From the NCBI GenBank assembly GCA_025054525.1, contig JANWZJ010000004.1, positions 14,092 through 68,783 on the forward strand: a DNA stretch of 54,692 nucleotides, read 5' to 3'. The notes under the pieces were generated by a model that saw only the letters and a program-made list of their open reading frames with translations, was not told where the DNA came from and ran no database searches. How positions within the stretch are numbered: position 1 is the first letter of the stretch; every line of letters starts with the position of its first letter. Shown in pieces: positions 1 to 54,692 of the stretch. The position numbers and the translations under genes are program-made. Source of the stretch: Bacteroidia bacterium. Its GTDB lineage: Bacteria > Bacteroidota > Bacteroidia > SpSt-205.

Positions 1-58
1 TCGGGAACGCTTGGTGGGGCACCCGCTTTGGTAATTGGTGGATTCTTTTTTTTGTGGT

Positions 59-77
59 GTGGGGGGGTGGCCCCCAC
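59..77. other. GC-rich hairpin downstream of thiL
   Basis: A perfect 7-bp inverted repeat (GTGGGGG at 59-65 with CCCCCAC at 71-77, loop of 5) lies just past the thiL stop. A run of eight T precedes it on the plus strand, but no T-run follows it in either direction, so it is not a canonical intrinsic terminator. It may still act as a 3'-end structure for thiL. A short open frame at 2-34 could be the tail of an incoming plus-strand gene, but it is too short to name. Confidence 0.35.
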
Positions 78-104
78 CTGGGGGGCCGACCAGCCCCATT
101 CGCT

Positions 105-1118
105 TTATCCCCCCTGCCGCCCCTGCAAACTATCCCACCCCAAACGCTCTACCTTCATCACATTTCCCTCAGGGTCTTCTAAAATCACCTCAAGCCCTTC
201 TGTAGCGTATCCTATGACGTGAATTTGTGTCTCTCGCCGCAGTGTCTCATAAGCAGACAAAGGCGCGGTGAAGAGAAGCTCATATTCTTCTCCCCCATAT
301 AGCAGGAACGCTGTAAGCGGCATATGAAAAAGCTCCGCTACTTGCTGCGTTTGTGCATGAAAAGGTAGCCTGTCCAAATAGATATGAAACCCGACTTTAG
401 AGGCCTTAGCGAGCGCATGAAGTCCCGCTGCTAAACCATCTGACAAATCAATCATACTGGTAGGCATTACTGCAATTTCTCGCAGACGAGCCACTATATC
501 ACAGCGGGGTTCTGGCTTAAGCTGGCGACTAATGATGTAGGTGAATTCAGCAACGTCAGGTTGCATCTCAGGATGCTGGAGAAATACCGCTTTTTCTCGC
601 TGGAGGATTTTCAGACCTGCATATGCTCCGCCCAAGTCTCCCGTAACGCATACCAGCTCATTCACAGAAGCACCTCTCCGATAGGTAATTTTTTCTTTTT
701 CAACCCGCCCCACCACCCCCACATTTAGCCACAGAGCATTAGCAGAAGAGACATCCCCCCCTATCACCCCCACGTTATACTTCTCCTCTACTTTACGGAG
801 ACCTTCATATAGCTTCTCCAAGTAATCTGGGCTCACATAAGAGGGCACTCCTAAGGAAACCACCAGAAAAAGAGGTTCTCCGTTCATAGCGCATATGTCG
901 CTGATAGCACTGGCCGCAGCTTTATAGCCGATGTACTGAGGGGCATGATATACCCTGTCAAAGTCCCAGTGCTCGTGCAGAGTATCTACAGAAAGAAGTC
1001 CAAGGTATTTCTCATCCCACTCCCATACTGCTGCATCATCTCCTATGCCCTCTATGACAAGGCTATGCGAACCTTTTAGACGGCTTGCCAGCCTCTGAAT
1101 AAGTTCCTCTTCTCTCAC
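105..1118 (-). CDS. thiL: Thiamine-monophosphate kinase ThiL
   Basis: 337 aa, the usual ThiL length. ThiL phosphorylates thiamine monophosphate to thiamine diphosphate with ATP in the cytoplasm, the last step of the pathway. The PurM/ThiL fold is recognisable from the N-terminal GIGDDAAV (about 24-31), the metal-binding SVDT segment (about 43-46), GGDVSSA (about 120) and the C-terminal DLSDGL motif (about 224). The start is a GTG overlapping the nadA stop as GTGA, so it is probably translated from the nadA mRNA by coupling. No TPP riboswitch is visible, and the other thiamine genes are not nearby. Confidence 0.93.
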
Positions 1119-2149
1119 TTCTTGAGGATGCCCAAAGCTCGGCTCATCTCTAACATACGCTCTATGGGTCTGCGTGCCAATTCTATTGTCTGCTCATCCA
1201 GAGTCACCTCGGGTGCTTCATAAATGAGGGCGTTGTAGATTTTCTCCAGTGTGTTGAGTTTCATGTGAGGGCAAGTATTACAGCTACACGAATACTCTGA
1301 AGGAGCCGCTACGAGGTCTTTGTCAGGGGCTCTCTTACGCATCTGATGTAAGATACCTGGCTCTGTTGCTACGATAAACTGCTTAGCGGGAGACTGCACT
1401 ACATAGTTGAGCAAGGCAGAAGTGGAGCCAATAAAATCCGCATGCTCTAAGACCGAGGGCTCACACTCAGGATGCGCAATCAGTAGTGCATCGGGATATT
1501 TCTCTCGGAGCTGGCGTATCTTCTGGTAGGAAAATATCGTATGTACCATACATACCCCATCCCAGAGCACCATTTCTCGTCCAGACTTGTGCATTACATA
1601 GGCTCCCAAGTTCTTATCGGGTGCAAATATGAGCTTCCAGTCTGCAGGAAGCGCTTGCACAATAGCCGCTGCATTAGAGGATGTTACAATAATATCGCTC
1701 ATCGCTTTTACAGCGGCTGAAGTATTGATATAGCTGACTACTTTGTACTCAGGATATTGGGCTTTGAACTGAGCAAACCGCTCTGGGGGACAACTGTCCG
1801 AAAGAGAGCAGCCTGCATTTAGGTCGGGTATCAAGACTTTCTTCGTGGGATTGAGAATCTTGGCGGTTTCTGCCATGAAGTGAACGCCCGCAAAAACAAT
1901 TATGTCAGCTTGGGTCTGCGCTGCTTTCTGCGATAACTCTAAGCTATCCCCTACAAAGTCCGCTATGTCCTGAATATCCGCATCCTGATAATAGTGCGCC
2001 AGAAGAATAGCATTCTTCTCCTTCTTGACACGCTCTATCTCAGCAAAGAGGTCTATCCCCAAAGGCGGCTCTACAGGAACATACCCGTACTCCTCCACCC
2101 ATTTTTGAATTTGTTCTCTGTTGAGTGGGGCTGTGGATATGTGGAACAT
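1115..2149 (-). CDS. nadA: Quinolinate synthase NadA
   Basis: 344 aa from the chosen start. NadA condenses iminoaspartate with dihydroxyacetone phosphate to quinolinate in de novo NAD synthesis and carries a 4Fe-4S cluster. Seen: the N-terminal [11 protein letters not shown] block, the CSLSDSC region, and the C-terminal [10 protein letters not shown] segment that holds cluster cysteines. The frame is open 15 codons further upstream, but the ATG at 2149 is preferred: a complete Bacteroidota promoter (TTTG, 19 bases, TATTTTTG) lies just upstream and would exclude the longer form. First gene of the nadA-thiL unit. nadB is not in the window. Confidence 0.95.
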
Positions 2150-2160
2150 ACTTACCCTAA

Positions 2161-2191
2161 CAAAAATACTACTCTGTCTCTCAGGGACAAA
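2161..2191 (-). promoter_or_regulatory. Promoter of nadA
   Basis: On the minus strand TTTG (2188-2191) is followed after exactly 19 bases by TATTTTTG (2161-2168). This matches the Bacteroidota primary sigma consensus TTTG-N19/20-TAnnTTTG. The nadA ATG follows 11 bases after the -7 element, so the 5' leader should be only a few bases. It also rules out the longer nadA start at 2194. Confidence 0.75.
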
Positions 2192-2300
2192 CATTATGAG
2201 AGGGGCTATGGATTAAGTGAAGAAGTACATGGGAAACGCAGGGGAAGGATAAACCCTCTATAACTTAGCTAACCCTCTTGCCCACCTTCTCTTCTTAGGT

Positions 2301-3467
2301 ATGCCCAAGATTATCCACTGCATCCTCCACAATCTTTTCCATGATCAGCGTTTGCATCGTATAGCGCTTACGCTCTCCGAAAAGTACGAGGTAGAGGTGG
2401 TAGGAATAAACCGAGGGAAAGAGTCCCCTCTACCTCAGCGACCCTATAGAATGCACAGGCTATTTATACCTATCCGGCGAGGGCCTCTCTTCTTCCTGAT
2501 AGGCAACTTTCGCTTCTTTTGGTTTCTGCTCTGGAGAAGATGGGATGGAGTAATAGCTTATGATTTAGCAGCTCTACCGGGATGTTGGCTGGCAGCGTTT
2601 CTGCGTAGAAAGCCTATCCTCTTAGATAGCCGAGAACTTTTCACGCAGACCCCTTTCCTTGTTCATCGTCCTCTGGTGCGCAGGATATGGGAACTTGCAG
2701 AGCGTCTATTGTATCCCAGGGTGGCTTATATTATCACAGTGAGCCCGCCTATCGCACGATATTATCAGCAGCGCTACCGCAAACCCACTTGGCTGGTCTA
2801 TAATCTTCCTCCCCGAGCCCAAACCCTTAACGAGCCCTCCCTCTCTCGTAAGCTCCTTCTCTATCAAGGTATGCTTCATCCTTATCGCGGGTTGGAGGAG
2901 GTAATCGCAGCTATGGCATATGCCGAAGGTTGGAGTTTGTGGGTTTTAGGTGATGGGCCTCTTCGCCCTAAGTTAGAGCAGCTTATCCAGCGGTACAACC
3001 TCCAAGAGAGAGTACGACTCTGGGGAATGGTTTCTCCCGAAGAGCTACCTTCCTACACCAAGCAGGCTACATTTGGTATTTCAGGGGAACTGCCTCACGG
3101 TCTCAATCACACCTACGCCATGCCCAATAAGTTCTTTGACTATCTTCAGCAGGGCATTCCAGTATTAGTAGGAGAAGCCCCCCTTCTTCAGAAGTTAGTG
3201 CGTTACTATCGGTGCGGAGCGATTGTGTCTCCCTGGCATCCTGAGCATATAGCCAAGTTCTTGCAGAATTCAGACCTCCTGAATACTGAATATGGGGTAT
3301 GGGTAGAGAATGCTCGCAAAGCTGCCTCGCTTTTCCACTGGGACACTCAAAAGGGTTGTCTCCTTCGCTGGGTAGAATATGCCTTGGAGCGAAAATCCCT
3401 CCCTCCTCAGCAGGAGGAAGTAGCTTGTCGGGTGGTTTCGGAGATAGCCCGCGTTTTGGAGGGATGA
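2301..3467 (+). CDS. GT4-type glycosyltransferase
   Basis: 388 aa with a GT-B fold pattern. The N-terminal half has a hydrophobic membrane-associating stretch (FFLIGNFRFFWFLLW, about 66-80). The C-terminal half has the family 4 signature: GMLHPYRGLEEVI (about 191), WVLGDGPLRPKLE (about 214), RLWGMVSPEELPSY and a late acidic nucleotide-sugar region. It probably moves a sugar from a nucleotide donor to a lipid or glycan acceptor at the inner membrane face; the substrate cannot be read from sequence. No exact TAnnTTTG lies close to the ATG. The nearest candidate, TAACTTAG at 2261-2268, is 32 bases away, unlike most genes here. Its 3' end contains the lipA promoter. Confidence 0.85.
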   Translation: MPKIIHCILHNLFHDQRLHRIALTLSEKYEVEVVGINRGKESPLPQRPYRMHRLFIPIRRGPLFFLIGNFRFFWFLLWRRWDGVIAYDLAALPGCWLAAFLRRKPILLDSRELFTQTPFLVHRPLVRRIWELAERLLYPRVAYIITVSPPIARYYQQRYRKPTWLVYNLPPRAQTLNEPSLSRKLLLYQGMLHPYRGLEEVIAAMAYAEGWSLWVLGDGPLRPKLEQLIQRYNLQERVRLWGMVSPEELPSYTKQATFGISGELPHGLNHTYAMPNKFFDYLQQGIPVLVGEAPLLQKLVRYYRCGAIVSPWHPEHIAKFLQNSDLLNTEYGVWVENARKAASLFHWDTQKGCLLRWVEYALERKSLPPQQEEVACRVVSEIARVLEG

Positions 3468-3483
3468 AGATGTGGTATATTTG
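3455..3483 (+). promoter_or_regulatory. Promoter of lipA
   Basis: TTTG at 3455-3458, 17 bases, then TATATTTG at 3476-3483, ending 10 bases before the lipA ATG. The upstream half lies inside the last codons of the glycosyltransferase gene. Confidence 0.65.
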
Positions 3484-3493
3484 AAGAGATTGT

Positions 3494-4357
3494 ATGAGTA
3501 CCTCCACTACGAGGAGACCTGCGTGGCTGCGAGTGAAGCTACCCTCTGGGGAGAATTACCGATTCGTCCGTAAAGTCATAGATGAACATCGCCTGCACAC
3601 GGTATGCGAGAGTGCCCATTGCCCTAATATGGGCGAGTGCTGGGGTGCAGGGACAGCTACGTTTATGATTCTGGGCAACATCTGTACGCGTTCCTGCGGA
3701 TTCTGTGCCGTGATGACGGGCAGGCCTACAGAGTTAGACTGGGAAGAGCCTGAGCGGGTAGCCCAAGCTGTAGAGCTTATGAGGCTTAAGCACTGCGTCA
3801 TCACCTCTGTCAATAGAGATGAGCTTAAGGATGGTGGCGCGGAGATATGGGCGCGCACCGTACGGGCTATCAAGCAGCGTATGCCAGAGACTACCATAGA
3901 AGTACTTCTCCCTGACTTCAAGGGGAACTGGGACGCTCTATACCGAGTCTTGGAAGAAAAGCCCGATGTAGTTTCCCATAATATGGAGACTGTGAAGCGG
4001 CTCTATCGGCAAGTTCGCCCCCAAGCCAAGTATGAACGCAGCTTAGAGCAAATTCGCCGCACGAGCGAGGCTGGTTTTCGCACCAAATCAGGCGCTATGC
4101 TTGGCTTAGGAGAAACACACGAAGAAGTGCTGGAACTGATGCAGGACCTTTTGGAGAATGGATGTCAAGTCCTCACACTGGGTCAGTACCTTCAGCCTAC
4201 CCCTGCGCACTTACCTGTTATTCGTTTCATATCTCCGCAGGAGTTTGACGAATATGCCCAGATAGGTTATCAAATGGGCTTTGATTACGTGGAAAGCGGT
4301 CCGTTAGTGCGCTCTTCCTATCACTCGGAGCGGCATGTGAAGCCCCGAAGCACATGA
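3494..4357 (+). CDS. lipA: Lipoyl synthase LipA
   Basis: 287 aa, full length. Radical SAM enzyme that inserts two sulfurs into octanoyl groups on lipoyl domains of 2-oxoacid dehydrogenases and the glycine cleavage H protein. Both clusters are visible: the auxiliary cluster cysteines C38, C43 and C49 (CxxxxCxxxxxC), the radical SAM cysteines C64, C68 and C71 (CxxxCxxC), and the C-terminal RSSYH motif whose serine ligates the auxiliary cluster. Its stop overlaps the start of the BatA-like gene by four bases. lipB is not in the window. Confidence 0.97.
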
Positions 4358-6336
4358 GTTTTCTCTTTCCTGCGTTTTTATGGGGGCTGCTCGCCATAGC
4401 TGTGCCCATTATAGTCCATTTCTTTTACTTACGCCGAGCGAAACCCTATGAGTTTTCCCGCACGCTCTTAGTAGAAAAGCTCAAGCAAGCCAGTCGCCCT
4501 TATCTCCGCTTGCGTCACTGGATACTTCTCCTGATACGCATAGGCATAGTAATAGCGATAGTATTTGCCTTCGCTAAGCCCCAGTGGGGTCAAAATGCCC
4601 TAAAGACAGAACGAGGCGCCTCCGTGCTAATAGTGTGGGATGTCTCTCCCTCCATGCATCCCTACATGGAAGCAGCCCGTGCCCTACTCCAGAAGGTACT
4701 TGAGCAAGACCCACCTGCTTATGAGTATCGCCTTTTGACCACAGATAGTCATATACCCAAGGGAGGGTTTGTCAGTGCCCGCGCCCTCTCTGAAAAAATC
4801 AGCCAAGTTCAGCCCGCCAGCATGGGATATCCTATCGCTTCTGTTCTTAGCCAACCAGATTTTCTCTTTGAAGGCGCCTCCTACAAAGCTCGTAGAGTTT
4901 ATATCGTCTCCGACCAGCAAGCCAGCTCCATGGGAGATTTAGCGAAACTTTCCCCTGAGAAGTTAGGTACAATTACTCTTTTGTCCTATCCTCTTATTAC
5001 CCGCCGACCTAATGCATGGGTGGATACCCTTAGCGTACGCCCAGTACCCGAAGGAATTCTTCTCAGCTACGCCCTCAAAATGCATGACCTTGCCTCTTGC
5101 CGAGTGAAGGTAGGAACGCAAAAGTATCTCCTGTCTGCAGGTCTGCACCAAACTTCATTCAAACTAAGCGTTCCTTTCACAGAGTTGCAGATAGAAGGGG
5201 ATGCAGTAAGCATAGATAATCGTCTCTTTATAGGTAGTGCCCTTTCTTACAGCTATGATAGGCCTCAGATTGTATGGGAGCGGCTTCCCTCTTGTATTGG
5301 AGCTGACTGGCAACGCCTCCATGAAATCATGGGACTGACCCCTCAACTCTCAGACAAAATACATGTCTCGCCTGATTTGCGGATAATGATAAGGGAAATA
5401 AAGGACATATTCTCAGAGCCAGAGCTTCGGTGGATCACAGGGGGAGGCACGCTTGTCGCTTTCCCTCCTTCGGGGCTTACTGTTCAGCAGTGGCAATCTT
5501 GTTTCCTCTCCAATGAGGTAACCTTAGAACAAGTATGGAGAGGGTACGAAAGTGTGCGCTTGCGTCCTGGAGAGCATGCCTTCTGGGAAGGGGTATTCCT
5601 TCCCTCGGCTCGAGAAGGAGCTCTTCTCCCAGAACCTCTCCATCTCACACAGTGGTATGCTTTCCGTGCAAAAGCTGCTTTACCCCTGCTCTGGGATGAA
5701 AAAGGGCGCATTCTCCTGCAGGAAATACCCTTCGGTAAGGGAAAAATCTATCTCTTCAGCGTGCCATGCCAAGTTCTCTTTGCCAGCCGGCACAGCCTAC
5801 TTGTGCCCCTACTGGACAAACTGTATCGCAGCGGGACAACCGATTTTTCTCGTTGGACGGTACATTTAGGTAGCCAACATACTTTATCCCTTCGGAGTAC
5901 CTCTAATGAACCTCCGCTTCTGCGGCATCTCTATGAGAAATTTGAATACATCCCTCCTCATGCTATTCAAGGGGAGCAGACTATATTGTATTTAGGGCAA
6001 GAGCCCATTCCAGCGGGGATTTATGAGGTTTATATAGGCAAGGATAAGCAAGGTTACCTGGGGGTAAATATTCCTCATGCCGAGTCATCCCCTGAGACAT
6101 ACGAGATAGAGTACTGGAACCGATATGGCTTTTCGGTGGAAGTGGTATCTCAGGAGCGCGGCGCTATTTCACGCAGAGAAGGGTTCCCTTGGCGCAGCTA
6201 CTGGATGTGGTTGGGAATCGCCTTAGCGCTTATCCTTCTGGAAGTCTTCTGGGCGCGCCGGCTGCTGCGTCCCACTACTTTATCTCCACTGCAAACCGCC
6301 TCCGCACCTCCTTCCCTGACGATGGGTAGTAAATGA
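4354..6336 (+). CDS. BatA-like membrane protein with vWA-type domain
   Basis: 660 aa. The N-terminus is the BatA (aerotolerance regulator N-terminal) domain: [28 protein letters not shown] forms membrane segment 1, and a second membrane segment lies at about 57-74. A von Willebrand A-like domain begins at about 88, where DVSPS replaces the usual DxSxS metal-binding motif. A long beta-rich periplasmic part follows and a last membrane helix lies near 617-635. The family is common in Bacteroidota, often with MoxR ATPase, DUF58, DUF4175 and DUF4159 proteins. DUF4175-like and DUF4159 genes are present elsewhere in this window, but no MoxR. Molecular role unproven. Its last 62 bases overlap the convergent gene at 6275. 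Confidence 0.8.
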
Positions 6337-6703
6337 CTTCTGCTGTGCCTTTGACCTTTCGGTCTCGGAGAGTAGCCTCTAACTCCAGTTCGCCCAACTC
6401 GTTAGAGTCATAAATCGCATGCCCTATGCTTTGTCCTGCTTTGAAGAGCCGAATAATGACCTTAGAATTAGGTCTCAACCCAGTTATGTGGATGTTATAA
6501 GTCTTCCCGCCCTCTATAATAAGCGGGTCTGCCCATGTGAAAGGCTTTCCGTTCACGGTGATAATAGCTTCTTCTCGCCGAGGCACGGAAGCTGTGGGGG
6601 CTGGCTGTTCGCCTTCCTCTCCAATCACTTCATCCTCATGCGAACTATGCTGGGCAAAGACGCCCGAAACCCACAGCCCTACAACGACTCCTATCCAACG
6701 CAT
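6275..6703 (-). CDS. Small secreted protein of unknown function
   Basis: 142 aa from the ATG at 6703. A signal peptide is clear (MRWIGVVVGLWVSGVFAQ), followed by an acidic, proline-rich linker (about 19-45) and a predicted beta-rich domain (about 48-142) that looks like a small immunoglobulin-like fold by pattern only. I do not recognise a family. The frame is open 23 codons further upstream, but TATATTTG lies 3 bases before the chosen ATG. The 3' end overlaps the BatA-like gene by 62 bases on the opposite strand. Confidence 0.65.
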   Translation of the reverse strand: MRWIGVVVGLWVSGVFAQHSSHEDEVIGEEGEQPAPTASVPRREEAIITVNGKPFTWADPLIIEGGKTYNIHITGLRPNSKVIIRLFKAGQSIGHAIYDSNELGELELEATLRDRKVKGTAEVIYYPSSGKEVRRRFAVEIK

Positions 6704-6706
6704 GGT

Positions 6707-6714
6707 CAAATATA
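6707..6714 (-). promoter_or_regulatory. -7 element of the small secreted protein gene
   Basis: Exact TATATTTG on the minus strand ending 3 bases before the ATG at 6703. No good TTTG at the -33 position was seen. A predicted start point at or next to the ATG implies a leaderless mRNA. Confidence 0.6.
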
Positions 6715-6798
6715 TGCGACTTTTGGCATAGTCTCTGAGCGTTGGATCCGGAAAAGAGTCTTCTATCGTCAAGGCTGTCTATCCCCAAGAAACTGCTT

Positions 6799-8706
6799 TT
6801 ACCATAGACCTATTATCCTCGGGATATCCCATATGTTGCGGTAGAATACACTCCATTTCCCTCGCTCTACCTGCCCTCGTTCTCGCTCCCAAAAATGTAA
6901 GGTGCGAGCCGGAAAGAAGTAGCCAAACCGATAGGAAGGATGCGGATGTTGGCACCCCTTCTTGCCTGCATGGCAGAGACGAGCTTGCTCTGCATGAGGA
7001 TAACGCACAGGTAATCGCTTAACTACTGCTTGTGCTTGACTTAGGGTTTGCCGGAGACTATCTATGTAAAGGGAACTTTTGTGATGGAGCAGGGCTTGTA
7101 GCCAGTAGTAGCGAAAAGTTACGCGCAGCCGAGTGATTTCCCATGCTGCTTCTAACTCATCCCATAATACTCTTCTCTCTGGGTCAAGAGGGGGGATAGC
7201 TGCATTCCAAGCAGCCCACTTGGCTAAAGCGGTCTGCATGCCCTCTATACGAGACTCCAAAATAGAACGATAGCGCTCTGGGCGACGGGCGATTTTCCAA
7301 GGAGGTGCGGGAAGCCGGGGCTGAAAGGGTGGAAGACGATTCCAGCTTATCTCATCTATAGGTGTAGTAGGCGTGATAAGGCTGAGTACATCCCTGCCTA
7401 CCATCAAGCTATCTTGAAATCGCACTATGGCATTCCACCGAGCTGTATCTCCCCCGAAAAGGCATACTAGTCCCTCTGCGGGAAAAGGGGTTTCTCCTTC
7501 TATCTTCCAGCTCCAACGAGCTACACTCCAATCAAAAAGCCAGTATCCCGCGTCCCATCCTGAAGAAAAGGTCAAGTGTCCTTCTGCTATGCCTTCTACC
7601 AAAAGGATGTCTTCTAGTCGGCTGCGCAAGTAGGAAAGAAGCCATACGGGTACGCTATTATCAAAGGTTACCCAATAGGCTGTCTCGGGATAATACCACA
7701 CACGGCGATGCGGCTTTTCGCCCACAAGGCTTTCATAGAGATGTCTAAAACTTTTACAGCGGTAGACGGGGGTGAAAGTATCTTGCAGTCCATAGCACAT
7801 GACGGAATGGACACAGAGCGTAACCTCTTTGGGCAGTTGAGAGGGGCGGAACGAGCCTACCGTGTAGGCTTCTGGGGGCACTACATGTTGGCGGGTCATG
7901 ACTTGCAGGCCCAGAGCCTTTGCGTAAGAAAGCAGGGTATCTATCCAGCGCCCCCAGTTTTTCCCTACGAACTCAGCCGAAGTGAGTTCTACATTCAAGT
8001 GGGTCGCTCCCGTGGAAGCAATTTGGCTCAGTCCCTGCCATAAGCGTTTCCTACGACTCTTCAAGCTATAACAGGGTAAAAGCTGGAAAGCCCGCTGCTG
8101 CTGCATGCGTAACGATAAATCTATGCCTACCTCTACGCCTCGTTCTCGGGCAAAAGCTACGATACGACGAAAGTAAGGCACCCAGTCTCGCAGCGAAACC
8201 GTACGCAGTAAGCAGAACTCAAAGTAGTTCTGACGATTGCGAGCCAGCCAGTCTATATAAGCTTTGACTTCAGCTTCAGCATTAGGAAAGAAGGGGGTGT
8301 GAAGCGCTTCTGTCAGTTCTATGGGGTGCTGAGTGTGTAAGTGAAATCCTCTGTATCTGAACCGTGGCACGACTTGGAGTTTATGCAGGGGTTTCGCAGG
8401 GGGGATGCGTAGTATAACCTTAGGATGAGGGAAGAGGAAACCATGTTTTGCCTCTAAGAGAAAGTAAAGTGCGTGTGCCCACCCGAAAAAATCAGAAGCC
8501 CGGAGTTGGCACCTTTCTGACAGCGGTTGAAGTTGTATGTTAGGGGTTGGCCCTTCCACCAGCTCTATGGTATCCCTAATCCCACCCACTCTGAGTAAGG
8601 AGTCAACATCATATAGGGCGGCTCTCAAGGGAGGAGGGTAGAGATGTGCTTGGCATGGTAGGACTTGCCCCGCACTCCATATCCAGAGTTGAAGCCACCA
8701 TCCCAT
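6799..8706 (-). CDS. Large secreted protein, possibly a GH20-like glycosidase
   Basis: About 635 aa from the ATG at 8706 (GTG and TTG codons lie just upstream). The N-terminus looks like a short signal peptide (MGWWLQLWIWSAGQVLPCQA). Residues about 95-125 carry a family-20-like transition, PRFRYRGFHLHTQ, which in GH20 enzymes marks the entry to the TIM barrel. After it come alternating hydrophobic strands and helices (YFEFCLL, VEVGIDLSL, THLNVELTSAEF, LQVMTRQHVV) consistent with a barrel, and a helical C-terminus. I cannot identify the paired acidic catalytic residues of GH20 with confidence, so the enzyme class is a guess. It is tryptophan-rich, as carbohydrate-binding proteins often are. 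Confidence 0.55.
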   Translation of the reverse strand: MGWWLQLWIWSAGQVLPCQAHLYPPPLRAALYDVDSLLRVGGIRDTIELVEGPTPNIQLQPLSERCQLRASDFFGWAHALYFLLEAKHGFLFPHPKVILRIPPAKPLHKLQVVPRFRYRGFHLHTQHPIELTEALHTPFFPNAEAEVKAYIDWLARNRQNYFEFCLLRTVSLRDWVPYFRRIVAFARERGVEVGIDLSLRMQQQRAFQLLPCYSLKSRRKRLWQGLSQIASTGATHLNVELTSAEFVGKNWGRWIDTLLSYAKALGLQVMTRQHVVPPEAYTVGSFRPSQLPKEVTLCVHSVMCYGLQDTFTPVYRCKSFRHLYESLVGEKPHRRVWYYPETAYWVTFDNSVPVWLLSYLRSRLEDILLVEGIAEGHLTFSSGWDAGYWLFDWSVARWSWKIEGETPFPAEGLVCLFGGDTARWNAIVRFQDSLMVGRDVLSLITPTTPIDEISWNRLPPFQPRLPAPPWKIARRPERYRSILESRIEGMQTALAKWAAWNAAIPPLDPERRVLWDELEAAWEITRLRVTFRYYWLQALLHHKSSLYIDSLRQTLSQAQAVVKRLPVRYPHAEQARLCHAGKKGCQHPHPSYRFGYFFPARTLHFWERERGQVERGKWSVFYRNIWDIPRIIGLW

Positions 8707-8731
8707 CACCTGCAATTATCCGCAAGTTCCG

Positions 8732-8739
8732 TAGCTTTG
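8732..8739 (+). promoter_or_regulatory. -7 element of gldE
   Basis: Exact TAGCTTTG ending 8 bases before the TTG start of gldE at 8748. At the expected -33 distance only a partial match (CCTG, 8709-8712, spacer 19) is seen. It lies inside the 41-base space to the divergent secreted-protein gene. Confidence 0.5.
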
Positions 8740-8747
8740 CCGAAGCG

Positions 8748-10037
8748 TTGGACCCTATTCCACTGGTGGGGGTTGGGGTATTCCTCCTATCCTCAGCCCT
8801 TTTCTCGGGCTATGAGACCGCCTTTTTCTCTTTATCCCCAGCCCAACTCAATGACCTTATCCACAGGCATCCAGGGCGAGTCTGGGTGCACTGGATACGC
8901 TACTTTAGCGAGGTACCTGAGATACTGTTGAGTGTTATCCTTATCGGCAATACCTTGGTAAATTTAGGGACGACGCTCTTGCTGCTTCATTTAGGAAGGC
9001 AGTGGGGCCCTTCAGGCGAAGCGATAGCCGCTGGGGTAGCTTTAGCCTTGCTTATTCTGATTGGGGAGATTATACCCAAGAGCCTGGCGATTACGCAACC
9101 GATAGCGTTTCTTCAAGTAGCTACGCCGCTCATTCAGGTGAGTTTATGGGCTACCTATCCTGTATCATGGTATATGGACAAGCTTAGAAGAAGTGTAGAA
9201 AGACGCTGGCAGACACAATCTTCCCCCGAAAGCTTAACACGCATCGTAGAAACAATCCCTACAGACCTTTCCCCTCCTGCGGAGAAGCGCATACTCAAGA
9301 ACCTTCTGCTTTTGCGCCAGCTCCCCGTCAAAGCCTTCATGGTCTCTCGGATGGATATGAAAGCACTCCCCTATGACCTTCCCTGGCAAAAGCTCAAAAC
9401 TGCCATAGCAGAGGTAGGACTCACTCGCATTCCCATCTATAAGGATAGTTTAGATAACATACAAGGCGTACTGCTTGTCAAAGAGCTTTTGCCGCACTGG
9501 GATAAAGAAGAACTCTCTAACTGGCAAGCACTGCTGCGTAAAGTCCATTTCGTCCCCGAAAATAAAAATGCTTATGAGCATCTGCTATACCTCAAAAATC
9601 ATCGCTTCCCTTTGAGTATCGTTGTAGATGAATTCGGTAGTGTAGCGGGAGTTGTATCCCTTCAGCGCCTTTTGGAAGTTATATTTGGATATGAAGAAGA
9701 AGACCGTAAAGAACAGCGCCTATATGAAGTGTATGCCGATGGCTCTATCTGCTTCCAGGCCCATGTGCCCCTTCTATTGGTACAGGAATTACTTCAACTG
9801 CCAGTAGATTTCTTTTCCGAGGAGGAAGCGCGCAGCGCAGAGAACTTAGCAGAGTTCTTACTTTCGCTGGCAGAACGAATCCCTGCCAAAGGAGAAACTC
9901 TCATCTATCGGGATTATGCGTTTGAGGTGTTGGAAGGCACGGCTCATCGGATTGAGCGGGTGCGTGCTTATCGTCGTAGCTTGCCAGGATCCAGCAGTCC
10001 CTCGTCCGAAAGCCTATCCGCGTCTAACCCTGCCTGA
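8748..10037 (+). CDS. gldE: GldE, CNNM/CorC-like gliding-associated membrane protein
   Basis: 429 aa. The order is a DUF21/CNNM membrane domain with three or four helices (about 1-135, including GVFLLSSALFSGYETAFFSL), a CBS pair (about 190-315, with VSRMDMKALP and FPLSIVVDEFGSVAGVVSL), and a CorC_HlyC C-terminal domain (about 330-410). The TlyC/CorC-like protein directly upstream of gldD is the gldE-gldD arrangement known from Flavobacterium. In that genus GldE is linked to GldD function in gliding and type IX secretion. An in-frame ATG exists at 8646, but it would run into the divergent gene. The TTG at 8748 is preferred because an exact TAGCTTTG lies 8 bases upstream and the protein then begins just before its first membrane helix. 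Confidence 0.85.
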   Translation: MDPIPLVGVGVFLLSSALFSGYETAFFSLSPAQLNDLIHRHPGRVWVHWIRYFSEVPEILLSVILIGNTLVNLGTTLLLLHLGRQWGPSGEAIAAGVALALLILIGEIIPKSLAITQPIAFLQVATPLIQVSLWATYPVSWYMDKLRRSVERRWQTQSSPESLTRIVETIPTDLSPPAEKRILKNLLLLRQLPVKAFMVSRMDMKALPYDLPWQKLKTAIAEVGLTRIPIYKDSLDNIQGVLLVKELLPHWDKEELSNWQALLRKVHFVPENKNAYEHLLYLKNHRFPLSIVVDEFGSVAGVVSLQRLLEVIFGYEEEDRKEQRLYEVYADGSICFQAHVPLLLVQELLQLPVDFFSEEEARSAENLAEFLLSLAERIPAKGETLIYRDYAFEVLEGTAHRIERVRAYRRSLPGSSSPSSESLSASNPA

Positions 10038-10533
10038 TACTGGACGCTATGATACTTTAGATTGTGAAGTGTGTCCCATGCGATTTGCTTATCCAGCTTA
10101 TGCGCGCCTTCATTATATTCCCCGTGACTCATGCTGGTTTGACCTATACTTTCCCGAACTGGATGCTTATTGGCATATCACCGCACATGACTTTCAAACC
10201 CTCCAAACTACCTCCAGTAAAGCCCTGGAAATATACCGCAAACTCATCTATAAGCACGCTATCCGCGCCACAGAGATTAGCGAGAAGTTCATACGAGGAC
10301 CAAAAGGCAAAGGATTCTTTTACGAAATCTACGGAGAAACACCCACACATGCCCTTATATTTTACACTGATTCGGTCCGTTATGCGCTTATGATAGCTTC
10401 TTACTTCAAGGTAGCAGGTGAAGAGGATTCGCTTGCACCTATCATCCAACGGATGAAATATGAACTCATGCAAATCTATCCTACTATCACATGGAGACCC
10501 GCGCGATTGACACACACGCACACCTGTTTTTAG
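9916..10533 (+). CDS. gldD: GldD gliding motility lipoprotein
   Basis: 205 aa. A lipoprotein signal with basic n-region, hydrophobic core and lipobox VVAC (lipidated Cys 23) is followed by a GldD-type body: PRLTLPD, CPMRFAYPAYARL, CWFDLYFP, an LIYKHAIRATEI helix and a C-terminal SLAPIIQRMKYELMQIY helix. GldD is required for gliding and type IX secretion in Flavobacterium and sits in the envelope. The whole signal peptide is encoded inside the last 122 bases of gldE in another frame. Trimming to a later start would remove the lipobox, so the overlap looks real. The 3' end overlaps tatD by 43 bases. Confidence 0.85.
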   Translation: MRLRCWKARLIGLSGCVLIVVACQDPAVPRPKAYPRLTLPDTGRYDTLDCEVCPMRFAYPAYARLHYIPRDSCWFDLYFPELDAYWHITAHDFQTLQTTSSKALEIYRKLIYKHAIRATEISEKFIRGPKGKGFFYEIYGETPTHALIFYTDSVRYALMIASYFKVAGEEDSLAPIIQRMKYELMQIYPTITWRPARLTHTHTCF

Positions 10534-11297
10534 AGGACTTTTCAGGAGACATAGATGCTATAACCTATCGTGCGCAGCAGAGTTGCCATGCTGTTCTCCT
10601 TCCTAACTTAGACCTGCAAACCTTACCCTCTCTCCAGAGATTGCTGCATGCGTACCCAGGCTTCTACTTCGGTATGATAGGGCTTCATCCTATGCACGTA
10701 AAAGAAAACTACAGAGAGGAACTCTCTGCTCTTGAGATGTACCTTAATCGGGAGCCCTGGATAGCGATTGGTGAAGTGGGTCTAGACCTATATTACACCC
10801 GAGAGACTCAAGCCGCTCAGGAAGAGGCGCTCTTCATCCAGGCTGAATGGGCCAAAAAACTACACTTACCCCTCTCTATTCATTTTCGTGAAGCACTCCG
10901 AGAAACCTTAGCAGTCCTTCATCCCCTAAGGGGAGAAATCCGAGGGGTCTTTCACTGCTTTACTGGCACATATGAGGAGGGTAAGGCTATCTTAGATTCA
11001 GGGTTTTACTTAGGAATTGGAGGGGTTCTTACCTATAAGAATGCTACGACCTTACAGGATGCGGTACGAAAGATTCCTTTGAGTAGCATGGTTTTAGAGA
11101 CGGATAGTCCTTACCTTGCCCCTGTCCCCTTGCGGGGAAAGCGTAACGAGAGCAGTTATATCCTTCACACAGCGCGGGTATTAGCTTCTTTGAAAGGGCT
11201 GCATCTGGAAGAAGTGCTGGAGCATACGACCCAAACAGCCACTGAGTTATTTAGATTAGCTGAGTTCTCGGCGCCGCAACGGCACGAAGCGAAATAG
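10491..11297 (+). CDS. tatD: TatD-family metal-dependent hydrolase
   Basis: 268 aa, the family length. The amidohydrolase TIM barrel shows the N-terminal metal motif IDTHAHL (about 6-12), GEVGLDLYY (about 94), SIHFREA (about 128), FHCFTG (about 154) and LETDSPYLAPVPLRG (about 203). TatD enzymes are cytoplasmic 3'-5' DNases or general hydrolases linked to DNA repair and quality control. The ATG lies within the last 43 bases of gldD, so translation is probably coupled. The 3' end overlaps the convergent pcm by 42 bases. Confidence 0.9.
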   Translation: METRAIDTHAHLFLEDFSGDIDAITYRAQQSCHAVLLPNLDLQTLPSLQRLLHAYPGFYFGMIGLHPMHVKENYREELSALEMYLNREPWIAIGEVGLDLYYTRETQAAQEEALFIQAEWAKKLHLPLSIHFREALRETLAVLHPLRGEIRGVFHCFTGTYEEGKAILDSGFYLGIGGVLTYKNATTLQDAVRKIPLSSMVLETDSPYLAPVPLRGKRNESSYILHTARVLASLKGLHLEEVLEHTTQTATELFRLAEFSAPQRHEAK

Positions 11298-11909
11298 TCC
11301 TTTTTCTTCACAAATCAACCTTCCTTTTTCCTTGATGTAGAGCCGCATAATCTGTTGGGGTGGTTTGCCTATGGGGGCGACAAGCCGTCCTCCTTCTTTG
11401 AGCTGGCCGAAGAGGGTAGGGGGGACCTCTTCGGCGCCAGCCGTAAGCAGAATCCTATCAAACGGGGCAAAGCTAGGCCAGCCTAAGTGGCCATCTCCCC
11501 ATCGCAGACTGGCTTTATAGCCTAACTGCTCCAGAAGAGCCTTAGCCCGTTCGTAGAGCAGCCGTTCTAACTCTACAGAATATACTTCGCCGCCCATCTC
11601 GCAGAGGATGGCGGTCTGATAGCCCGAACCCGTCCCAATCTCCAGAATCCTATGCCCTGGTTGCACTGCCAGAAGCTGGGTTTGATAGGCTACGGTGTAG
11701 GGTTGGCTAATCGTTTGCTTGCACGCGATAGGAAGGGCTCTATCTTCATAGGCATGTTCAATAAGAGTGGGTTCTGTGAAGAAGTGTCTCGGTACGCGTT
11801 CCATCGCACGAAGTACAGCTTGGTCGGTAATCCCGCGCGCAGCTATCTTTTCTACCAGTCTGCGGCGCAGCCCCCGAAATCGCGGTGAATCCTCAAAGAT
11901 AGGTGACAC
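11256..11909 (-). CDS. pcm: Protein-L-isoaspartate O-methyltransferase
   Basis: 217 aa. It repairs isoaspartyl residues in ageing proteins using S-adenosylmethionine. Seen: the PCMT substrate loop with TISQPYTVA (about 64), the SAM motif LEIGTGSGYQTAIL (about 88-101), the acidic strand end VYSVELE, RWGDGHLGW, and the GGRLVAPIG post-motif. The GTG at 11909 overlaps the end of the upstream beta-barrel gene by 17 bases. Its C-terminus overlaps tatD on the other strand. Confidence 0.93.
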   Translation of the reverse strand: MSPIFEDSPRFRGLRRRLVEKIAARGITDQAVLRAMERVPRHFFTEPTLIEHAYEDRALPIACKQTISQPYTVAYQTQLLAVQPGHRILEIGTGSGYQTAILCEMGGEVYSVELERLLYERAKALLEQLGYKASLRWGDGHLGWPSFAPFDRILLTAGAEEVPPTLFGQLKEGGRLVAPIGKPPQQIMRLYIKEKGRLICEEKGLFRFVPLRRRELS

Positions 11910-12624
11910 TACTATTGCGTATTTTCTTCTTGGGTACTTTGGGAGAATTGTAGATATATATGCCTATTTGAAGGGGATGTACGCCAGGTGGTCCTTCATT
12001 CTTATGCCAGAGGGCAGAGGGATTGTAACTTCCAAAAATGCCTATTCCCCTCCATCCGATTCGTCCACCCACGCCGTACTGCACCAACTCTGTGTGAAAA
12101 ATAGAGTTCCCAAACACAAGGTAGCGAGTCAGCTCTTGGCCTTGGCGATATTTGAACTTATACTTACTCCAGGAGAGGAGTTCGCCGAAGCCAAAAGCAG
12201 CTAAGTGAAGTTTTCGCCAGTGCAACCCTATTTCTATAGGCACATGAAAATATCCTAACTGAAGCTTACTTTTAGCCTGGGTTTTCGGTGGAAGCATAGG
12301 CGTATCATAACTTAGCTTGTTGTTTTCATCAAAGAGAAGAACTGGCTTCTCAAACCGCACTTCCCGAATTACCATTCCCCCTCCTATTCCTATGTAGAAC
12401 TTTCCTATGTTGATATAAGGCAGCAGTTTGAGATTGAACTTGATAGAGCCGGCGCCTGTTACGGTAGTTCGGAGCGCAGCGGGCAAACCTATCCAGTAAT
12501 TATATCCCAACTCTTGGTATAACTGAAGTCGCCACTGCTTAGGGGGGGAGGCATTTTCTTCGGGAGACTGTCCTTGCAGAAGACAAACCGTAGTCAGGAG
12601 GAATAGCTTAGAGTCTCTGCACAT
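11893..12624 (-). CDS. Outer-membrane beta-barrel protein, function unknown
   Basis: 243 aa. A short signal peptide (to about residue 18) is followed by a series of amphipathic beta strands with aromatic girdle residues, such as LQLYQELGYNYWIGL, YINIGKFYIGIGGGMVI, LQLGYFHVPIEIGLHW and LHLAAFGFGELLSW. It resembles the porin-family outer-membrane proteins common in Bacteroidota, but the last residues (PKKKIRNSSVTYL) are not a classical barrel C-terminus. TATATTTG ends 4 bases before the ATG. It is probably cotranscribed with pcm. Confidence 0.7.
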   Translation of the reverse strand: MCRDSKLFLLTTVCLLQGQSPEENASPPKQWRLQLYQELGYNYWIGLPAALRTTVTGAGSIKFNLKLLPYINIGKFYIGIGGGMVIREVRFEKPVLLFDENNKLSYDTPMLPPKTQAKSKLQLGYFHVPIEIGLHWRKLHLAAFGFGELLSWSKYKFKYRQGQELTRYLVFGNSIFHTELVQYGVGGRIGWRGIGIFGSYNPSALWHKNEGPPGVHPLQIGIYIYNSPKVPKKKIRNSSVTYL

Positions 12625-12628
12625 GAAG

Positions 12629-12636
12629 CAAATATA
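12629..12636 (-). promoter_or_regulatory. -7 element of the beta-barrel gene
   Basis: Exact TATATTTG on the minus strand, 4 bases before the ATG at 12624, in the 15-base gap after the rpe stop. A leaderless mRNA is predicted. Confidence 0.6.
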
Positions 12637-12639
12637 GAA

Positions 12640-13311
12640 TTATGCGTCGTGAGTGGCTGTTATCCATGCTCGGCGCAGTTCGTAGATAGCTTGGGTTTTG
12701 TTAGGGGCTTTGACTATGCTACTTCCTGCTACGAGCACATCTGCACGAGGTAGAAGAGATGCCGTTTCTGGAGAGACCCCTCCATCTACTTCTATGAGGG
12801 CATGCGCTTTCGCTTGAAGGCGCAGTTCTGCGAGCCGCTCTACTTTATGGCCCACATAAGGAATAAACTTTTGCCCTCCGAAGCCTGGGTTGACACTCAT
12901 AAGGCATACCAAATCAATCTCCGGCAAAATATCCATAAGCACCTCCACTGGAGTAGCTGGATTAAGAGCTATGCCTGCTCTTTTGCCCAGAGCATGGATT
13001 TGACGAACGAGTCTATCGGGGTGAGGGGTTGCTTCCCAGTGAAAGGTCAAAATATCAGCGCCGACTTCAGCGAAGGCAGGCAGATATCTCTCAGGCTGGA
13101 CTATCATCAGGTGCACATCCAGTGGCAGGTGGCTTGTAGCTCTTATGGATTCCATCACGGGCAAGCCGAATGAAATATTAGGGACGAATACCCCATCCAT
13201 AATATCACAGTGTAGCCAGTCTGCTCCTGCGGCTTCTAAGGCTCGGATTTCTTCTGCCAGTTGCCCGAAGTCTGCAGCTAAAAGGGAAGGAGCCACAATA
13301 GGCTTCCTCAT
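12640..13311 (-). CDS. rpe: Ribulose-phosphate 3-epimerase
   Basis: 223 aa. It interconverts ribulose-5-phosphate and xylulose-5-phosphate in the pentose phosphate pathway. Family marks in order: IVAPSLLAADFG (about 4), HCDIMDGVFVPNISFG (about 34), DVHLMI (about 65), LMSVNPGFGGQKFIP (about 137), EVDGGV (about 174) and VAGSSIV (about 194). Divergent from the AlbA_2 gene with only 29 bases between start codons. No close TAnnTTTG is seen for rpe, so its promoter must overlap the neighbour's coding sequence or be of another type. Confidence 0.95.
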   Translation of the reverse strand: MRKPIVAPSLLAADFGQLAEEIRALEAAGADWLHCDIMDGVFVPNISFGLPVMESIRATSHLPLDVHLMIVQPERYLPAFAEVGADILTFHWEATPHPDRLVRQIHALGKRAGIALNPATPVEVLMDILPEIDLVCLMSVNPGFGGQKFIPYVGHKVERLAELRLQAKAHALIEVDGGVSPETASLLPRADVLVAGSSIVKAPNKTQAIYELRRAWITATHDA

Positions 13312-13327
13312 GAGCGGGGAAATTCGT

Positions 13328-13335
13328 TATTTTTG
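13328..13335 (+). promoter_or_regulatory. -7 element of the AlbA_2 gene
   Basis: Exact TATTTTTG ending 5 bases before the ATG at 13341, inside the 29-base space to rpe. Confidence 0.6.
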
Positions 13336-13340
13336 GGCAA

Positions 13341-14006
13341 ATGAGGGGATGGGACACTTCCCCTCTGCTGGCTCGTATCGCTGCAGGTGAGGGAACGCAG
13401 TTGGACTTCAAGCAGCGGATAGACAGCGCCCGCAAAATCGCTCGTACCCTATCTGCCTTCGCTAATACCGAGGGGGGTAGCCTCCTCATCGGCGTCAAAG
13501 ACAACGGACGAATCTGCGGTATAGACCCCGAGCAAGAATACTACATGATAGAGTTAGCGGCTTCTCGGTACATGCGCCCGATGCCTTCTTTCTCTGTACA
13601 AGTTCATTTGTGGGAGGAGCGGCAGATTTTAGAAGTCGTCGTGCCCGTCCAAAGAGAGCTACGACCCTTTTTCGTCAGAGAAGAAGATGACTCCTTTCGG
13701 GCGTATGTTCGGGTAGGGGATCAAAGTCGGGTGGCAGGGCCGTTGTTAGAAGCCCTATGGAGAGAAGAGAAGAATCCTCAGCATGTATTTTTCCGGCGGG
13801 AAGAGAGCCGGCTCATGGAATATCTGAAGAAGCATTCCTTCATAGACGAGCCTACCTATCGTCGTCTGCTGGGGAGAGGGGCAGCTTGGAAAGCCCAGCG
13901 TATCCTTATTAAGTATACCCTTATAGGACTGCTTCGCATGGAGATTTTGCCAGAGGGTGAAATTTTTCACCGAGTGGGTGAAGAACTTACAATACAGCCT
14001 CGTTGA
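13341..14006 (+). CDS. AlbA_2 (schlafen-like) domain protein
   Basis: 221 aa. Residues about 8-120 match the AlbA_2/divergent AAA_4 pattern: EGTQLDFKQRI, LSAFANTEGGSLLIGVKDNGRICGI, and a YVRVGDQSRVA segment near 120. The domain is found in bacterial putative regulators and in schlafen proteins and is thought to bind nucleic acid. The C-terminal part (about 150-221) looks like a winged helix (LMEYLKKHSFIDEPTYRRLLG), as in many members that act as transcription regulators. Target unknown. Confidence 0.75.
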   Translation: MRGWDTSPLLARIAAGEGTQLDFKQRIDSARKIARTLSAFANTEGGSLLIGVKDNGRICGIDPEQEYYMIELAASRYMRPMPSFSVQVHLWEERQILEVVVPVQRELRPFFVREEDDSFRAYVRVGDQSRVAGPLLEALWREEKNPQHVFFRREESRLMEYLKKHSFIDEPTYRRLLGRGAAWKAQRILIKYTLIGLLRMEILPEGEIFHRVGEELTIQPR

Positions 14007-14015
14007 GAAAGGCAT

Positions 14016-14023
14016 TATCTTTG
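14016..14023 (+). promoter_or_regulatory. -7 element of the thiolase gene
   Basis: Exact TATCTTTG ending 4 bases before the thiolase ATG at 14028, in the 21-base gap after the AlbA_2 gene. Confidence 0.6.
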
Positions 14024-14027
14024 CCAC

Positions 14028-15203
14028 ATGCAGGAAGCGTACATCGTGGCGGGCTTTCGCACTGCTGTAGGTAAAGCTCCCCGCGGAAGGCTGCGAACCG
14101 TCCGCCCCGACGAGATGGCCGTATCAGTCATAGAGAAGATTAAGGAAAGCTTGCCCCAAATAAACTTCGCTCAAGAGATAGATGACCTTATATGCGGTAA
14201 TGCCATCCCAGAAGCAGAACAAGGTCTCAATATGGCACGTTACATCGCTCTGCGCAGCATAGGTAAAGAAGTTCCTGGCATGACTATTAATCGGTATTGT
14301 GCATCTGGATTAGAAGCCATAGCGATTGCCGTGGCGAAAATACGCACTGGGGATGCCGACGCTATTTTGGCTGGCGGCGCTGAAACGATGTCTCTTGTGC
14401 CCATGGGTGGCTTTCGGATAGCACCCAACTACGATTATGCTCTACATGCCCCTGATTGGTACTATAACATGGGCATGACAGCCGAAGAAGTAGCTCGGCA
14501 GTTTGGCATCAAACGGGAAGAAGCCGATGCTTTTGCGCTGCAATCACACCAGCGTGCCGTGGCAGCTATCGCAGAGGGTAAGTTTCGGGAAGAAATCGTC
14601 CCTCTCAAGGTCAAAGAGGTCGTAGTGGAAAATGGCAAAAAGCAGGTACGAGAGTTTCTGCACGACACAGATGAAGGACCGCGCCCCGATACCAGCATGG
14701 AAGCTCTCGCTAAACTCAAACCTGTCTTTTCTGCGAACGGGCAAGTAACAGCTGGAAACTCATCACAGACCTCTGATGGGGCTGCATTCGTATTAGTAGT
14801 GAGCGAGCGTTTCCTCAAGGATCATCAGCTACAGCCCATAGCGGTTATGCGTGGGTATGCCGTGGCAGGAGTAGAACCGCGCATTATGGGGATAGGTCCC
14901 GTAGAGGCAATCCCCAAAGCCCTCAAACGCGCAGGGCTCAGCTTAGCGGACATAAACCTTATAGAGCTTAATGAGGCATTTGCTGCGCAGTCTTTGGCTG
15001 TCGTGCGTTTGGCAGGGTTTCCTGAAGAGAAACTCAACGTAAATGGAGGTGCGATTGCCTTGGGTCATCCTCTGGGCTGTTCTGGAGCGAAACTCACCGT
15101 CCAAATCCTCAACGAACTCAAACGCCGAGGTGAAAAGTATGGTATGGTCTCTGCTTGTGTAGGCGGGGGGCAGGGAATCGCGGGCATCTTTGAACGGCTC
15201 TGA
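14028..15203 (+). CDS. Acetyl-CoA acyltransferase (thiolase)
   Basis: 391 aa, the normal thiolase length. Catalytic residues are visible: the nucleophile Cys in NRYCASGLEAI (about 88), the His in NEAFAAQ...GGAIALGHPLGCSGAK (about 344) and the C-terminal base in SACVGGGQGIAG (about 378). It catalyses thiolytic cleavage or Claisen condensation of acyl-CoA and could serve beta-oxidation or acetoacetyl-CoA formation. Sequence alone does not separate FadA-type from AtoB-type use. An enoyl-CoA hydratase lies about 9.6 kb away. Its TGA overlaps the acylphosphatase ATG. Confidence 0.93.
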   Translation: MQEAYIVAGFRTAVGKAPRGRLRTVRPDEMAVSVIEKIKESLPQINFAQEIDDLICGNAIPEAEQGLNMARYIALRSIGKEVPGMTINRYCASGLEAIAIAVAKIRTGDADAILAGGAETMSLVPMGGFRIAPNYDYALHAPDWYYNMGMTAEEVARQFGIKREEADAFALQSHQRAVAAIAEGKFREEIVPLKVKEVVVENGKKQVREFLHDTDEGPRPDTSMEALAKLKPVFSANGQVTAGNSSQTSDGAAFVLVVSERFLKDHQLQPIAVMRGYAVAGVEPRIMGIGPVEAIPKALKRAGLSLADINLIELNEAFAAQSLAVVRLAGFPEEKLNVNGGAIALGHPLGCSGAKLTVQILNELKRRGEKYGMVSACVGGGQGIAGIFERL

Positions 15204-15481
15204 TGAATGTCCAGCGCTGGCGCATAAGAGTGTTCGGGCGTGTGCAAGGAGTGTTTTTCCGAAAGTATGCGCAAATGACAGCGAATAGTTTGGGACTGGT
15301 TGGCTTCGTGCGCAATGAAATAGACGGCTCAGTTTTCGCAGAAGTGCAGGGTTCGGAGGAGAACTTAGAGCGATTCGTGCAGTGGGCGCACCGGGGCTCG
15401 CCAGCAGCCCGAGTAGAGCGTGTAGAGGTAGAAAAAGCTCTTCCCCTGGGCACCGAGCCCTCCTTCCTCATAAGAGAATAA
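15203..15481 (+). CDS. acyP: Acylphosphatase
   Basis: 92 aa, typical length. It hydrolyses acyl phosphates. The signature FGRVQGVFFRKYAQ (about 11-24) has the phosphate-binding loop and catalytic Arg, and GFVRNEIDGSVFAEVQG (about 34-50) has the catalytic Asn. The start is TGATG-coupled to thiolase. Confidence 0.93.
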   Translation: MNVQRWRIRVFGRVQGVFFRKYAQMTANSLGLVGFVRNEIDGSVFAEVQGSEENLERFVQWAHRGSPAARVERVEVEKALPLGTEPSFLIRE

Positions 15482-15487
15482 ACTTCT

Positions 15488-15495
15488 TACCTTTG
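15488..15495 (+). promoter_or_regulatory. -7 element of the aminotransferase gene
   Basis: Exact TACCTTTG, 3 bases before the ATG at 15499. It marks this ATG as the start rather than an in-frame codon at 15382 inside the acylphosphatase gene. Confidence 0.6.
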
Positions 15496-15498
15496 GGC

Positions 15499-16710
15499 AT
15501 GCCGCAAATTTCCCTACGGGCACAGACTGTGCCTCCATCGCCTATCAGGAAACTCGTTCCTATCGCCCAACAAGCCAAATCTCGTGGCCGAAAAGTCCTT
15601 CACCTAAATATTGGACAGCCCGACTTGCCCACTCCCCCTGAGTATTGGGAAACCCTTCGCAAAAATCAACCCCAAGTTTTAGACTACACTGAGTCGGGTG
15701 GCATGCCTGCCTTCAAAGAGGCTTATGCTCGCTTCTATACGGAGATATACGGCATCCCCTTAGAGCCGAAGCACATCCTCACTACGACGGGGGGCTCCGA
15801 AGCGCTCCTTTTCGCTTTCCTCACGCTCTTCAATCTAGGGGATGAAGTCGTCGTTATAGAGCCTACTTACGCTAACTACATTGGCTTGGGAACTGCCACG
15901 GGGATTCGTCTCGTTCCTGTGCAGAGCTATATTCACGAGGATTTTGCCCTGCCTGCGCCTGATGCGTTGGAGGCTGCTATCACTCCTAAGACACGAGCTA
16001 TCCTTCTCTGCAATCCTTCTAATCCCACAGGCAAACTATATTCCGAAGCGGAAGTGCGTCAAATCGGCGCTATCTGCCGGCGGCATGGGCTTTTCTTAAT
16101 CAGTGATGAGTCATATCGGGATTACTGCTACGACGGAGAAAGGTTCTTCTCAGCCTTAGAGATAGAGGATAGCAGTGATTTCGTGGTTGTGATTGACACG
16201 CTATCTAAGCGCTATTCGTTATGCGGGGCGCGAGTAGGAGCGCTTATTTCTCGGAACACGGAGGTCGTAGAGGCTGCGCTCAAATGGGCACAAGCCCGAT
16301 TAGCACCACCTACATTGGGTCAGATAGGGGGGTTAGCTGTACTGAACCTACCGAAAAGCTACTATGATCACATACGGGAGACCTTTCAGAAGCGTCGCGA
16401 TACCCTCACTCAGGGACTGCGTACTATACCAGGCGTACAAGTACCCACCGTTCAAGGAGCTTTCTATCTAATGCCCCAACTTCCCGTAGAAGATACGGAT
16501 GCCTTTGCGCGTTGGCTATTAGAGGAGTTTGAGCAGGAGGGCTACACGGTGATGATGGCGCCAGGCTCGGGCTTCTTTACCGACCCTTCCCGAGGTAAAA
16601 AGTTAGCTCGCATCGCCTATGTCTTAGACCTACCGCACTTAGAGCGGGCTGTAGCTATCCTCCGAGCTGCCCTCCAGGTGTACGCTACACGGCGAGTCGC
16701 TGTTTCCTAA
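15499..16710 (+). CDS. Class I PLP-dependent aminotransferase (AspB-like)
   Basis: 403 aa. Fold type I, subgroup I-gamma style: LHLNIGQPDLPTPPEY (about 34), TTGGSEALLFAF (about 95), CNPSNPTGKLYS (about 170), DESYRDYCY (about 199) and the PLP-lysine motif DTLSKRYSLCGARVG (about 229). It transfers amino groups between an amino acid, probably aspartate or a broad substrate, and 2-oxoglutarate. It has its own promoter and overlaps the convergent prmC by 26 bases. Confidence 0.88.
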   Translation: MPQISLRAQTVPPSPIRKLVPIAQQAKSRGRKVLHLNIGQPDLPTPPEYWETLRKNQPQVLDYTESGGMPAFKEAYARFYTEIYGIPLEPKHILTTTGGSEALLFAFLTLFNLGDEVVVIEPTYANYIGLGTATGIRLVPVQSYIHEDFALPAPDALEAAITPKTRAILLCNPSNPTGKLYSEAEVRQIGAICRRHGLFLISDESYRDYCYDGERFFSALEIEDSSDFVVVIDTLSKRYSLCGARVGALISRNTEVVEAALKWAQARLAPPTLGQIGGLAVLNLPKSYYDHIRETFQKRRDTLTQGLRTIPGVQVPTVQGAFYLMPQLPVEDTDAFARWLLEEFEQEGYTVMMAPGSGFFTDPSRGKKLARIAYVLDLPHLERAVAILRAALQVYATRRVAVS

Positions 16711-17563
16711 CAGCTCTAAGCCAGCGCGGCCGCCCAGAGATATCGCAATATATTTCACAACTGAAGCCTACTCCCTCCCACAGCACCTGCACCGCAGAAG
16801 CAGTGGGGGGGAATAGCTCTACTATGCATTCACCCGTCGGAGATAAGCTCTGTAAAGCGAAATTGGCAATGACCTCGTATAGCTCTTTATCTCTACAGAA
16901 GAGTGCTTCAGGCGGTTCGTAGAGACGCACGCGCCGCTCAGTTTGCCCCCAGTAGCTCCAGGAAATGTAGGGAGGATTCGCCACAATTAGCTCCCATTCC
17001 GCTGGCCAAGTGACAGGAAGCCGCTCTTTGCCCAGCTCTACCTGAGCCGTAGTTAGACGAATGCCATAGAGAAGGGCATTTGCGGCAGTCGTGGCAAGTG
17101 CAAGCGGACTCTTATCTATAGCATATACTTGAGCCTCTGGGAAATGATACGCTAATCGTATAGCGATAGCGCCGCTTCCTGTACCTATATCTAAAATAGA
17201 TCGGGGAGGCTGTGTTTGTCTGCGCTGGATTAGCCAAGAAGTCCATTCTTCTGTTTCAGGACGGGGGATAAACACTCCTGGACGCACTTTTAGGGTTAGT
17301 TCTCCGAAGGCGACTTCACCTAATATGTATCCTAATGGCTCTTCTTGTTGCAGTCGGGTAATAGCCTGCTGCCAAGAGTGCCAGTGTTCCGAGGGAAAAT
17401 GTGCTTGCCCTTGGCTAAGGAGCCACTGCTGCTCCCAATCAGGCATAAAGTGCCGCAGTAATCGGCGTACAATAGCTTGGGCTTCAGCTTCAGAATATAT
17501 GGGCGTAAGCTGATTCAAGCTCCACTGCCGCAGGGCTCGTAGCGTCAGCGGCTGGCTACCCAT
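16685..17563 (-). CDS. prmC: Peptide chain release factor N5-glutamine methyltransferase PrmC
   Basis: 292 aa from the ATG at 17563. A longer frame begins at 17617, but it would reach further into the EnvC-like gene. PrmC methylates the GGQ glutamine of RF1 and RF2. Seen: the helical N-terminal domain with LGYILGEVAFGELTLKV (about 75), the PRPETEEW segment (about 100), the SAM motif ILDIGTGSGAIAIRLA (about 121) and the catalytic NPPYISW (about 194). prfA is not adjacent. Overlaps the EnvC-like gene by 19 bases and the convergent aminotransferase gene by 26. Confidence 0.9.
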   Translation of the reverse strand: MGSQPLTLRALRQWSLNQLTPIYSEAEAQAIVRRLLRHFMPDWEQQWLLSQGQAHFPSEHWHSWQQAITRLQQEEPLGYILGEVAFGELTLKVRPGVFIPRPETEEWTSWLIQRRQTQPPRSILDIGTGSGAIAIRLAYHFPEAQVYAIDKSPLALATTAANALLYGIRLTTAQVELGKERLPVTWPAEWELIVANPPYISWSYWGQTERRVRLYEPPEALFCRDKELYEVIANFALQSLSPTGECIVELFPPTASAVQVLWEGVGFSCEIYCDISGRPRWLRAVRKQRLAV

Positions 17564-18726
17564 TCTAAGGGATTGACAGGCGTTTTCCCTTTGTAAATCA
17601 GAAAGTATAACTGACAAGGCTCACCATTCTCTGAACTTATGCGGCCGATAGGCGTAAGAATAGACACATTTTGACCTGGCTGTACGAATACTTCTTTTAG
17701 ATGTGCATATACAGTGCGATAGGTGCCGTGCTGGATAATCACGACTTTACCTTGGGTAGGAATAGTAGTAACTGCGGTTACTCTTCCTCCGAAGATAGCT
17801 CGTACTTCTGTGTTATTAGGCCCGGCGAGATAGACCCCGTGGTTAGTGATAAATCCCCCACTTTCATCTTCTACTGTGCCGAAAGGGGAAGTAACGACGG
17901 CTTGGTCGGAGGCAATTGGCCAGGGGAGATTCCCCTTATTTTGCTCAAAAGCACCGGTGATGCGTCGCTCCGCAACGGTGGGTGTGGCTTTGCGAGCTGC
18001 TTCCAGTTCCGCCCGAATCAGCTCATCTATTTTGCGTTGAATCTGTTCCAACTCTCGGCGTGCCCGATGAATCTGCGACTTGTAAGAGAGTTCTTGTTGA
18101 CGAAGCTGATGAAACAGGGCTTTCTTCTCTGCTTGGGAACGCTGTAGCGCTTGGGCTTGCTCTATATATAGAAGGAGTAGGCGGTTTTTCTCCTCTCGGC
18201 TTTTGCGGAGCGAAGCAGAGCGGCTCAAGAAGAAACGATGGGTGCGCTGGATGAGCTGAAGCTGTTCCTGTCGGAAGCGGGAAACCGCCCGAAAGTAGAA
18301 GAGCCTTTCGTATGCTTGCCGGAACGACTCGGCGCTCAAAATCCAAAGCCAAGGATTCATCTGGCGCTGGGTTTTGTCCAAGAGGTACAAGGTCCAGATG
18401 TAGTTGCGATACAAGCGGCGTAAATCTCTCTCCAAAGACTGGCTAAGCTGCGCTAACTGATAAATATCCTGGTCTAAAAGCGTCATTTCTTGCTGTAGGC
18501 TTTGGAGGAGTTTTTCCCGGAGGTTGATTTGTCTGCGCAGGAGGGAGAGTTCCGTGAGAGAGCGGTGTCGTTCTTTCCGAGTATGGAGCAGGAGCTCTTG
18601 CGTCTGGCGCAGCTCTACTTCTATTTGTTGGCGACGGCGCTCTAACTTTTTGCGTTCAGCGGCATAATCCTTATCTCGTACGGGCTGGGCAAAAACTACT
18701 ACTACCCACACCCAGAGGCACTTCAT
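17545..18726 (-). CDS. EnvC-like factor with degenerate M23 (LytM) domain
   Basis: 393 aa. Signal peptide to about residue 14, a long coiled coil (about 20-245, rich in R, Q, E and L), then an M23-fold domain (about 265-390). In the metallopeptidase pattern HxG[IV]D the metal ligands are replaced by N295 and Y299 (NHGVY), while H333 and H342 (QHG, YAHL) remain. Loss of the first His and Asp is the hallmark of EnvC/NlpD-type proteins, which activate cell-wall amidases at division instead of cutting peptidoglycan. The 4-base overlap with mnmG indicates cotranscription. Calling it an amidase activator is inference from family knowledge. Confidence 0.8.
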
Positions 18727-20594
18727 CGTCCTAAGTAGGTAAGAAGCCCCGCAATGTCCGAAGGGCTCACACCACTGATTTGACTGGCTTGGCGAATAGT
18801 ACGAGGACGATACTTGGCGAGCTTCTCCCGCGCTTCAAAGGACAGAAAGGTCAGCTTAGAATAGTCCATATTTTCTGGTAGAGGCACTTCCTCTAAACGA
18901 CGGAGTTTTTCTGCTTGCTGGCGCTCCTTCTCTAAATAGCCATGGTATTTTAAGTCTATCTCGGCAGTGAGCACAGCATCTGGGCCTAACTGCGAGAGTA
19001 AATCCCGAAGGGCAGGCGAAATTTCAGTGAGTTTTTCTAAAGAGAGGCGTGGACGCATCAGTAAAGTCGCCAGAGAGGTCTTTTGGCTCACAGGGCTCTC
19101 GCCGTTACTTTCTAACCAGCCCGTGATAGCCTCAGGGGCTATTTTGGTCTCCTTGAGAAAGGTCGTCAGCCGAGCAATATGCGCTTTACGCGTCTGGACT
19201 CGTTCATATCGCCGTTGGGACGCTAATCCTATGGCATAGCTTTTTTCGGTAAGGCGAATATCCGCGTTATCTTGTCGGAGCCAGAGCCGATACTCCGCCC
19301 GAGAGGTGAACATGCGATAAGGTTCATCCACGCCTTTCGTGATAAGGTCATCTATGAGTACCCCGATATACGCCTCATCTCGGCTCAGAATGAAGGGGGG
19401 TAGATTTTTCACTTTGGCGGCAGCGTTGATACCTGCGATAATGCCTTGTGCAGCCGCTTCTTCATAGCCTGTAGTACCGTTGATTTGTCCAGCAAAAAAG
19501 AGATTTTCTACGAGATGAGTCTCTAAAGTGGGCTTAAGCTGATAGGGGGGGAAGAAGTCATATTCTATAGCATAGCCGGGACGAAACATGCGCGCATTCT
19601 CTAACCCCGGAATATGCCTGAGGGCTTCTGCCTGTATAGGTTCAGGCAGAGAAGAAGAGAAGCCATTCAAATAAACTTCTATTGTATGGCGCCCTTCTGG
19701 TTCTATGAAGAGTTGGTGCCGTTCCCGCTCGGAGAAACGGACAATTTTGTCTTCAATAGAAGGGCAGTAGCGCGGGCCTATCCCTTGAATGACACCCGTA
19801 TAGAGAGGCGACTCCGAAAACCCTTGACTTAGTATGGCATGTACCTTAGGGTTTGTATAGGTAATCCAGCAGGGAAGCTGCTCACGCAGGGGAGGGGTAT
19901 CCTCAAAAGAGAACTTGCCTGGGGGCTCATCGCCGAGCTGCATTTCCAGACGGCTATAGTCTATCGTGCGCCCATCTAAGCGAGGGGGCGTACCTGTTTT
20001 CATCCGCCCAGTCTCAAAGCCCAACTCACGCAGTTGTTCTGTGATTCCATAGCTGGCAGACTCGCCTATCCGCCCCCCTGCTTGTTGCCTCAAGCCGATA
20101 TGAATGACCCCCCCAAGGAAAGTACCAGTGGTGAGTACGACCGCATGTGCAAGGAATTCTTTGCCAGACCGATTGAAGACCCCCTGAACGCGACGACGAT
20201 CTGAGGAAAGGAGTAGTCCTACTACGGCATCTTGCCAGAAGAAGAGATTGGGGATTTGCTCTAAGTGCCAGCGCCAGCGCGCAGCGAAAGCAGCTCTATC
20301 ATTTTGAGCCCGAGGACTCCAAAGCGCAGGACCTTTGGAGCGGTTAAGCATGCGAAACTGAATCATTGTCTCGTCTGTGATGATTCCTGAAAGCCCTCCC
20401 AAGGCATCTATTTCGCGCACGAGTTGTCCTTTGGCGATCCCTCCCATGGCAGGGTTGCAGGACATCTGCCCAATCTTGGTCATGTCTAAAGTGGTGAGGA
20501 GGGTGCGACATCCTAGGTTGGCAGCAGCCGCCGCTGCCTCGTTGCCCGCATGACCAGCCCCTACGACAATCACATCAAACCGCTCTGCCGACAT
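18723..20594 (-). CDS. mnmG: tRNA uridine 5-carboxymethylaminomethyl modification enzyme MnmG
   Basis: 623 aa, full length. With MnmE it modifies the wobble uridine of several tRNAs, using FAD and 5,10-methylene-THF. Seen: the FAD motif [12 protein letters not shown] (about 10), LSCNPA-type [14 protein letters not shown] (about 44), TGTFLGG (about 133), FSFEDTPP (about 228), the second GIDA signature [14 protein letters not shown] (about 369) and the C-terminal helical domain. The ATG sits inside the parS palindrome. MnmG is often encoded near the replication origin. mnmE is not in the window. Confidence 0.97.
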
Positions 20595-21045
20595 GTTTCA
20601 CGTGAAACATCTCTTTCCATAGGTTCAAGTAGAAATTCTCTTCGTTTCGCATGGCAGCCTCGTGGGCAGGAGTATCATCCCGCCGACCCGCTGCATGAAG
20701 TAATCCATGTACCATCGTTCGGCGAATACCCTCCGCAAAAGTCTCTCCATATTCCTTGCAAAGTAAAGCCACATAAGCAGGCGCTATGAAAATCTCTAAG
20801 GCATCTCCATAATCAAAGGTCATCACATCTGTGGCAGAGGAGTCTTGTAGGAATTCTTCATGGAGTGCCGACATATGTGATGTGGGAATAAAGAAATAGC
20901 CGATTTTCTGAAGGCGCCTCAAGCAGAGCCGTTCTATGCATATCTGTATCCACTGTCTGTATTGGGAGGCAGGGCGTAGTCTCCACCTACGGGTTTCTGG
21001 GGTGTAGTAGCATCTTATTTGCGGAAGAAGAGCAGTCTTACGCAT
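20575..21045 (-). CDS. ybeY: Endoribonuclease YbeY
   Basis: 156 aa. YbeY is a zinc-dependent rRNA maturation and ribosome quality factor. Seen: [12 protein letters not shown] (about 70) and the metal motif [12 protein letters not shown] (H113, H117, and Asp at the third position where many proteobacterial enzymes have His; to my knowledge Asp is usual in Bacteroidota). The penultimate coding residues MFHVKH are encoded by the parS sequence. The start overlaps the RsbW-like gene by 31 bases, and no alternative start exists before the conserved region. Confidence 0.88.
20593..20610. other. parS centromere site (ParB/Noc-type palindrome)
   Basis: A perfect 18-bp palindrome ATGTTTCACGTGAAACAT. 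Its central 16 bases (20594-20609) are identical to the bacterial parS consensus. In most bacteria parS sites bind ParB and cluster near oriC, so this window probably lies in the origin-proximal part of the chromosome. It spans the end of ybeY and the start of mnmG and is read as residues MFHVKH in ybeY. No parA, parB, dnaA or origin-like AT-rich array is in the window. Confidence 0.9.
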
Positions 21046-21449
21046 CGCCCTCCTTCCAGAAATTCCACATTATCAGCGATATTTCGCATAAGGAAGATGC
21101 CCCGACCGCCTTCTTTAAGAAGGTTGTCTTGATGGGTGGGGTCGGGTATTGATTCAGGATTGAATCCTTCGCCCTCATCCTGAACTTCTACCGCAAGGGC
21201 AGGGGGCAAGTTAGAGTAGGATAAGCGGACTCGTACCTCTTTCTGTGGGCTTTGTCGGTTGCCGTGTAAGATGGCGTTACTGATTGCTTCCGTTACGGCT
21301 ACGATGAATAGGGAAATTTTCTCCGCCTGAAGACCCATTTCTCGTGCCCAAGCGGAAAGGTGTCCCTCTATTCGCGCGATTTCATCTAAGTGGCTCATCA
21401 GGCGGATTTCTACATGGTCTGCTTGAGGCTGAATAGAAACTTGGCTCAT
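21015..21449 (-). CDS. RsbW-like HATPase (anti-sigma / serine kinase type)
   Basis: 144 aa. A single GHKL ATPase domain shows the N box TEAISNAILHGN (about 53-64), the G1 box DEGEGF (about 91) and the G2 box GGRGIFLM (about 113). Stand-alone domains of this size are RsbW/SpoIIAB-type serine kinases that phosphorylate an STAS antagonist and bind a sigma factor, or act as general partner-switch kinases. No STAS protein or alternative sigma factor is adjacent. The 4-base overlap with the large membrane protein gene and 31-base overlap with ybeY place it in the middle of a six-gene unit. Confidence 0.85.
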   Translation of the reverse strand: MSQVSIQPQADHVEIRLMSHLDEIARIEGHLSAWAREMGLQAEKISLFIVAVTEAISNAILHGNRQSPQKEVRVRLSYSNLPPALAVEVQDEGEGFNPESIPDPTHQDNLLKEGGRGIFLMRNIADNVEFLEGGRCVRLLFFRK

Positions 21450-24400
21450 CGGTATTGGAGGTATTTTTGGATTAGGTTCTGATAAGAGGGTTGGTAGAGC
21501 CAGGGGGCAGGTATAGTAGCAGGAGCTTGCTGTGAAGGCCGAGGCGTAGGATAGGTGCTGGTAACGCGCTGGAAAAATTGTTTGGCTGTGCGAGATTCCC
21601 GCTGAGGCTCTAATTCTCGTTCATGCTGAGACTGCTCGTATTCCAGCAGACGAGTTAGAATCGCCTGCTGACGCATGAGTCGCTCTTGAGTCAGATTGCC
21701 AATCAAAATATCTTTTTCTGCTTTTTGCATCTCTTCTATAAGTCCCTGGAGCTGAGAAGCGGAACCGGGGTCTTGTCGTAGCCGCTCTTGCAGGCGCAGC
21801 CGAATTAGTTCTTGCTGCGTAGATAGTCGGGCTCGCTCTTCGGGAGAAAGAGCCGGTAGGGAAGTTTCGGCGGCGGGGTTAGGTTGAGTGGCTCGCTCCA
21901 GTAGTTCATTAAGCTGCTGCTGGAGCTGTTGTAAAGAAGGTTGCATGCCTGAGCGGCTCCGAGAAGGCGGGGTAGAGTTGGCGCGCGGTTGCCCTGAGGA
22001 AGACGGCCGAGAGCAGGAAGAAGATGCGTTTTTCCTGCGGACGCGGAAAGGATTAGAACACGCCCCACTATTACAACTCTTCTGCCTTTGCGACTCTAAC
22101 TGGGCCAGTAGTTCTGTGAAAAGATTGGCTAAGCGGTTCATTCCTTGAAGAATATATTGCTGACGGCGGAGGAGCACTTCCGCCTGCTGGAAACTCATCG
22201 CTTGAAAATAGCGCTCTATTTCCCGTAGCAGGTCCATGATGGGCTCTTCCACAGCAGGGGAACGCATCGCTATGGCATGCAAACTATCATGTACCTGCCG
22301 ATAATCCTGCCGAATGCGTTGCTGTTGGGTGATGAGAAGCGGCGTAATCACCCCCAGACTCGCTACATCTTGCGTCTTCTTGCGCAGGTCCTCTTGCCGG
22401 AAAGAAAGAGACAAGACTGCTTTGAGTAGCAAGCGTAGGGCTTCATACTCTTCTGCTTGCTCTTCCTCTTCCTGTGCCATAGCACCCGAATCCAAGGCAG
22501 ATAGTGCCTCCTCTAAGTTTTGAGCGGCATTCTCCTGCGAGATACGAGCTGAGTTCCCCCGATTTTGTTGAAGTCGGTCTAACGCCTCTTGCATTTTTTG
22601 GAGAGCATTCTCTATGGACTGCCGCGCAGAGCGCAAACTATCCCGTAGAATAGGCCTATCTTGATAGAGTCTTCTTAGGGAGTCTAACTCCTTCGCGACT
22701 TCAGCCGTTTTGTCCAGAAGGTTTCGCTGAACTTCTTGCGTGCTGGGCTGCTTGTGGAGAGAGTCGGAAAGCTCGCTAAGTTTCTTCTGTTGGTCGGAAA
22801 GCTCGGCTATCCGTGTCATGAGCTGCTCTAACCGCCGCTGCTGCTGTATCTCTGGCAGCAATGCCTCTAATCGCTCCATCTTTTGCTGCCACTCTTGATA
22901 GGCTTGCTGCAGTTCTTTGTGAAGCTGCGCGATTCTGGATGAATCCTGATGCCGATTGCTTTGAATTTGAGTTGCCAACTGCTCTAACTTTTGAGGGTTG
23001 AAGGATTCTAAAATTTTGAGGAGCTGCTCCATCTGCTGTAGAAGCTCCGGGCTAAAAAGCTGCTGCTCTGTTGCCAATCGCTGCATAGAACGCAGCTCAC
23101 TTCGCACATCCCGAAACCGCTCCATAAAGTCCGATACTTTTGAAGAAGACTCTTGGGCTTGAGTGTCTCCGACGGAGCGCTCCACCTGCTTGTTGAGATG
23201 CTTTATAATCTCCAGCAGGGAGTCCTGCATTTGAGCGAAGGTTTCCTGTTTCGCTACCTCATCTGCCAGTTCTAAAGTGTATAAAATACTGCGACTGGAT
23301 TTGGGCCCATAGAGTGCGTCATTGTCCCAGACTTCTGCATAATACTCTACTTTATCGCCCGCTTGAATACCGAGATACTTCCAGTTTAGCTGTATAAGCT
23401 GGTCTAAGGAAGTAGAAGAAGGGAGCGTTAGAGGATAAGCATTAAAGTGCTGCTGGGTTCGTCCGGGTACAGAACTTTCTGCGATACGGTACCAAAGCAC
23501 GCCCCGGCTGATGCCATAGTCATCTGCAGCTTGAAGGCGGAGAGTATGCTCCCAAGTTTCGGATTGAAAGAGTTCTGTGAGGAGTTGTACGGTGGGGTGA
23601 TAATCTAAAGTTACATCTACCTGCATAGAGAAAGTATCAGTAAAAAACGAGTCCTGTAAGACTAAAAGGTAAGTATGGGGTTCATAAGCTGTGAATTGGG
23701 CATGCCACTGGTGAGGAGCGGTGGTGTGCAGAGTCCCCCCAGAAAAATGCAGACGATACGGACGGTCACTCTCCACCTGAGCTGAAAGTTGGAGGCGAGA
23801 CCCCCGCAGAACGCGGATTTGGGGGGCGTACAAGGTATCTGGCTTGCGGTTTGTGTAAGCAGGATAATTGCAATACAATATAGGTGTCTGAAGGTGAGAC
23901 GGGCGCAGCACTTCTATAAACTGTGCGGCTATTAGGCTGCCTTCCGCATAAATGCGCATCTTGAAGCTCTCTTGTAGTGAAGGTATCCGCAGCACATAAT
24001 GAGAGAAGTTAGTTTTTTGTAGAGGGACTTCTCCTTGGTCAGACTCAATCCAAACCCTTTCTGGTAGCTCTTTTCCGCTAAAAGTAAGGAATATCTCCAA
24101 GTTTTCCCCTATGCGATAGAATTTCTTGAGTCCCTCCATCTTCAGAGTGAAGGGCAGAGGGCGTATGAACTCCTTGCGTGGCTGCATGAAGCGATAAGCC
24201 CCCTCTCGGAAGGTGGTAGGAAGTCCCATCCAGAGCGATACTATTCCTATGAGCAGTAGCAGTAGCCCGAGTGCATATTGTCGTACTTGGGGATAAGGTA
24301 GGGTGATTTCCCAGGAAAAGACGGAAAGTTGCTGCATGCGTTCTTCTATGGCAAGGAGGATAGCGGCATTCTGGGAGGGGTTTTGCTGGCTAAGCTGAAA

Positions 24401-24727
24401 GGTGTTTAGAAGTTTGTCTTGGATTTGAGGGATGCGTTTGCCTATCCAGCGGGCAGCTTCTTCGTCGGAGAGGTAGCCGCGCAGACGCAGCCCGTACTGC
24501 AGAAGGGGATAAACGACCCATACACTTAGCATGCCTACGGAAGCTGTTATCCATGCCCCCCAGAGGATTTTTCGGATGGAAGATTCCCACCAGAATACGC
24601 CTTCAGCTAAGCTGAGCACTGCCCACATGCCCAGACTTCCCAGGCCCACCAGCAAAAGCCCTCGTAGTACCTGCACTCGGTAATATGCCGCGCGAAAGGC
24701 GATTAAGCGTTCTCGGAGCGATTCCAT
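21446..24727 (-). CDS. DUF4175-like membrane protein with long coiled coil
   Basis: 1093 aa from the ATG at 24727. Three hydrophobic segments lie near the N-terminus (about 22-48, 53-78 and 148-165), then a periplasmic beta-rich part (about 180-480, with Ig-like stretches such as RVLRGSRLQLSAQVESDRPY), then about 600 residues of Q-, L- and E-rich coiled coil. A low-complexity Ser/Arg/Pro/Cys patch lies at about 890-935. This order matches the DUF4175 family of Bacteroidota and Alphaproteobacteria, whose function is unknown. An in-frame codon exists at 24874, but it would cross into the divergent echA. The ATG is fixed by a complete promoter just upstream. First gene of the unit leading to ybeY, mnmG and prmC. 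Confidence 0.75.
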   Translation of the reverse strand: MESLRERLIAFRAAYYRVQVLRGLLLVGLGSLGMWAVLSLAEGVFWWESSIRKILWGAWITASVGMLSVWVVYPLLQYGLRLRGYLSDEEAARWIGKRIPQIQDKLLNTFQLSQQNPSQNAAILLAIEERMQQLSVFSWEITLPYPQVRQYALGLLLLLIGIVSLWMGLPTTFREGAYRFMQPRKEFIRPLPFTLKMEGLKKFYRIGENLEIFLTFSGKELPERVWIESDQGEVPLQKTNFSHYVLRIPSLQESFKMRIYAEGSLIAAQFIEVLRPSHLQTPILYCNYPAYTNRKPDTLYAPQIRVLRGSRLQLSAQVESDRPYRLHFSGGTLHTTAPHQWHAQFTAYEPHTYLLVLQDSFFTDTFSMQVDVTLDYHPTVQLLTELFQSETWEHTLRLQAADDYGISRGVLWYRIAESSVPGRTQQHFNAYPLTLPSSTSLDQLIQLNWKYLGIQAGDKVEYYAEVWDNDALYGPKSSRSILYTLELADEVAKQETFAQMQDSLLEIIKHLNKQVERSVGDTQAQESSSKVSDFMERFRDVRSELRSMQRLATEQQLFSPELLQQMEQLLKILESFNPQKLEQLATQIQSNRHQDSSRIAQLHKELQQAYQEWQQKMERLEALLPEIQQQRRLEQLMTRIAELSDQQKKLSELSDSLHKQPSTQEVQRNLLDKTAEVAKELDSLRRLYQDRPILRDSLRSARQSIENALQKMQEALDRLQQNRGNSARISQENAAQNLEEALSALDSGAMAQEEEEQAEEYEALRLLLKAVLSLSFRQEDLRKKTQDVASLGVITPLLITQQQRIRQDYRQVHDSLHAIAMRSPAVEEPIMDLLREIERYFQAMSFQQAEVLLRRQQYILQGMNRLANLFTELLAQLESQRQKSCNSGACSNPFRVRRKNASSSCSRPSSSGQPRANSTPPSRSRSGMQPSLQQLQQQLNELLERATQPNPAAETSLPALSPEERARLSTQQELIRLRLQERLRQDPGSASQLQGLIEEMQKAEKDILIGNLTQERLMRQQAILTRLLEYEQSQHERELEPQRESRTAKQFFQRVTSTYPTPRPSQQAPATIPAPWLYQPSYQNLIQKYLQYR

Positions 24728-24734
24728 GCCTTTA

Positions 24735-24764
24735 CAAAGATAGGGAAATCGTTTATTCTCCAAA
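24735..24764 (-). promoter_or_regulatory. Promoter of the DUF4175-ybeY-mnmG unit
   Basis: On the minus strand TTTG (24761-24764), 18 bases, then TATCTTTG (24735-24742), ending 7 bases before the ATG at 24727. Together with the nadA promoter this is the best match in the window to the full two-part Bacteroidota consensus. Confidence 0.75.
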
Positions 24765-24776
24765 AAGCATAAGCGA

Positions 24777-24784
24777 TATTTTTG
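24777..24784 (+). promoter_or_regulatory. -7 element of the enoyl-CoA hydratase gene
   Basis: Exact TATTTTTG, 4 bases before the ATG at 24789. It lies back to back with the divergent promoter at 24735-24764 in a 61-base intergenic space. Confidence 0.6.
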
Positions 24785-24788
24785 CGGC

Positions 24789-25562
24789 ATGCAGCCTCTC
24801 CTTATAGAAAAGGGCATTCGCCCAGGCGTGGCCCTCCTACGACTAAATCGGCCCGAAAGCCTCAATGCCCTCAACCGAGCTTTGGTAGCAGAGCTTACAG
24901 AGACCCTTCTTCAGTTAGAGAAAGATGATGAAGTAAAAGCTATCGTAATAACGGGAAACGAGCGAGCTTTCGCCGCAGGAGCAGACATCAAGGAAATGGC
25001 GAATGACTCAGCAATAGATATGTTGCTATTAGACCAGTTCCAGCGCTGGGATCAAATCAAGCGTCTCAAAAAAGTGCTGATTGCTGCGGTGAGTGGCTAT
25101 GCACTGGGAGGGGGATGCGAACTGGCGATGCTTTGTGATATCATCATAGCGAGTGAAACTGCCCAGTTTGGACAGCCAGAAATCAAAATCGGTGTTATTC
25201 CAGGGGCGGGTGGTACTCAGCGTTTAGTACGGGCCATAGGCAAATCTCGCGCCATGGAATACATCCTAACAGGACGATTTTTTTCTGCTCAGCAGGCTGC
25301 AGCTTGGGGACTGGTGAGCCGAGTCGTGCCCGTGGAACTCTATTTAGAGGAAGCGCTCAAACTCGCCGAAGAAATCGCTTCCATGCCGCCAATCGCCGTC
25401 CAACTGGCTAAACAATCAGTGCTGAAAGCATACGAACTCTCCTTGGAGGAAGGGCTTCATTTTGAGCGTCGTAATTTCTATTTGCTCTTTGCCACAGAAG
25501 ACCAGAAGGAAGGAATGCGCGCCTTTATGGAAAAACGCACGCCTCAGTGGAAGGGACGCTGA
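24789..25562 (+). CDS. Enoyl-CoA hydratase/isomerase family protein
   Basis: 257 aa, crotonase fold. Seen: LNRPESLNALNRAL (about 18), the oxyanion-hole segments AFAAGADIKEMA (about 59) and SGYALGGGCELAMLCD (about 98), and the catalytic region FGQPEIKIGVIPGAGGTQRL (about 119). Both catalytic Glu positions appear to be kept (CELAM and PEIKIG), pointing to hydratase activity in beta-oxidation or the reverse. Directly followed by a class V aminotransferase with no gap. Confidence 0.92.
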   Translation: MQPLLIEKGIRPGVALLRLNRPESLNALNRALVAELTETLLQLEKDDEVKAIVITGNERAFAAGADIKEMANDSAIDMLLLDQFQRWDQIKRLKKVLIAAVSGYALGGGCELAMLCDIIIASETAQFGQPEIKIGVIPGAGGTQRLVRAIGKSRAMEYILTGRFFSAQQAAAWGLVSRVVPVELYLEEALKLAEEIASMPPIAVQLAKQSVLKAYELSLEEGLHFERRNFYLLFATEDQKEGMRAFMEKRTPQWKGR

Positions 25563-26603
25563 GTGGGGATTCGGTATTCTTTCCAGCCCGGGCCCAGCCA
25601 GCTTTATCCTAATGTCCCCTCTCTTATCCAAAAAGCCCTGCAAGAAGGATTACTCACTCGCTATCATCGGGACCCTGTGTGGCGAGAACTATTCACCCAG
25701 GCCCAAAAAGCTCTAACCCACTTCTTAGAACTACCTCCCCAGTGGCTTGTTGTATTTACAAGTTCTGCTACGGAGACCTGGCAGATTCTGGTGGATGCCA
25801 CACAGGGCTTGCGGTCTCTGCATATTACGCAGGGTACATTTGGCGAACGCTGGCATGCTCTCCAAAGAGCGGCTAACTCCTCAGCCAAGGCATATTCATG
25901 GGATTTTAGAATGAGCGAAAGGGATATTAGCTTTTTGCCCCGAGGGGTGGATTACTTAGCTATAGTACATACGGAGACTTCTGTAGGAGCTGCCTTTCCT
26001 TTTATATCGGAGATTAGGGCTTGGTATCCTGAGGCCTGGATAGCCGTAGATGCTACCAGTAGCATGGGAGGCGTGCGTCTACCATGGGAAAAGATAGACA
26101 TGGTATTTGCTTCTGTGCAGAAATGTTTAGGCTTGCCCCCTGGCTTAGGTGTGCTTGTACTTTCTCCCAGAGCAATAGCCCATTATGGCAGGGGGGAGCG
26201 CTCTCGTTACAACTCCTTGTGTTACCTCATTCAAAGGGCGATTGACCACGAGCCACCGCATACCCCCAACTTACTCAATATTTATCTCCTGGCTCACAGC
26301 TTAGGGGAGCGTCCGCCTCTATCGGAAATAGAGGCGCAGCTTATTTCCCGCCAGCGTTGGCTGTACCAAGTGCTGAATCAGAAAGGATATAAACCCCTTA
26401 TTTCCGAGCCTTATCGGGCGATAACGGTGCTCTCTGTTTCGCCCCCGCACTATCATCAGACAAATGCGCTCTTTGCTTCCTTGCAAGAAAAAGGATTCTA
26501 TCTGGGCAGGGGCTACGGAAGGGAAAGCAAAACTTTTTTTCGCATCGCCAACTTTCCCGCCCTTTCCGACCATGCCTATGAGGAACTATTGAGCTACTTA
26601 TAG
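25563..26603 (+). CDS. Class V aminotransferase (SerC/AGXT-like)
   Basis: 346 aa. The N-terminal QPGPSQLYPNV (about 8) resembles the PGPS opening of phosphoserine and serine-glyoxylate aminotransferases. The PLP-lysine motif is SVQKCLGLPPGLG (about 183), preceded by AVDATSSMGG (about 163). Phosphoserine aminotransferase is a reasonable guess, but the substrate-binding arginines cannot be judged without an alignment. The GTG start immediately follows the enoyl-CoA hydratase TGA, which indicates translational coupling. Confidence 0.75.
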   Translation: MGIRYSFQPGPSQLYPNVPSLIQKALQEGLLTRYHRDPVWRELFTQAQKALTHFLELPPQWLVVFTSSATETWQILVDATQGLRSLHITQGTFGERWHALQRAANSSAKAYSWDFRMSERDISFLPRGVDYLAIVHTETSVGAAFPFISEIRAWYPEAWIAVDATSSMGGVRLPWEKIDMVFASVQKCLGLPPGLGVLVLSPRAIAHYGRGERSRYNSLCYLIQRAIDHEPPHTPNLLNIYLLAHSLGERPPLSEIEAQLISRQRWLYQVLNQKGYKPLISEPYRAITVLSVSPPHYHQTNALFASLQEKGFYLGRGYGRESKTFFRIANFPALSDHAYEELLSYL

Positions 26604-26604
26604 C

Positions 26605-26612
26605 TATATTTG
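26605..26612 (+). promoter_or_regulatory. -7 element of the PorP/SprF gene
   Basis: Exact TATATTTG, 5 bases before the GTG start at 26618, in the 14-base gap after the aminotransferase gene. Confidence 0.6.
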
Positions 26613-26617
26613 CATCT

Positions 26618-27592
26618 GTGAGGCTCTGCTACGTCCTTGGGGCGTCTATCATAAGCGGCTGGCTGGCTGCTCAGGATCCCCAGTTTTCACAGTTTTATGC
26701 CACGCAGGTGATTCTCTCCCCTGCATTCACAGGGATTACAAACGGTCCCAGAATAGCTTTGGGATACCGAATGCAGTGGAGCGCAATACCAGGCTATTAC
26801 CGCACCTTTGCTGCGGCTTACGACCAGCCTGTGTTTTTTGGAAGGGTACGCAATGGATTAGGGCTTTCCTTTATGAGCGACCAAGCCGGAGAAGGCAATC
26901 TAACTAAGCTCTCTGTTCTCCTCAACTATGCCATCCATATAGAGCTAAGCAAGACCAGTAGTCTAAGCTTAGGGGTGGCCGGAGGGATTATGCAAGCCAG
27001 CATTGACTTTTTCCGTCTGCGGTTTCCTGACCAAATAGACCCTTCTGCGGGCTTTGTACTTCCTACCCGAGAAACAAACTTTTTTCAGAATAGACTGCAT
27101 GAAGATATAAACGCCGGAGTGCTCTACTACAATAAAAACTTCTATGTAGGTACCAGCATCATGCACATTACACAGCCTACGCAGCGATTTTATCGGCAGT
27201 CCTTGGCTAATCCTGCTGATGCGCGGTTGCCTATACGAATAAATATCTTTGGTGGCGCTCAAATTCCGATAGGAGAGAAAAAGCGTCAATCCATCGGACC
27301 CGCCGTGATGTACCGTATCCAAGCTCCTTTCCAACAGTTAGATTTGGGGTGCTATGTGAATTTTGACCCTGTGGTTTTGGGCATATGGTATCGTAATCAA
27401 GATGCGGTCATAGCCTTAGTGGGTTTGCAAAAAGGTATTTTCAGGATAGGCTACTCGTATGATTACACTATTTCTTCTCTTACGAATCGGATTACGGCAG
27501 GGTCCCATGAGATATCCGTGATTGCAGAGTTTGACAAGGAGCGGAAGCCTATGGGGAAGAAGCGAAAGGAAATTCCTTGTCCAAGGTTCTAA
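26618..27592 (+). CDS. Type IX secretion membrane protein, PorP/SprF family
   Basis: 324 aa from a GTG start. The signal peptide (to about A20) is followed by the family opening QDPQFSQFYATQVILSPAFTG and a beta-barrel body with strands such as RIALGYRMQWSAIPG, GLGLSFMSDQAGEGNLTKLSVLLNYAIHI and a late SIGPAVMYRIQAPFQQLDLGCYVNFDPVVLGIWYRNQDAVIALVG, written here as separate strands. PorP/SprF proteins sit in the outer membrane, often beside a large cell-surface adhesin or gldK-type genes, and help attach or export T9SS cargo. No adhesin is adjacent; gldJ follows. The tail after about residue 300 is basic and non-barrel. Confidence 0.87.
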   Translation: MRLCYVLGASIISGWLAAQDPQFSQFYATQVILSPAFTGITNGPRIALGYRMQWSAIPGYYRTFAAAYDQPVFFGRVRNGLGLSFMSDQAGEGNLTKLSVLLNYAIHIELSKTSSLSLGVAGGIMQASIDFFRLRFPDQIDPSAGFVLPTRETNFFQNRLHEDINAGVLYYNKNFYVGTSIMHITQPTQRFYRQSLANPADARLPIRINIFGGAQIPIGEKKRQSIGPAVMYRIQAPFQQLDLGCYVNFDPVVLGIWYRNQDAVIALVGLQKGIFRIGYSYDYTISSLTNRITAGSHEISVIAEFDKERKPMGKKRKEIPCPRF

Positions 27593-27603
27593 ACAAAACT
27601 CTA

Positions 27604-27611
27604 TACCTTTG
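27604..27611 (+). promoter_or_regulatory. -7 element of gldJ
   Basis: Exact TACCTTTG, 3 bases before the ATG at 27615 (or 9 before the in-frame ATG at 27621). Confidence 0.6.
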
Positions 27612-27614
27612 CAT

Positions 27615-28838
27615 ATGCTTATGCGTAAGTCCAGTCGGATCGTATTTGCTGTAGCTGCAGTAGTGGGGTTTGCCGTTTTTACAGGGTGCAGCCGTGGTCC
27701 GAACTTAGATGACCCAGGAAAAAGTAGCCGATTAACCGGGTTAGAATACCCGGGGCAAGAAGGAGGCTCCTCCACTCTCCCTGGTGTGTCTTTCAAGAGA
27801 TTTAGAGAGTTAGACCCGGGGCCGGGCTTAGTCTTCATAGAGGGCGGTACTTTCCATATGGGCGGCACAGAGAAGGACTTGGATTTTGAGCAAAACGCGC
27901 TTGTGCGCCAAGTCTCTGTGACGAGCTTCTACATGGATGAGACGGAAGTACCGAACATAGAGTATAAGATGTTCTTGTACTATACAGAGAAAGACAGTGG
28001 CGAGACCAAAGCTAAACTGCTTTACCCGGACACAAATGTCTGGTTTCGGGAAATGGCTTACAATGATCCCTATGTGAGGTATTATTTCCAGCATGAGGGC
28101 TATCATACGTACCCTGTGGTAGGTGTGAACTGGCATCAGGCTCGGGAATATGCGGCGTGGCGCACTAGTATTGTGAATAAAAGCATATCTGAGAAGGACC
28201 CAGAAGCCATTCTATACCCCGACTATCGGCTACCCTCCGAAGCGGAATGGGAATATGCGGCTCGTGCAGGGTATGAGCAGCAGCTCTATCCTTGGGAAGG
28301 GCGCAGTTTACGCGATATGAAAGGGCGTTTCCGAATCAACTTCAAGCGAGGTCGTGGGGACTACGCAGGTAGGTCCAATAAAGGAGGCTCCCTCTTAGTA
28401 GAGGGGCTTAATGATGCTTATATAATCCCCGCTCCTGTGAAAGCCTTCTATCCTAACGACTATGGTTTGTATAATATGGCAGGGAATGTCGCAGAATGGA
28501 CAGAAGATACGTATCGTGTGCTCTCTTATGAGGACGCTGAAGACTTGAACACGTACCGTCGCCGTGGTCAGGTGACAGACCCCTTACAATCAGATGATGC
28601 GTATGACGTTAAGGAAAGTTTCCTTTATAGCCCCCGCGCACTGGGCGAAACTCAGAATCCATGGACTAACAAGGAAAATGCTAAGGATGCAGATGCAGCT
28701 AAAGTTTACCGAGGGGGGTCGTGGGCAGATATAGCCTACTATGTAACGTGTGGTGCTCGGCGCTATTTCCATGCGGACTCCTCTTCTGCTACCATAGGTT
28801 TCCGCTGTGCGATGGTGAGGGTGGGGCGTCCCTTCTAA
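27615..28838 (+). CDS. gldJ: GldJ gliding motility lipoprotein (SUMF1/FGE-like)
   Basis: 407 aa. Lipoprotein signal with lipobox FTGC (Cys 25), then a formylglycine-generating-enzyme-like domain (about 70-405): GLVFIEGGTFHMGG, FYMDETEVPN, YPVVGVNWHQAREYAAWR, YRLPSEAEWEYAARAG, NMAGNVAEWT and YRGGSWAD. GldJ and GldK are non-enzymatic members that stabilise the T9SS and gliding machinery. The TGLEY segment after the lipidation region, the PDTNVWFREMAYNDPYV stretch and WRTSIVN fit GldJ better than GldK. gldK, gldL, gldM and gldN are absent here. A further in-frame ATG follows at 27621. A strong terminator lies downstream. Confidence 0.8.
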   Translation: MLMRKSSRIVFAVAAVVGFAVFTGCSRGPNLDDPGKSSRLTGLEYPGQEGGSSTLPGVSFKRFRELDPGPGLVFIEGGTFHMGGTEKDLDFEQNALVRQVSVTSFYMDETEVPNIEYKMFLYYTEKDSGETKAKLLYPDTNVWFREMAYNDPYVRYYFQHEGYHTYPVVGVNWHQAREYAAWRTSIVNKSISEKDPEAILYPDYRLPSEAEWEYAARAGYEQQLYPWEGRSLRDMKGRFRINFKRGRGDYAGRSNKGGSLLVEGLNDAYIIPAPVKAFYPNDYGLYNMAGNVAEWTEDTYRVLSYEDAEDLNTYRRRGQVTDPLQSDDAYDVKESFLYSPRALGETQNPWTNKENAKDADAAKVYRGGSWADIAYYVTCGARRYFHADSSSATIGFRCAMVRVGRPF

Positions 28839-28859
28839 GGATTATCTAACAATACTCAT

Positions 28860-28890
28860 CTGGGGCGGCAATAGATTAGTGCCGCCCCAG
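28860..28890 (+). terminator. Intrinsic terminator after gldJ
   Basis: A perfect 11-bp stem (28860-28870 pairing with 28880-28890, CTGGGGCGGCA with its complement) and a 9-base loop are followed by TTTTC on the plus strand. It is the only strong terminator in the window and separates the only convergent pair (gldJ and the SDR gene) that does not overlap. Confidence 0.85.
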
Positions 28891-28896
28891 TTTTCA

Positions 28897-29697
28897 TTAA
28901 TGAAGTCGCTCGCGTGAAAAGTAAGCATACACTATGCGGTCCATGAATATGGGCGCAAGCCGATGCAGCCATACCGTAAGTTTCCCTTGCGTAGTGAGCA
29001 AAAGGTACTTTTTGCCTGTAAGCATAGCATGATAGATGTGTTGAGCCACTTCTTCGGCGGTCATGAGTTTCTCTTCGGGTAGGGGCGTTTCTCCATGAGG
29101 ACGCCCGTGTGCATCTAAAGCTCTCATGCGAATCGCACTGCGTGTAAAACCTGGCGCCGCAATCAATACTTTTACGCCTGTCCCATAGAGTTCGGTGCGC
29201 AGTGCTTCTAAGAACCCGTTAAGGGCGAACTTAGAAGCGCTGTATCCACTGCGCGCCGGCAGCCCCCGAAACCCCGCAATGGAAGAAATGCCTACAATCC
29301 AACCTCGCTGCCTCTTGATTTCTGGGAGTGCTGTCTTGATTACATGGACTGCTCCCCAAAAGTTTACCTCCATCACTTCTCGCAGGACGGAAAGGTCTAC
29401 CTCTTCTACTGTGGCGCGGTGGGAAATACCTGCGTTTGCAATCACAGCATCCAGCCTACCAAAACGCTCCAATATCTGTGCATAAGCCCTTTCACAAGCA
29501 GCGTAATCCCGTACATCGGCTACAAGGGGCAATATCCTATCAGGAGCGGCACCCGCCAAAGTGTGAAGAGGGGCTTCGCTACGGGCAAGTGCTGCGACAT
29601 TCCATCCTTCTGCGACGAGCTTTCGGGTCAACGCTTCTCCTATACCAGAAGAAGCGCCCGTAACCCAAGCTACTCTTCCTTGTATTTGGATGGACAC
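28897..29697 (-). CDS. Short-chain dehydrogenase/reductase
   Basis: 266 aa, classical SDR. The NAD(P) motif is VTGASSGIGEAL (about 13-24), NAG at about 90 (IANAGIS), the catalytic Ser in VGISSIAG (about 138) and YSASK (about 152-156). The C-terminal extension has basic and aromatic residues. Substrate unknown. Its start overlaps the ccmE end by 28 bases, so the two are cotranscribed. Confidence 0.9.
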   Translation of the reverse strand: MSIQIQGRVAWVTGASSGIGEALTRKLVAEGWNVAALARSEAPLHTLAGAAPDRILPLVADVRDYAACERAYAQILERFGRLDAVIANAGISHRATVEEVDLSVLREVMEVNFWGAVHVIKTALPEIKRQRGWIVGISSIAGFRGLPARSGYSASKFALNGFLEALRTELYGTGVKVLIAAPGFTRSAIRMRALDAHGRPHGETPLPEEKLMTAEEVAQHIYHAMLTGKKYLLLTTQGKLTVWLHRLAPIFMDRIVYAYFSRERLH

Positions 29698-30032
29698 TTC
29701 ATGAGAATTTTCTCAGCGATGAATAGACTATCTTGGGCATATCCTATTAGAACAACCTTCTGAGCCGCTTCAAAGTTGATGGGCATAGGGTCGGGATACC
29801 GAACCCGACGAATAGTACCCACTGTGTCTTGCGCCCAGAACCAGAAAGCGTCTTGGGTGGGGTCATAGAAGGCATCTTCTCGTCGTATCCAGCTTGCTAC
29901 TACATGATAGGTAGTTCCTGGTTTCTGGGCTGCCTTTTGGAAATCTGTGTATAGACTCACCTCCCGAGGAAGCTGAAGAATGAGCAGTGCCAATATAACC
30001 CCCACCACCACTGCTCCCAGAAGTAGCCGCAT
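29670..30032 (-). CDS. ccmE: Cytochrome c maturation heme chaperone CcmE, CxxxY type
   Basis: 120 aa. N-terminal signal anchor (RLLLGAVVVGVILALLILQL), then the OB-fold domain (about 40-112) and the heme-binding region MKCPSKYKEE. In proteobacterial CcmE the heme-linked residue is His in HxxxY. Here it is C113 with Y117 (CxxxY), a variant described in archaea and some other bacteria. CcmE carries heme in the periplasm for cytochrome c maturation. No other ccm gene is in the window. TAGTTTTG ends 4 bases before the ATG. Confidence 0.9.
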   Translation of the reverse strand: MRLLLGAVVVGVILALLILQLPREVSLYTDFQKAAQKPGTTYHVVASWIRREDAFYDPTQDAFWFWAQDTVGTIRRVRYPDPMPINFEAAQKVVLIGYAQDSLFIAEKILMKCPSKYKEE

Positions 30033-30036
30033 CGCA

Positions 30037-30044
30037 CAAAACTA
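30037..30044 (-). promoter_or_regulatory. -7 element of ccmE
   Basis: Exact TAGTTTTG on the minus strand, 4 bases before the ccmE ATG at 30032. Leaderless transcription predicted. Confidence 0.55.
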
Positions 30045-30065
30045 ACATATATGAGCTTCTGGCTG

Positions 30066-30073
30066 TATCTTTG
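30066..30073 (+). promoter_or_regulatory. -7 element of the tRNA-Leu gene
   Basis: Exact TATCTTTG whose last base is 6 bases before the first base of the tRNA. If transcription starts where it does for Bacteroidota promoters, the tRNA precursor has almost no 5' leader. Confidence 0.55.
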
Positions 30074-30079
30074 CTCTGA

Positions 30080-30163
30080 GCCCGGATGGCGGAACAGGTA
30101 GACGCGCCAGTCTCAAAAACTGGTGGAGGCGACTCCGTGCCGGTTCGAGTCCGGCTCCGGGCA
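30080..30163 (+). tRNA. tRNA-Leu (anticodon CAA)
   Basis: 84 bases. The acceptor stem GCCCGGA (30080-30086) pairs fully with TCCGGGC (30156-30162), with discriminator A at 30163. The anticodon stem CCAGT (30107-30111) pairs with ACTGG (30119-30123) around loop CTCAAAA, giving anticodon CAA at 30114-30116 (reads UUG). The long variable arm (GGAGGCGACTCC region) is the class II mark of tRNA-Leu, and the T arm has GGTTCGAGTCC. CCA is not encoded. The TamB reading frame runs open through the whole gene. Confidence 0.95.
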
Positions 30164-33100
30164 CTATTAATCAGGCTGGTCTGGGGGCTATTTTTCACCC
30201 TTGCGGGCGTTGCTTTCCTCATAGAAATAAGTGCCTTGACGCTCAACTTCTTTTTGCGCAGTGAGACGGGAAGGAGTTATATCGTTCATCATCTTCTACA
30301 GGCAATCATCGTCGCCCTACATACAGATGCAGAGGTAGAAGATGTGTGGGTCTCTCCCTCCGGCAAAATCCTTCTCAAAAGACTTACCATTTACGATAAG
30401 GCTTGTGTGCCGTTTATTCGCGTAAAAGAAGCAAAGATTCACTGGATACCTCTCTTTTTCTGGCGCGGCATCTGGAAAGGCAAACTCTATATTCCTCTTT
30501 CATCGATTGAGCTTTACGAGCCGCAGGTTTTGATTTATCAGGAGAAAAATACAGGACTCACTAATATAGATCGCTTGTTTCCAGCGGATACTTCTACCTC
30601 TGAAAGTGCCCCTCTCCGAATAAATCTATCGCATCTGCTTCTCCAAGACGGTACGCTTATTTGGAGAGACTCCACGGCGTCATCTGATGAGCTTCGGGCA
30701 GAACCAGGTTTCTTGCATTATGCACACTTATGGATAGACTCTCTCTCCTTCTCAGGCAGCTTAAGCTGGAATCAAAAGCACTTATTCGCTCGCATCGCGC
30801 GCCTGTCTCTGCGAGAGCGAAACTCAGGTCAGCACATCCAGCAACTCTCTCTGGTATTAGAAGTAAGCCCCCAGCGAACCCTAATATCTGACCTCTCCAT
30901 CGTACTGCCCAAAAGTCATATTAGGGGAAGGGGGATATTCCCGAAAGAAGGACTGGATAAGTTATTTTTGAATACAGAGACGAAGTTTTTTCGAGCATAC
31001 TTGGAGGGGACTATAACGTGGGAAGAGATAGCAGCATTTGCAGGAACATCTCTGCCCCTTCAAGGCTCATGGTATGTACAACTTCCAATTGAAGGAGACC
31101 TTTACTACTTTCATACGCCAAATGCCCATATTCGGTTTTCGGAGGAGGAGTATCTCAAGCTGGAAGGTAGCATTTTTCGGTATGCCCGTCCCTCCTACAT
31201 GCACTGGCAAGCGCATATTTTGGAGAGTTCTCTCTCGCTGGGTAAGCTAAAGGAAACACTACCTCTTCTAGACTTTCCCTCATGGATGAATCAAAGAGTA
31301 CGATTGAACCTTCGCGGCAAACATACAGGCCGCCTTCACACTTATGCTTGGGAGATAGAGAGCGATAGTCTGAAAGTGATCGGGAATATTTCGCTGGAAG
31401 CGGTGTGGCGATATGCTATGGAGTTGAGCTGTGAGGGCTGGCCAGTGTATTATCTCATTCCTGATAGCCCTGTCAGGCAGGTTCGGGGTAAGGTTAGTGT
31501 GAAAGGGCATGGCTTCGCATTAGACTCTCTTGAGAGCTCTTTACAAGTTTTTCTCACCGGTATGGATAGTCTGGGACACTCTTACGCATTGACAAGCGTA
31601 GGAGAAGTACTTCGGGGAAGCTGGCGGGGAAGTCTGTCCTTTGCCCTGCCTCAGGGGCAAATCAGTTTCACAGGTATTCTTGGATTAGGGGGGCGGGGGA
31701 CCTCTAAGGGGTACGGCTACGTAAAAGACCTACAAGCTGCGCTCTGGGGTGGAGAAGGGCGCGTGAATGCCGACTTTGGGCTACAAGCGCCTGCTCCTTT
31801 ATGGCAGCTTAGAGACCTTACTTTGACTTTGTCTAACGCCAGCTGGCGGAGAGGAGATATTGTTCAGAACCTCCCAGCCGCTACTATCAAACTTTACTCT
31901 ACAGACCACTTAGTGGTGGAGGGGGAGAGGGTTCAGCTCGCTTTTGAGGGAATCGGTCCCTGGCAGAAATCTCTCAGACAGGAATGGGCGGTATGGCAGA
32001 AATGGATAGAAACAGGTATTTGGCAAAGAGACTCCGCCCTTGAGAAGTTTGCTCTGAGGATAGAGGGGCGGGGGCGCGGTTCGGAGTGGTTAGAATTAGC
32101 GGGTTTCCCGGATTTGCATGTAGGGCAGTGGTGGATTCGCCTGCTGGCTGATGCAGACTCCCACGCAACCCATCTTAGCTTAGAGGCTCACTGGGACACG
32201 CTGGACCTGCAAAACATCCATCTATACCAGGCCGCTATTCAAGCCCACACTCAAGACGAACTGTTGGGGTTTGTTTTTTCTTCCTCTGCGGGGAAAGCGG
32301 GCATTCAGTATGATAGCCTCTTTCTATCGCTGGATGGGATACCTGCGAGCGGACATATCACGGGTTACTACAAGCTGCCCTATAAAGAAGGAGAACTCTT
32401 TTTGCCTATGCGCTGGACTCGCAGTGCTGGTTCGCCGTGGATATGGCTTTCTTTGGAGGAGGTCTCCCATGCCTTTCGGTTAGTGCTTCATGGGAGGCAG
32501 TGGCGCTTATATGAGGCTTCCGATGTAGGCATAAACCTACCCACCAGAGAATGGGAACTCCGAGAACTGCGCCTCCAGAGTGAAAACTCGCTCTTTCATC
32601 TCTCCCATCGGTTGGATACAACCTTGGTAGAACTGGAAAACTTACCGATGGAAGCTATGCTGGCAGCCACAGGCATCGAATTACCAGTAGTAGGACTAAT
32701 CTCGGGCCGCTGGTCCAGTACCCAAGATACCTCGGACTTTTTTATCCAGATAGACTCCCTACATTACTACGAGCAGCCCTATCCTACCTTGCGGCTTTTA
32801 GGAACGGTCTTTCGGGACAGGGTGAATATCCACGGCGAGGCTAAGGATAAATCCCACGCATACTTCGTGGGATTAGGGAATTATGAACTCAAAGATACGA
32901 TTGCGCCGCTCTCTCTGGATTTATACAGCTTGCGGGTGCCGGTAGAATGGCTCAAGCCTTTCACCGAAGAGTATCTACAAAGTCTGAAGGGAAGCTTCTT
33001 TTCCCAGCATGTGGCGATTCGGGGGAGCTTGACCAATCCTCAAATCCTCGGAAAGGTAACCCTTCAGGATGTGAGCTTTTATGTGCCGTTTTTACGAGGC

Positions 33101-34501
33101 GTCTATAACTTGAGTGGCAACCTACTTATCAAGGGAGATAGCCTTTACCTTCAACGCGATACTCTCTGGCTGAGATATACAGAGTCAGAACAGGTAGGCA
33201 ATAAACGAGCCTTACTCTCAGGAGTTATTCACTTGAAAGAATGGCAGGATATTCTACTCAATCTGCGCCTGAATCTACTGGATCACCCCTTCCCAGTGGG
33301 AGACATTCCTGCTTCGGCAGAGACCTATGTGTATGGAAAAGCAGAATTAGATGAAGCGGACATTGTGATTCAAGGGGATTGGCGCAATCTCTCTGTGGAA
33401 GGAGATGCCCGATTCGCAGAGAGAACCTATCTTACCTTACCGCTACAACTGTATGAGCGTCAGCAGAGCACTTCTCACATTCGGTTTGTAGGAAACAGGG
33501 AAACCCAGGCTGCGACTATTACCCCTGCCGGCTCGCCGCGAGGCATGTCTCTGCGCATAGCTTTGTCTTCGGTACCTCAAGCGCGATTTAGAATTCTCTT
33601 TGATGAAAGGACTGGAGATGAAATTATAGCCAGTGGAGAGGCTCGTTTATTGCTTACTTTATCTCCTACAGGGGAGCTTGGCTTATCGGGTTCTTATGAG
33701 GTGCAAAATGGCGAGTATGATATCAATCTACAAAGCGTCATTTCCAAAAAACTCATATTGGAGCCAGGCGGGCAAATCCGATGGCAAGGGGATATTTACG
33801 GAGGGCAGTTAGACCTTACAGCAGTGTATAAAACTCGTACTTCTCTGAGGGCCATAGATACCAGTTTCAGCTATACGCTACCTGTGGAAGTCAAAGTACG
33901 AATACAAGGTAGCTTGCTTGCACCTACGATGCGTTTCCAGATAGAAATCCCCTCGCTCACAGGCACTCCCACACCAGCCATCAGCCTCTTCTTGCGAAGA
34001 ATAGCTTCTGATGAGCAAGAGCGAAACCGTCAAGCTTTTGCCCTGATGGTTTTAGGGAGTTTCGTTCCGTTGGAACGGGGATTCGGTGGTAGGCAGGTAG
34101 GGGGTGGTGTAAGTTCTACGCTGGCAGAGTTCCTCTCCGCTCAACTAAGTAGCTGGGTAGGGCAAACCTTAGGGAGCAATATGGGGGTGTCTTTTTCCTT
34201 AGGGCAGTGGAACCAGCTCTCTGCTCAAGTGAATCTTTCGCTGGGGCAACGACTAACCATAGAGCGAGAAGGGGTCCTCATCGGATCAGGACAGCGTTCT
34301 GCTAACTTAGGCAATCTCTCTGCCCAGTATCGGATTTTGCCAGCGCGAATTATCAGTCCGACGCAGTGGCGCTTAGAGGTGGAAGGGTTTAGTCGCCAGA
34401 CATTCCTGTGGGGTACGGCTACCAGCAGCAGTCAGGGCATAGGACTTCGCTTAGAGAAGAGTTTCTATCCGCCTCCTCGTCGTCGTCGCATTATGCGTTA
34501 A
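30137..34501 (+). CDS. TamB-like translocation/assembly protein (start uncertain)
   Basis: About 1450 aa. One N-terminal signal anchor (LVWGLFFTLAGVAFLIEISALTLNFFL, encoded at about 30176-30256), a very long periplasmic beta-rich body with AsmA/TamB-type repeats, and a C-terminal DUF490/TamB domain (YEVQNGEYDINLQSVISKK, TPTPAISLFLRRIASDEQERNRQAFALMVLGSF, LGQRLTIEREG). TamB-like proteins bridge the inner and outer membranes, carrying lipid or helping outer-membrane protein assembly. The start is a problem: no ATG, GTG or TTG lies in frame between the tRNA end (30163) and the anchor. The GTG at 30137 (T arm of the tRNA) and the ATG at 30086 lie inside the tRNA gene, and the TTG at 30236 would delete the anchor. 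A CTG at 30176 is another option. The product call is firm, the start is not. Confidence 0.8.
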   Translation: MPVRVRLRALLIRLVWGLFFTLAGVAFLIEISALTLNFFLRSETGRSYIVHHLLQAIIVALHTDAEVEDVWVSPSGKILLKRLTIYDKACVPFIRVKEAKIHWIPLFFWRGIWKGKLYIPLSSIELYEPQVLIYQEKNTGLTNIDRLFPADTSTSESAPLRINLSHLLLQDGTLIWRDSTASSDELRAEPGFLHYAHLWIDSLSFSGSLSWNQKHLFARIARLSLRERNSGQHIQQLSLVLEVSPQRTLISDLSIVLPKSHIRGRGIFPKEGLDKLFLNTETKFFRAYLEGTITWEEIAAFAGTSLPLQGSWYVQLPIEGDLYYFHTPNAHIRFSEEEYLKLEGSIFRYARPSYMHWQAHILESSLSLGKLKETLPLLDFPSWMNQRVRLNLRGKHTGRLHTYAWEIESDSLKVIGNISLEAVWRYAMELSCEGWPVYYLIPDSPVRQVRGKVSVKGHGFALDSLESSLQVFLTGMDSLGHSYALTSVGEVLRGSWRGSLSFALPQGQISFTGILGLGGRGTSKGYGYVKDLQAALWGGEGRVNADFGLQAPAPLWQLRDLTLTLSNASWRRGDIVQNLPAATIKLYSTDHLVVEGERVQLAFEGIGPWQKSLRQEWAVWQKWIETGIWQRDSALEKFALRIEGRGRGSEWLELAGFPDLHVGQWWIRLLADADSHATHLSLEAHWDTLDLQNIHLYQAAIQAHTQDELLGFVFSSSAGKAGIQYDSLFLSLDGIPASGHITGYYKLPYKEGELFLPMRWTRSAGSPWIWLSLEEVSHAFRLVLHGRQWRLYEASDVGINLPTREWELRELRLQSENSLFHLSHRLDTTLVELENLPMEAMLAATGIELPVVGLISGRWSSTQDTSDFFIQIDSLHYYEQPYPTLRLLGTVFRDRVNIHGEAKDKSHAYFVGLGNYELKDTIAPLSLDLYSLRVPVEWLKPFTEEYLQSLKGSFFSQHVAIRGSLTNPQILGKVTLQDVSFYVPFLRGVYNLSGNLLIKGDSLYLQRDTLWLRYTESEQVGNKRALLSGVIHLKEWQDILLNLRLNLLDHPFPVGDIPASAETYVYGKAELDEADIVIQGDWRNLSVEGDARFAERTYLTLPLQLYERQQSTSHIRFVGNRETQAATITPAGSPRGMSLRIALSSVPQARFRILFDERTGDEIIASGEARLLLTLSPTGELGLSGSYEVQNGEYDINLQSVISKKLILEPGGQIRWQGDIYGGQLDLTAVYKTRTSLRAIDTSFSYTLPVEVKVRIQGSLLAPTMRFQIEIPSLTGTPTPAISLFLRRIASDEQERNRQAFALMVLGSFVPLERGFGGRQVGGGVSSTLAEFLSAQLSSWVGQTLGSNMGVSFSLGQWNQLSAQVNLSLGQRLTIEREGVLIGSGQRSANLGNLSAQYRILPARIISPTQWRLEVEGFSRQTFLWGTATSSSQGIGLRLEKSFYPPPRRRRIMR

Positions 34502-34505
34502 TTTG
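34498..34505 (+). promoter_or_regulatory. Near-consensus -7 element of htrA
   Basis: TTAATTTG (one mismatch to TAnnTTTG), 5 bases before the GTG at 34511. It overlaps the TamB stop codon. Weak on its own; listed because position and spacing fit the pattern. Confidence 0.35.
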
Positions 34506-34510
34506 TCGCT

Positions 34511-35929
34511 GTGCGAAAGTGGTTGCCCTTGATAGTAGTAGGGCTCTTCGCAGGCATAGTTAGTGGTGTTAGTGTGTATCTCTTTACTTCCGCTCGTCCC
34601 CAAGCGCTAACTCCTGTAATCGTGCCTATTACGCCCACGCGCTTTCAGGAGCTTACAGAGGAGAAAGGCAACTTCGCCGAAGCCGCCCGAAAAGCCATAG
34701 CTTCCGTTGTCTTCATACGCGCGTATGGGGAACGAGTAGCCAGCGAAGATTTCTGGAACTTCTGGGAATTCTGGATGCCGCGCTCTCAACGGATTTACAG
34801 CGCAGGCAGTGGAGTGGTCTGGAGCAGAGACGGATATATCGTTACCAACTTTCATGTAGTGCGAGAAGCGAATAAAATTTTGGTCAGCTTCCCCGATAAG
34901 AGGATTCTGGAAGCCGAACTCATCGGCGCTGATGCCAGCACAGATATTGCCTTGCTTCGGGTGAAAGCCAGTGGCTTGATACCCCTGAGTTTAGCGAACT
35001 CTGACTCAGTGCAAATAGGGGAATGGGTGCTGGCAGTGGGCAATCCCTATAATCTTACCTACACCGTAACCGCAGGGATTATCAGTGCTCGGGGCAGAAA
35101 CCTACGCCTCCTCCAAGGGAAGTCTGCTCCAGAGTCTTTCCTTCAGACCGATGCGGCTATTAATCCAGGCAATAGTGGGGGCGCCCTCGTCAATCTCAAC
35201 GGACAACTGGTGGGCATCAACACAGCAATCGCCTCCCAAACAGGCTCCTATGTCGGATACGGCTTTGCTATCCCCTCTAATATCGTACGAAAAGTCGTAG
35301 AAGACCTTCAAAAGTACGGACAGGTTCAGCGGGCCTATTTGGATGCGGAGGTAGCGGATTTACCTGAGGAAGGCGCTACCGATGCCTCTCCAGAAGAACT
35401 ACAAGGCGTTCATGTACTGAAAGTCTATTCAGGTGGTTCGGCAGAAAAAGCTGGACTGAGAGCAGGAGATAAAATCCTTAGGGTAGAGGGCTTTCCCGTG
35501 CAGACAGAACCGGAACTTTTAGAGCGTATAGCGCAATATCGCCCCGGCGACAAGGTGAAGATTACTTATCGTAGGGCAGGGCGGATTTATGAGACTTATC
35601 TAACGCTCACGAACGAAGAAGGGGAGACCACGCTGCTAAAGCGAGAGGTTTATCATTCGGAAAAGCTGGGTGCGGATTTGGTAGCAATTACCGGCAGAGA
35701 AGCGCAGCGCTTAGGCATACAGCGAGGCTATCGCATCCAGAATCTACGCGCAGGGGTATTGGCTCAGCTCGGACTGACAGAGGGATTCATTATGGTATCG
35801 CTGAATAACTATGTGCCTTCCTCTGCTAAGGAGCTCGAGGAAATTCTGCTCAAAGTACGAGGGCGGCTTACGATACAAGGGGTGGATGCTTATGGACGCA
35901 GCATGTATTTGCGTATAGAGCGGTGGTAG
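34511..35929 (+). CDS. HtrA/DegP-type periplasmic serine protease
   Basis: 472 aa from a GTG. An N-terminal signal anchor (about 5-26), then the trypsin-like domain with the complete triad H115 (TNFHVV), D145 (STDIAL) and S222 (NPGNSGGAL), then two PDZ domains (about 275-375 and 385-470, with GLRAGDKILRVEG and GLTEGFIMVSLN). HtrA proteases degrade or refold misfolded envelope proteins. A TamB-like gene upstream suits an envelope quality-control group. It overlaps the rsmF-like gene by 7 bases. Confidence 0.93.
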   Translation: MRKWLPLIVVGLFAGIVSGVSVYLFTSARPQALTPVIVPITPTRFQELTEEKGNFAEAARKAIASVVFIRAYGERVASEDFWNFWEFWMPRSQRIYSAGSGVVWSRDGYIVTNFHVVREANKILVSFPDKRILEAELIGADASTDIALLRVKASGLIPLSLANSDSVQIGEWVLAVGNPYNLTYTVTAGIISARGRNLRLLQGKSAPESFLQTDAAINPGNSGGALVNLNGQLVGINTAIASQTGSYVGYGFAIPSNIVRKVVEDLQKYGQVQRAYLDAEVADLPEEGATDASPEELQGVHVLKVYSGGSAEKAGLRAGDKILRVEGFPVQTEPELLERIAQYRPGDKVKITYRRAGRIYETYLTLTNEEGETTLLKREVYHSEKLGADLVAITGREAQRLGIQRGYRIQNLRAGVLAQLGLTEGFIMVSLNNYVPSSAKELEEILLKVRGRLTIQGVDAYGRSMYLRIERW

Positions 35930-37203
35930 AGAAACTCCCCCCTGCTTTTGTAGTGCGCATGCGCGTAAGGCTGGGGGCGGAATTTAGCGCATTCTTAGAA
36001 GTCTTACAAGCCCCTCCTGCGACGACCATTCGGTTGCACCCACTGAAAGGAGCTTTTCTTTTTTCCGAGTCGCTTCGGGTGCCTTGGTGTGAATGGGGAC
36101 GGATTCTACCAGAACGGCCTGCTTTTGAAGAAGAGCCTTTTTGGCATGCAGGGGCTTATTATGTGCAGGAGGCTTCGGGGATGAGCTTAGAGGTTTTCCT
36201 ACCGAAGAAGCGTCCGCTGCGAATCATAGACCTGAGTGCAGCGCCAGGGGGCAAATCTACCCTCATACTAGGAGCGTTAGGGATGGAGGGTGGCCTGCTC
36301 ATAGCCAACGATCCTCACCCTGTGCGTCGTCAAGCCCTCAAAGAAAACTTAGAGCGGTGGGGAATGCCAAGCTACTTTATCACAGGGCGGCACCCGGCTT
36401 ATTGGGCGCAGCGGTATCCAGAGCAATTTGATGTCGTGGTATTAGATGCACCCTGTTCGGGTGAGGGGCTCTGGCGCAAAAACCCCGCCGCTTGTTCTCA
36501 GTGGAACCCAGCACTTCCCCGCCGAATGCAGCGAATGCAGCGTGCCTTACTCTATGCGGCGTTGCGTTTAGTGACCCCGGGGGGTAGGTTGATATACTCC
36601 ACTTGTACTTTCGCTCCCGAAGAAAATGAAGAGAACTTAGCGGCAGTCCTACCTAATCAAGGCTGGCAGCCTATACGGTGGGAATCCCCGCCCCCTGAGG
36701 TGCGCGTGGTAACTTATGAGGGAGGAGGCGAGGGCTACTACTTTTATCCGCATTTAGGACCGGGCGAAGGGTTTTTCATTTCCGCATGGGAAAGACCTGC
36801 TACTTCCTTCCGTAGAACTATAGGGCAGCTCCCTCGTGCTTCCCCTCCGTATAGGCTTCCTGAAGGCATATTAGCGGTGCGGCACAAAGAAACGCTATAC
36901 GCACTCACTGAATGTGCTCATCACCTGCTCCCCCCAAACTGGGAAAATGAAGTAAGTGAAGGCTTGCCTCTTCTTCATTACAGCCGTCCTGCTCATGCCG
37001 CTGCATTAATGATAGGCGGAATGAGTAGGGCTTTCCCCCAGAGGGAACTTCAGCCTGATGAGTTCATAGCCTACCTGCGGGGGCAGGCATTCTCGCCAAA
37101 AGACTCTATAGAATGGGTCACTTATCAGGGTTTAGGGGTGGGATGGCTCTATAAAGGACAACCCTCCCTCCCGCTTATTTGGCGCCGCTTTCGACGCTCT
37201 TAG
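35923..37203 (+). CDS. rsmF: RsmF-like 16S rRNA m5C methyltransferase
   Basis: 426 aa from a GTG overlapping the htrA stop. NOL1/NOP2/Sun methyltransferase: SAM motif IDLSAAPGGKSTLI (about 102), the first catalytic Cys in LDAPCSGEG (C178) and the second in STCTF (C228), and a C-terminal PUA-like RNA-binding part (about 300-426, with PQRELQPDEFIAYLRGQAF). The C-terminal extension is like RsmF/YebU rather than RsmB. It overlaps the convergent siaC-like gene by 29 bases. Confidence 0.88.
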   Translation: MVEKLPPAFVVRMRVRLGAEFSAFLEVLQAPPATTIRLHPLKGAFLFSESLRVPWCEWGRILPERPAFEEEPFWHAGAYYVQEASGMSLEVFLPKKRPLRIIDLSAAPGGKSTLILGALGMEGGLLIANDPHPVRRQALKENLERWGMPSYFITGRHPAYWAQRYPEQFDVVVLDAPCSGEGLWRKNPAACSQWNPALPRRMQRMQRALLYAALRLVTPGGRLIYSTCTFAPEENEENLAAVLPNQGWQPIRWESPPPEVRVVTYEGGGEGYYFYPHLGPGEGFFISAWERPATSFRRTIGQLPRASPPYRLPEGILAVRHKETLYALTECAHHLLPPNWENEVSEGLPLLHYSRPAHAAALMIGGMSRAFPQRELQPDEFIAYLRGQAFSPKDSIEWVTYQGLGVGWLYKGQPSLPLIWRRFRRS

Positions 37204-37582
37204 CGTAGTAGCCTTGACGACGCTCTACCTCTAACCCTTTTTGCCCTCGCAGGCTATATACGATGTAATGAAGGTCATCCATCTCCTCCTCCTCTTCACC
37301 GCTGTATAGAATGAGATGAACCTCACCGCCTCCTCTCAAAAACCCGTGTATAATCTGATACAGTTCTCGCTGGCTTGCGGAGTTGACATAGGAGAGCTCT
37401 ACATGCATAGTGAGGTTCCCTTGTTTTTGTTCGGGCGAGAGCTTCTGAAAGAAGTCCTTGACTTCCCGAAAGAACTTTACACTGTCCTCTGGAAAGCAGA
37501 CGCCTCTCAGCACAATCTCCAGGGGTTTCTCTTTAGCGAGGACCTCGGGTGTATGGAGAGAAGGGGCGATGTAGAGGCTCAT
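37175..37582 (-). CDS. SiaC-family (DUF1987) regulatory phosphoprotein
   Basis: 135 aa from the ATG at 37582; upstream in-frame codons lie inside dnaE. The pattern fits the SiaC/DUF1987 fold: an N-terminal TPEVLAKEKPLEIVLRGVCFPEDSVKFF, a middle helix, then a YVNSASQRELYQI segment where the family has the phosphorylated Ser/Thr (Y-x-N-S/T-S-S), and a C-terminal strand/helix pair. In Pseudomonas SiaC binds the SiaD diguanylate cyclase and is switched by SiaB kinase and SiaA phosphatase. Here no SiaA, SiaB or SiaD is adjacent. An RsbW-like kinase is encoded about 16 kb away. Confidence 0.7.
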   Translation of the reverse strand: MSLYIAPSLHTPEVLAKEKPLEIVLRGVCFPEDSVKFFREVKDFFQKLSPEQKQGNLTMHVELSYVNSASQRELYQIIHGFLRGGGEVHLILYSGEEEEEMDDLHYIVYSLRGQKGLEVERRQGYYAKSVESGAK

Positions 37583-37589
37583 GGACGAA

Positions 37590-37597
37590 CAAAGGTA
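37590..37597 (-). promoter_or_regulatory. -7 element of the siaC-like gene
   Basis: Exact TACCTTTG on the minus strand, 7 bases before the ATG at 37582, in the 58-base space to dnaE. Confidence 0.55.
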
Positions 37598-37625
37598 GTA
37601 AATTCTATACTCAGCCGAAGTGTGC

Positions 37626-37633
37626 CAAATTTG
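37626..37633 (+). promoter_or_regulatory. Near-consensus -7 element of dnaE
   Basis: CAAATTTG (one mismatch), 7 bases before the dnaE ATG at 37641, opposite the siaC promoter. Confidence 0.35.
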
Positions 37634-37640
37634 AGGTAGC

Positions 37641-40600
37641 ATGTCGGACTTCGTGCACCTGCATGTCCATACGGAATATAGTCTGCTGGATGGGGCTTCG
37701 CGCATCCCTGACCTAATGCGACGCGCTCGTTCGCTCGGAATGAAAGCCATAGCCCTTTCAGACCATGGGAATCTTTTCGCAGTACCCCGATTCTATACTG
37801 AAGCCCAACAAGCCGGACTCAAGCCAATCATCGGTTGTGAGTTCTATCTGACCGAAGGGGAGAGTTTCTCCCGAGACAAAACTAACTATCATCTCCTTGT
37901 CTTGGCTAAGAATGCCCAAGGCTGGGAGAATCTCCTTCGCTTATCCTCGCTAAGCTTTATTCAGGGCTTCTACTACAAACCGCGCATTCACAAGGGGCTG
38001 CTGCTTCAGTACAGAGAAGGGCTGATAGTTACCACAGGTTGTATCGCCAGTGAAATCAACAGTAAAATTTTAGAAGGTGAAATAGAAGAAGCAGAACGAC
38101 GCTTTCGGTGGTACTTAGAGGTATTTGGCGATGATTTCTATGTAGAACTCCAAGATCATGGCCTGCAGGCGCAGCGCATCACCAGTCAGTACCTTCTGGA
38201 ATGGGCCAAGCGCTACGGCGTCAAAGCAATAGCTACTAATGATGTACATTACACTTGTGAGGAAGATGCTCAGCTGCATGATGTACTTTTAGCGGTGCAG
38301 ACTGGCAGTGATATTAGCGATCCTGATCGTCTGCGTTTTACCGATGATAACCAGCGTCTAAATACCCACTTCTACCTCAAAAGCGCCGCCGAGATGTTAG
38401 ATAGGCCTCTTTTCCGTGAGCATCCTGAGAGCCTCACGCATACTTGTGAAGTCGCTGAAAAGTGCGAGCTCACCCTCCACTTCAAGCGTCCTCTTATCCT
38501 GCCGGCTTATCCTATTCCTGAGGGTTTTGAGAGCATGGATGCGTATTTGCGGCACTTAGCTTATGAAGGGGCGCGTCAGCGGTATCCTGAGCTTACCCCT
38601 GAGATTCAAGCCCGCTTGGAGCATGAACTCAAGATTATCCAGCAAATGGGGTTTGCGGGGTATTTTCTGATTGTGCAGGACTTCGTGGCGGAGGCGCGTC
38701 GCCGAGGGGTATGGGTGGGGCCTGGGCGGGGCTCAGCCGCAGGAAGCATAGTGGCTTATGTGCTCGGAATAACAGGCGTAGACCCTATCGCTTATCAGCT
38801 TCTCTTTGAACGGTTTCTCAATCCTGAGCGCGTTTCCCCCCCTGATATAGACATAGACTTTGATGACGCAGGCAGAGAAGAAGTCATCCGCTACGTCCAG
38901 CAGAAATATGGGCAGGAGAATGTGGCTCAAATCATCACTTATGGAACGATGGGAGTCAAAACGGCGATTCGCGATATAGGACGCGTGCTCAAAGTACCTC
39001 TTTCCGAAGTCAACCGCCTCGCCTCCCTCATCCCCAATAAACCCAATATCACCTGGGAAGAGGCGCTTTCTCCCGAGGAGAACCCCAAAGCTCCCATCCT
39101 GAAGGAGACTATAGAGAAAGGTTCTCAGTTGCATAAAAAACTCTTGGAATATGCACAAAAATTAGAGGGAATAACTCGGCATACGGGGGTTCATGCAGCA
39201 GGGGTTATTATTGCGCCGGAGAATCTACAGAAGTTTCTTCCCTTAGCCATAGCGACTCGGGATGAGGATCAGCGCCAAACAATCACTCAGTGGGACGGAC
39301 CTGAGTGTGAGAGCATCGGCCTGCTCAAAATGGACTTTCTGGGCCTGAAGACTTTGTCTATCCTCAAAACCGCCACAGAGCTTATTCAAAAGATGGAAGG
39401 CTCGGAAAAGCCCATAGACCTGGAGAAAATACCCTTGGATGATGAGGCTACCTGGAAACTCTTTCAAGAAGGAGATACGGTGGGGATTTTTCAGTTTGAG
39501 TCGGAGGGCATGCAGAAGTATCTACGCATGCTCAAACCGACTTGTATAGAGGACTTGATTGCGATGAATGCCCTATATCGTCCAGGCCCTATGGATAACA
39601 TTCCTGCTTTTGTCCGGCGCAAACATGGGGAAGAGCCTATTACTTATTTAGACCCTCGGCTCAAGCCTATCTTAGAGAATACCTACGGTATTATGGTCTA
39701 TCAGGAGCAGATTATGCAGATAGCGCAGGTGATAGCGGGGTATAGCTTGGCGGAAGCTGATTTACTACGGCGTGCGATGGGCAAAAAGAAGAAGGAAATC
39801 ATGGATGAGCAACGGAGCGTATTCGTGGAACGCGCCGTAGCGAATAATACCCCCCGCGAGATAGCAGAAGAACTCTTTGATACGATGGCGCGTTTTGCTG
39901 AATACGGCTTTAATAAGTCGCATGCTGTGGCGTATAGTATCTTAGCTTACCGCACTGCTTATCTAAAAGCAAACTATAAAGCTCCCTATATGGCTGCTTT
40001 ACTTACGCATCATGCGGATGATGCGGAACGGGTAGGATTTTTTTTACAGGAGGCCCGCCGGATGGGCATAGAAGTCTTGTCGCCCTGTGTCAATCAAAGT
40101 GATGTGCATTTCTCTGTGTCCTCGCCCACTCAGATTCGTTTTGGGCTCTCTGCTATACGGCATTTGGGGGAGAAAATGGCTGCTCTAATCATAGAAGAGC
40201 GGAAAAAAGGGGGGGCTTATTTAGATGTTTTTGATTTTGCGAAGCGACTGTATCGCTACGGGCTGAATAAAAAGGCTTTGGAAGGGCTGAGCTGTGCAGG
40301 TGCGCTGGATGCTTTAGTACAGGGGCAAAGAGAGTATTTACTGGATAAGGCGAACCTGCAACTTGTACTGGACTATGCTGCAGCGATAGATAGAACAACG
40401 GTAAGCAGGCAGATGTCTCTTTTTGATGCGGTATCGCCTCAGGAGATGCCTAAACCTACTCTGAGAGTCCCTTCGCGCCGGCTCTCTCTTCCTGAGCGCC
40501 TGCGTCAAGAGAGAGAGTATATCGGATTCTTTCTCTCATCGCATCCGTTGGATGAGTTTATGCAGCTACTGAGGGAGGTGAGTATAGCTTGGGATGCCAG

Positions 40601-41156
40601 CTTGATTATCAACGGTGAAGAAGCCCCCTCTCAGAAGCGCGTAGAAGCTGCAGCCCTCCTGATGGATATAGATGAACGGCGCACGAAACAGGGGCGTCCT
40701 TATGCTCGTGTGAGTTTTGAAGACAAAGCTGGCAGCTTCACACTTACCGTCTTCTCTACGAAGTGGGAGGAATGGGCAAATCGTTTGCAGGGACATATAG
40801 GAGAGCCTTTCTTTTTGCGTGCGGAGTGGACGCAGCGTCCAGAAGGCGGAGAAGAGTGGCAACTCTCAGAAGTAATGGACTTGCGTTCAGCTTTGCATGC
40901 TCGCCTTCAATCTCTGTATGATGCGCTCTACTTAGAGTGGGATATTCAGCAAATCCGCCAAGACTCTCTGAAGAGCATCCAATCTCTTATTGAAGCGAAC
41001 CCAGGTAAGATACCAGTCTACTTTATCCTGCATAATCAAAGGAAACATATTTTGCTAATGGAAACTGAATGGCGCGTGTCATATGCGTTTTCGCTTCCAG
41101 AGGAGCTTGGCAAGCTGGGTATCGTACTACACACGGATAGGGTACTCTCCGCATGA
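37641..41156 (+). CDS. dnaE: DNA polymerase III alpha subunit DnaE
   Basis: 1171 aa, normal DnaE1 size. It is the replicative polymerase. Order: PHP domain with HVHTEYSLLDGASRI (about 7) and ALSDHGNLF (about 38); palm with GPGRGSAAGSIVAY (about 358) and the catalytic PDIDIDFDD (about 398); the GITRHTGVHAAGVII region (about 510); fingers with YRPGPMDNIPAFVRRK (about 646); helix-hairpin-helix region; OB fold (about 1000-1080, EAAALLMDIDERRTKQGRPYARVSFED). The PHP metal residues look kept at the N-terminus, so proofreading by the PHP domain is possible. Divergent from the siaC-like gene. Confidence 0.97.
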   Translation: MSDFVHLHVHTEYSLLDGASRIPDLMRRARSLGMKAIALSDHGNLFAVPRFYTEAQQAGLKPIIGCEFYLTEGESFSRDKTNYHLLVLAKNAQGWENLLRLSSLSFIQGFYYKPRIHKGLLLQYREGLIVTTGCIASEINSKILEGEIEEAERRFRWYLEVFGDDFYVELQDHGLQAQRITSQYLLEWAKRYGVKAIATNDVHYTCEEDAQLHDVLLAVQTGSDISDPDRLRFTDDNQRLNTHFYLKSAAEMLDRPLFREHPESLTHTCEVAEKCELTLHFKRPLILPAYPIPEGFESMDAYLRHLAYEGARQRYPELTPEIQARLEHELKIIQQMGFAGYFLIVQDFVAEARRRGVWVGPGRGSAAGSIVAYVLGITGVDPIAYQLLFERFLNPERVSPPDIDIDFDDAGREEVIRYVQQKYGQENVAQIITYGTMGVKTAIRDIGRVLKVPLSEVNRLASLIPNKPNITWEEALSPEENPKAPILKETIEKGSQLHKKLLEYAQKLEGITRHTGVHAAGVIIAPENLQKFLPLAIATRDEDQRQTITQWDGPECESIGLLKMDFLGLKTLSILKTATELIQKMEGSEKPIDLEKIPLDDEATWKLFQEGDTVGIFQFESEGMQKYLRMLKPTCIEDLIAMNALYRPGPMDNIPAFVRRKHGEEPITYLDPRLKPILENTYGIMVYQEQIMQIAQVIAGYSLAEADLLRRAMGKKKKEIMDEQRSVFVERAVANNTPREIAEELFDTMARFAEYGFNKSHAVAYSILAYRTAYLKANYKAPYMAALLTHHADDAERVGFFLQEARRMGIEVLSPCVNQSDVHFSVSSPTQIRFGLSAIRHLGEKMAALIIEERKKGGAYLDVFDFAKRLYRYGLNKKALEGLSCAGALDALVQGQREYLLDKANLQLVLDYAAAIDRTTVSRQMSLFDAVSPQEMPKPTLRVPSRRLSLPERLRQEREYIGFFLSSHPLDEFMQLLREVSIAWDASLIINGEEAPSQKRVEAAALLMDIDERRTKQGRPYARVSFEDKAGSFTLTVFSTKWEEWANRLQGHIGEPFFLRAEWTQRPEGGEEWQLSEVMDLRSALHARLQSLYDALYLEWDIQQIRQDSLKSIQSLIEANPGKIPVYFILHNQRKHILLMETEWRVSYAFSLPEELGKLGIVLHTDRVLSA

Positions 41157-41167
41157 CACATACTCTG

Positions 41168-41175
41168 TATTTTTG
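41168..41175 (+). promoter_or_regulatory. -7 element of trxA
   Basis: Exact TATTTTTG, 6 bases before the ATG at 41182 (12 before the in-frame ATG at 41188). It excludes the longer frame reaching back into dnaE. Confidence 0.6.
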
Positions 41176-41181
41176 TTGTAT

Positions 41182-41544
41182 ATGGGTATGCAAAACCAAA
41201 TCGAACCCACGAAGCCCTTAGACCACCCGGTGGTAGTTACGGACTCTACTTTTGCAGAGGAAGTTTTACGCAGTCCTATTCCTGTACTGGTAGATTTTTG
41301 GGCGCCCTGGTGTGGTCCTTGTCGCATGATCGCCCCTGTCTTAGAGCAAATTGCCCAGAAGCACGCAGGCAAAATCAAAATAGCTAAAATGAATGTGGAT
41401 GAGAATCCCTTTATTCCGATGCAGTACTATATTCAGGCGATACCTACTCTCATTTTATATCGGAATGGCCACCCTATAGACAAAATCGTAGGAGCACTCC
41501 CAGGACCAGCGCTGGAAAAGAGACTCTTGGCGCATATATCCTGA
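41182..41544 (+). CDS. trxA: Thioredoxin
   Basis: 120 aa. Thioredoxin fold with [24 protein letters not shown] (redox pair C44 and C47 of WCGPC), the VDENP strand and the cis-Pro in IPTLILY. It reduces cytoplasmic disulfides and feeds DsbD. thioredoxin reductase (trxB) and dsbD are encoded 3-5 kb downstream on the same strand. Followed by accA after 4 bases. Confidence 0.95.
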
Positions 41545-41548
41545 GGGA

Positions 41549-42517
41549 ATGGAGACAATCTTAGACTTTGAGCGTCCTGTTGTAGAGCTGGAAAACAAGA
41601 TTGCTGAGACCAAGCGCCTTGCCGAAGAGAGTGGGCTGGACATTTCCGAGAATCTCCGAATCTTAGAAGCTCGGCTGGAGCAGCTTCGGCAAGATATCTA
41701 CAAGAATCTTAGTCCTTGGCAAAGGGTACAGTTAGCCCGGCACCCTGCGCGTCCGTATTCGTTGGACTATATCCATGCTGTCTTTGAAGACTTTATAGAA
41801 CTACATGGTGATAGATGTGGAGGAGATGATAAGGCGATAGTGGGAGGCATCGCCAAAATAGAACAGTATGGGGTGGTAGTGATTGGGCAGCAGAAAGGTC
41901 GCGACACTCGGACTCGTCAATACCGAAACTTCGGAATGCCTAATCCTGAAGGCTACCGAAAAGCCCGCCGCCTCATGAAGCTGGCAGAAAAGCTACGCAA
42001 GCCTGTCATTACTTTCATAGATACGCCGGGTGCTTATCCGGGTATGCATGCCGAAGAGTTCGGACAAGCAGAAGCCATAGCTCGCAACCTCTATGAAATG
42101 GCGCAACTGGCGGTGCCCATTTTGGTCTTTATTATTGGGGAAGGAGCATCGGGAGGCGCCTTAGGAATAGGGGTGGGAGACAAAATCTACATGCTGGAAA
42201 ATAGTTGGTATTCCGTCATATCGCCTGAAAGCTGTGCCAGTATTTTATGGCGCTCCTGGGAATATAAAGAGAAAGCGGCGGAAGCCCTTCACCTCTCCGC
42301 TCAAGATAATCTCAAGCTGAGTACCATAGATGAAATTATTTCTGAGCCTTTGGGGGGTGCACATAAAAATCCTACTGTTGTATTTAGAGCGGTGCGAGAA
42401 AAAATACTCCAAGACTTACCCCCCTTACTTAGCCTTGCTCCCGACGAGCTGATAGACCGAAGACTGCAAAAATATGCCGGCATGGGTCGCTGGCAAGAAG
42501 TACCTAAAAAGGTATGA
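41549..42517 (+). CDS. accA: Acetyl-CoA carboxylase carboxyltransferase subunit alpha
   Basis: 322 aa, full length. With AccD it transfers carboxyl from biotin to acetyl-CoA, giving malonyl-CoA. Seen: the N-terminal coiled region [37 protein letters not shown] (about 89), [19 protein letters not shown] (about 160) and [31 protein letters not shown], in shorter blocks here (about 198-232). accD, accB and accC are not in the window. It overlaps the PaaE-like reductase gene by four bases. Confidence 0.97.
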
Positions 42518-43563
42518 GTCGGTTCGTACCATTGAAGATTCTGAAAAAGATAGCGGAAACACCCGATACATTCTCCCTCTTTTTGGAGAAGCCGGCAGTA
42601 GGCTTTGAGTATATGGCGGGGCAGTATGTAACAGTGCGCATAGAGATAGATGGCAAAAAGTATCCCCGTGCATATTCGCTTTCCAGCTCACCGCATATAG
42701 ATGTCCACCTTCAGCTTACTATCAAGCGATTACCAAAGGGTATTGTTTCCAACTATATTTGGGAGCGTATCCGAGAAGGCGACTCTGTAGAAGTCTTCCC
42801 GCCGATGGGCTCTTTTACGGTAGCTCCCCAGGCAGGAAAAGCTATTCAGTATTTCTTTATCGCAGCGGGGAGCGGGATCGCACCTATTTATGGTATGATT
42901 CGCTCCTTGCTCAAAGCCGAACCCAAAAGCCGCATTCTACTTTTGTACGGCAGTCGTAACCAAGAAAACATCATCTTTTACTCCGCTTTAGAAGAGTTAC
43001 ACCGGCAGGCTCAGGGACGGTTAGAGGTGTATTATAGCTTGAGCCGTCCACTGCCAGGATGGGCAGGGCGTACAGGTCGCATTACGCCAGAGTGGATTAC
43101 GGAAAACCTTCAAAAGCTTCGGCAGCGACTTCTGCCGATTGAGGCGTATATCTGTGGTCCTAGTGAGTTGATTGCCTCGGCGGTGCAGACCTTAGAACAG
43201 TCGCGCCTTCCGAAAGAGAGAATCCATGTGGAGTACTTCTCTGCCCCGCTTCCTTCGCAGGTATTAGAAGAACCAGCTCCACTCAATCAAGCAGCTCGTG
43301 CAGTAGTGCGTTTAGATGGGAAGACTTACCAGCTCACCATCCAGCCCGGCCAATCTATTCTCAAGGCAGCGCAGGAAGCAGGGTTGGACCCGCCCTATGC
43401 TTGTGAGGAGGGAATTTGCTGCACTTGCCGCGCTAAGCTCTATAAAGGCAAAGTGCATATGGCTGTACGCGAAGCACTCTCCGATTGGGAGATAGAAAAA
43501 GGCTATATTCTTACTTGTCAAGCGATACCTCTGACCCCAGAAGTGGAAGTGGAGTATGGATGA
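42514..43563 (+). CDS. PaaE-like oxidoreductase (FAD/NAD reductase plus 2Fe-2S ferredoxin)
   Basis: 349 aa. An FNR-type FAD domain (RAYSLSSSP at about 50), an NAD(P) domain ([17 protein letters not shown] at about 116; CGPSEL at about 213), then a plant-type 2Fe-2S ferredoxin domain (about 262-349, [13 protein letters not shown] and the distal YILTCQA cysteine). The order matches PaaE, the reductase of the phenylacetyl-CoA epoxidase, and similar electron-transfer reductases of unknown partner. No paaABCD genes are here, so its oxygenase partner is unknown. Confidence 0.88.
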
Positions 43564-44078
43564 GACGCTTCCTTTCTGAGTGGCTTCACCGATGGATGCA
43601 CCGATACCCAAGTAATCCTCAGCGCTTCTTGCGGCTGATGCGATATTATCCTCCCTTTTTCATTCAGCGGGTGATTCCCCTAAGTATCTCAGAGGATTGC
43701 CTCACCCTGCATGTAAAGATTCGGCGCTCCCTCCTTACCCAAAATCTCTGGAAAAGCACTTTCGGTGGTACGCTTTTAGCGGCGATAGACCCGTGGTATG
43801 CGCTGCTGATCTGGCAGCGCTGCCGCCAAGAAAATATCCCCATAGAAATGTGGGTGGAAAGGGTAGAACTTCAGTTTCTGCGTCCTGGGCGTGCAGATAT
43901 GTACTTCACCTGTCATATTCCTCCTGAGATGTGGGCGAGCATCCGAAGCACGCTCTTGAGCCGAAGTAAGGGACGATATACTTTCCCTATTCATATTTAC
44001 TTAGGGGAAGGCACGCTGTGTGCTCAGGGGGAGCAAACGGTGTACTTGCGTCATCCCGAGTGGCGCCCTAATACTTAG
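43560..44078 (+). CDS. DUF4442 hotdog-fold protein
   Basis: 172 aa from the ATG in ATGA overlap with the reductase stop. The pattern fits DUF4442, a thioesterase-like hotdog family: YYPPFFIQRVIPLSISEDCLTLHVKIRRSLLT, FGGTLLAAIDPWYALL (about 67) and LQFLRPGRADMYFTCHI (about 105). Possibly acts on acyl thioesters, which would suit the accA neighbourhood. No catalytic residue can be assigned. Confidence 0.75.
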   Translation: MRRFLSEWLHRWMHRYPSNPQRFLRLMRYYPPFFIQRVIPLSISEDCLTLHVKIRRSLLTQNLWKSTFGGTLLAAIDPWYALLIWQRCRQENIPIEMWVERVELQFLRPGRADMYFTCHIPPEMWASIRSTLLSRSKGRYTFPIHIYLGEGTLCAQGEQTVYLRHPEWRPNT

Positions 44079-44091
44079 TACTTTTTTTCAG

Positions 44092-44099
44092 TAGCTTCG
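44092..44099 (+). promoter_or_regulatory. Near-consensus -7 element of dsbD
   Basis: TAGCTTCG (one mismatch), 9 bases before the ATG at 44109. Confidence 0.3.
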
Positions 44100-44108
44100 C
44101 ATACGCTT

Positions 44109-46178
44109 ATGGGATGGAGTGGGTGGGTGTTCGTGTGGATACAAGCTGCCCTTCAGTGGTATATCTCTACCCAGCCCTCACAGCCCGTGAAAAAGGGCGA
44201 TGTGGTCTATCTACGCATGTGGGCTGTCCTCAAGCCAGGCTATCATATTTATTCCAGCCGCCCCCCTTCTGGCCCTGCTAATACCCCCACACAGCTCGTC
44301 ATAGAAAAGATACAAGGTCTTAAGCCCCTCCCCCTCACCGAGGAAGGAAAGCTGCAAGAAATGCATGACACCATTTTTGATGCAGATGTGTATTTCTATG
44401 AGAAAGAGGTTACCTTCATTCAACCCTTTGTTGTAACAGGTAGCCCTGCGACAGTCTCGGGATTCTTGCGCTACCAGTATTGCGACGAGGAACAGTGCTA
44501 CATGCAGACTTATGAAGTGTCTGCTTCTTTTGAAGTGAAAGAAGAGCCGGCTGAGTCGCCTTCGGTTTCTGCTGCTGAGGTGCGTAGGACCCCTCCTGCA
44601 GCGGAGACCAATCCGAAGGACTGTACCTCCACTTCCATGCCAAGTCCGCCTTTGGAAAAGACTACTGAAACCCCGCCTTCTTCTGCGACTTCAGTGACTT
44701 CTGCATCCATAGCTCCTTCTAACAGCTCCCTCACGACTATAGGATGGACCTTTATCAAGGCTTTTCTTTTTGGGCTGGCGGCTATTCTTACGCCTTGTAC
44801 CTTCCCGATGATACCGCTTACCGTAAGCTACTTTACGAAAGCCGCCGAAAAGCGCAGCGGTAGATGGCTGGCTACATGGTATGGCGCCTCCATCCTGATA
44901 ATCTTCTGGGTACTCGGGCTACTCCTGACGATGCTCTTCGGGGCGGGCGCTACCTACAATCTCGCTACTAATCCCTGGCTCAATCTTATCTTCTTCCTGC
45001 TGCTCCTGATTTTTGGGTTATCCTTTTTGGGGTTATTTGAGCTTACGCTGCCTGCGAGCTGGGGCACGGCTACGAGCCGATTTGCAAGTCCTCATAGCTT
45101 AGGTGGAATCTTCTTCATGGCGCTTACGTTAGTGCTGGCGAGCTTTTCCTGCATAGGGCCCTTAGTAGGGACGCTTATGATAGACATGGTAGGCGGCAAA
45201 ATCTGGGAACCCTTAGTGGGCATGACTGGATTTGGGCTGGCTTTTGCTCTCCCATTTTCGCTGCTGGCAGGTATGCCCAAACTCCTCCAGCGCCTCCCTC
45301 GTTCGGGCGAGTGGATGGAGACCTTCAAAGTAACCTTAGGCTTTTTAGAGCTGGCCCTTGCCCTCAAATTCCTCAGTAATGCGGACTTAGTATGGCACTT
45401 GGGAATTTTGGATCGGGAGGTATATCTGAGCCTGTGGATAGCTTTGCTGCTATTCCTTTCATTATACCTTCTGGGCAAAGTTCCGCTCAAAGGAAATGCG
45501 CCTCAAGAGATAGGTGTCCTGCGTCTCTTGGCAAGTATGGGGAGCTTTGCGTTAGCGATATATCTTTTTACGGGGCTGTGGGGTGCCCCTCTCAAAATGT
45601 TCTCGGGCTTACTCCCGCCAGTTCATGAAGAGATGGGTGTGAGGGTTTTGGGGGGTACTTCTTCTGGGCATTCTCAGCCTACTTGCGCCTATCCGTCCCA
45701 TCGTAAATACGCAGACGCGCTCCGTAAATATACCCCCCTTGATTTATGTGCTTTCTATGATTTAGAGGAAGCACGCCAATATGCAGCGCAAGTCCAAAAG
45801 CCCCTTCTTATAGACTTCACGGGACACACCTGCACTAACTGCCGACAAGTAGAAAGTTCGGTATGGAGCCACCCTGCCGTGAAGAAACATCTTCAGCAAG
45901 ATTTTGTCTTGGTCTCGCTATTTGTAGATGACGGCACACCGCTGGATACGCCCCTTGTGGTAGAAGGTAAAAAGCTACGCACGGTGGGCGACCGATGGCT
46001 CTATTTGGAACAGAGCTTGTACAAAATGCAGGCTCAGCCATACTATGTCATCGTAGGGGAAAACTTAGAGCCACTTGTGCCGCCAATGGGCTTCACCCTT
46101 GATGCAGAAGCCTATCTAAGTTTTCTGCGGGAGGGACTTGAAAAATTCAAGCAGCAAAAATCTCAGCCTCATATATGA
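44109..46178 (+). CDS. dsbD: DsbD-type thiol:disulfide interchange protein
   Basis: 689 aa with all three DsbD parts. The signal peptide is followed by the periplasmic alpha domain (about 20-135) with redox Cys C125 and C130. A Ser/Thr/Pro linker follows, then an eight-helix beta domain (about 215-500) with the membrane cysteines in LTPCTFPMIP and SCIGPLVG. A C-terminal thioredoxin-like gamma domain (about 560-689) has CTNC. DsbD carries electrons from cytoplasmic thioredoxin to periplasmic disulfide isomerases and cytochrome c maturation. Directly followed by trxB with a 4-base overlap: reductase, thioredoxin (trxA) and exporter lie on the same strand. Confidence 0.93.
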   Translation: MGWSGWVFVWIQAALQWYISTQPSQPVKKGDVVYLRMWAVLKPGYHIYSSRPPSGPANTPTQLVIEKIQGLKPLPLTEEGKLQEMHDTIFDADVYFYEKEVTFIQPFVVTGSPATVSGFLRYQYCDEEQCYMQTYEVSASFEVKEEPAESPSVSAAEVRRTPPAAETNPKDCTSTSMPSPPLEKTTETPPSSATSVTSASIAPSNSSLTTIGWTFIKAFLFGLAAILTPCTFPMIPLTVSYFTKAAEKRSGRWLATWYGASILIIFWVLGLLLTMLFGAGATYNLATNPWLNLIFFLLLLIFGLSFLGLFELTLPASWGTATSRFASPHSLGGIFFMALTLVLASFSCIGPLVGTLMIDMVGGKIWEPLVGMTGFGLAFALPFSLLAGMPKLLQRLPRSGEWMETFKVTLGFLELALALKFLSNADLVWHLGILDREVYLSLWIALLLFLSLYLLGKVPLKGNAPQEIGVLRLLASMGSFALAIYLFTGLWGAPLKMFSGLLPPVHEEMGVRVLGGTSSGHSQPTCAYPSHRKYADALRKYTPLDLCAFYDLEEARQYAAQVQKPLLIDFTGHTCTNCRQVESSVWSHPAVKKHLQQDFVLVSLFVDDGTPLDTPLVVEGKKLRTVGDRWLYLEQSLYKMQAQPYYVIVGENLEPLVPPMGFTLDAEAYLSFLREGLEKFKQQKSQPHI

Positions 46179-47125
46179 AGTACGAAGTCGTCATTATTGG
46201 CTCGGGGCCTGCGGGTTATACGGCAGCGTTATATGCTGCGCGAGCCGGATTATCTCCCCTGGTGATAGCAGGTCCTGAACCCGGCGGGCAACTTACCCGT
46301 ACCAGCGAAGTGGAAAACTTCCCCGGCTATCCCGAAGGTGTTTTAGGAGGGCAGCTCATGGATGACCTGCGGCGCCAGGCAGAACGCTTCGGTACGAAAG
46401 TACTCTACGATGTGGTGGAAAAAGTGGAACTGCGCCCTTTTCCTAAAAAGCTTTGGCTCAGTGGAGGTGAGACAGTAGAAGCGGATGCAGTAATTATTGC
46501 AACCGGTTCTTCGCCGCGGTGGCTTGGACTGGAAGCGGAAAAGCGGCTGTATGGAGCTGGGGTGAGCGCATGTGCTGTGTGTGATGGCTACTTCTTCCGA
46601 GGCAAACCCGTAGCCGTAGTAGGTGGAGGAGACTCCGCTTGCGAAGAAGCCATGTATCTCTCTCGGCTCTGCTCAGAAGTGCATATGCTTGTACGACGAG
46701 ACCAAATGCGCGCCTCCCGGATTATGCAGGAAAGAGTCAGAGCCACACCTAACATCCATATTCACTGGAATACCATCACCGTAGATATTTTAGGCGAGCA
46801 GAAGGTAGAAGGTGCGCGTGTGCGCCATGTGCTCACCGGAGAAGAGACAATCCTCCCAGTACAAGGGTTCTTTGTAGCTATAGGACATGTCCCCAACACG
46901 GAAATATTTCGGAATCAGGTTGCTTTAGATGCGGCTGGCTATATCTTGACCGAACCCAAGAGTACTCGTACTAATATAGAAGGGGTATTTGCGGCGGGGG
47001 ATGTGCAGGACCCTATATATCGTCAGGCGGTTACGGCAGCGGGCACAGGGTGTATGGCGGCGCTGGAGGCAGAGCGTTGGCTCATGGAACAAAAACATAG
47101 AAAAGCCACCTTGGGCGTGAGCTAA
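46175..47125 (+). CDS. trxB: Thioredoxin reductase
   Basis: 316 aa. FAD motif [19 protein letters not shown] (about 7), redox motif CAVCDG (C133, C136), NADPH motif [16 protein letters not shown] (about 147) and [23 protein letters not shown] (about 272), given in parts. It reduces thioredoxin with NADPH. Translationally coupled to dsbD by a 4-base overlap. Confidence 0.97.
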
Positions 47126-47130
47126 TTTTG
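47123..47130 (+). promoter_or_regulatory. -7 element of nuoB
   Basis: Exact TAATTTTG overlapping the trxB stop codon, 11 bases before the nuoB ATG at 47142. Confidence 0.5.
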
Positions 47131-47141
47131 TTAGGAATGGT

Positions 47142-47627
47142 ATGCAGCAGGTACTCAATGAGCAGGGGTTTCTATTAGCGCGGCTGGATGACCTCATAAG
47201 CTGGGCTCGTACAGGTTCTCTCTGGCCTATGCCCATGGGGCTGGCCTGCTGTGCGATAGAGATGATGGCAGCCGCAGGCCCTAAATACGACATAGCCCGT
47301 TTCGGAATGGAGCGATTTTCTTTTTCTCCGCGACAGGCGGATGTAATGATAGTAGCCGGCTGGTGCACTTACAAAATGGCGCATGCCATTAAGCGTATCT
47401 GGGACCAAATGACTGAACCCAAATGGTGTATTGCCATGGGGGCTTGTGCTTCTACGGGGGGAATGCACCGAGTGTATGGGGTAGTCCAAGGGGTGGATCA
47501 GTTCCTTCCCGTGGATGTGTATGTGCCTGGCTGTCCCCCCCGCCCCGAAGTCTTACTTCATGCTCTGATAGAGCTACAGAACAAGATTCGCTCGCAACAC
47601 TCTATCCTTCAGGAGCGTAAGGATTGA
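47142..47627 (+). CDS. nuoB: NADH-quinone oxidoreductase subunit B (NuoB)
   Basis: 161 aa. This is the complex I subunit that holds cluster N2. Cluster cysteines are C36 and C37 ([10 protein letters not shown]), C102 (MGACASTGG) and C131 (VPGCPPRP); C75 in AGWCTYKM is an extra cysteine at the AGT-type position. Normally nuoB lies between nuoA and nuoC. Here it stands alone between trxB and the convergent pabB, with its own -7 element. The remaining nuo genes must be elsewhere. Overlaps pabB by 19 bases. Confidence 0.95.
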
Positions 47628-48766
47628 GCCGAGAGACGCAGACTCTCTAAAATCCTCTCGGCTTTGAGCTTAGTCTCTTCCCATTCCGCTACAGGGTCCG
47701 AATCATAAGTAATGCCGCTTCCTACCTGCAGAACAAGCTGACGAGTAGTTTTGTCATATACTAATGAGCGAATCACTACGGCGAAATCGGCTTCTCCATC
47801 CGCGGAGACATACCCCAGCGCGCCTGCATAGATACCGCGTCCTACGGGCTCATACTGTTTGATATGGTAAATGGCAGCCCTTTTCGGGGCGCCTGTCATA
47901 GAACCCGCAGGAAAAAGGCTCATCGCCGCATCCCACCAAGAAACCTTTTTTTCTTTCTCACCGTATATCGTGGAGACTAAATGATGCAGCCCCGGAAAAC
48001 TCTGCACTTCCGCCCAAGCAGAAACCTGTACCGAACCTGCCTTGCATACCCGATTGAGATCATTCCGCACTAAATCTACAATCATCGTATTCTCAGCTAT
48101 TTCTTTAGAGCTTTTGCGAAGGCTATCTATGAGCTGATAATCTTCTTGCCAGGAGCTACCTCTACGGATGGTGCCTTTGATGGGCTGCTGAGCGATTAGG
48201 TCGTGCCACTGCCAGAAAAATCGCTCAGGAGAAGCCCCTATCACATACTTCTGCTGATACTTGAAGAGAAAGTTATAGGTAGTGGGTACGCTTTGAAGGA
48301 GCGAGAGATAAGCGGCGATGGGGTCTAACTGAGCTTGCCACAGCAGAGCCAGAGAGAGATTGACTTGATAGACTTCGCCGTGATAGATGCGGTCGCAAAT
48401 ACTCTCAACAGCTTCTATGAACTGAGTGCGGTCTAAGGAGGACTGTAAGAATTGGGGAGGGGTCAGAATAGGATTAGCGGGAGGCTCAGGCTCCCAAGTG
48501 GGGGCTTCTTGCATGGCTATTACAAGCTCAGGTACGAAGAAAGCTGCTCGGGGAAAGGCGATCCAAGGCTTTTTATGAGGGGCGCGCATCTCATAGGACC
48601 AGCCACCCATGCACCAGCTCCCCTCACTAACCAGGTCTTTATGGGGCTGGCGACCCATCCCCATTACCCACCGATAATGGGATAGGTCATCGTAAGGACT
48701 ATTCTGTAATACAAAGTAGAAGTAAGGATACTTGTCAGCCCATCTTAGCAGCTTGGAAATCTTCAT
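47609..48766 (-). CDS. pabB: Aminodeoxychorismate synthase component I (PabB)
   Basis: 385 aa. Chorismate-binding family. The PIKGTIRRG motif (about 197) has the Lys that marks PabB-type enzymes; anthranilate synthase has Ala in this position. Other marks: [13 protein letters not shown] (about 227), [12 protein letters not shown] (about 290) and the C-terminal [17 protein letters not shown] (about 345). It makes 4-amino-4-deoxychorismate for folate. The glutamine amidotransferase partner (PabA) and PabC are not nearby. The N-terminal domain is short. Overlaps the upstream gene by four bases. Confidence 0.88.
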
Positions 48767-49131
48767 GCGCTAAGGGGTCGATAGTATAAACGATGGCACA
48801 TCTCCTCTAAAGAAGGCGCCACCCGATAGGCTGGAAAACCTTCTGCGTGCCAGAAAAAATATACGCCCCCTTCTCGTACATTCCATGCCAGCAGATTCCC
48901 AAAGGTATCATACCCCAAAGGTAAGTATTCTTCTGGAGAATCTATGCGCAGCCGGAGACGGTGAAGGAAAATGTTGCGTTCGCCCTCTACTGGTTCTAAG
49001 ATATAAGTGAGTCGTACTGCACACAGGGTTCCCCCTCGCCAAATATCAAACATGGGATATTTACGCACTCGCTCCAGCCAGTGGTGATAAATAGGTGGTA
49101 GAGAAAAAGGAGGGATAATTTCTGCGTCCAT
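48763..49131 (-). CDS. SUKH (SMI1/KNR4)-like small protein
   Basis: 122 aa from the ATG at 49131; a TTG three codons upstream is excluded by the -7 element it would overlap. The C-terminal half resembles the SUKH fold: EEYLPLGYDTFGNLLAWNVREGGVYFFWHAEG followed by a SLEEMCHRLYY helix, matching the family's LPI-x-x-D-x-x-GN, V-Y-F-W and F-x-x-F/L-L pattern. SUKH proteins are often immunity proteins or adaptors, but many single-copy members have no known toxin. It lies between the CHAT gene and pabB. Confidence 0.5.
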   Translation of the reverse strand: MDAEIIPPFSLPPIYHHWLERVRKYPMFDIWRGGTLCAVRLTYILEPVEGERNIFLHRLRLRIDSPEEYLPLGYDTFGNLLAWNVREGGVYFFWHAEGFPAYRVAPSLEEMCHRLYYRPLSA

Positions 49132-49137
49132 TTGCGT

Positions 49138-49145
49138 CAAATTTA
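49138..49145 (-). promoter_or_regulatory. -7 element of the SUKH-pabB unit
   Basis: Exact TAAATTTG on the minus strand, 6 bases before the ATG at 49131. Confidence 0.55.
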
Positions 49146-49190
49146 GGGTAGATATGGATTGTTTCTTCGGCTACTCGCGGTGGCATATCC

Positions 49191-52100
49191 CTACTGCATC
49201 ATCACGAAAGCCCCCCAGTAGTAAGGATGAGAATACCTCTTTCGGAAGGCACTCAGTGTGTGATAAAACACCGTTTCTATCTCTTCTCGTCGCTTTCTTT
49301 TCACCGAGTTCTGATAAAAGCTTAGCATAAGTTCTCTGGTTGCCTCATCATCTATTTGCCATAAGGTAGCGATGACGCGCTGGGCGCCTGCCTCCAGAAA
49401 TGCTCGCTGGAGTCCATAGAGCCCTTCTCCTCGCACTTCGCCAAGGCCCGTCTCACAGGCGGAAAGAACTACCAACTCTGTGCCGATGAGGTTGAGATTA
49501 CAGGCTTCTTGGGCTGTTAGTCGTCCATCCTCTCCACCCAACGGCGGAAAAAGGCTATCCCATAAAGCTGCTTGCGCTAGAAGCAATCCGCCTGCTAATA
49601 GCGGATTTCGTTCTCCTCCTATGAAATAGCCATGAGTTGCCACATGTAGCACCTTGGGGGATCGGAGAAGCTTCAGGTAATTCTCTGTGGCTGCTTTGCC
49701 TATCACGGGGGAGACTCCCAAGAGCTGGGCTATCCCCTTTGCTTCTACCTCAGCCCCCGGCAAGGGGGGAATACCCCCTTCAAAGAGCCGATAGCTTCTC
49801 ATCCGAGGTTCGGAGATTGTGTCAGGTATTGTAGAAAAGTCTGGGTTTCCTATTACTACAGGCTTCTGGGTGAGAAAGCGCCTGCGCCGTAGCAGAAGCC
49901 GCCGACTGCTGGCAAGGTAACGCACTTCATAGCGGTCAGCCACAAACTGCTTCCGCTCTGAGTCATACAGCGTAGCCACATTCACGAGGTGGTATACTCC
50001 ATCCGGGGAGAAATAGACTTTTCGGACCTTCAGGGGCAAAAGAGAGTCTAAAAATGCCCACAACCGCTCATAAGGCAGCCCGGACGGTACTGACCGAGGG
50101 GAGTGTAAAATCCGATAAGAGTTTCTTACTCGTCGCTCCCAGAGTGTATCCACCTGATGCACATGTAAGTACAGGGTATGTTTCCTGCCCGTAGGCAAAA
50201 GAAGATAAAAGAGATACAGAAGGCTGTCTTTTTTCCCAGAAGGCACCCGTACGACTTCTATCAGTGCTTCATCGGGGCGTAAGGAAGGCAACAGCGGTTC
50301 TCCTGCGGGGTCAGGTAGGAAATCTCTAAGGGCAGGCAGCCGTAGCACAATTTCTCGCTCTATCTTCTGTAACACCCCCCAGAGAGAGTCTGCGACTGGA
50401 TAGTTTTCCTGCAGGGTAAGTAAGGCATACAAGTTTGCTATATGTCTCCACTGGCGATAGCGGGCATGAAGTAGGGTATCTCGGCTGGTTTCTATGAGGT
50501 GCTTCATCGCCTCGGTGGAGGAAAGGAGAAGCCCTTTGAAGCTGCGGGCCGCGCGATAGCCCAACTGAATGATTTCAAGGCGGTCTCGGCGTTCCGCCAC
50601 ATATCGCTGGAAGTCCGATAGACGACTTTCCAAAAGGTTTTCCAGTAGGTTTTGGCGGGCGGCGGTCGGAAGGGTGGGAAACTCTCGGCGAATGCGATCA
50701 AAACTCTTTTGTACGATAGTTTGCCACAAAGTGTCCGCCTCCCTATAACGCTGCTGAAGCTGGTATAGACGAGCTAAGTTGGGAAGGGCATAAAGAGAGT
50801 AATTGGGATGTTCAGGGCCTAATACCTTCGCCCAGACCGCTTTCGCCTCCAAGTATAGCGTTTCTGCTTCAGCATATCGTCCTTGAGCCTCATATACGCT
50901 TGCTAAGTTATTGAGGCTCCAAGCATAGTCAGGGTGTGCGGTACCCAGCGCCTTTGCCCAAATAGCTCTAACTTCCTTATGTAAGGTTTCTGCGGCTGCG
51001 TAGCGCCCGCGCGCCACATATATATTCGCTAGATTATTGAGGGTATGAGCATAATCAGGGTGTTCAGTACCTAACACCTTCGCCCTAAGGGCTTTTACTT
51101 CTGTGTGTAGGGTTTCGGCAGCTGCATACCGCCCCTGTGCCCAATATACATTCGCTAAGTTATTGAGCGTAAGTGCATAGTTGGGGTGCTCGGGGCCTAG
51201 CACCCTCGCCCAAATTGCTTTCGCTTCTAAGTATAATGCTTCCGCTTCTCCATACCGTCCTTGAGCCCGATAGACGATGCCCAAGTTGTTGAGCGTGCTG
51301 GCATAATCAGGATGATCAGTGCCCAACACTTTTGCCCGGATGGCTTTCACCTCCGAATGCAACGCTTCTGCTTCTGTATATCGTCCTTGAGTTTGATACA
51401 GGACTGCCAAATTATTAAGAGCCCACGCATAACGGGGATGCTCTGGGCCTAGTGCATTCGCCCAAATCCTTTTTACTTCTAAATACAGCGCTTCTGCTTC
51501 GGCATAGCGACTTTGGTCCGAATACACATTTGCTAAGTTGTTGAGCGTACGAGCGTACTCGGGATGTCCGGTGCCTAATACTCTCCGCTGGATGGCTTTT
51601 AGGTGCAGGTATAACGACTCGGCTTGGGCGTACCGACCTGTTTCCCGATACAGAATCGCTAGGTTATACAACACGCTAGCATACGCCGAATGTTCAGTAA
51701 GCGCAAGAGACTCTAAGACGCGAACGGATTGGCGATAGTATTCCTCTGCTTGGTCATATTTAGTCTGGTCATGAGCTATTAACCCCCGACGTCGCCAAAG
51801 GGTGGCATATAGTAAGGTTTGTTGGGCACTTTGGGTTTCCACTATTTGGATTGCTTGCTGGAGAGCTACCTCCGCATCCGCATAGGCTCGGGTTTGGTAA
51901 TGGTAGAGTCCTCGCCAGCCTAATAGTTCCGCGTACCCAAGAGTGTCTCGTAAGCGAAGTGCCAGTGACTCTACTGGGGCTATCCAAATGAGAGCTTCTT
52001 TGGGCTTGTTTGCTCCCCCCCACGCCTCGGCGGCTTTGAGATGGAGCCGTAGTTGTAGAGTGTCAGGCATCGGTTGCGTGCGAAAAAGAGAATCATACAG

Positions 52101-52208
52101 CCCTAAAGCGGAACCATATTTTCCTTGCTTGAGTAGGCTGTCCACCGTCTGCAGAAGCGGCTGGGCGCTAAGAGCAGAAAGAAACAGCCCATATTTCCAC
52201 TGCTTCAT
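49191..52208 (-). CDS. Secreted TPR-CHAT protease-like protein
   Basis: 1005 aa. A signal peptide-like start (to about S14), TPR helices from about residue 20, then a run of 42-residue kinesin-light-chain-type TPR units (strict register from L211 to G462, each opening LGxxHPxYA). Next comes a helical linker (about 500-640), then a CHAT (caspase/separase-like) domain (about 645-1005) with the catalytic pair H859 (HVATHGYF) and C918 (SACETG), followed by EGLYGLQRAFLEAGAQRVIATLW in the usual order. CHAT domains are cysteine proteases or their relatives. TPR arrays bind partner proteins. Substrate and activation unknown. TATCTTTG lies 4 bases before the ATG. Confidence 0.88.
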   Translation of the reverse strand: MKQWKYGLFLSALSAQPLLQTVDSLLKQGKYGSALGLYDSLFRTQPMPDTLQLRLHLKAAEAWGGANKPKEALIWIAPVESLALRLRDTLGYAELLGWRGLYHYQTRAYADAEVALQQAIQIVETQSAQQTLLYATLWRRRGLIAHDQTKYDQAEEYYRQSVRVLESLALTEHSAYASVLYNLAILYRETGRYAQAESLYLHLKAIQRRVLGTGHPEYARTLNNLANVYSDQSRYAEAEALYLEVKRIWANALGPEHPRYAWALNNLAVLYQTQGRYTEAEALHSEVKAIRAKVLGTDHPDYASTLNNLGIVYRAQGRYGEAEALYLEAKAIWARVLGPEHPNYALTLNNLANVYWAQGRYAAAETLHTEVKALRAKVLGTEHPDYAHTLNNLANIYVARGRYAAAETLHKEVRAIWAKALGTAHPDYAWSLNNLASVYEAQGRYAEAETLYLEAKAVWAKVLGPEHPNYSLYALPNLARLYQLQQRYREADTLWQTIVQKSFDRIRREFPTLPTAARQNLLENLLESRLSDFQRYVAERRDRLEIIQLGYRAARSFKGLLLSSTEAMKHLIETSRDTLLHARYRQWRHIANLYALLTLQENYPVADSLWGVLQKIEREIVLRLPALRDFLPDPAGEPLLPSLRPDEALIEVVRVPSGKKDSLLYLFYLLLPTGRKHTLYLHVHQVDTLWERRVRNSYRILHSPRSVPSGLPYERLWAFLDSLLPLKVRKVYFSPDGVYHLVNVATLYDSERKQFVADRYEVRYLASSRRLLLRRRRFLTQKPVVIGNPDFSTIPDTISEPRMRSYRLFEGGIPPLPGAEVEAKGIAQLLGVSPVIGKAATENYLKLLRSPKVLHVATHGYFIGGERNPLLAGGLLLAQAALWDSLFPPLGGEDGRLTAQEACNLNLIGTELVVLSACETGLGEVRGEGLYGLQRAFLEAGAQRVIATLWQIDDEATRELMLSFYQNSVKRKRREEIETVFYHTLSAFRKRYSHPYYWGAFVMMQ
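50823..51578 (-). repeat. Six tandem 126-base TPR-coding repeats
   Basis: Residues 211-462 of the CHAT protein: six consecutive units of exactly 42 residues (126 bases), starting at residues 211, 253, 295, 337, 379 and 421, with further degenerate units on both sides. Units alternate between LGPEHPxY and LG-T-[GDEA]-HP-[DE]-Y openings and between LYLE and LHxE in the second helix, which suggests duplication of unit pairs. Confidence 0.85.
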
Positions 52209-52212
52209 GTTC

Positions 52213-52220
52213 CAAAGATA
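52213..52220 (-). promoter_or_regulatory. -7 element of the CHAT gene
   Basis: Exact TATCTTTG on the minus strand, 4 bases before the ATG at 52208. Confidence 0.6.
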
Positions 52221-52436
52221 AATAAAATGAGAATAGCACTCCTTGGGGTAAGGGGGCTTGATCTTACCCGCTCTCTGAAGGACTGTGCCGGAGCTCCTTT
52301 GAGATTAGCCGAGATTGTGGAGGTAGGTTCTCCTGTCTGAGTAGGAAATTGCTGTGCGAAACAAAGAATAGTTTCAAAGTAACGCGAGAAGGTCTGATCT
52401 GGAAGTTCAAATAGTAGGAGGAATATTAGCGCGGGC
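52221..52436. other. Intergenic region between dnaG and the CHAT gene
   Basis: The largest non-coding gap of the window. It holds a 7-bp inverted repeat (52246-52252 with 52263-52269, loop of 10) without a T-run on either strand, and a TTTGAAAC-like inverted repeat around 52360-52380. No convincing gene, tRNA or riboswitch seen. Confidence 0.4.
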
Positions 52437-54245
52437 CTATTCCTTTTGAGGTTTGCGGTAGGGTAGCAGCACCCCTTGTCGGCGGGCGATTTCATTCCGC
52501 TGACGCAGAAGAAACTGGTGAAGCGAAAGCGTTTCTTCATAAGCAGGGTCCTCCGGGGTCAATCGCTGAAGGTGATGGAGATTTTCTGAGAGAAGTTGGT
52601 CTAACTGAGCCAAGTGAAGAAGGTATAGATTACTCTCTAAGATATGGATAGGGTCCTCTTCCAAAGTACTGTCATCCCAGTTGCGCCAGTGGGGACTGAG
52701 GGTGTATTTTTCCATGAGCAAGCCTGCCACCCAGTCTTGGGCTTCAGGGCCGAGTTCTTCGGCAAGCTGCTGAAGAGAAGGCAGGGTATCTTTCTCATTT
52801 ATTTCTCTGCAGAGCCATGCGCGTACTTTTTCGGCCGTGGGGTCGGCAAAGGTCATATGGCGTACCTCTTCCGAGAGAAAGCGGGCTATGGGCATGTCCA
52901 TGTAGGTCCTTTCAGGATAGAGAAACCATATCCGAAGGAGTTCCCTCTCGGCAGTGATGCGTTGGGTGGTTTGGGGGGAGGGCGAGGAAACCGGCGGGGG
53001 CGAGAAACCCTCCCAGAACTCTAGCGGAATATGCAAGTGTTGGGCTATCTCTTCGGCATAAGCTCTACGCAAATACAGATCAGGTAAGCTTTGGAGTCCT
53101 TGTCCTAACTTTTGCAGAAGCTGATAGCGCTGCTGGGGAGAAGGCTCTGGGGGGAGTTTGCTTGCGAGAAAAAGCGCCCAACTCGTGGCGCCTTCTAATA
53201 GGTGCTGAAAAGCGGAGGCCCCTTCGCTTTGAATGTACTCATCAGGGTCTTTGCCATTAGGTACTTGAGCTACTCGTACGAAGAACCCTACTGATAAAGC
53301 GGGAAAAATAGCTCTTTCGGCTGCAGCTTGTCCAGCCTCATCGGAGTCAAAAAGTAGAATCACTTCTTTTGTATGGCGCTTTAGCCGCTGGAGGTGCTCC
53401 TCTGTGAGAGCAGTCCCACAAGTAGCCACCGCATGTCTAAAGCCCATCTGGTGCAAGCTCAATACGTCCATGTAACCTTCTACGATGAGAGCAGGTTTGC
53501 CTTTGCGCAGCTCACTGCGTGCCTCAAAGAGACCATATAACAGTTCCGACTTACGGTAAAAGGGGGTTTCGGGAGAGTTGAGATACTTGGGCTGGTCGCT
53601 ATCCGTTACGATTCTGCCCGCCAAAGCCACAATCTGCCCTTGCTCATCAGCCAAGGGGAAAATCACCCGTCCCCGAAATCTATCATAAAGCCTATCGGTG
53701 TTTTCTTGGCGCAGAGAGATGCCCCATTCTATGAGCTGCTTTTCCGCATAACCCAACCGCAAAAGGTGGCGCGTAAGTTCATCTCCCCCAGCGGGGGCAT
53801 AGCCCAAGCTGAATCGCTCTATAATCTCTTCAGAGAGTCGCCGTTTTTGCAGGTAGAGTTCGCCGGGGCTACCTTTGAGGCAATGGCGATAGAATCGTAC
53901 TACTTCTTGATACAGAGCCAAATAGCGCTGTTTCTCTTTGGAGGTGTAGCTTTTTTCGGGCGAGTCCTCTATGTCTATCCCGTATTTTTGGGCGAGTTTG
54001 CGTAGGGCCTCTCCATAGGAAATGCCTTCTATTTCCATCACGAACCGAATAGCATCTCCTCCTTTACCACTGGCGAAGCATTTGAAAATCTGCTTGATGG
54101 GGCTGACTGCAAAGGAAGGCGTACGCTCTGGCTTGAAGGGAGAAAGGGCCCAGTAGTTAGCGCCGCGCTTTTTGAGGGGCAGATACTCGCTTATGACTTC
54201 TACGATGTCTGCCCGGCGGAGTACCTCATCTCTTAGCCAACTCAC
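52437..54245 (-). CDS. dnaG: DNA primase DnaG
   Basis: 602 aa from a GTG start. Makes RNA primers at the replication fork. N-terminal zinc-ribbon region (about 30-65), TOPRIM catalytic core with VEGYMDVLSLHQMGF (about 260), LLFDSDEAGQAAAERAI (about 308) and DPDEYI (about 346), then a C-terminal helicase-binding helical part (about 430-602). Three of the four zinc ligands are replaced: S35 for Cys, K38 for His, S59 for Cys; only C56 remains. Similar loss is seen in other Bacteroidota primases as far as I recall. The rest of the enzyme looks intact. Confidence 0.95.
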   Translation of the reverse strand: MSWLRDEVLRRADIVEVISEYLPLKKRGANYWALSPFKPERTPSFAVSPIKQIFKCFASGKGGDAIRFVMEIEGISYGEALRKLAQKYGIDIEDSPEKSYTSKEKQRYLALYQEVVRFYRHCLKGSPGELYLQKRRLSEEIIERFSLGYAPAGGDELTRHLLRLGYAEKQLIEWGISLRQENTDRLYDRFRGRVIFPLADEQGQIVALAGRIVTDSDQPKYLNSPETPFYRKSELLYGLFEARSELRKGKPALIVEGYMDVLSLHQMGFRHAVATCGTALTEEHLQRLKRHTKEVILLFDSDEAGQAAAERAIFPALSVGFFVRVAQVPNGKDPDEYIQSEGASAFQHLLEGATSWALFLASKLPPEPSPQQRYQLLQKLGQGLQSLPDLYLRRAYAEEIAQHLHIPLEFWEGFSPPPVSSPSPQTTQRITAERELLRIWFLYPERTYMDMPIARFLSEEVRHMTFADPTAEKVRAWLCREINEKDTLPSLQQLAEELGPEAQDWVAGLLMEKYTLSPHWRNWDDSTLEEDPIHILESNLYLLHLAQLDQLLSENLHHLQRLTPEDPAYEETLSLHQFLLRQRNEIARRQGVLLPYRKPQKE

Positions 54246-54250
54246 CCCAG

Positions 54251-54258
54251 GAAAAATA
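54251..54258 (-). promoter_or_regulatory. Near-consensus -7 element of dnaG
   Basis: TATTTTTC (one mismatch at the last base), 5 bases before the GTG start at 54245. Confidence 0.35.
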
Positions 54259-54270
54259 CAGCCTTTCTCC

Positions 54271-54278
54271 TAAATTCG
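54271..54278 (+). promoter_or_regulatory. Near-consensus -7 element of the DUF4159 gene
   Basis: TAAATTCG (one mismatch), 4 bases before the ATG at 54283, inside the 37-base space to dnaG. Confidence 0.35.
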
Positions 54279-54282
54279 TGAA

Positions 54283-54692
54283 ATGCTTCGGTATCTGTGG
54301 GTAGGGCTTTTGCTCTGGGCACAAAACCGCCCCCTCGTGCGCATCGGAAAACTCCAATATGGCGGTGGAGGGGATTGGTATGGTAACCGCACCGCCCTAA
54401 CTAACCTCATTCAGTATGCCCGCACCCACGCCCCCATACCCCTCCAAACGCATGAAGAAGTAGTTAGACCTTCTGACCCCAACCTCTCCGAGTATGCTCT
54501 CTTGTATGCTTCGGGCCATGGAAACATAGAGTTCACCCCCGAGGAAGCCCAAAATCTGCGCAAATACCTCCTGCATGGGGGATTTTTGCTCTTAGATGAT
54601 GACTATGGAATGCACTCCTACGCGAAAAAAGCCCTCCAGCAAATTCTACCCGAAGGGCAACTTCTCCCTGTGCCTACTAATCACCCGATATT
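54283..54692 (+). CDS. DUF4159 domain protein (3' end outside the window)
   Basis: The first 136 residues are in the window. A short signal peptide (MLRYLWVGLLLWAQ) is followed by the DUF4159 pattern: RIGKLQYGGGGDWYGN (about 20), TALTNLIQYART, SEYALLYASGHGNIEFT (about 80) and LRKYLLHGGFLLLDDDYG (about 100). The family has a glutamine-amidotransferase-like fold and is often found with BatA, MoxR and DUF58 genes. A BatA-like gene and a DUF4175 gene lie elsewhere in this window. Function unknown. Confidence 0.85.
   Translation, partial: MLRYLWVGLLLWAQNRPLVRIGKLQYGGGGDWYGNRTALTNLIQYARTHAPIPLQTHEEVVRPSDPNLSEYALLYASGHGNIEFTPEEAQNLRKYLLHGGFLLLDDDYGMHSYAKKALQQILPEGQLLPVPTNHPI

Follow-up and report, generated by a model that had tools for sequence, protein, structure and literature searches.

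In the family of Bacteroidia analyzed here, the -7 box of the housekeeping promoter, TAnnTTTG, very probably lies against the start codon, commonly at a gap of 4 bases, and many genes heading transcription units would be leaderless or nearly so, and start by a 5'-terminal AUG. Judged from genome sequences, this thermophile-like family has probably moved largely to leaderless mRNAs. The window, the whole stretch of 54,692 nucleotides of contig JANWZJ010000004.1, belongs to one of its members, a hot-spring bacterium. The family set (f1) is made by this genome, ten more of the same genus and one of a sister genus.

Distribution of the element in the window

The window contains 50 exact TAnnTTTG matches on both strands, against a shuffle mean of 27.4. 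A sequence-only reading had listed 18 genes preceded by an exact element, and all were found where it placed them, at gaps of 3–11 bases from the start codon (Table 1). Taking into account the upstream base composition, 0.05 matches are expected by chance over 27 starts and nine spacings, compared with its estimate of 0.06. One-mismatch sites, which it had assigned to five more genes, were seen at the called starts 37641, 44109, 54245, 34511, 35923 and 15203; the five gene names were matched in part to these six starts, and such sites are weak evidence. The TamB gene had been described as lacking the element. An exact copy lies nearby, at 30066, but belongs to tRNA-Leu, and the longest TamB ORF (from 30086) starts within this tRNA. 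The nuoB element opens with TAA, and these three bases also serve as stop codon for the preceding gene, which ends at 47125. The DUF4175 and echA-like genes are divergent, and 61 bp separate their starts.

The same reading had cautioned that the element helped to choose some starts. A home-made gene caller, blind to the motif and missing some genes, puts the element at gaps of 3–12 in 15 of the 18 genes, and differs in the other three. For lipA and porP the caller picked later starts, while Pfam matches begin near those of the sequence-only reading; the 6275 gene, neither called nor matched by Pfam, is doubtful as a gene.

Table 1. TAnnTTTG elements at a short distance from starts in the window (SO, sequence-only reading; gap, bases between element and start)
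Feature	Position	Strand	Gap	Remarks
nadA element	2161..2168	-	11	ATG at 2149; NadA by Pfam
lipA element	3476..3483	+	10	ATG at 3494; LIAS_N match from residue 4
6275 gene element	6707..6714	-	3	
gldE-like (CNNM/CorC) element	8732..8739	+	8	TTG at 8748
11893 gene element	12629..12636	-	4	
Gene 13341 element	13328..13335	+	5	AlbA_2, putative SO label
Thiolase 14028 element	14016..14023	+	4	
Gene 15499 element	15488..15495	+	3	aminotransferase, putative SO label
DUF4175 gene element	24735..24742	-	7	putative SO label
echA-like 24789 element	24777..24784	+	4	SO label
porP/sprF 26618 element	26605..26612	+	5	GTG start
gldJ 27615 element	27604..27611	+	3	putative SO label
ccmE element	30037..30044	-	4	
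tRNA-Leu element	30066..30073	+		6 nt 5' of tRNA; absent from SO list
tRNA-Leu	30080..30164	+		served by element at 30066
siaC-like element	37590..37597	-	7	
trxA element	41168..41175	+	6	
nuoB 47142 element	47123..47130	+	11	
SUKH-like element	49138..49145	-	6	SMI1_KNR4 match below its cut-off
TPR-CHAT gene element	52213..52220	-	4	

Spacing in the family and in the class

A 562 kb sample of the window's genome was surveyed with motif-blind starts; 16 of 430 genes, close to the ends of pieces, were dropped. The element occurs at gaps of 0–15 in 92 of the remaining 414 genes, and gaps of 2–12 account for 89 matches, against 2.9 expected from background. The genome-wide peak that the sequence-only reading had proposed to look for is present, and falls at gap 4; gaps of 9–12 amount to 13 of 210 in this genome. 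The pattern TANNTTTGNNNNATG, which fixes gap 4 and was searched with no gene caller, was found 133 times in the whole genome. Since the motif has six fixed bases only, and the initial choice of starts was partly guided by it, the signal could be an artefact of chance or composition, as an AT-rich octamer may recur near starts. The probability of this is practically negligible: at gaps of 2–12 five permuted motifs gave 0, 1, 1, 3 and 5 matches, and the reverse complement 9, with 5.5 as the background for that motif; the reversed gap-4 pattern was found 6 times genome-wide; and spacing is conserved in aligned genes whose flanks diverge (see below).

The gap-4 pattern is also in excess in the other 11 genomes of the family (138–223 copies vs 2–23 reversed). 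The element had been viewed as near-universal, and this does not hold genome-wide, as exact copies at gaps of 3–8 precede 99 of 298 unit-first genes (33%) in four family genomes. By a weight matrix, about half of the divergent genes have it (80–91 of 162; controls 1–13), compared with 5–19 of 199 overlapping genes (controls 1–10). Exact matches before genes overlapping their upstream neighbour are at background, 2 in 136 genes. The signal resides at unit-first genes and fades to background within overlapping ones, and, as in leaderless genomes, many start codons have a promoter box a short and constant distance away.

A different distribution was observed in the class. Among 799 unit-first genes of 78 named loci, most of which belong to the class, the element lies at gaps of 3–8 in 23 and of 17–44 in 97, vs 99 and 17 of 298 in the four family genomes (Fisher 6e-26). 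The commonest gap in these loci, 19–20, was obtained with the same caller, so the method is able to see leaders. The ratio of gaps 3–8 to gaps 17–44 is 5.8 in the family, 1.9 in family f41, 1.2 in one genome of the order (f2), 0.45 in 12 other genomes of the class and 0.24 in the named loci. The class comparisons rest on 20–80 kb sampled from each genome. Raised gap-4 counts were the reason for picking five of the 12 genomes, and this choice reduces the contrast with the family. The f2 genome, with 50 gap-4 copies vs 39 reversed, represents an intermediate state within the order.

Gap-4 excesses are found elsewhere too, in three f41 genomes (269–356 sites vs 75–89) and, to a smaller extent, in other families; the ranking of excesses covers 44 rows, and the remaining rows were compared by eye. 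Published shares of transcripts with leaders of about 10 nt or less are 3.7–13%. The family might accordingly display just the small leaderless fraction of ordinary Bacteroidota, with nothing special to the lineage. This is very unlikely, given the ratio of 5.8 vs 0.24–1.9 elsewhere, and the fate of rpsU, the leader of which is kept in f41 and lost in the family. Its gap measures 5–7 in 9 of 10 family genomes, vs 17–51 in 21 of the 22 class genomes in which it was located, and no SD-like string precedes the gene in any of 10 family genomes.

Promoter geometry and start codons

Proximity to start codons is what a ribosome-binding motif would display as well, and the element might be a translation signal carried by transcripts that begin further upstream. 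We regard this as extremely unlikely. The element is found 5–9 nt upstream of six of seven first-in-unit tRNAs, and not before two tandem follower tRNAs (tRNAs having <70 nt upstream were dropped from the tRNA and divergent-gap survey). Other untranslated RNAs, sought in the window's genome sample and in three relatives, included one RNase P and two SRP RNAs; the element stands 1 nt before the 5' end of the model in both SRP RNAs, and no exact copy precedes the RNase P gene. Occurrence before tRNAs and SRP RNAs, which are not translated, and background levels before overlapping genes, which need a start signal too, argue for a promoter. Divergent starts are often about 47 bp apart (median 47 bp vs 165), leaving little room for leaders.

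The element also equals the -7 box of sigma-A promoters deduced from RNA-seq in F. johnsoniae, together with an AT-rich upstream block (PMC6847099). In 79 aligned sites of the window's genome the block is found near -18, with A at 44–49% in positions -19/-18 and T at 40–50% in -17/-16. A TTTG near -33 gave no peak in the aligned sites; as it is likewise much less evident in F. johnsoniae, according to the same source (PMC6847099), its absence is not disqualifying.

The F. johnsoniae mapping places the G of TTTG at -5 and the AT-rich block near -18 (PMC6847099). With this spacing, a gap of 4 would make transcription start on the A of the ATG, and the tRNA and SRP RNA positions fit a start 4–5 nt after the element. 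At gap 5, C occupies the fifth position past the G in 8 of 17 sites, and the start would need a one-base shift to reach the A; at gap 3, a 3-base spacing would be needed. Identification of the element with the -7 box of Bacteroidota, and of a transcription start 0–7 bases from the start codon, is supported by its presence before untranslated RNAs, the AT-rich block, the background levels in overlapping genes and the spacing kept across the genus in the two genes aligned (see below).

Promoters could be real, and most mRNAs still have leaders, if true start codons lie downstream or stronger promoters lie upstream. Starts are predicted, calls for lipA and porP moved, some unit-first genes lack the element, and orthologues share it poorly: in a general, weak test of 47 pairs, 45 of them usable, the element was at gaps of 3–12 on both sides in 4 pairs, on one side in 10, and on neither in 31. 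Three observations make hidden leaders unlikely: protein conservation in thiolase, echA-like and rpsU begins a few residues from the ATG following the element (9–11 genomes each), the same caller detects gaps of 19–20 in the class, and the gap-4 count is independent of gene calling. Mis-called starts as main cause were rejected on the basis of conserved starts and of the caller-free count. Placement of the promoter against the start codon is further supported by individual genes, since all 11 aligned family genomes keep gap 4 before thiolase, and all 11 genus genomes keep it before the echA-like gene, while flanks diverge in both.

An echA paralogue, examined in five genomes, features apparent single internal stops; a stop is listed in four of them, and a long open frame is found in each.

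Translation initiation and known systems

A at -3 is found in 17% of leaderless genes of the family, vs 44% of the unit-first set of the class; it ranges from 17 to 24% in four family gene sets, the GC content of which differs from that of the class set. Start profiles show no G-rich peak except the element itself. Protein bS21 was found in 11 of 12 family genomes, with Tyr54 kept in 10 of 10 sequences read. A bS1-like match was also found in 11 of 12, always below the curated cut-off of the protein family, as in all but one of 40 genomes, and scoring lower than most genomes of the class. With both proteins matched in 11 of 12 genomes, the idea that the cause is a loss of bS21 or bS1 is not supported. 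Searches for 16S rRNA with RF00177, aimed at its 3' tail, detected none in the window's genome or the family genomes searched, and a match in one of 16 genomes, for each of which 13 candidates were scored; a conserved 16S string was found in 0 of 17 genomes, in which 16S stretches may be masked.

According to the proposed mechanism, TAnnTTTG would be the -7 box of an ordinary Bacteroidota housekeeping promoter, shifted in the family against the start codon and most often exactly 4 bases off. Transcription would start on the A of the AUG or within about 4 bases, and many unit-first mRNAs would be leaderless or nearly so. Ribosomes would recognize the 5'-terminal AUG, most likely with fMet-tRNA already bound, as 30S subunits with IF2 or as 70S. 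Downstream genes often overlap or adjoin the one before them, and such genes probably start by coupling. We infer the 5' ends from promoter geometry, and equally infer the route of initiation and a link with thermophily. A heat-loving lifestyle of the family is probable, and its estimate uses an OGT formula. More tentatively, the family may be nearly devoid of ribosome-binding sites, relying on 5'-terminal AUGs at unit-first genes and, for most others, on coupling to the upstream gene they overlap; the switch may be recent in the order and accompanied by the ~47 bp divergent gaps, and SD autoregulation of rpsU may have been lost.

Bacteroidota seldom use Shine-Dalgarno sequences. Leaderless mRNAs were reportedly concluded not to explain this in F. 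johnsoniae; the family would be a lineage in which they probably largely do. Its ribosomes must often start with no leader to bind, unlike those of studied relatives, if the geometry holds. Because relatives are at intermediate and leadered states, the move from leadered to leaderless mRNAs, and ribosome changes, become testable. Start prediction tuned to Bacteroidota may fail in the family, and promoter positions can be read from its genomes with nearly single-base precision.

TAnnTTTG and the AT-rich block near -18 are shared with the sigma-A (sigma-ABfr) promoters known from Bacteroides and Flavobacterium, and transcription would begin 4–5 bases after the element here as there, provided that spacing is alike. 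Leaders differ: medians are 32 in B. thetaiotaomicron and 24 in F. psychrophilum, and the mean is 33 in F. johnsoniae (PMC6847099), vs a commonest predicted length of 0 here. F. johnsoniae initiates at A-rich (Kozak-like) sites independently of SD, its 16S rRNA having an anti-SD tail that is sequestered; the family likewise has no evident SD pairing and keeps Tyr54 of bS21, but leaders are predicted to be missing and A is not enriched at -3. Leader and SD of the F. johnsoniae rpsU serve autoregulation, as stated in PMC9976891, and rpsU lacks both in the family. In a survey of 953 bacterial genomes, one of 37 Bacteroidetes/Chlorobi genomes scored, at 2.4% (PMC3160421); that survey sought Pribnow-like boxes, and states that such genes could be missed. 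A promoter box at a fixed short distance from the start codon is found likewise in Deinococcus-Thermus, Actinobacteria and archaea; the sigma element of leaderless-rich bacteria and archaea differs from the one described here, which is strongest at unit-first genes.

Element placement in the window and in the genome

All 18 window genes listed by the sequence-only reading carry, as stated there, an exact TAnnTTTG ending 3–11 bases 5' of the start codon. Motif-blind gene calling, with starts picked on coding score, gives the same element placement in 15 of them. For lipA and porP the caller's start is later, yet Pfam domains begin near the earlier starts of the list; the 6275 gene has neither a gene call nor a Pfam match. 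The longest TamB ORF has its beginning within tRNA-Leu, and its start is therefore probably wrong. At nuoB the first bases of the -7 element, TAA, are the stop codon of the upstream gene, so that stop and promoter bases are shared; other short-gap co-directional pairs may do likewise.

Coordinates of features in the window
Feature	Position	Remark
tRNA-Leu	30080–30164	own -7 element from 30066
TamB, longest ORF	from 30086	
nuoB -7 element	47123–47130	

The genome is a 1.80 Mb draft, with 50% GC in the parts read. It was sampled over 562,006 bases (the window and 39 stretches), in which 430 genes were called, 414 with enough upstream sequence. TAnnTTTG was found in 92 of the 414 at gap 0–15, the gap being the number of bases between the end of the element and the start codon or RNA 5' end. 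At gap 2–12 there are 89 matches vs 2.9 expected from positions 30–109 upstream; five permuted motifs gave 0, 1, 1, 3 and 5 matches, and the reverse complement 9 (own background 5.5). The genome-wide peak anticipated from the window is present, at gap 4 (30 genes). A count over the complete genome that needs no gene calls found 133 copies of TANNTTTGNNNNATG and 6 of the reversed pattern. The observation is real and valid genome-wide. Exact elements precede 66 of 210 unit-first genes (first in a transcription unit) at gap 3–8, but 18 at 9–16, 10 at 17–40 and 5 at 41–80; most recognisable promoters of this genome would thus be leaderless.

Matches at gap 2–12 mark 42 of 118 divergent genes of the sample, 30 of 66 co-directional genes at intergenic distances of 5–29, 12 of 79 at distances of at least 30, and 2 of 136 overlapping or near-overlapping genes (background 0.8). 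A weight matrix allowing mismatches was applied at gap 3–9 to four genomes of the window's family (own and sister genus, 12 genomes), with in-gene and upstream controls, given here in that order. It scored 80–91 of 162 divergent genes (2–13; 1–8), 43–49 of 86 short-gap genes (0–2; 4–10), 26–31 of 92 co-directional genes at distances of at least 30 (1–2; 2–6), and 5–19 of 199 overlapping genes (1–9; 2–10). By this measure roughly one in two divergent or short-gap genes of the family carries the element, and the earlier term 'near-universal' was too strong. Divergent genes of 12 other genomes of the class scored 23–34 of 150 (3–11; 11–25).

Promoter reading of the element

TAnnTTTG also precedes tRNAs and SRP RNAs, which are not translated, and hence acts as a promoter rather than a ribosome site. 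The promoter reading, put forward from the sequence, is well supported; 5' ends are predicted from promoter geometry. Six of the 7 first-in-unit tRNAs of the sample have the element 5–9 nt 5' of the RNA (Met 7, Val 5, Trp 9, Phe 8, Tyr 6, Leu 6); none was found at the seventh, Arg, or at two tandem-following tRNAs, Thr and Gly. Ten first tRNAs in the family sample have nine elements, 5–13 nt away, and six in the class sample have four, at 9, 11, 25 and 52. In genomes G004 and G011 the element lies 1 nt ahead of the first base of the Rfam model for SRP RNA; the one RNase P gene found, in G004, lacks an exact element.

Alignment of 79 sites on the element showed A/T enrichment between -20 and -16, and no box at -33. 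In F. johnsoniae promoters, TTTG has its G at -5 and AT-rich motifs lie at -18 and -28 (PMC6847099); by this geometry, gap 4 would make the A of ATG the first transcribed base.

Spacing is conserved in some orthologues. Upstream of thiolase, TAnnTTTG lies at gap exactly 4 in all 11 aligned family genomes, with diverged flanks; G001 has no close orthologue, and the genome of the other family of the order has no element there. For the echA-like gene all 11 genomes of the genus show gap exactly 4; the sister genus has only a distant relative. Over 45 orthologue pairs in general the element is common to 4, on one side only in 10 and on neither in 31; promoter gain or loss with gene order, or mis-called starts, may account for the poor sharing.

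Distribution in the class and the rpsU leader

Thirteen genomes of the set belong to the order. A gap-4 excess was found in all 12 of the window's family (133–223 vs 2–23 in controls), and the single genome of the other family has 50 vs 39. Unit-first genes with the element at gap 3–8 and at gap 17–44 number, respectively, 99 and 17 of 298 in the window's family (four genomes), 11 and 9 of 45 in the other family, 25 and 56 of 337 in 12 other genomes of the class (five chosen for raised gap-4 counts), and 23 and 97 of 799 in 78 named loci, mostly of the class. By both counts the other family of the order looks intermediate. The commonest gap in the named loci (L072–L149) is 19–20. Their distribution is two-humped, with a minor group at 3–10, a main one from 17 and 3 matches at 11–16; leaders of about 7–12 nt seem to be avoided.

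A family elsewhere in the class, f41 (G051, G090, G123; AT-rich), has 269–356 gap-4 sites per genome vs 75–89 in controls, and 31 and 16 of 94 unit-first genes at gap 3–8 and 17–44. Excesses in these two families are 66–97 per Mb; across overlapping surveys of the class (149 genomes) and phylum (247), with part of the rows compared by eye, no other genome reaches this range, the next-highest being 47. G133 combines few control matches with a clear gap-4 excess (64 vs 5), so that small, easily overlooked leaderless sets may exist in some lineages.

Genomes of the window's family are compact. The median divergent start-to-start distance is 47 bp vs 165 in the class sample, and of 377 co-directional pairs, 199 overlap or are separated by at most 4 bases, vs 69 of 286. 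GC of tRNA genes is 62.6% (14 tRNAs) vs 52.5% (6 tRNAs). Temperature estimates from the amino-acid index IVYWREL are about 77–78 °C in three genomes of the genus, 63 in the sister genus, 60 in the other family of the order and 2–40 in the other 15. The order is apparently thermophilic, with small genomes (about 2 Mb), its sister family (G012) at about 60 °C. To judge from the 'SKY' in its name, G005, a member of the genus that matches MAG SKYB95 (JANXDD010000036), probably comes from the Malaysian hot spring of PMC8857248, where water over two mats measures 58–64 and 71–74 °C.

The rpsU gene of F. johnsoniae has a native leader of 25 nt, and a strong Shine-Dalgarno (SD), found in many Flavobacteriales, serves autoregulation in this species (PMC9976891). 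In the window's family an exact element lies at gap 5–7 in 9 of 10 genomes (G008 and G009 left out), all but G004, and none of the 10 has an SD-like string within the final 22 nt. rpsU was located in 22 of 23 other genomes of the class: 21 have the element at gap 17–51 and one (G059) lacks it; an SD-like string is present in 7. The f41 genomes are at 23–25, and would represent a second lineage of high leaderless share which has retained a normal rpsU leader. The rpsU of the other family of the order has neither element nor SD. Bases right after TTTG are often C-rich, in the window's family as in the class (e.g. TTTGCAGCCC), hence the presumed start region may have been conserved while leader length changed.

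In F. johnsoniae, Tyr54 of bS21 contributes to hiding the anti-SD. This residue is kept in 10 of 10 genomes of the window's family and in most of the class; Arg occupies the position in L259, L260 and L261 (loci of f41) and L265 (family f49), and His in G033 and the genome of the other family of the order. Such lineages may have a more exposed anti-SD. Mutating Tyr54 in F. johnsoniae raises translation from SD-bearing rpsU mRNA (PMC9976891).

Proposed initiation and comparison with known systems

RNA polymerase with the usual sigma-A would melt TAnnTTTG and start on, or a few bases from, the start codon. Such an mRNA could not accommodate a ribosome site, so that a ribosome already holding initiator tRNA would have to accept the 5'-terminal AUG, or GUG (16 of 120 predicted leaderless starts). 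Many downstream genes overlap the upstream neighbour and would probably restart by coupling. Loss of bS1 or bS21 is an unlikely cause of the shift, because a bS1-like gene and a bS21 gene are each found in 11 of 12 genomes of the family.

One survey of 953 bacterial genomes reported leaderless genes in 207, among them 1 of 37 Bacteroidetes/Chlorobi; it used Pribnow-like boxes, a limit named by its authors (PMC3160421). A 2017 study, arguing from composition, raised the possibility that leaderless mRNAs or S1 are used by species of certain phyla, Bacteroidetes among them (PMC5397173). Work on gene starts assigned AT-rich non-canonical sites to the FCB group and predicted that 21.6% of bacterial species transcribe leaderless mRNAs, Bacteroidota not being named in the passages retrieved (PMC9581028). 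Among the best-ranked matches in the open-licence literature, as far as the retrieved passages go, none describes a lineage of Bacteroidota as largely leaderless. In B. thetaiotaomicron, leaders shorter than 10 nt account for about 3.7% (PMC7366714), and in F. psychrophilum leaderless mRNAs for 5.5% (PMC9723704). Of the F. johnsoniae transcripts for which a promoter is probable, 87% carry a leader longer than 10 nt (PMC6847099). In contrast to the small leaderless share of these three species, the recognisable promoters of the window's genome are predicted to be mostly leaderless.

Follow-up and report, generated by a model that had tools for sequence, protein, structure and literature searches.

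Where does translation of a large TamB-like protein begin when its reading frame runs uninterrupted through a tRNA gene and offers no ordinary start codon between the end of that tRNA and the protein's own membrane anchor? The question is raised by the junction of a tRNA-Leu(CAA) gene and a tamB-like gene in a 54,692-nucleotide stretch of DNA from a Bacteroidia bacterium, the whole of which is referred to here as the window. The argument turns on the following features:

30066–30073, forward strand: TATCTTTG, a Bacteroidota −7 promoter element; the predicted transcription start lies at about 30078, tRNA position −2.
30080–30163, forward strand: tRNA-Leu(CAA) gene, called by ARAGORN and marked by compensatory pair changes across 11 species; CCA is not encoded.
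30086–34501, forward strand: TamB-like open reading frame counted from the ATG in the tRNA, stop codon included (open reading frame listing; Pfam PF04357, E = 7.7e-35).
30086–30088, forward strand: ATG at tRNA nucleotides 7–9 in the TamB frame, kept in 10/10 in-phase species and cheap to open in nascent RNA; the favoured, putative start codon.
30125–30129, forward strand: GGAGG in the tRNA variable arm, 7 nt before the GTG; Shine-Dalgarno-like on direct reading, probably just the stem of the arm, Shine-Dalgarno motifs not being enriched in genome G006.
30137–30139, forward strand: GTG at tRNA nucleotides 58–60 (start of the T arm) in the TamB frame, kept in 10/10 in-phase species and costly to open; the candidate alternative start codon.
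30164–30235, forward strand: 24 TamB codons 3' of the tRNA without ATG, GTG, TTG or stop, covering the N-terminal membrane anchor.

The TamB domain (PF04357) scores 121 bits in the window protein against a Pfam cut-off of 22.4, and the relatives' proteins are likewise above it. With its C-terminal TamB domain, N-terminal anchor and about 1450 residues, the protein resembles other members of the family, from which its mode of translation start alone would set it apart. The tRNA-Leu(CAA) is, judged from its conservation, a genuine gene of functional type: the cloverleaf is kept across 11 sequences, with three pairs changed on both sides and none broken, and the single-contig genome G006 carries one copy among the 44 tRNAs found. 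The discriminator is A30163, and ARAGORN places the end at 30164 because it counts in the next C.

The TamB frame is open from 30080 to 34501, which leaves a TamB-like frame of 1445 codons beyond the tRNA, and the only canonical in-frame starts 5' of the anchor, ATG 30086 and GTG 30137, lie within the tRNA itself. The best hydrophobic segment spans codons 2–20 after the tRNA (30167–30223), and the first ATG, GTG or TTG 3' of the tRNA is the TTG at 30236, codon 25; a start there would therefore lose the anchor, as an earlier note made from the sequence of this DNA had pointed out. The same note had listed ATG 30086, GTG 30137, CTG 30176 and TTG 30236 as candidate starts, all with correct coordinates, to which ATC 30170 and AGG 30173 can be added as further near-cognate codons. 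A start 5' of the tRNA was considered and ruled out by the in-frame TGA directly before the tRNA in the window, together with the promoter element found there. On the minus strand, a small CcmE-domain protein (29670–30032) is divergent from the tRNA-tamB promoter, its start being 47 nt from the tRNA.

We compared the junction across eleven genomes of the genus, the window included, one further genome of the family and one of the order, the relatives of the window genome being hot-spring metagenome-assembled genomes (KatS3mg025, KatS3mg026, SKW and SKY bins). Scanning of the genome contigs by alignment yielded 15 loci, and scanning with a single window protein gave no matches. The same tRNA-Leu(CAA) lies directly 5' of tamB, in the same phase, in nine other species (G001–G006 and G008–G010), so that the earlier claim of a frame open through the whole tRNA, with no usual start before the anchor, holds in the window and in all nine of these species. 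The distances are considerable: the window TamB is 39–43% identical to the full-length proteins of the other in-phase species, and terminal branches measure 0.5–2 changes per site. In 10 of the 11 genus members the phase is nevertheless the same and the YDK motif lies 76 or 77 codons from the tRNA end, and the sole length change between in-phase species amounts to one whole codon. The TamB frame is free of stops over 240 codons after the tRNA, where the other two frames have 20 and 4, and the first nine codons, which precede the anchor, encode 27 lysines or arginines in the TamB frame versus 6 and 10 in the others. Taken together, phase, stops and spacing across species exclude a frame that is open by chance. 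Selection on the codons just past the tRNA is visible weakly, with a non-synonymous/synonymous difference of 0.73 over the first 10 codons, a value that is mildly below one and saturated.

These comparisons bear directly on two simpler readings. The genomes are metagenome assemblies, and tamB of one of them, G007, has frameshifts, so a sequencing or assembly artefact, which the earlier note had named as a possible refutation, deserved consideration; since ten separately assembled genomes agree, among them a single-contig genome of 2.27 Mb (KatS3mg025), we regard sequencing error as excluded and give an artefact practically no chance. In a second reading, an anchorless TamB would be made from a downstream NTG, the upstream frame being open by chance. 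Downstream NTG codons do occur in every species, but the first ATG, GTG or TTG after the tRNA falls at codons 25, 17, 12, 17, 20, 18, 41, 32, 24 and 14 in the ten in-phase species, that is, anywhere from codon 12 to codon 41; starting there would remove the anchor entirely in G000, G002 and G010 and for the most part in G004. The lysine- or arginine-preceded hydrophobic anchor is kept in 10/10 in-phase species (hydropathy 1.9–2.9 over 19 residues), with no stop in its frame, and we consider an anchorless product very improbable. A usual start before the anchor is absent in 10/10 in-phase species, and the ATG and GTG within the tRNA are the only NTGs held in frame in all ten. Both triplets are ordinary tRNA-Leu sequence, however, and their conservation alone therefore proves nothing.

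Natural controls come from genomes in which the phase differs. In G007 (KatS3mg026), tamB is out of phase with the tRNA and has an ATG, in the TamB frame, about 20 nt past it, the exact phase being uncertain because of the assembly frameshifts in the gene; in G011, tamB stands in another phase and a TTG follows one nucleotide after the tRNA. The search for a clear ATG in relatives, which the earlier note had proposed, thus finds an NTG after the tRNA only where tamB is out of phase, a pattern that would fit a start inside the tRNA. In G012, a thiolase occupies the place of tamB, with its ATG nine nucleotides past the tRNA. Two local peculiarities stand out: the KatS3mg026 gene (L033/L050) is split over three frames, probably by long-read assembly indels, and in G001 (L034) a 12-nt stretch of the tRNA 3' end is repeated in frame immediately behind tRNA-Leu (CGGCTCTGGGCA/G, RLWA-RLWA), a frame-keeping duplication over the tRNA-tamB border.

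How the junction is transcribed can be predicted from the promoter element. TAnnTTTG lies 6–9 nt before the tRNA in nine in-phase species and 15 nt before it in G006, and no such element, which would mark an internal promoter, occurs within the tRNA. In Flavobacterium johnsoniae, the G of the element sits at −5 (PMC6847099); by this rule, transcription is predicted to start at tRNA position −2 to −5, or −11 in G006. With the promoter element just 5' of the tRNA, the tRNA and tamB would share one transcript.

The translation habits of the lineage narrow the choice of start. Ahead of unambiguous starts in 800 kb of G006, Shine-Dalgarno motifs are no commoner than background (GGAGG 2% versus 1–2%), and the 16S 3' end of the same genome keeps CCTCC; its 3' region (L223) reads GGATTACCTCC in place of the usual GGATCACCTCC, the anti-Shine-Dalgarno core being kept though the messages lack the signal. 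In the same 800 kb (regions L055–L094), about 187 promoter-like sites were counted near genes; in 102 of them a start codon follows TAnnTTTG by 4–7 nt, and the spacings peak sharply at 4. Where the two are 4 nt apart, the F. johnsoniae rule has transcription begin at the initial base of the start codon itself, which predicts a leaderless message. At these G006 promoters the start codon is ATG, GTG or, in some cases, TTG; ATT, ATC and CTG are not in excess over the 800 kb. Extrapolating from G006, leaderless-type mRNAs (TAnnTTTG-n4-NTG, no Shine-Dalgarno) would be abundant in this lineage, even though reports describe leaderless genes as rare in Bacteroidota and most messages of F. johnsoniae have a leader (PMC6847099). 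The arrangement recalls the leaderless mRNAs of Actinobacteria and Deinococcus-Thermus (PMC3160421, PMC3848588), with a promoter element at a fixed short distance from the NTG, but the present lineage uses the Bacteroidota TAnnTTTG element.

Against this background, a TamB start at the GUG of tRNA nucleotides 58–60 rather than at the AUG of nucleotides 7–9, possibly aided by the GGAGG or GGGGG of the variable arm, has some appeal: the Shine-Dalgarno-like run stands 7 nt upstream in 10/10 in-phase species, and the resulting N-terminus would be short and positively charged, as is typical of an anchor. The motif is nonetheless at background in G006, the out-of-phase G007 carries the same GGAGG, the run forms the variable arm's own stem, which covaries, and the computed cost of opening the GUG site exceeds 21 kcal/mol at 37 °C. 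The AUG region, by comparison, would cost about 4–5 kcal/mol to open in a nascent RNA of 50–60 nt and 16.7 kcal/mol once the acceptor stem forms (computed at 37 °C), and at 65 °C the costs are of the same order. We therefore see a start at the GUG in place of the AUG as unlikely, if worth keeping in mind. A D-loop codon that reads CAG or TCG in the in-phase species and TAG in the outgroup could be taken as a further sign of AUG use; since unrelated Bacteroidia show every one of these variants, we set it aside as too weak.

The position of genes relative to tRNA 3' ends provides the wider context of the locus. Considering tRNAs without a following tRNA and genes of at least 130 codons that start no more than 8 nt from the discriminator, we counted genes starting 1–8 nt past a tRNA as follows:

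G006 (loci L055–L081): 10 of 34
G000 (loci L125–L150): 11 of 27
G010 (loci L163–L189): 11 of 32
G011 (loci L190–L202): 8 of 15

In G052, a distant member of the Bacteroidia, the count is 0 of 26 (Fisher p from 0.003 to 7e-5, with this one genome as control). An offset of 1 (discriminator, C, NTG) is common among the tRNA-linked genes, and every counted gene with a near start has its NTG within 8 nt. By Pfam, those of G006 include ligA, dxr, rplY (L25), trigger factor (tig), FBPase, prs, OsmC, DUF2480 and a TPR protein, and the pairs tRNA-Val(CAC)-dxr, tRNA-Arg(TCG)-rplY and tRNA-Gln-prs recur in G000, G006 and G010. RNase Z-like proteins, scoring just below the curated cut-off, and an enzyme of the CCA-adding family are encoded. 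We infer that tRNA 3' processing makes leaderless messages in this lineage. Cleavage between the Cs of CCA is reported for Streptomyces coelicolor tRNAs (PMC4681348), and such a cut would yield exactly a leaderless NTG at offset 1.

The genes of this lineage that start right at tRNA 3' ends resemble the tRNA punctuation of mitochondria, in which messages start right at the tRNA 3' end with almost no leader and a tRNA and an open reading frame may overlap. The lineage differs in that the genome is bacterial and of about 2 Mb, the tRNA-mRNA pairs are individual and have their own promoter, and tamB is left without a start codon after the cut. Two ubiA genes show related layouts. In G004 (L159), ubiA lies behind tRNA-Tyr and tRNA-Gly with its frame open through both tRNAs, an AUC at offset 1 and no ATG, GTG or TTG after tRNA-Gly until codon 33, the in-frame NTGs being a TTG and an ATG inside tRNA-Tyr; in G000 (L129/L151), the first NTG of ubiA is 36 nt past tRNA-Gly, and a CTG stands directly at the tRNA end.

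Could tamB, then, be read from a processed message as well? Cleavage at the tRNA 3' end would give a leaderless tamB mRNA on which translation might begin near the 5' end at CUG, AUU, AUC, AUA or even the first codon, whatever it is. The lineage's preference for genes that start right after tRNAs speaks for this, as do the RNase Z-like and CCA-adding genes, the ATC or ATT found 3–6 nt past the tRNA in 4 of 10 species (G000, G009, G006, G003), and the ubiA of G004, with its AUC at +1 and no NTG until codon 33. Yet we searched for a near-cognate start common to the in-phase species after the tRNA and found none shared: the first codons differ (CTA, CAG, CTG, CGG or CGA), G005 has no near-cognate codon among codons 1–13, the early codons of G002 and G004 offer no near-cognate other than AGG or ACG, and the leaderless promoters of G006 lack any excess of ATT, ATC or CTG. 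An NTG directly after the tRNA is absent for tamB in 10/10 in-phase species, unlike about ten other genes per sampled genome. The earlier proposal that processing leaves an mRNA beginning with codons of the TamB frame is thus true of the sequence, but that mRNA would lack any NTG start, and because the other tRNA-linked genes do carry an NTG there, TamB is probably not read from the processed RNA. We judge a non-canonical start on it to be quite unlikely.

Since the other tRNA-linked genes have a near NTG and the only conserved NTGs of tamB are in the tRNA, TamB translation probably starts inside tRNA-Leu(CAA), at the AUG of nucleotides 7–9 or possibly at the GUG of nucleotides 58–60. We favour the AUG, used on nascent transcripts, because it would lie near the 5' end and cost little to open in nascent RNA. 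The model that we infer comprises the use of an internal start, a choice between AUG and GUG, a kinetic competition and, conceivably, regulation. A single promoter just 5' of the tRNA would give a joint tRNA-tamB transcript with a 5' leader of about 8–17 nt to the AUG. A transcript that folds as tRNA and is cut at its 3' end would yield tRNA-Leu and an mRNA without a start codon; if a ribosome loads before the acceptor stem closes, translation would start at the AUG and run through the tRNA into TamB, preventing the tRNA from folding. The GUG could serve as an alternative entry on the same nascent transcript, and the residues encoded by the tRNA ahead of the anchor would number 26 from the AUG or 9 from the GUG. 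Two further considerations count against the proposal: the tRNA fold, once complete, hides both codons and may form fast in a thermophile, which would weigh on any internal start, and leaders of 8–17 nt exceed the commonest 0–3 nt in G006, which weighs on the AUG. That tRNA processing and TamB translation would be mutually exclusive for each transcript, as the earlier note argued, follows from the layout; regulation through these exclusive fates is speculation.

The closest precedent comes from Alphaproteobacteria, where the tRNA-Sec gene selC lies nested within selB, in its 3' part. Its author called it the first case of a tRNA nested in a protein gene of a bacterium (Mukai 2021, PMC8124441), proposed tRNA processing and full protein production as alternatives, and noted selC remnants and losses. 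Both systems place the tRNA on the same strand and in frame with the protein gene, conserved between species (ten here), and both invite the same either-or logic of tRNA processing versus protein production. In selB-selC, the protein gene has a start codon of its own and the tRNA sits at its C-terminal end, whereas the tRNA at tamB would hold the start codon and the N-terminus, and TamB is unrelated to the tRNA's function. In the literature searched, we found no bacterial start codon inside a functional tRNA gene, the selB-selC paper being the sole near case.

As a tentative proposal, which we put forward while leaning somewhat against it, the lineage may have evolved mitochondria-like tRNA punctuation, with housekeeping genes read from leaderless messages that tRNA excision releases. 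The tRNA would have absorbed the tamB start, so that each transcript could either mature into tRNA-Leu or serve the synthesis of the envelope protein, as a fixed ratio device or a switch. If a tRNA-internal start is indeed used, it would have been conserved across large protein divergence, with one RNA serving as tRNA and as the start of a message. Gene callers that forbid overlap with tRNAs would truncate real proteins at such loci. For the hot-spring Bacteroidia that host this arrangement, and for TamB as a large envelope protein, the junction would, if the proposal is true, offer a natural system for the competition between the ribosome and RNA folding and processing over one nascent RNA, and would extend the mitochondrial mode of making messages to free-living bacteria.
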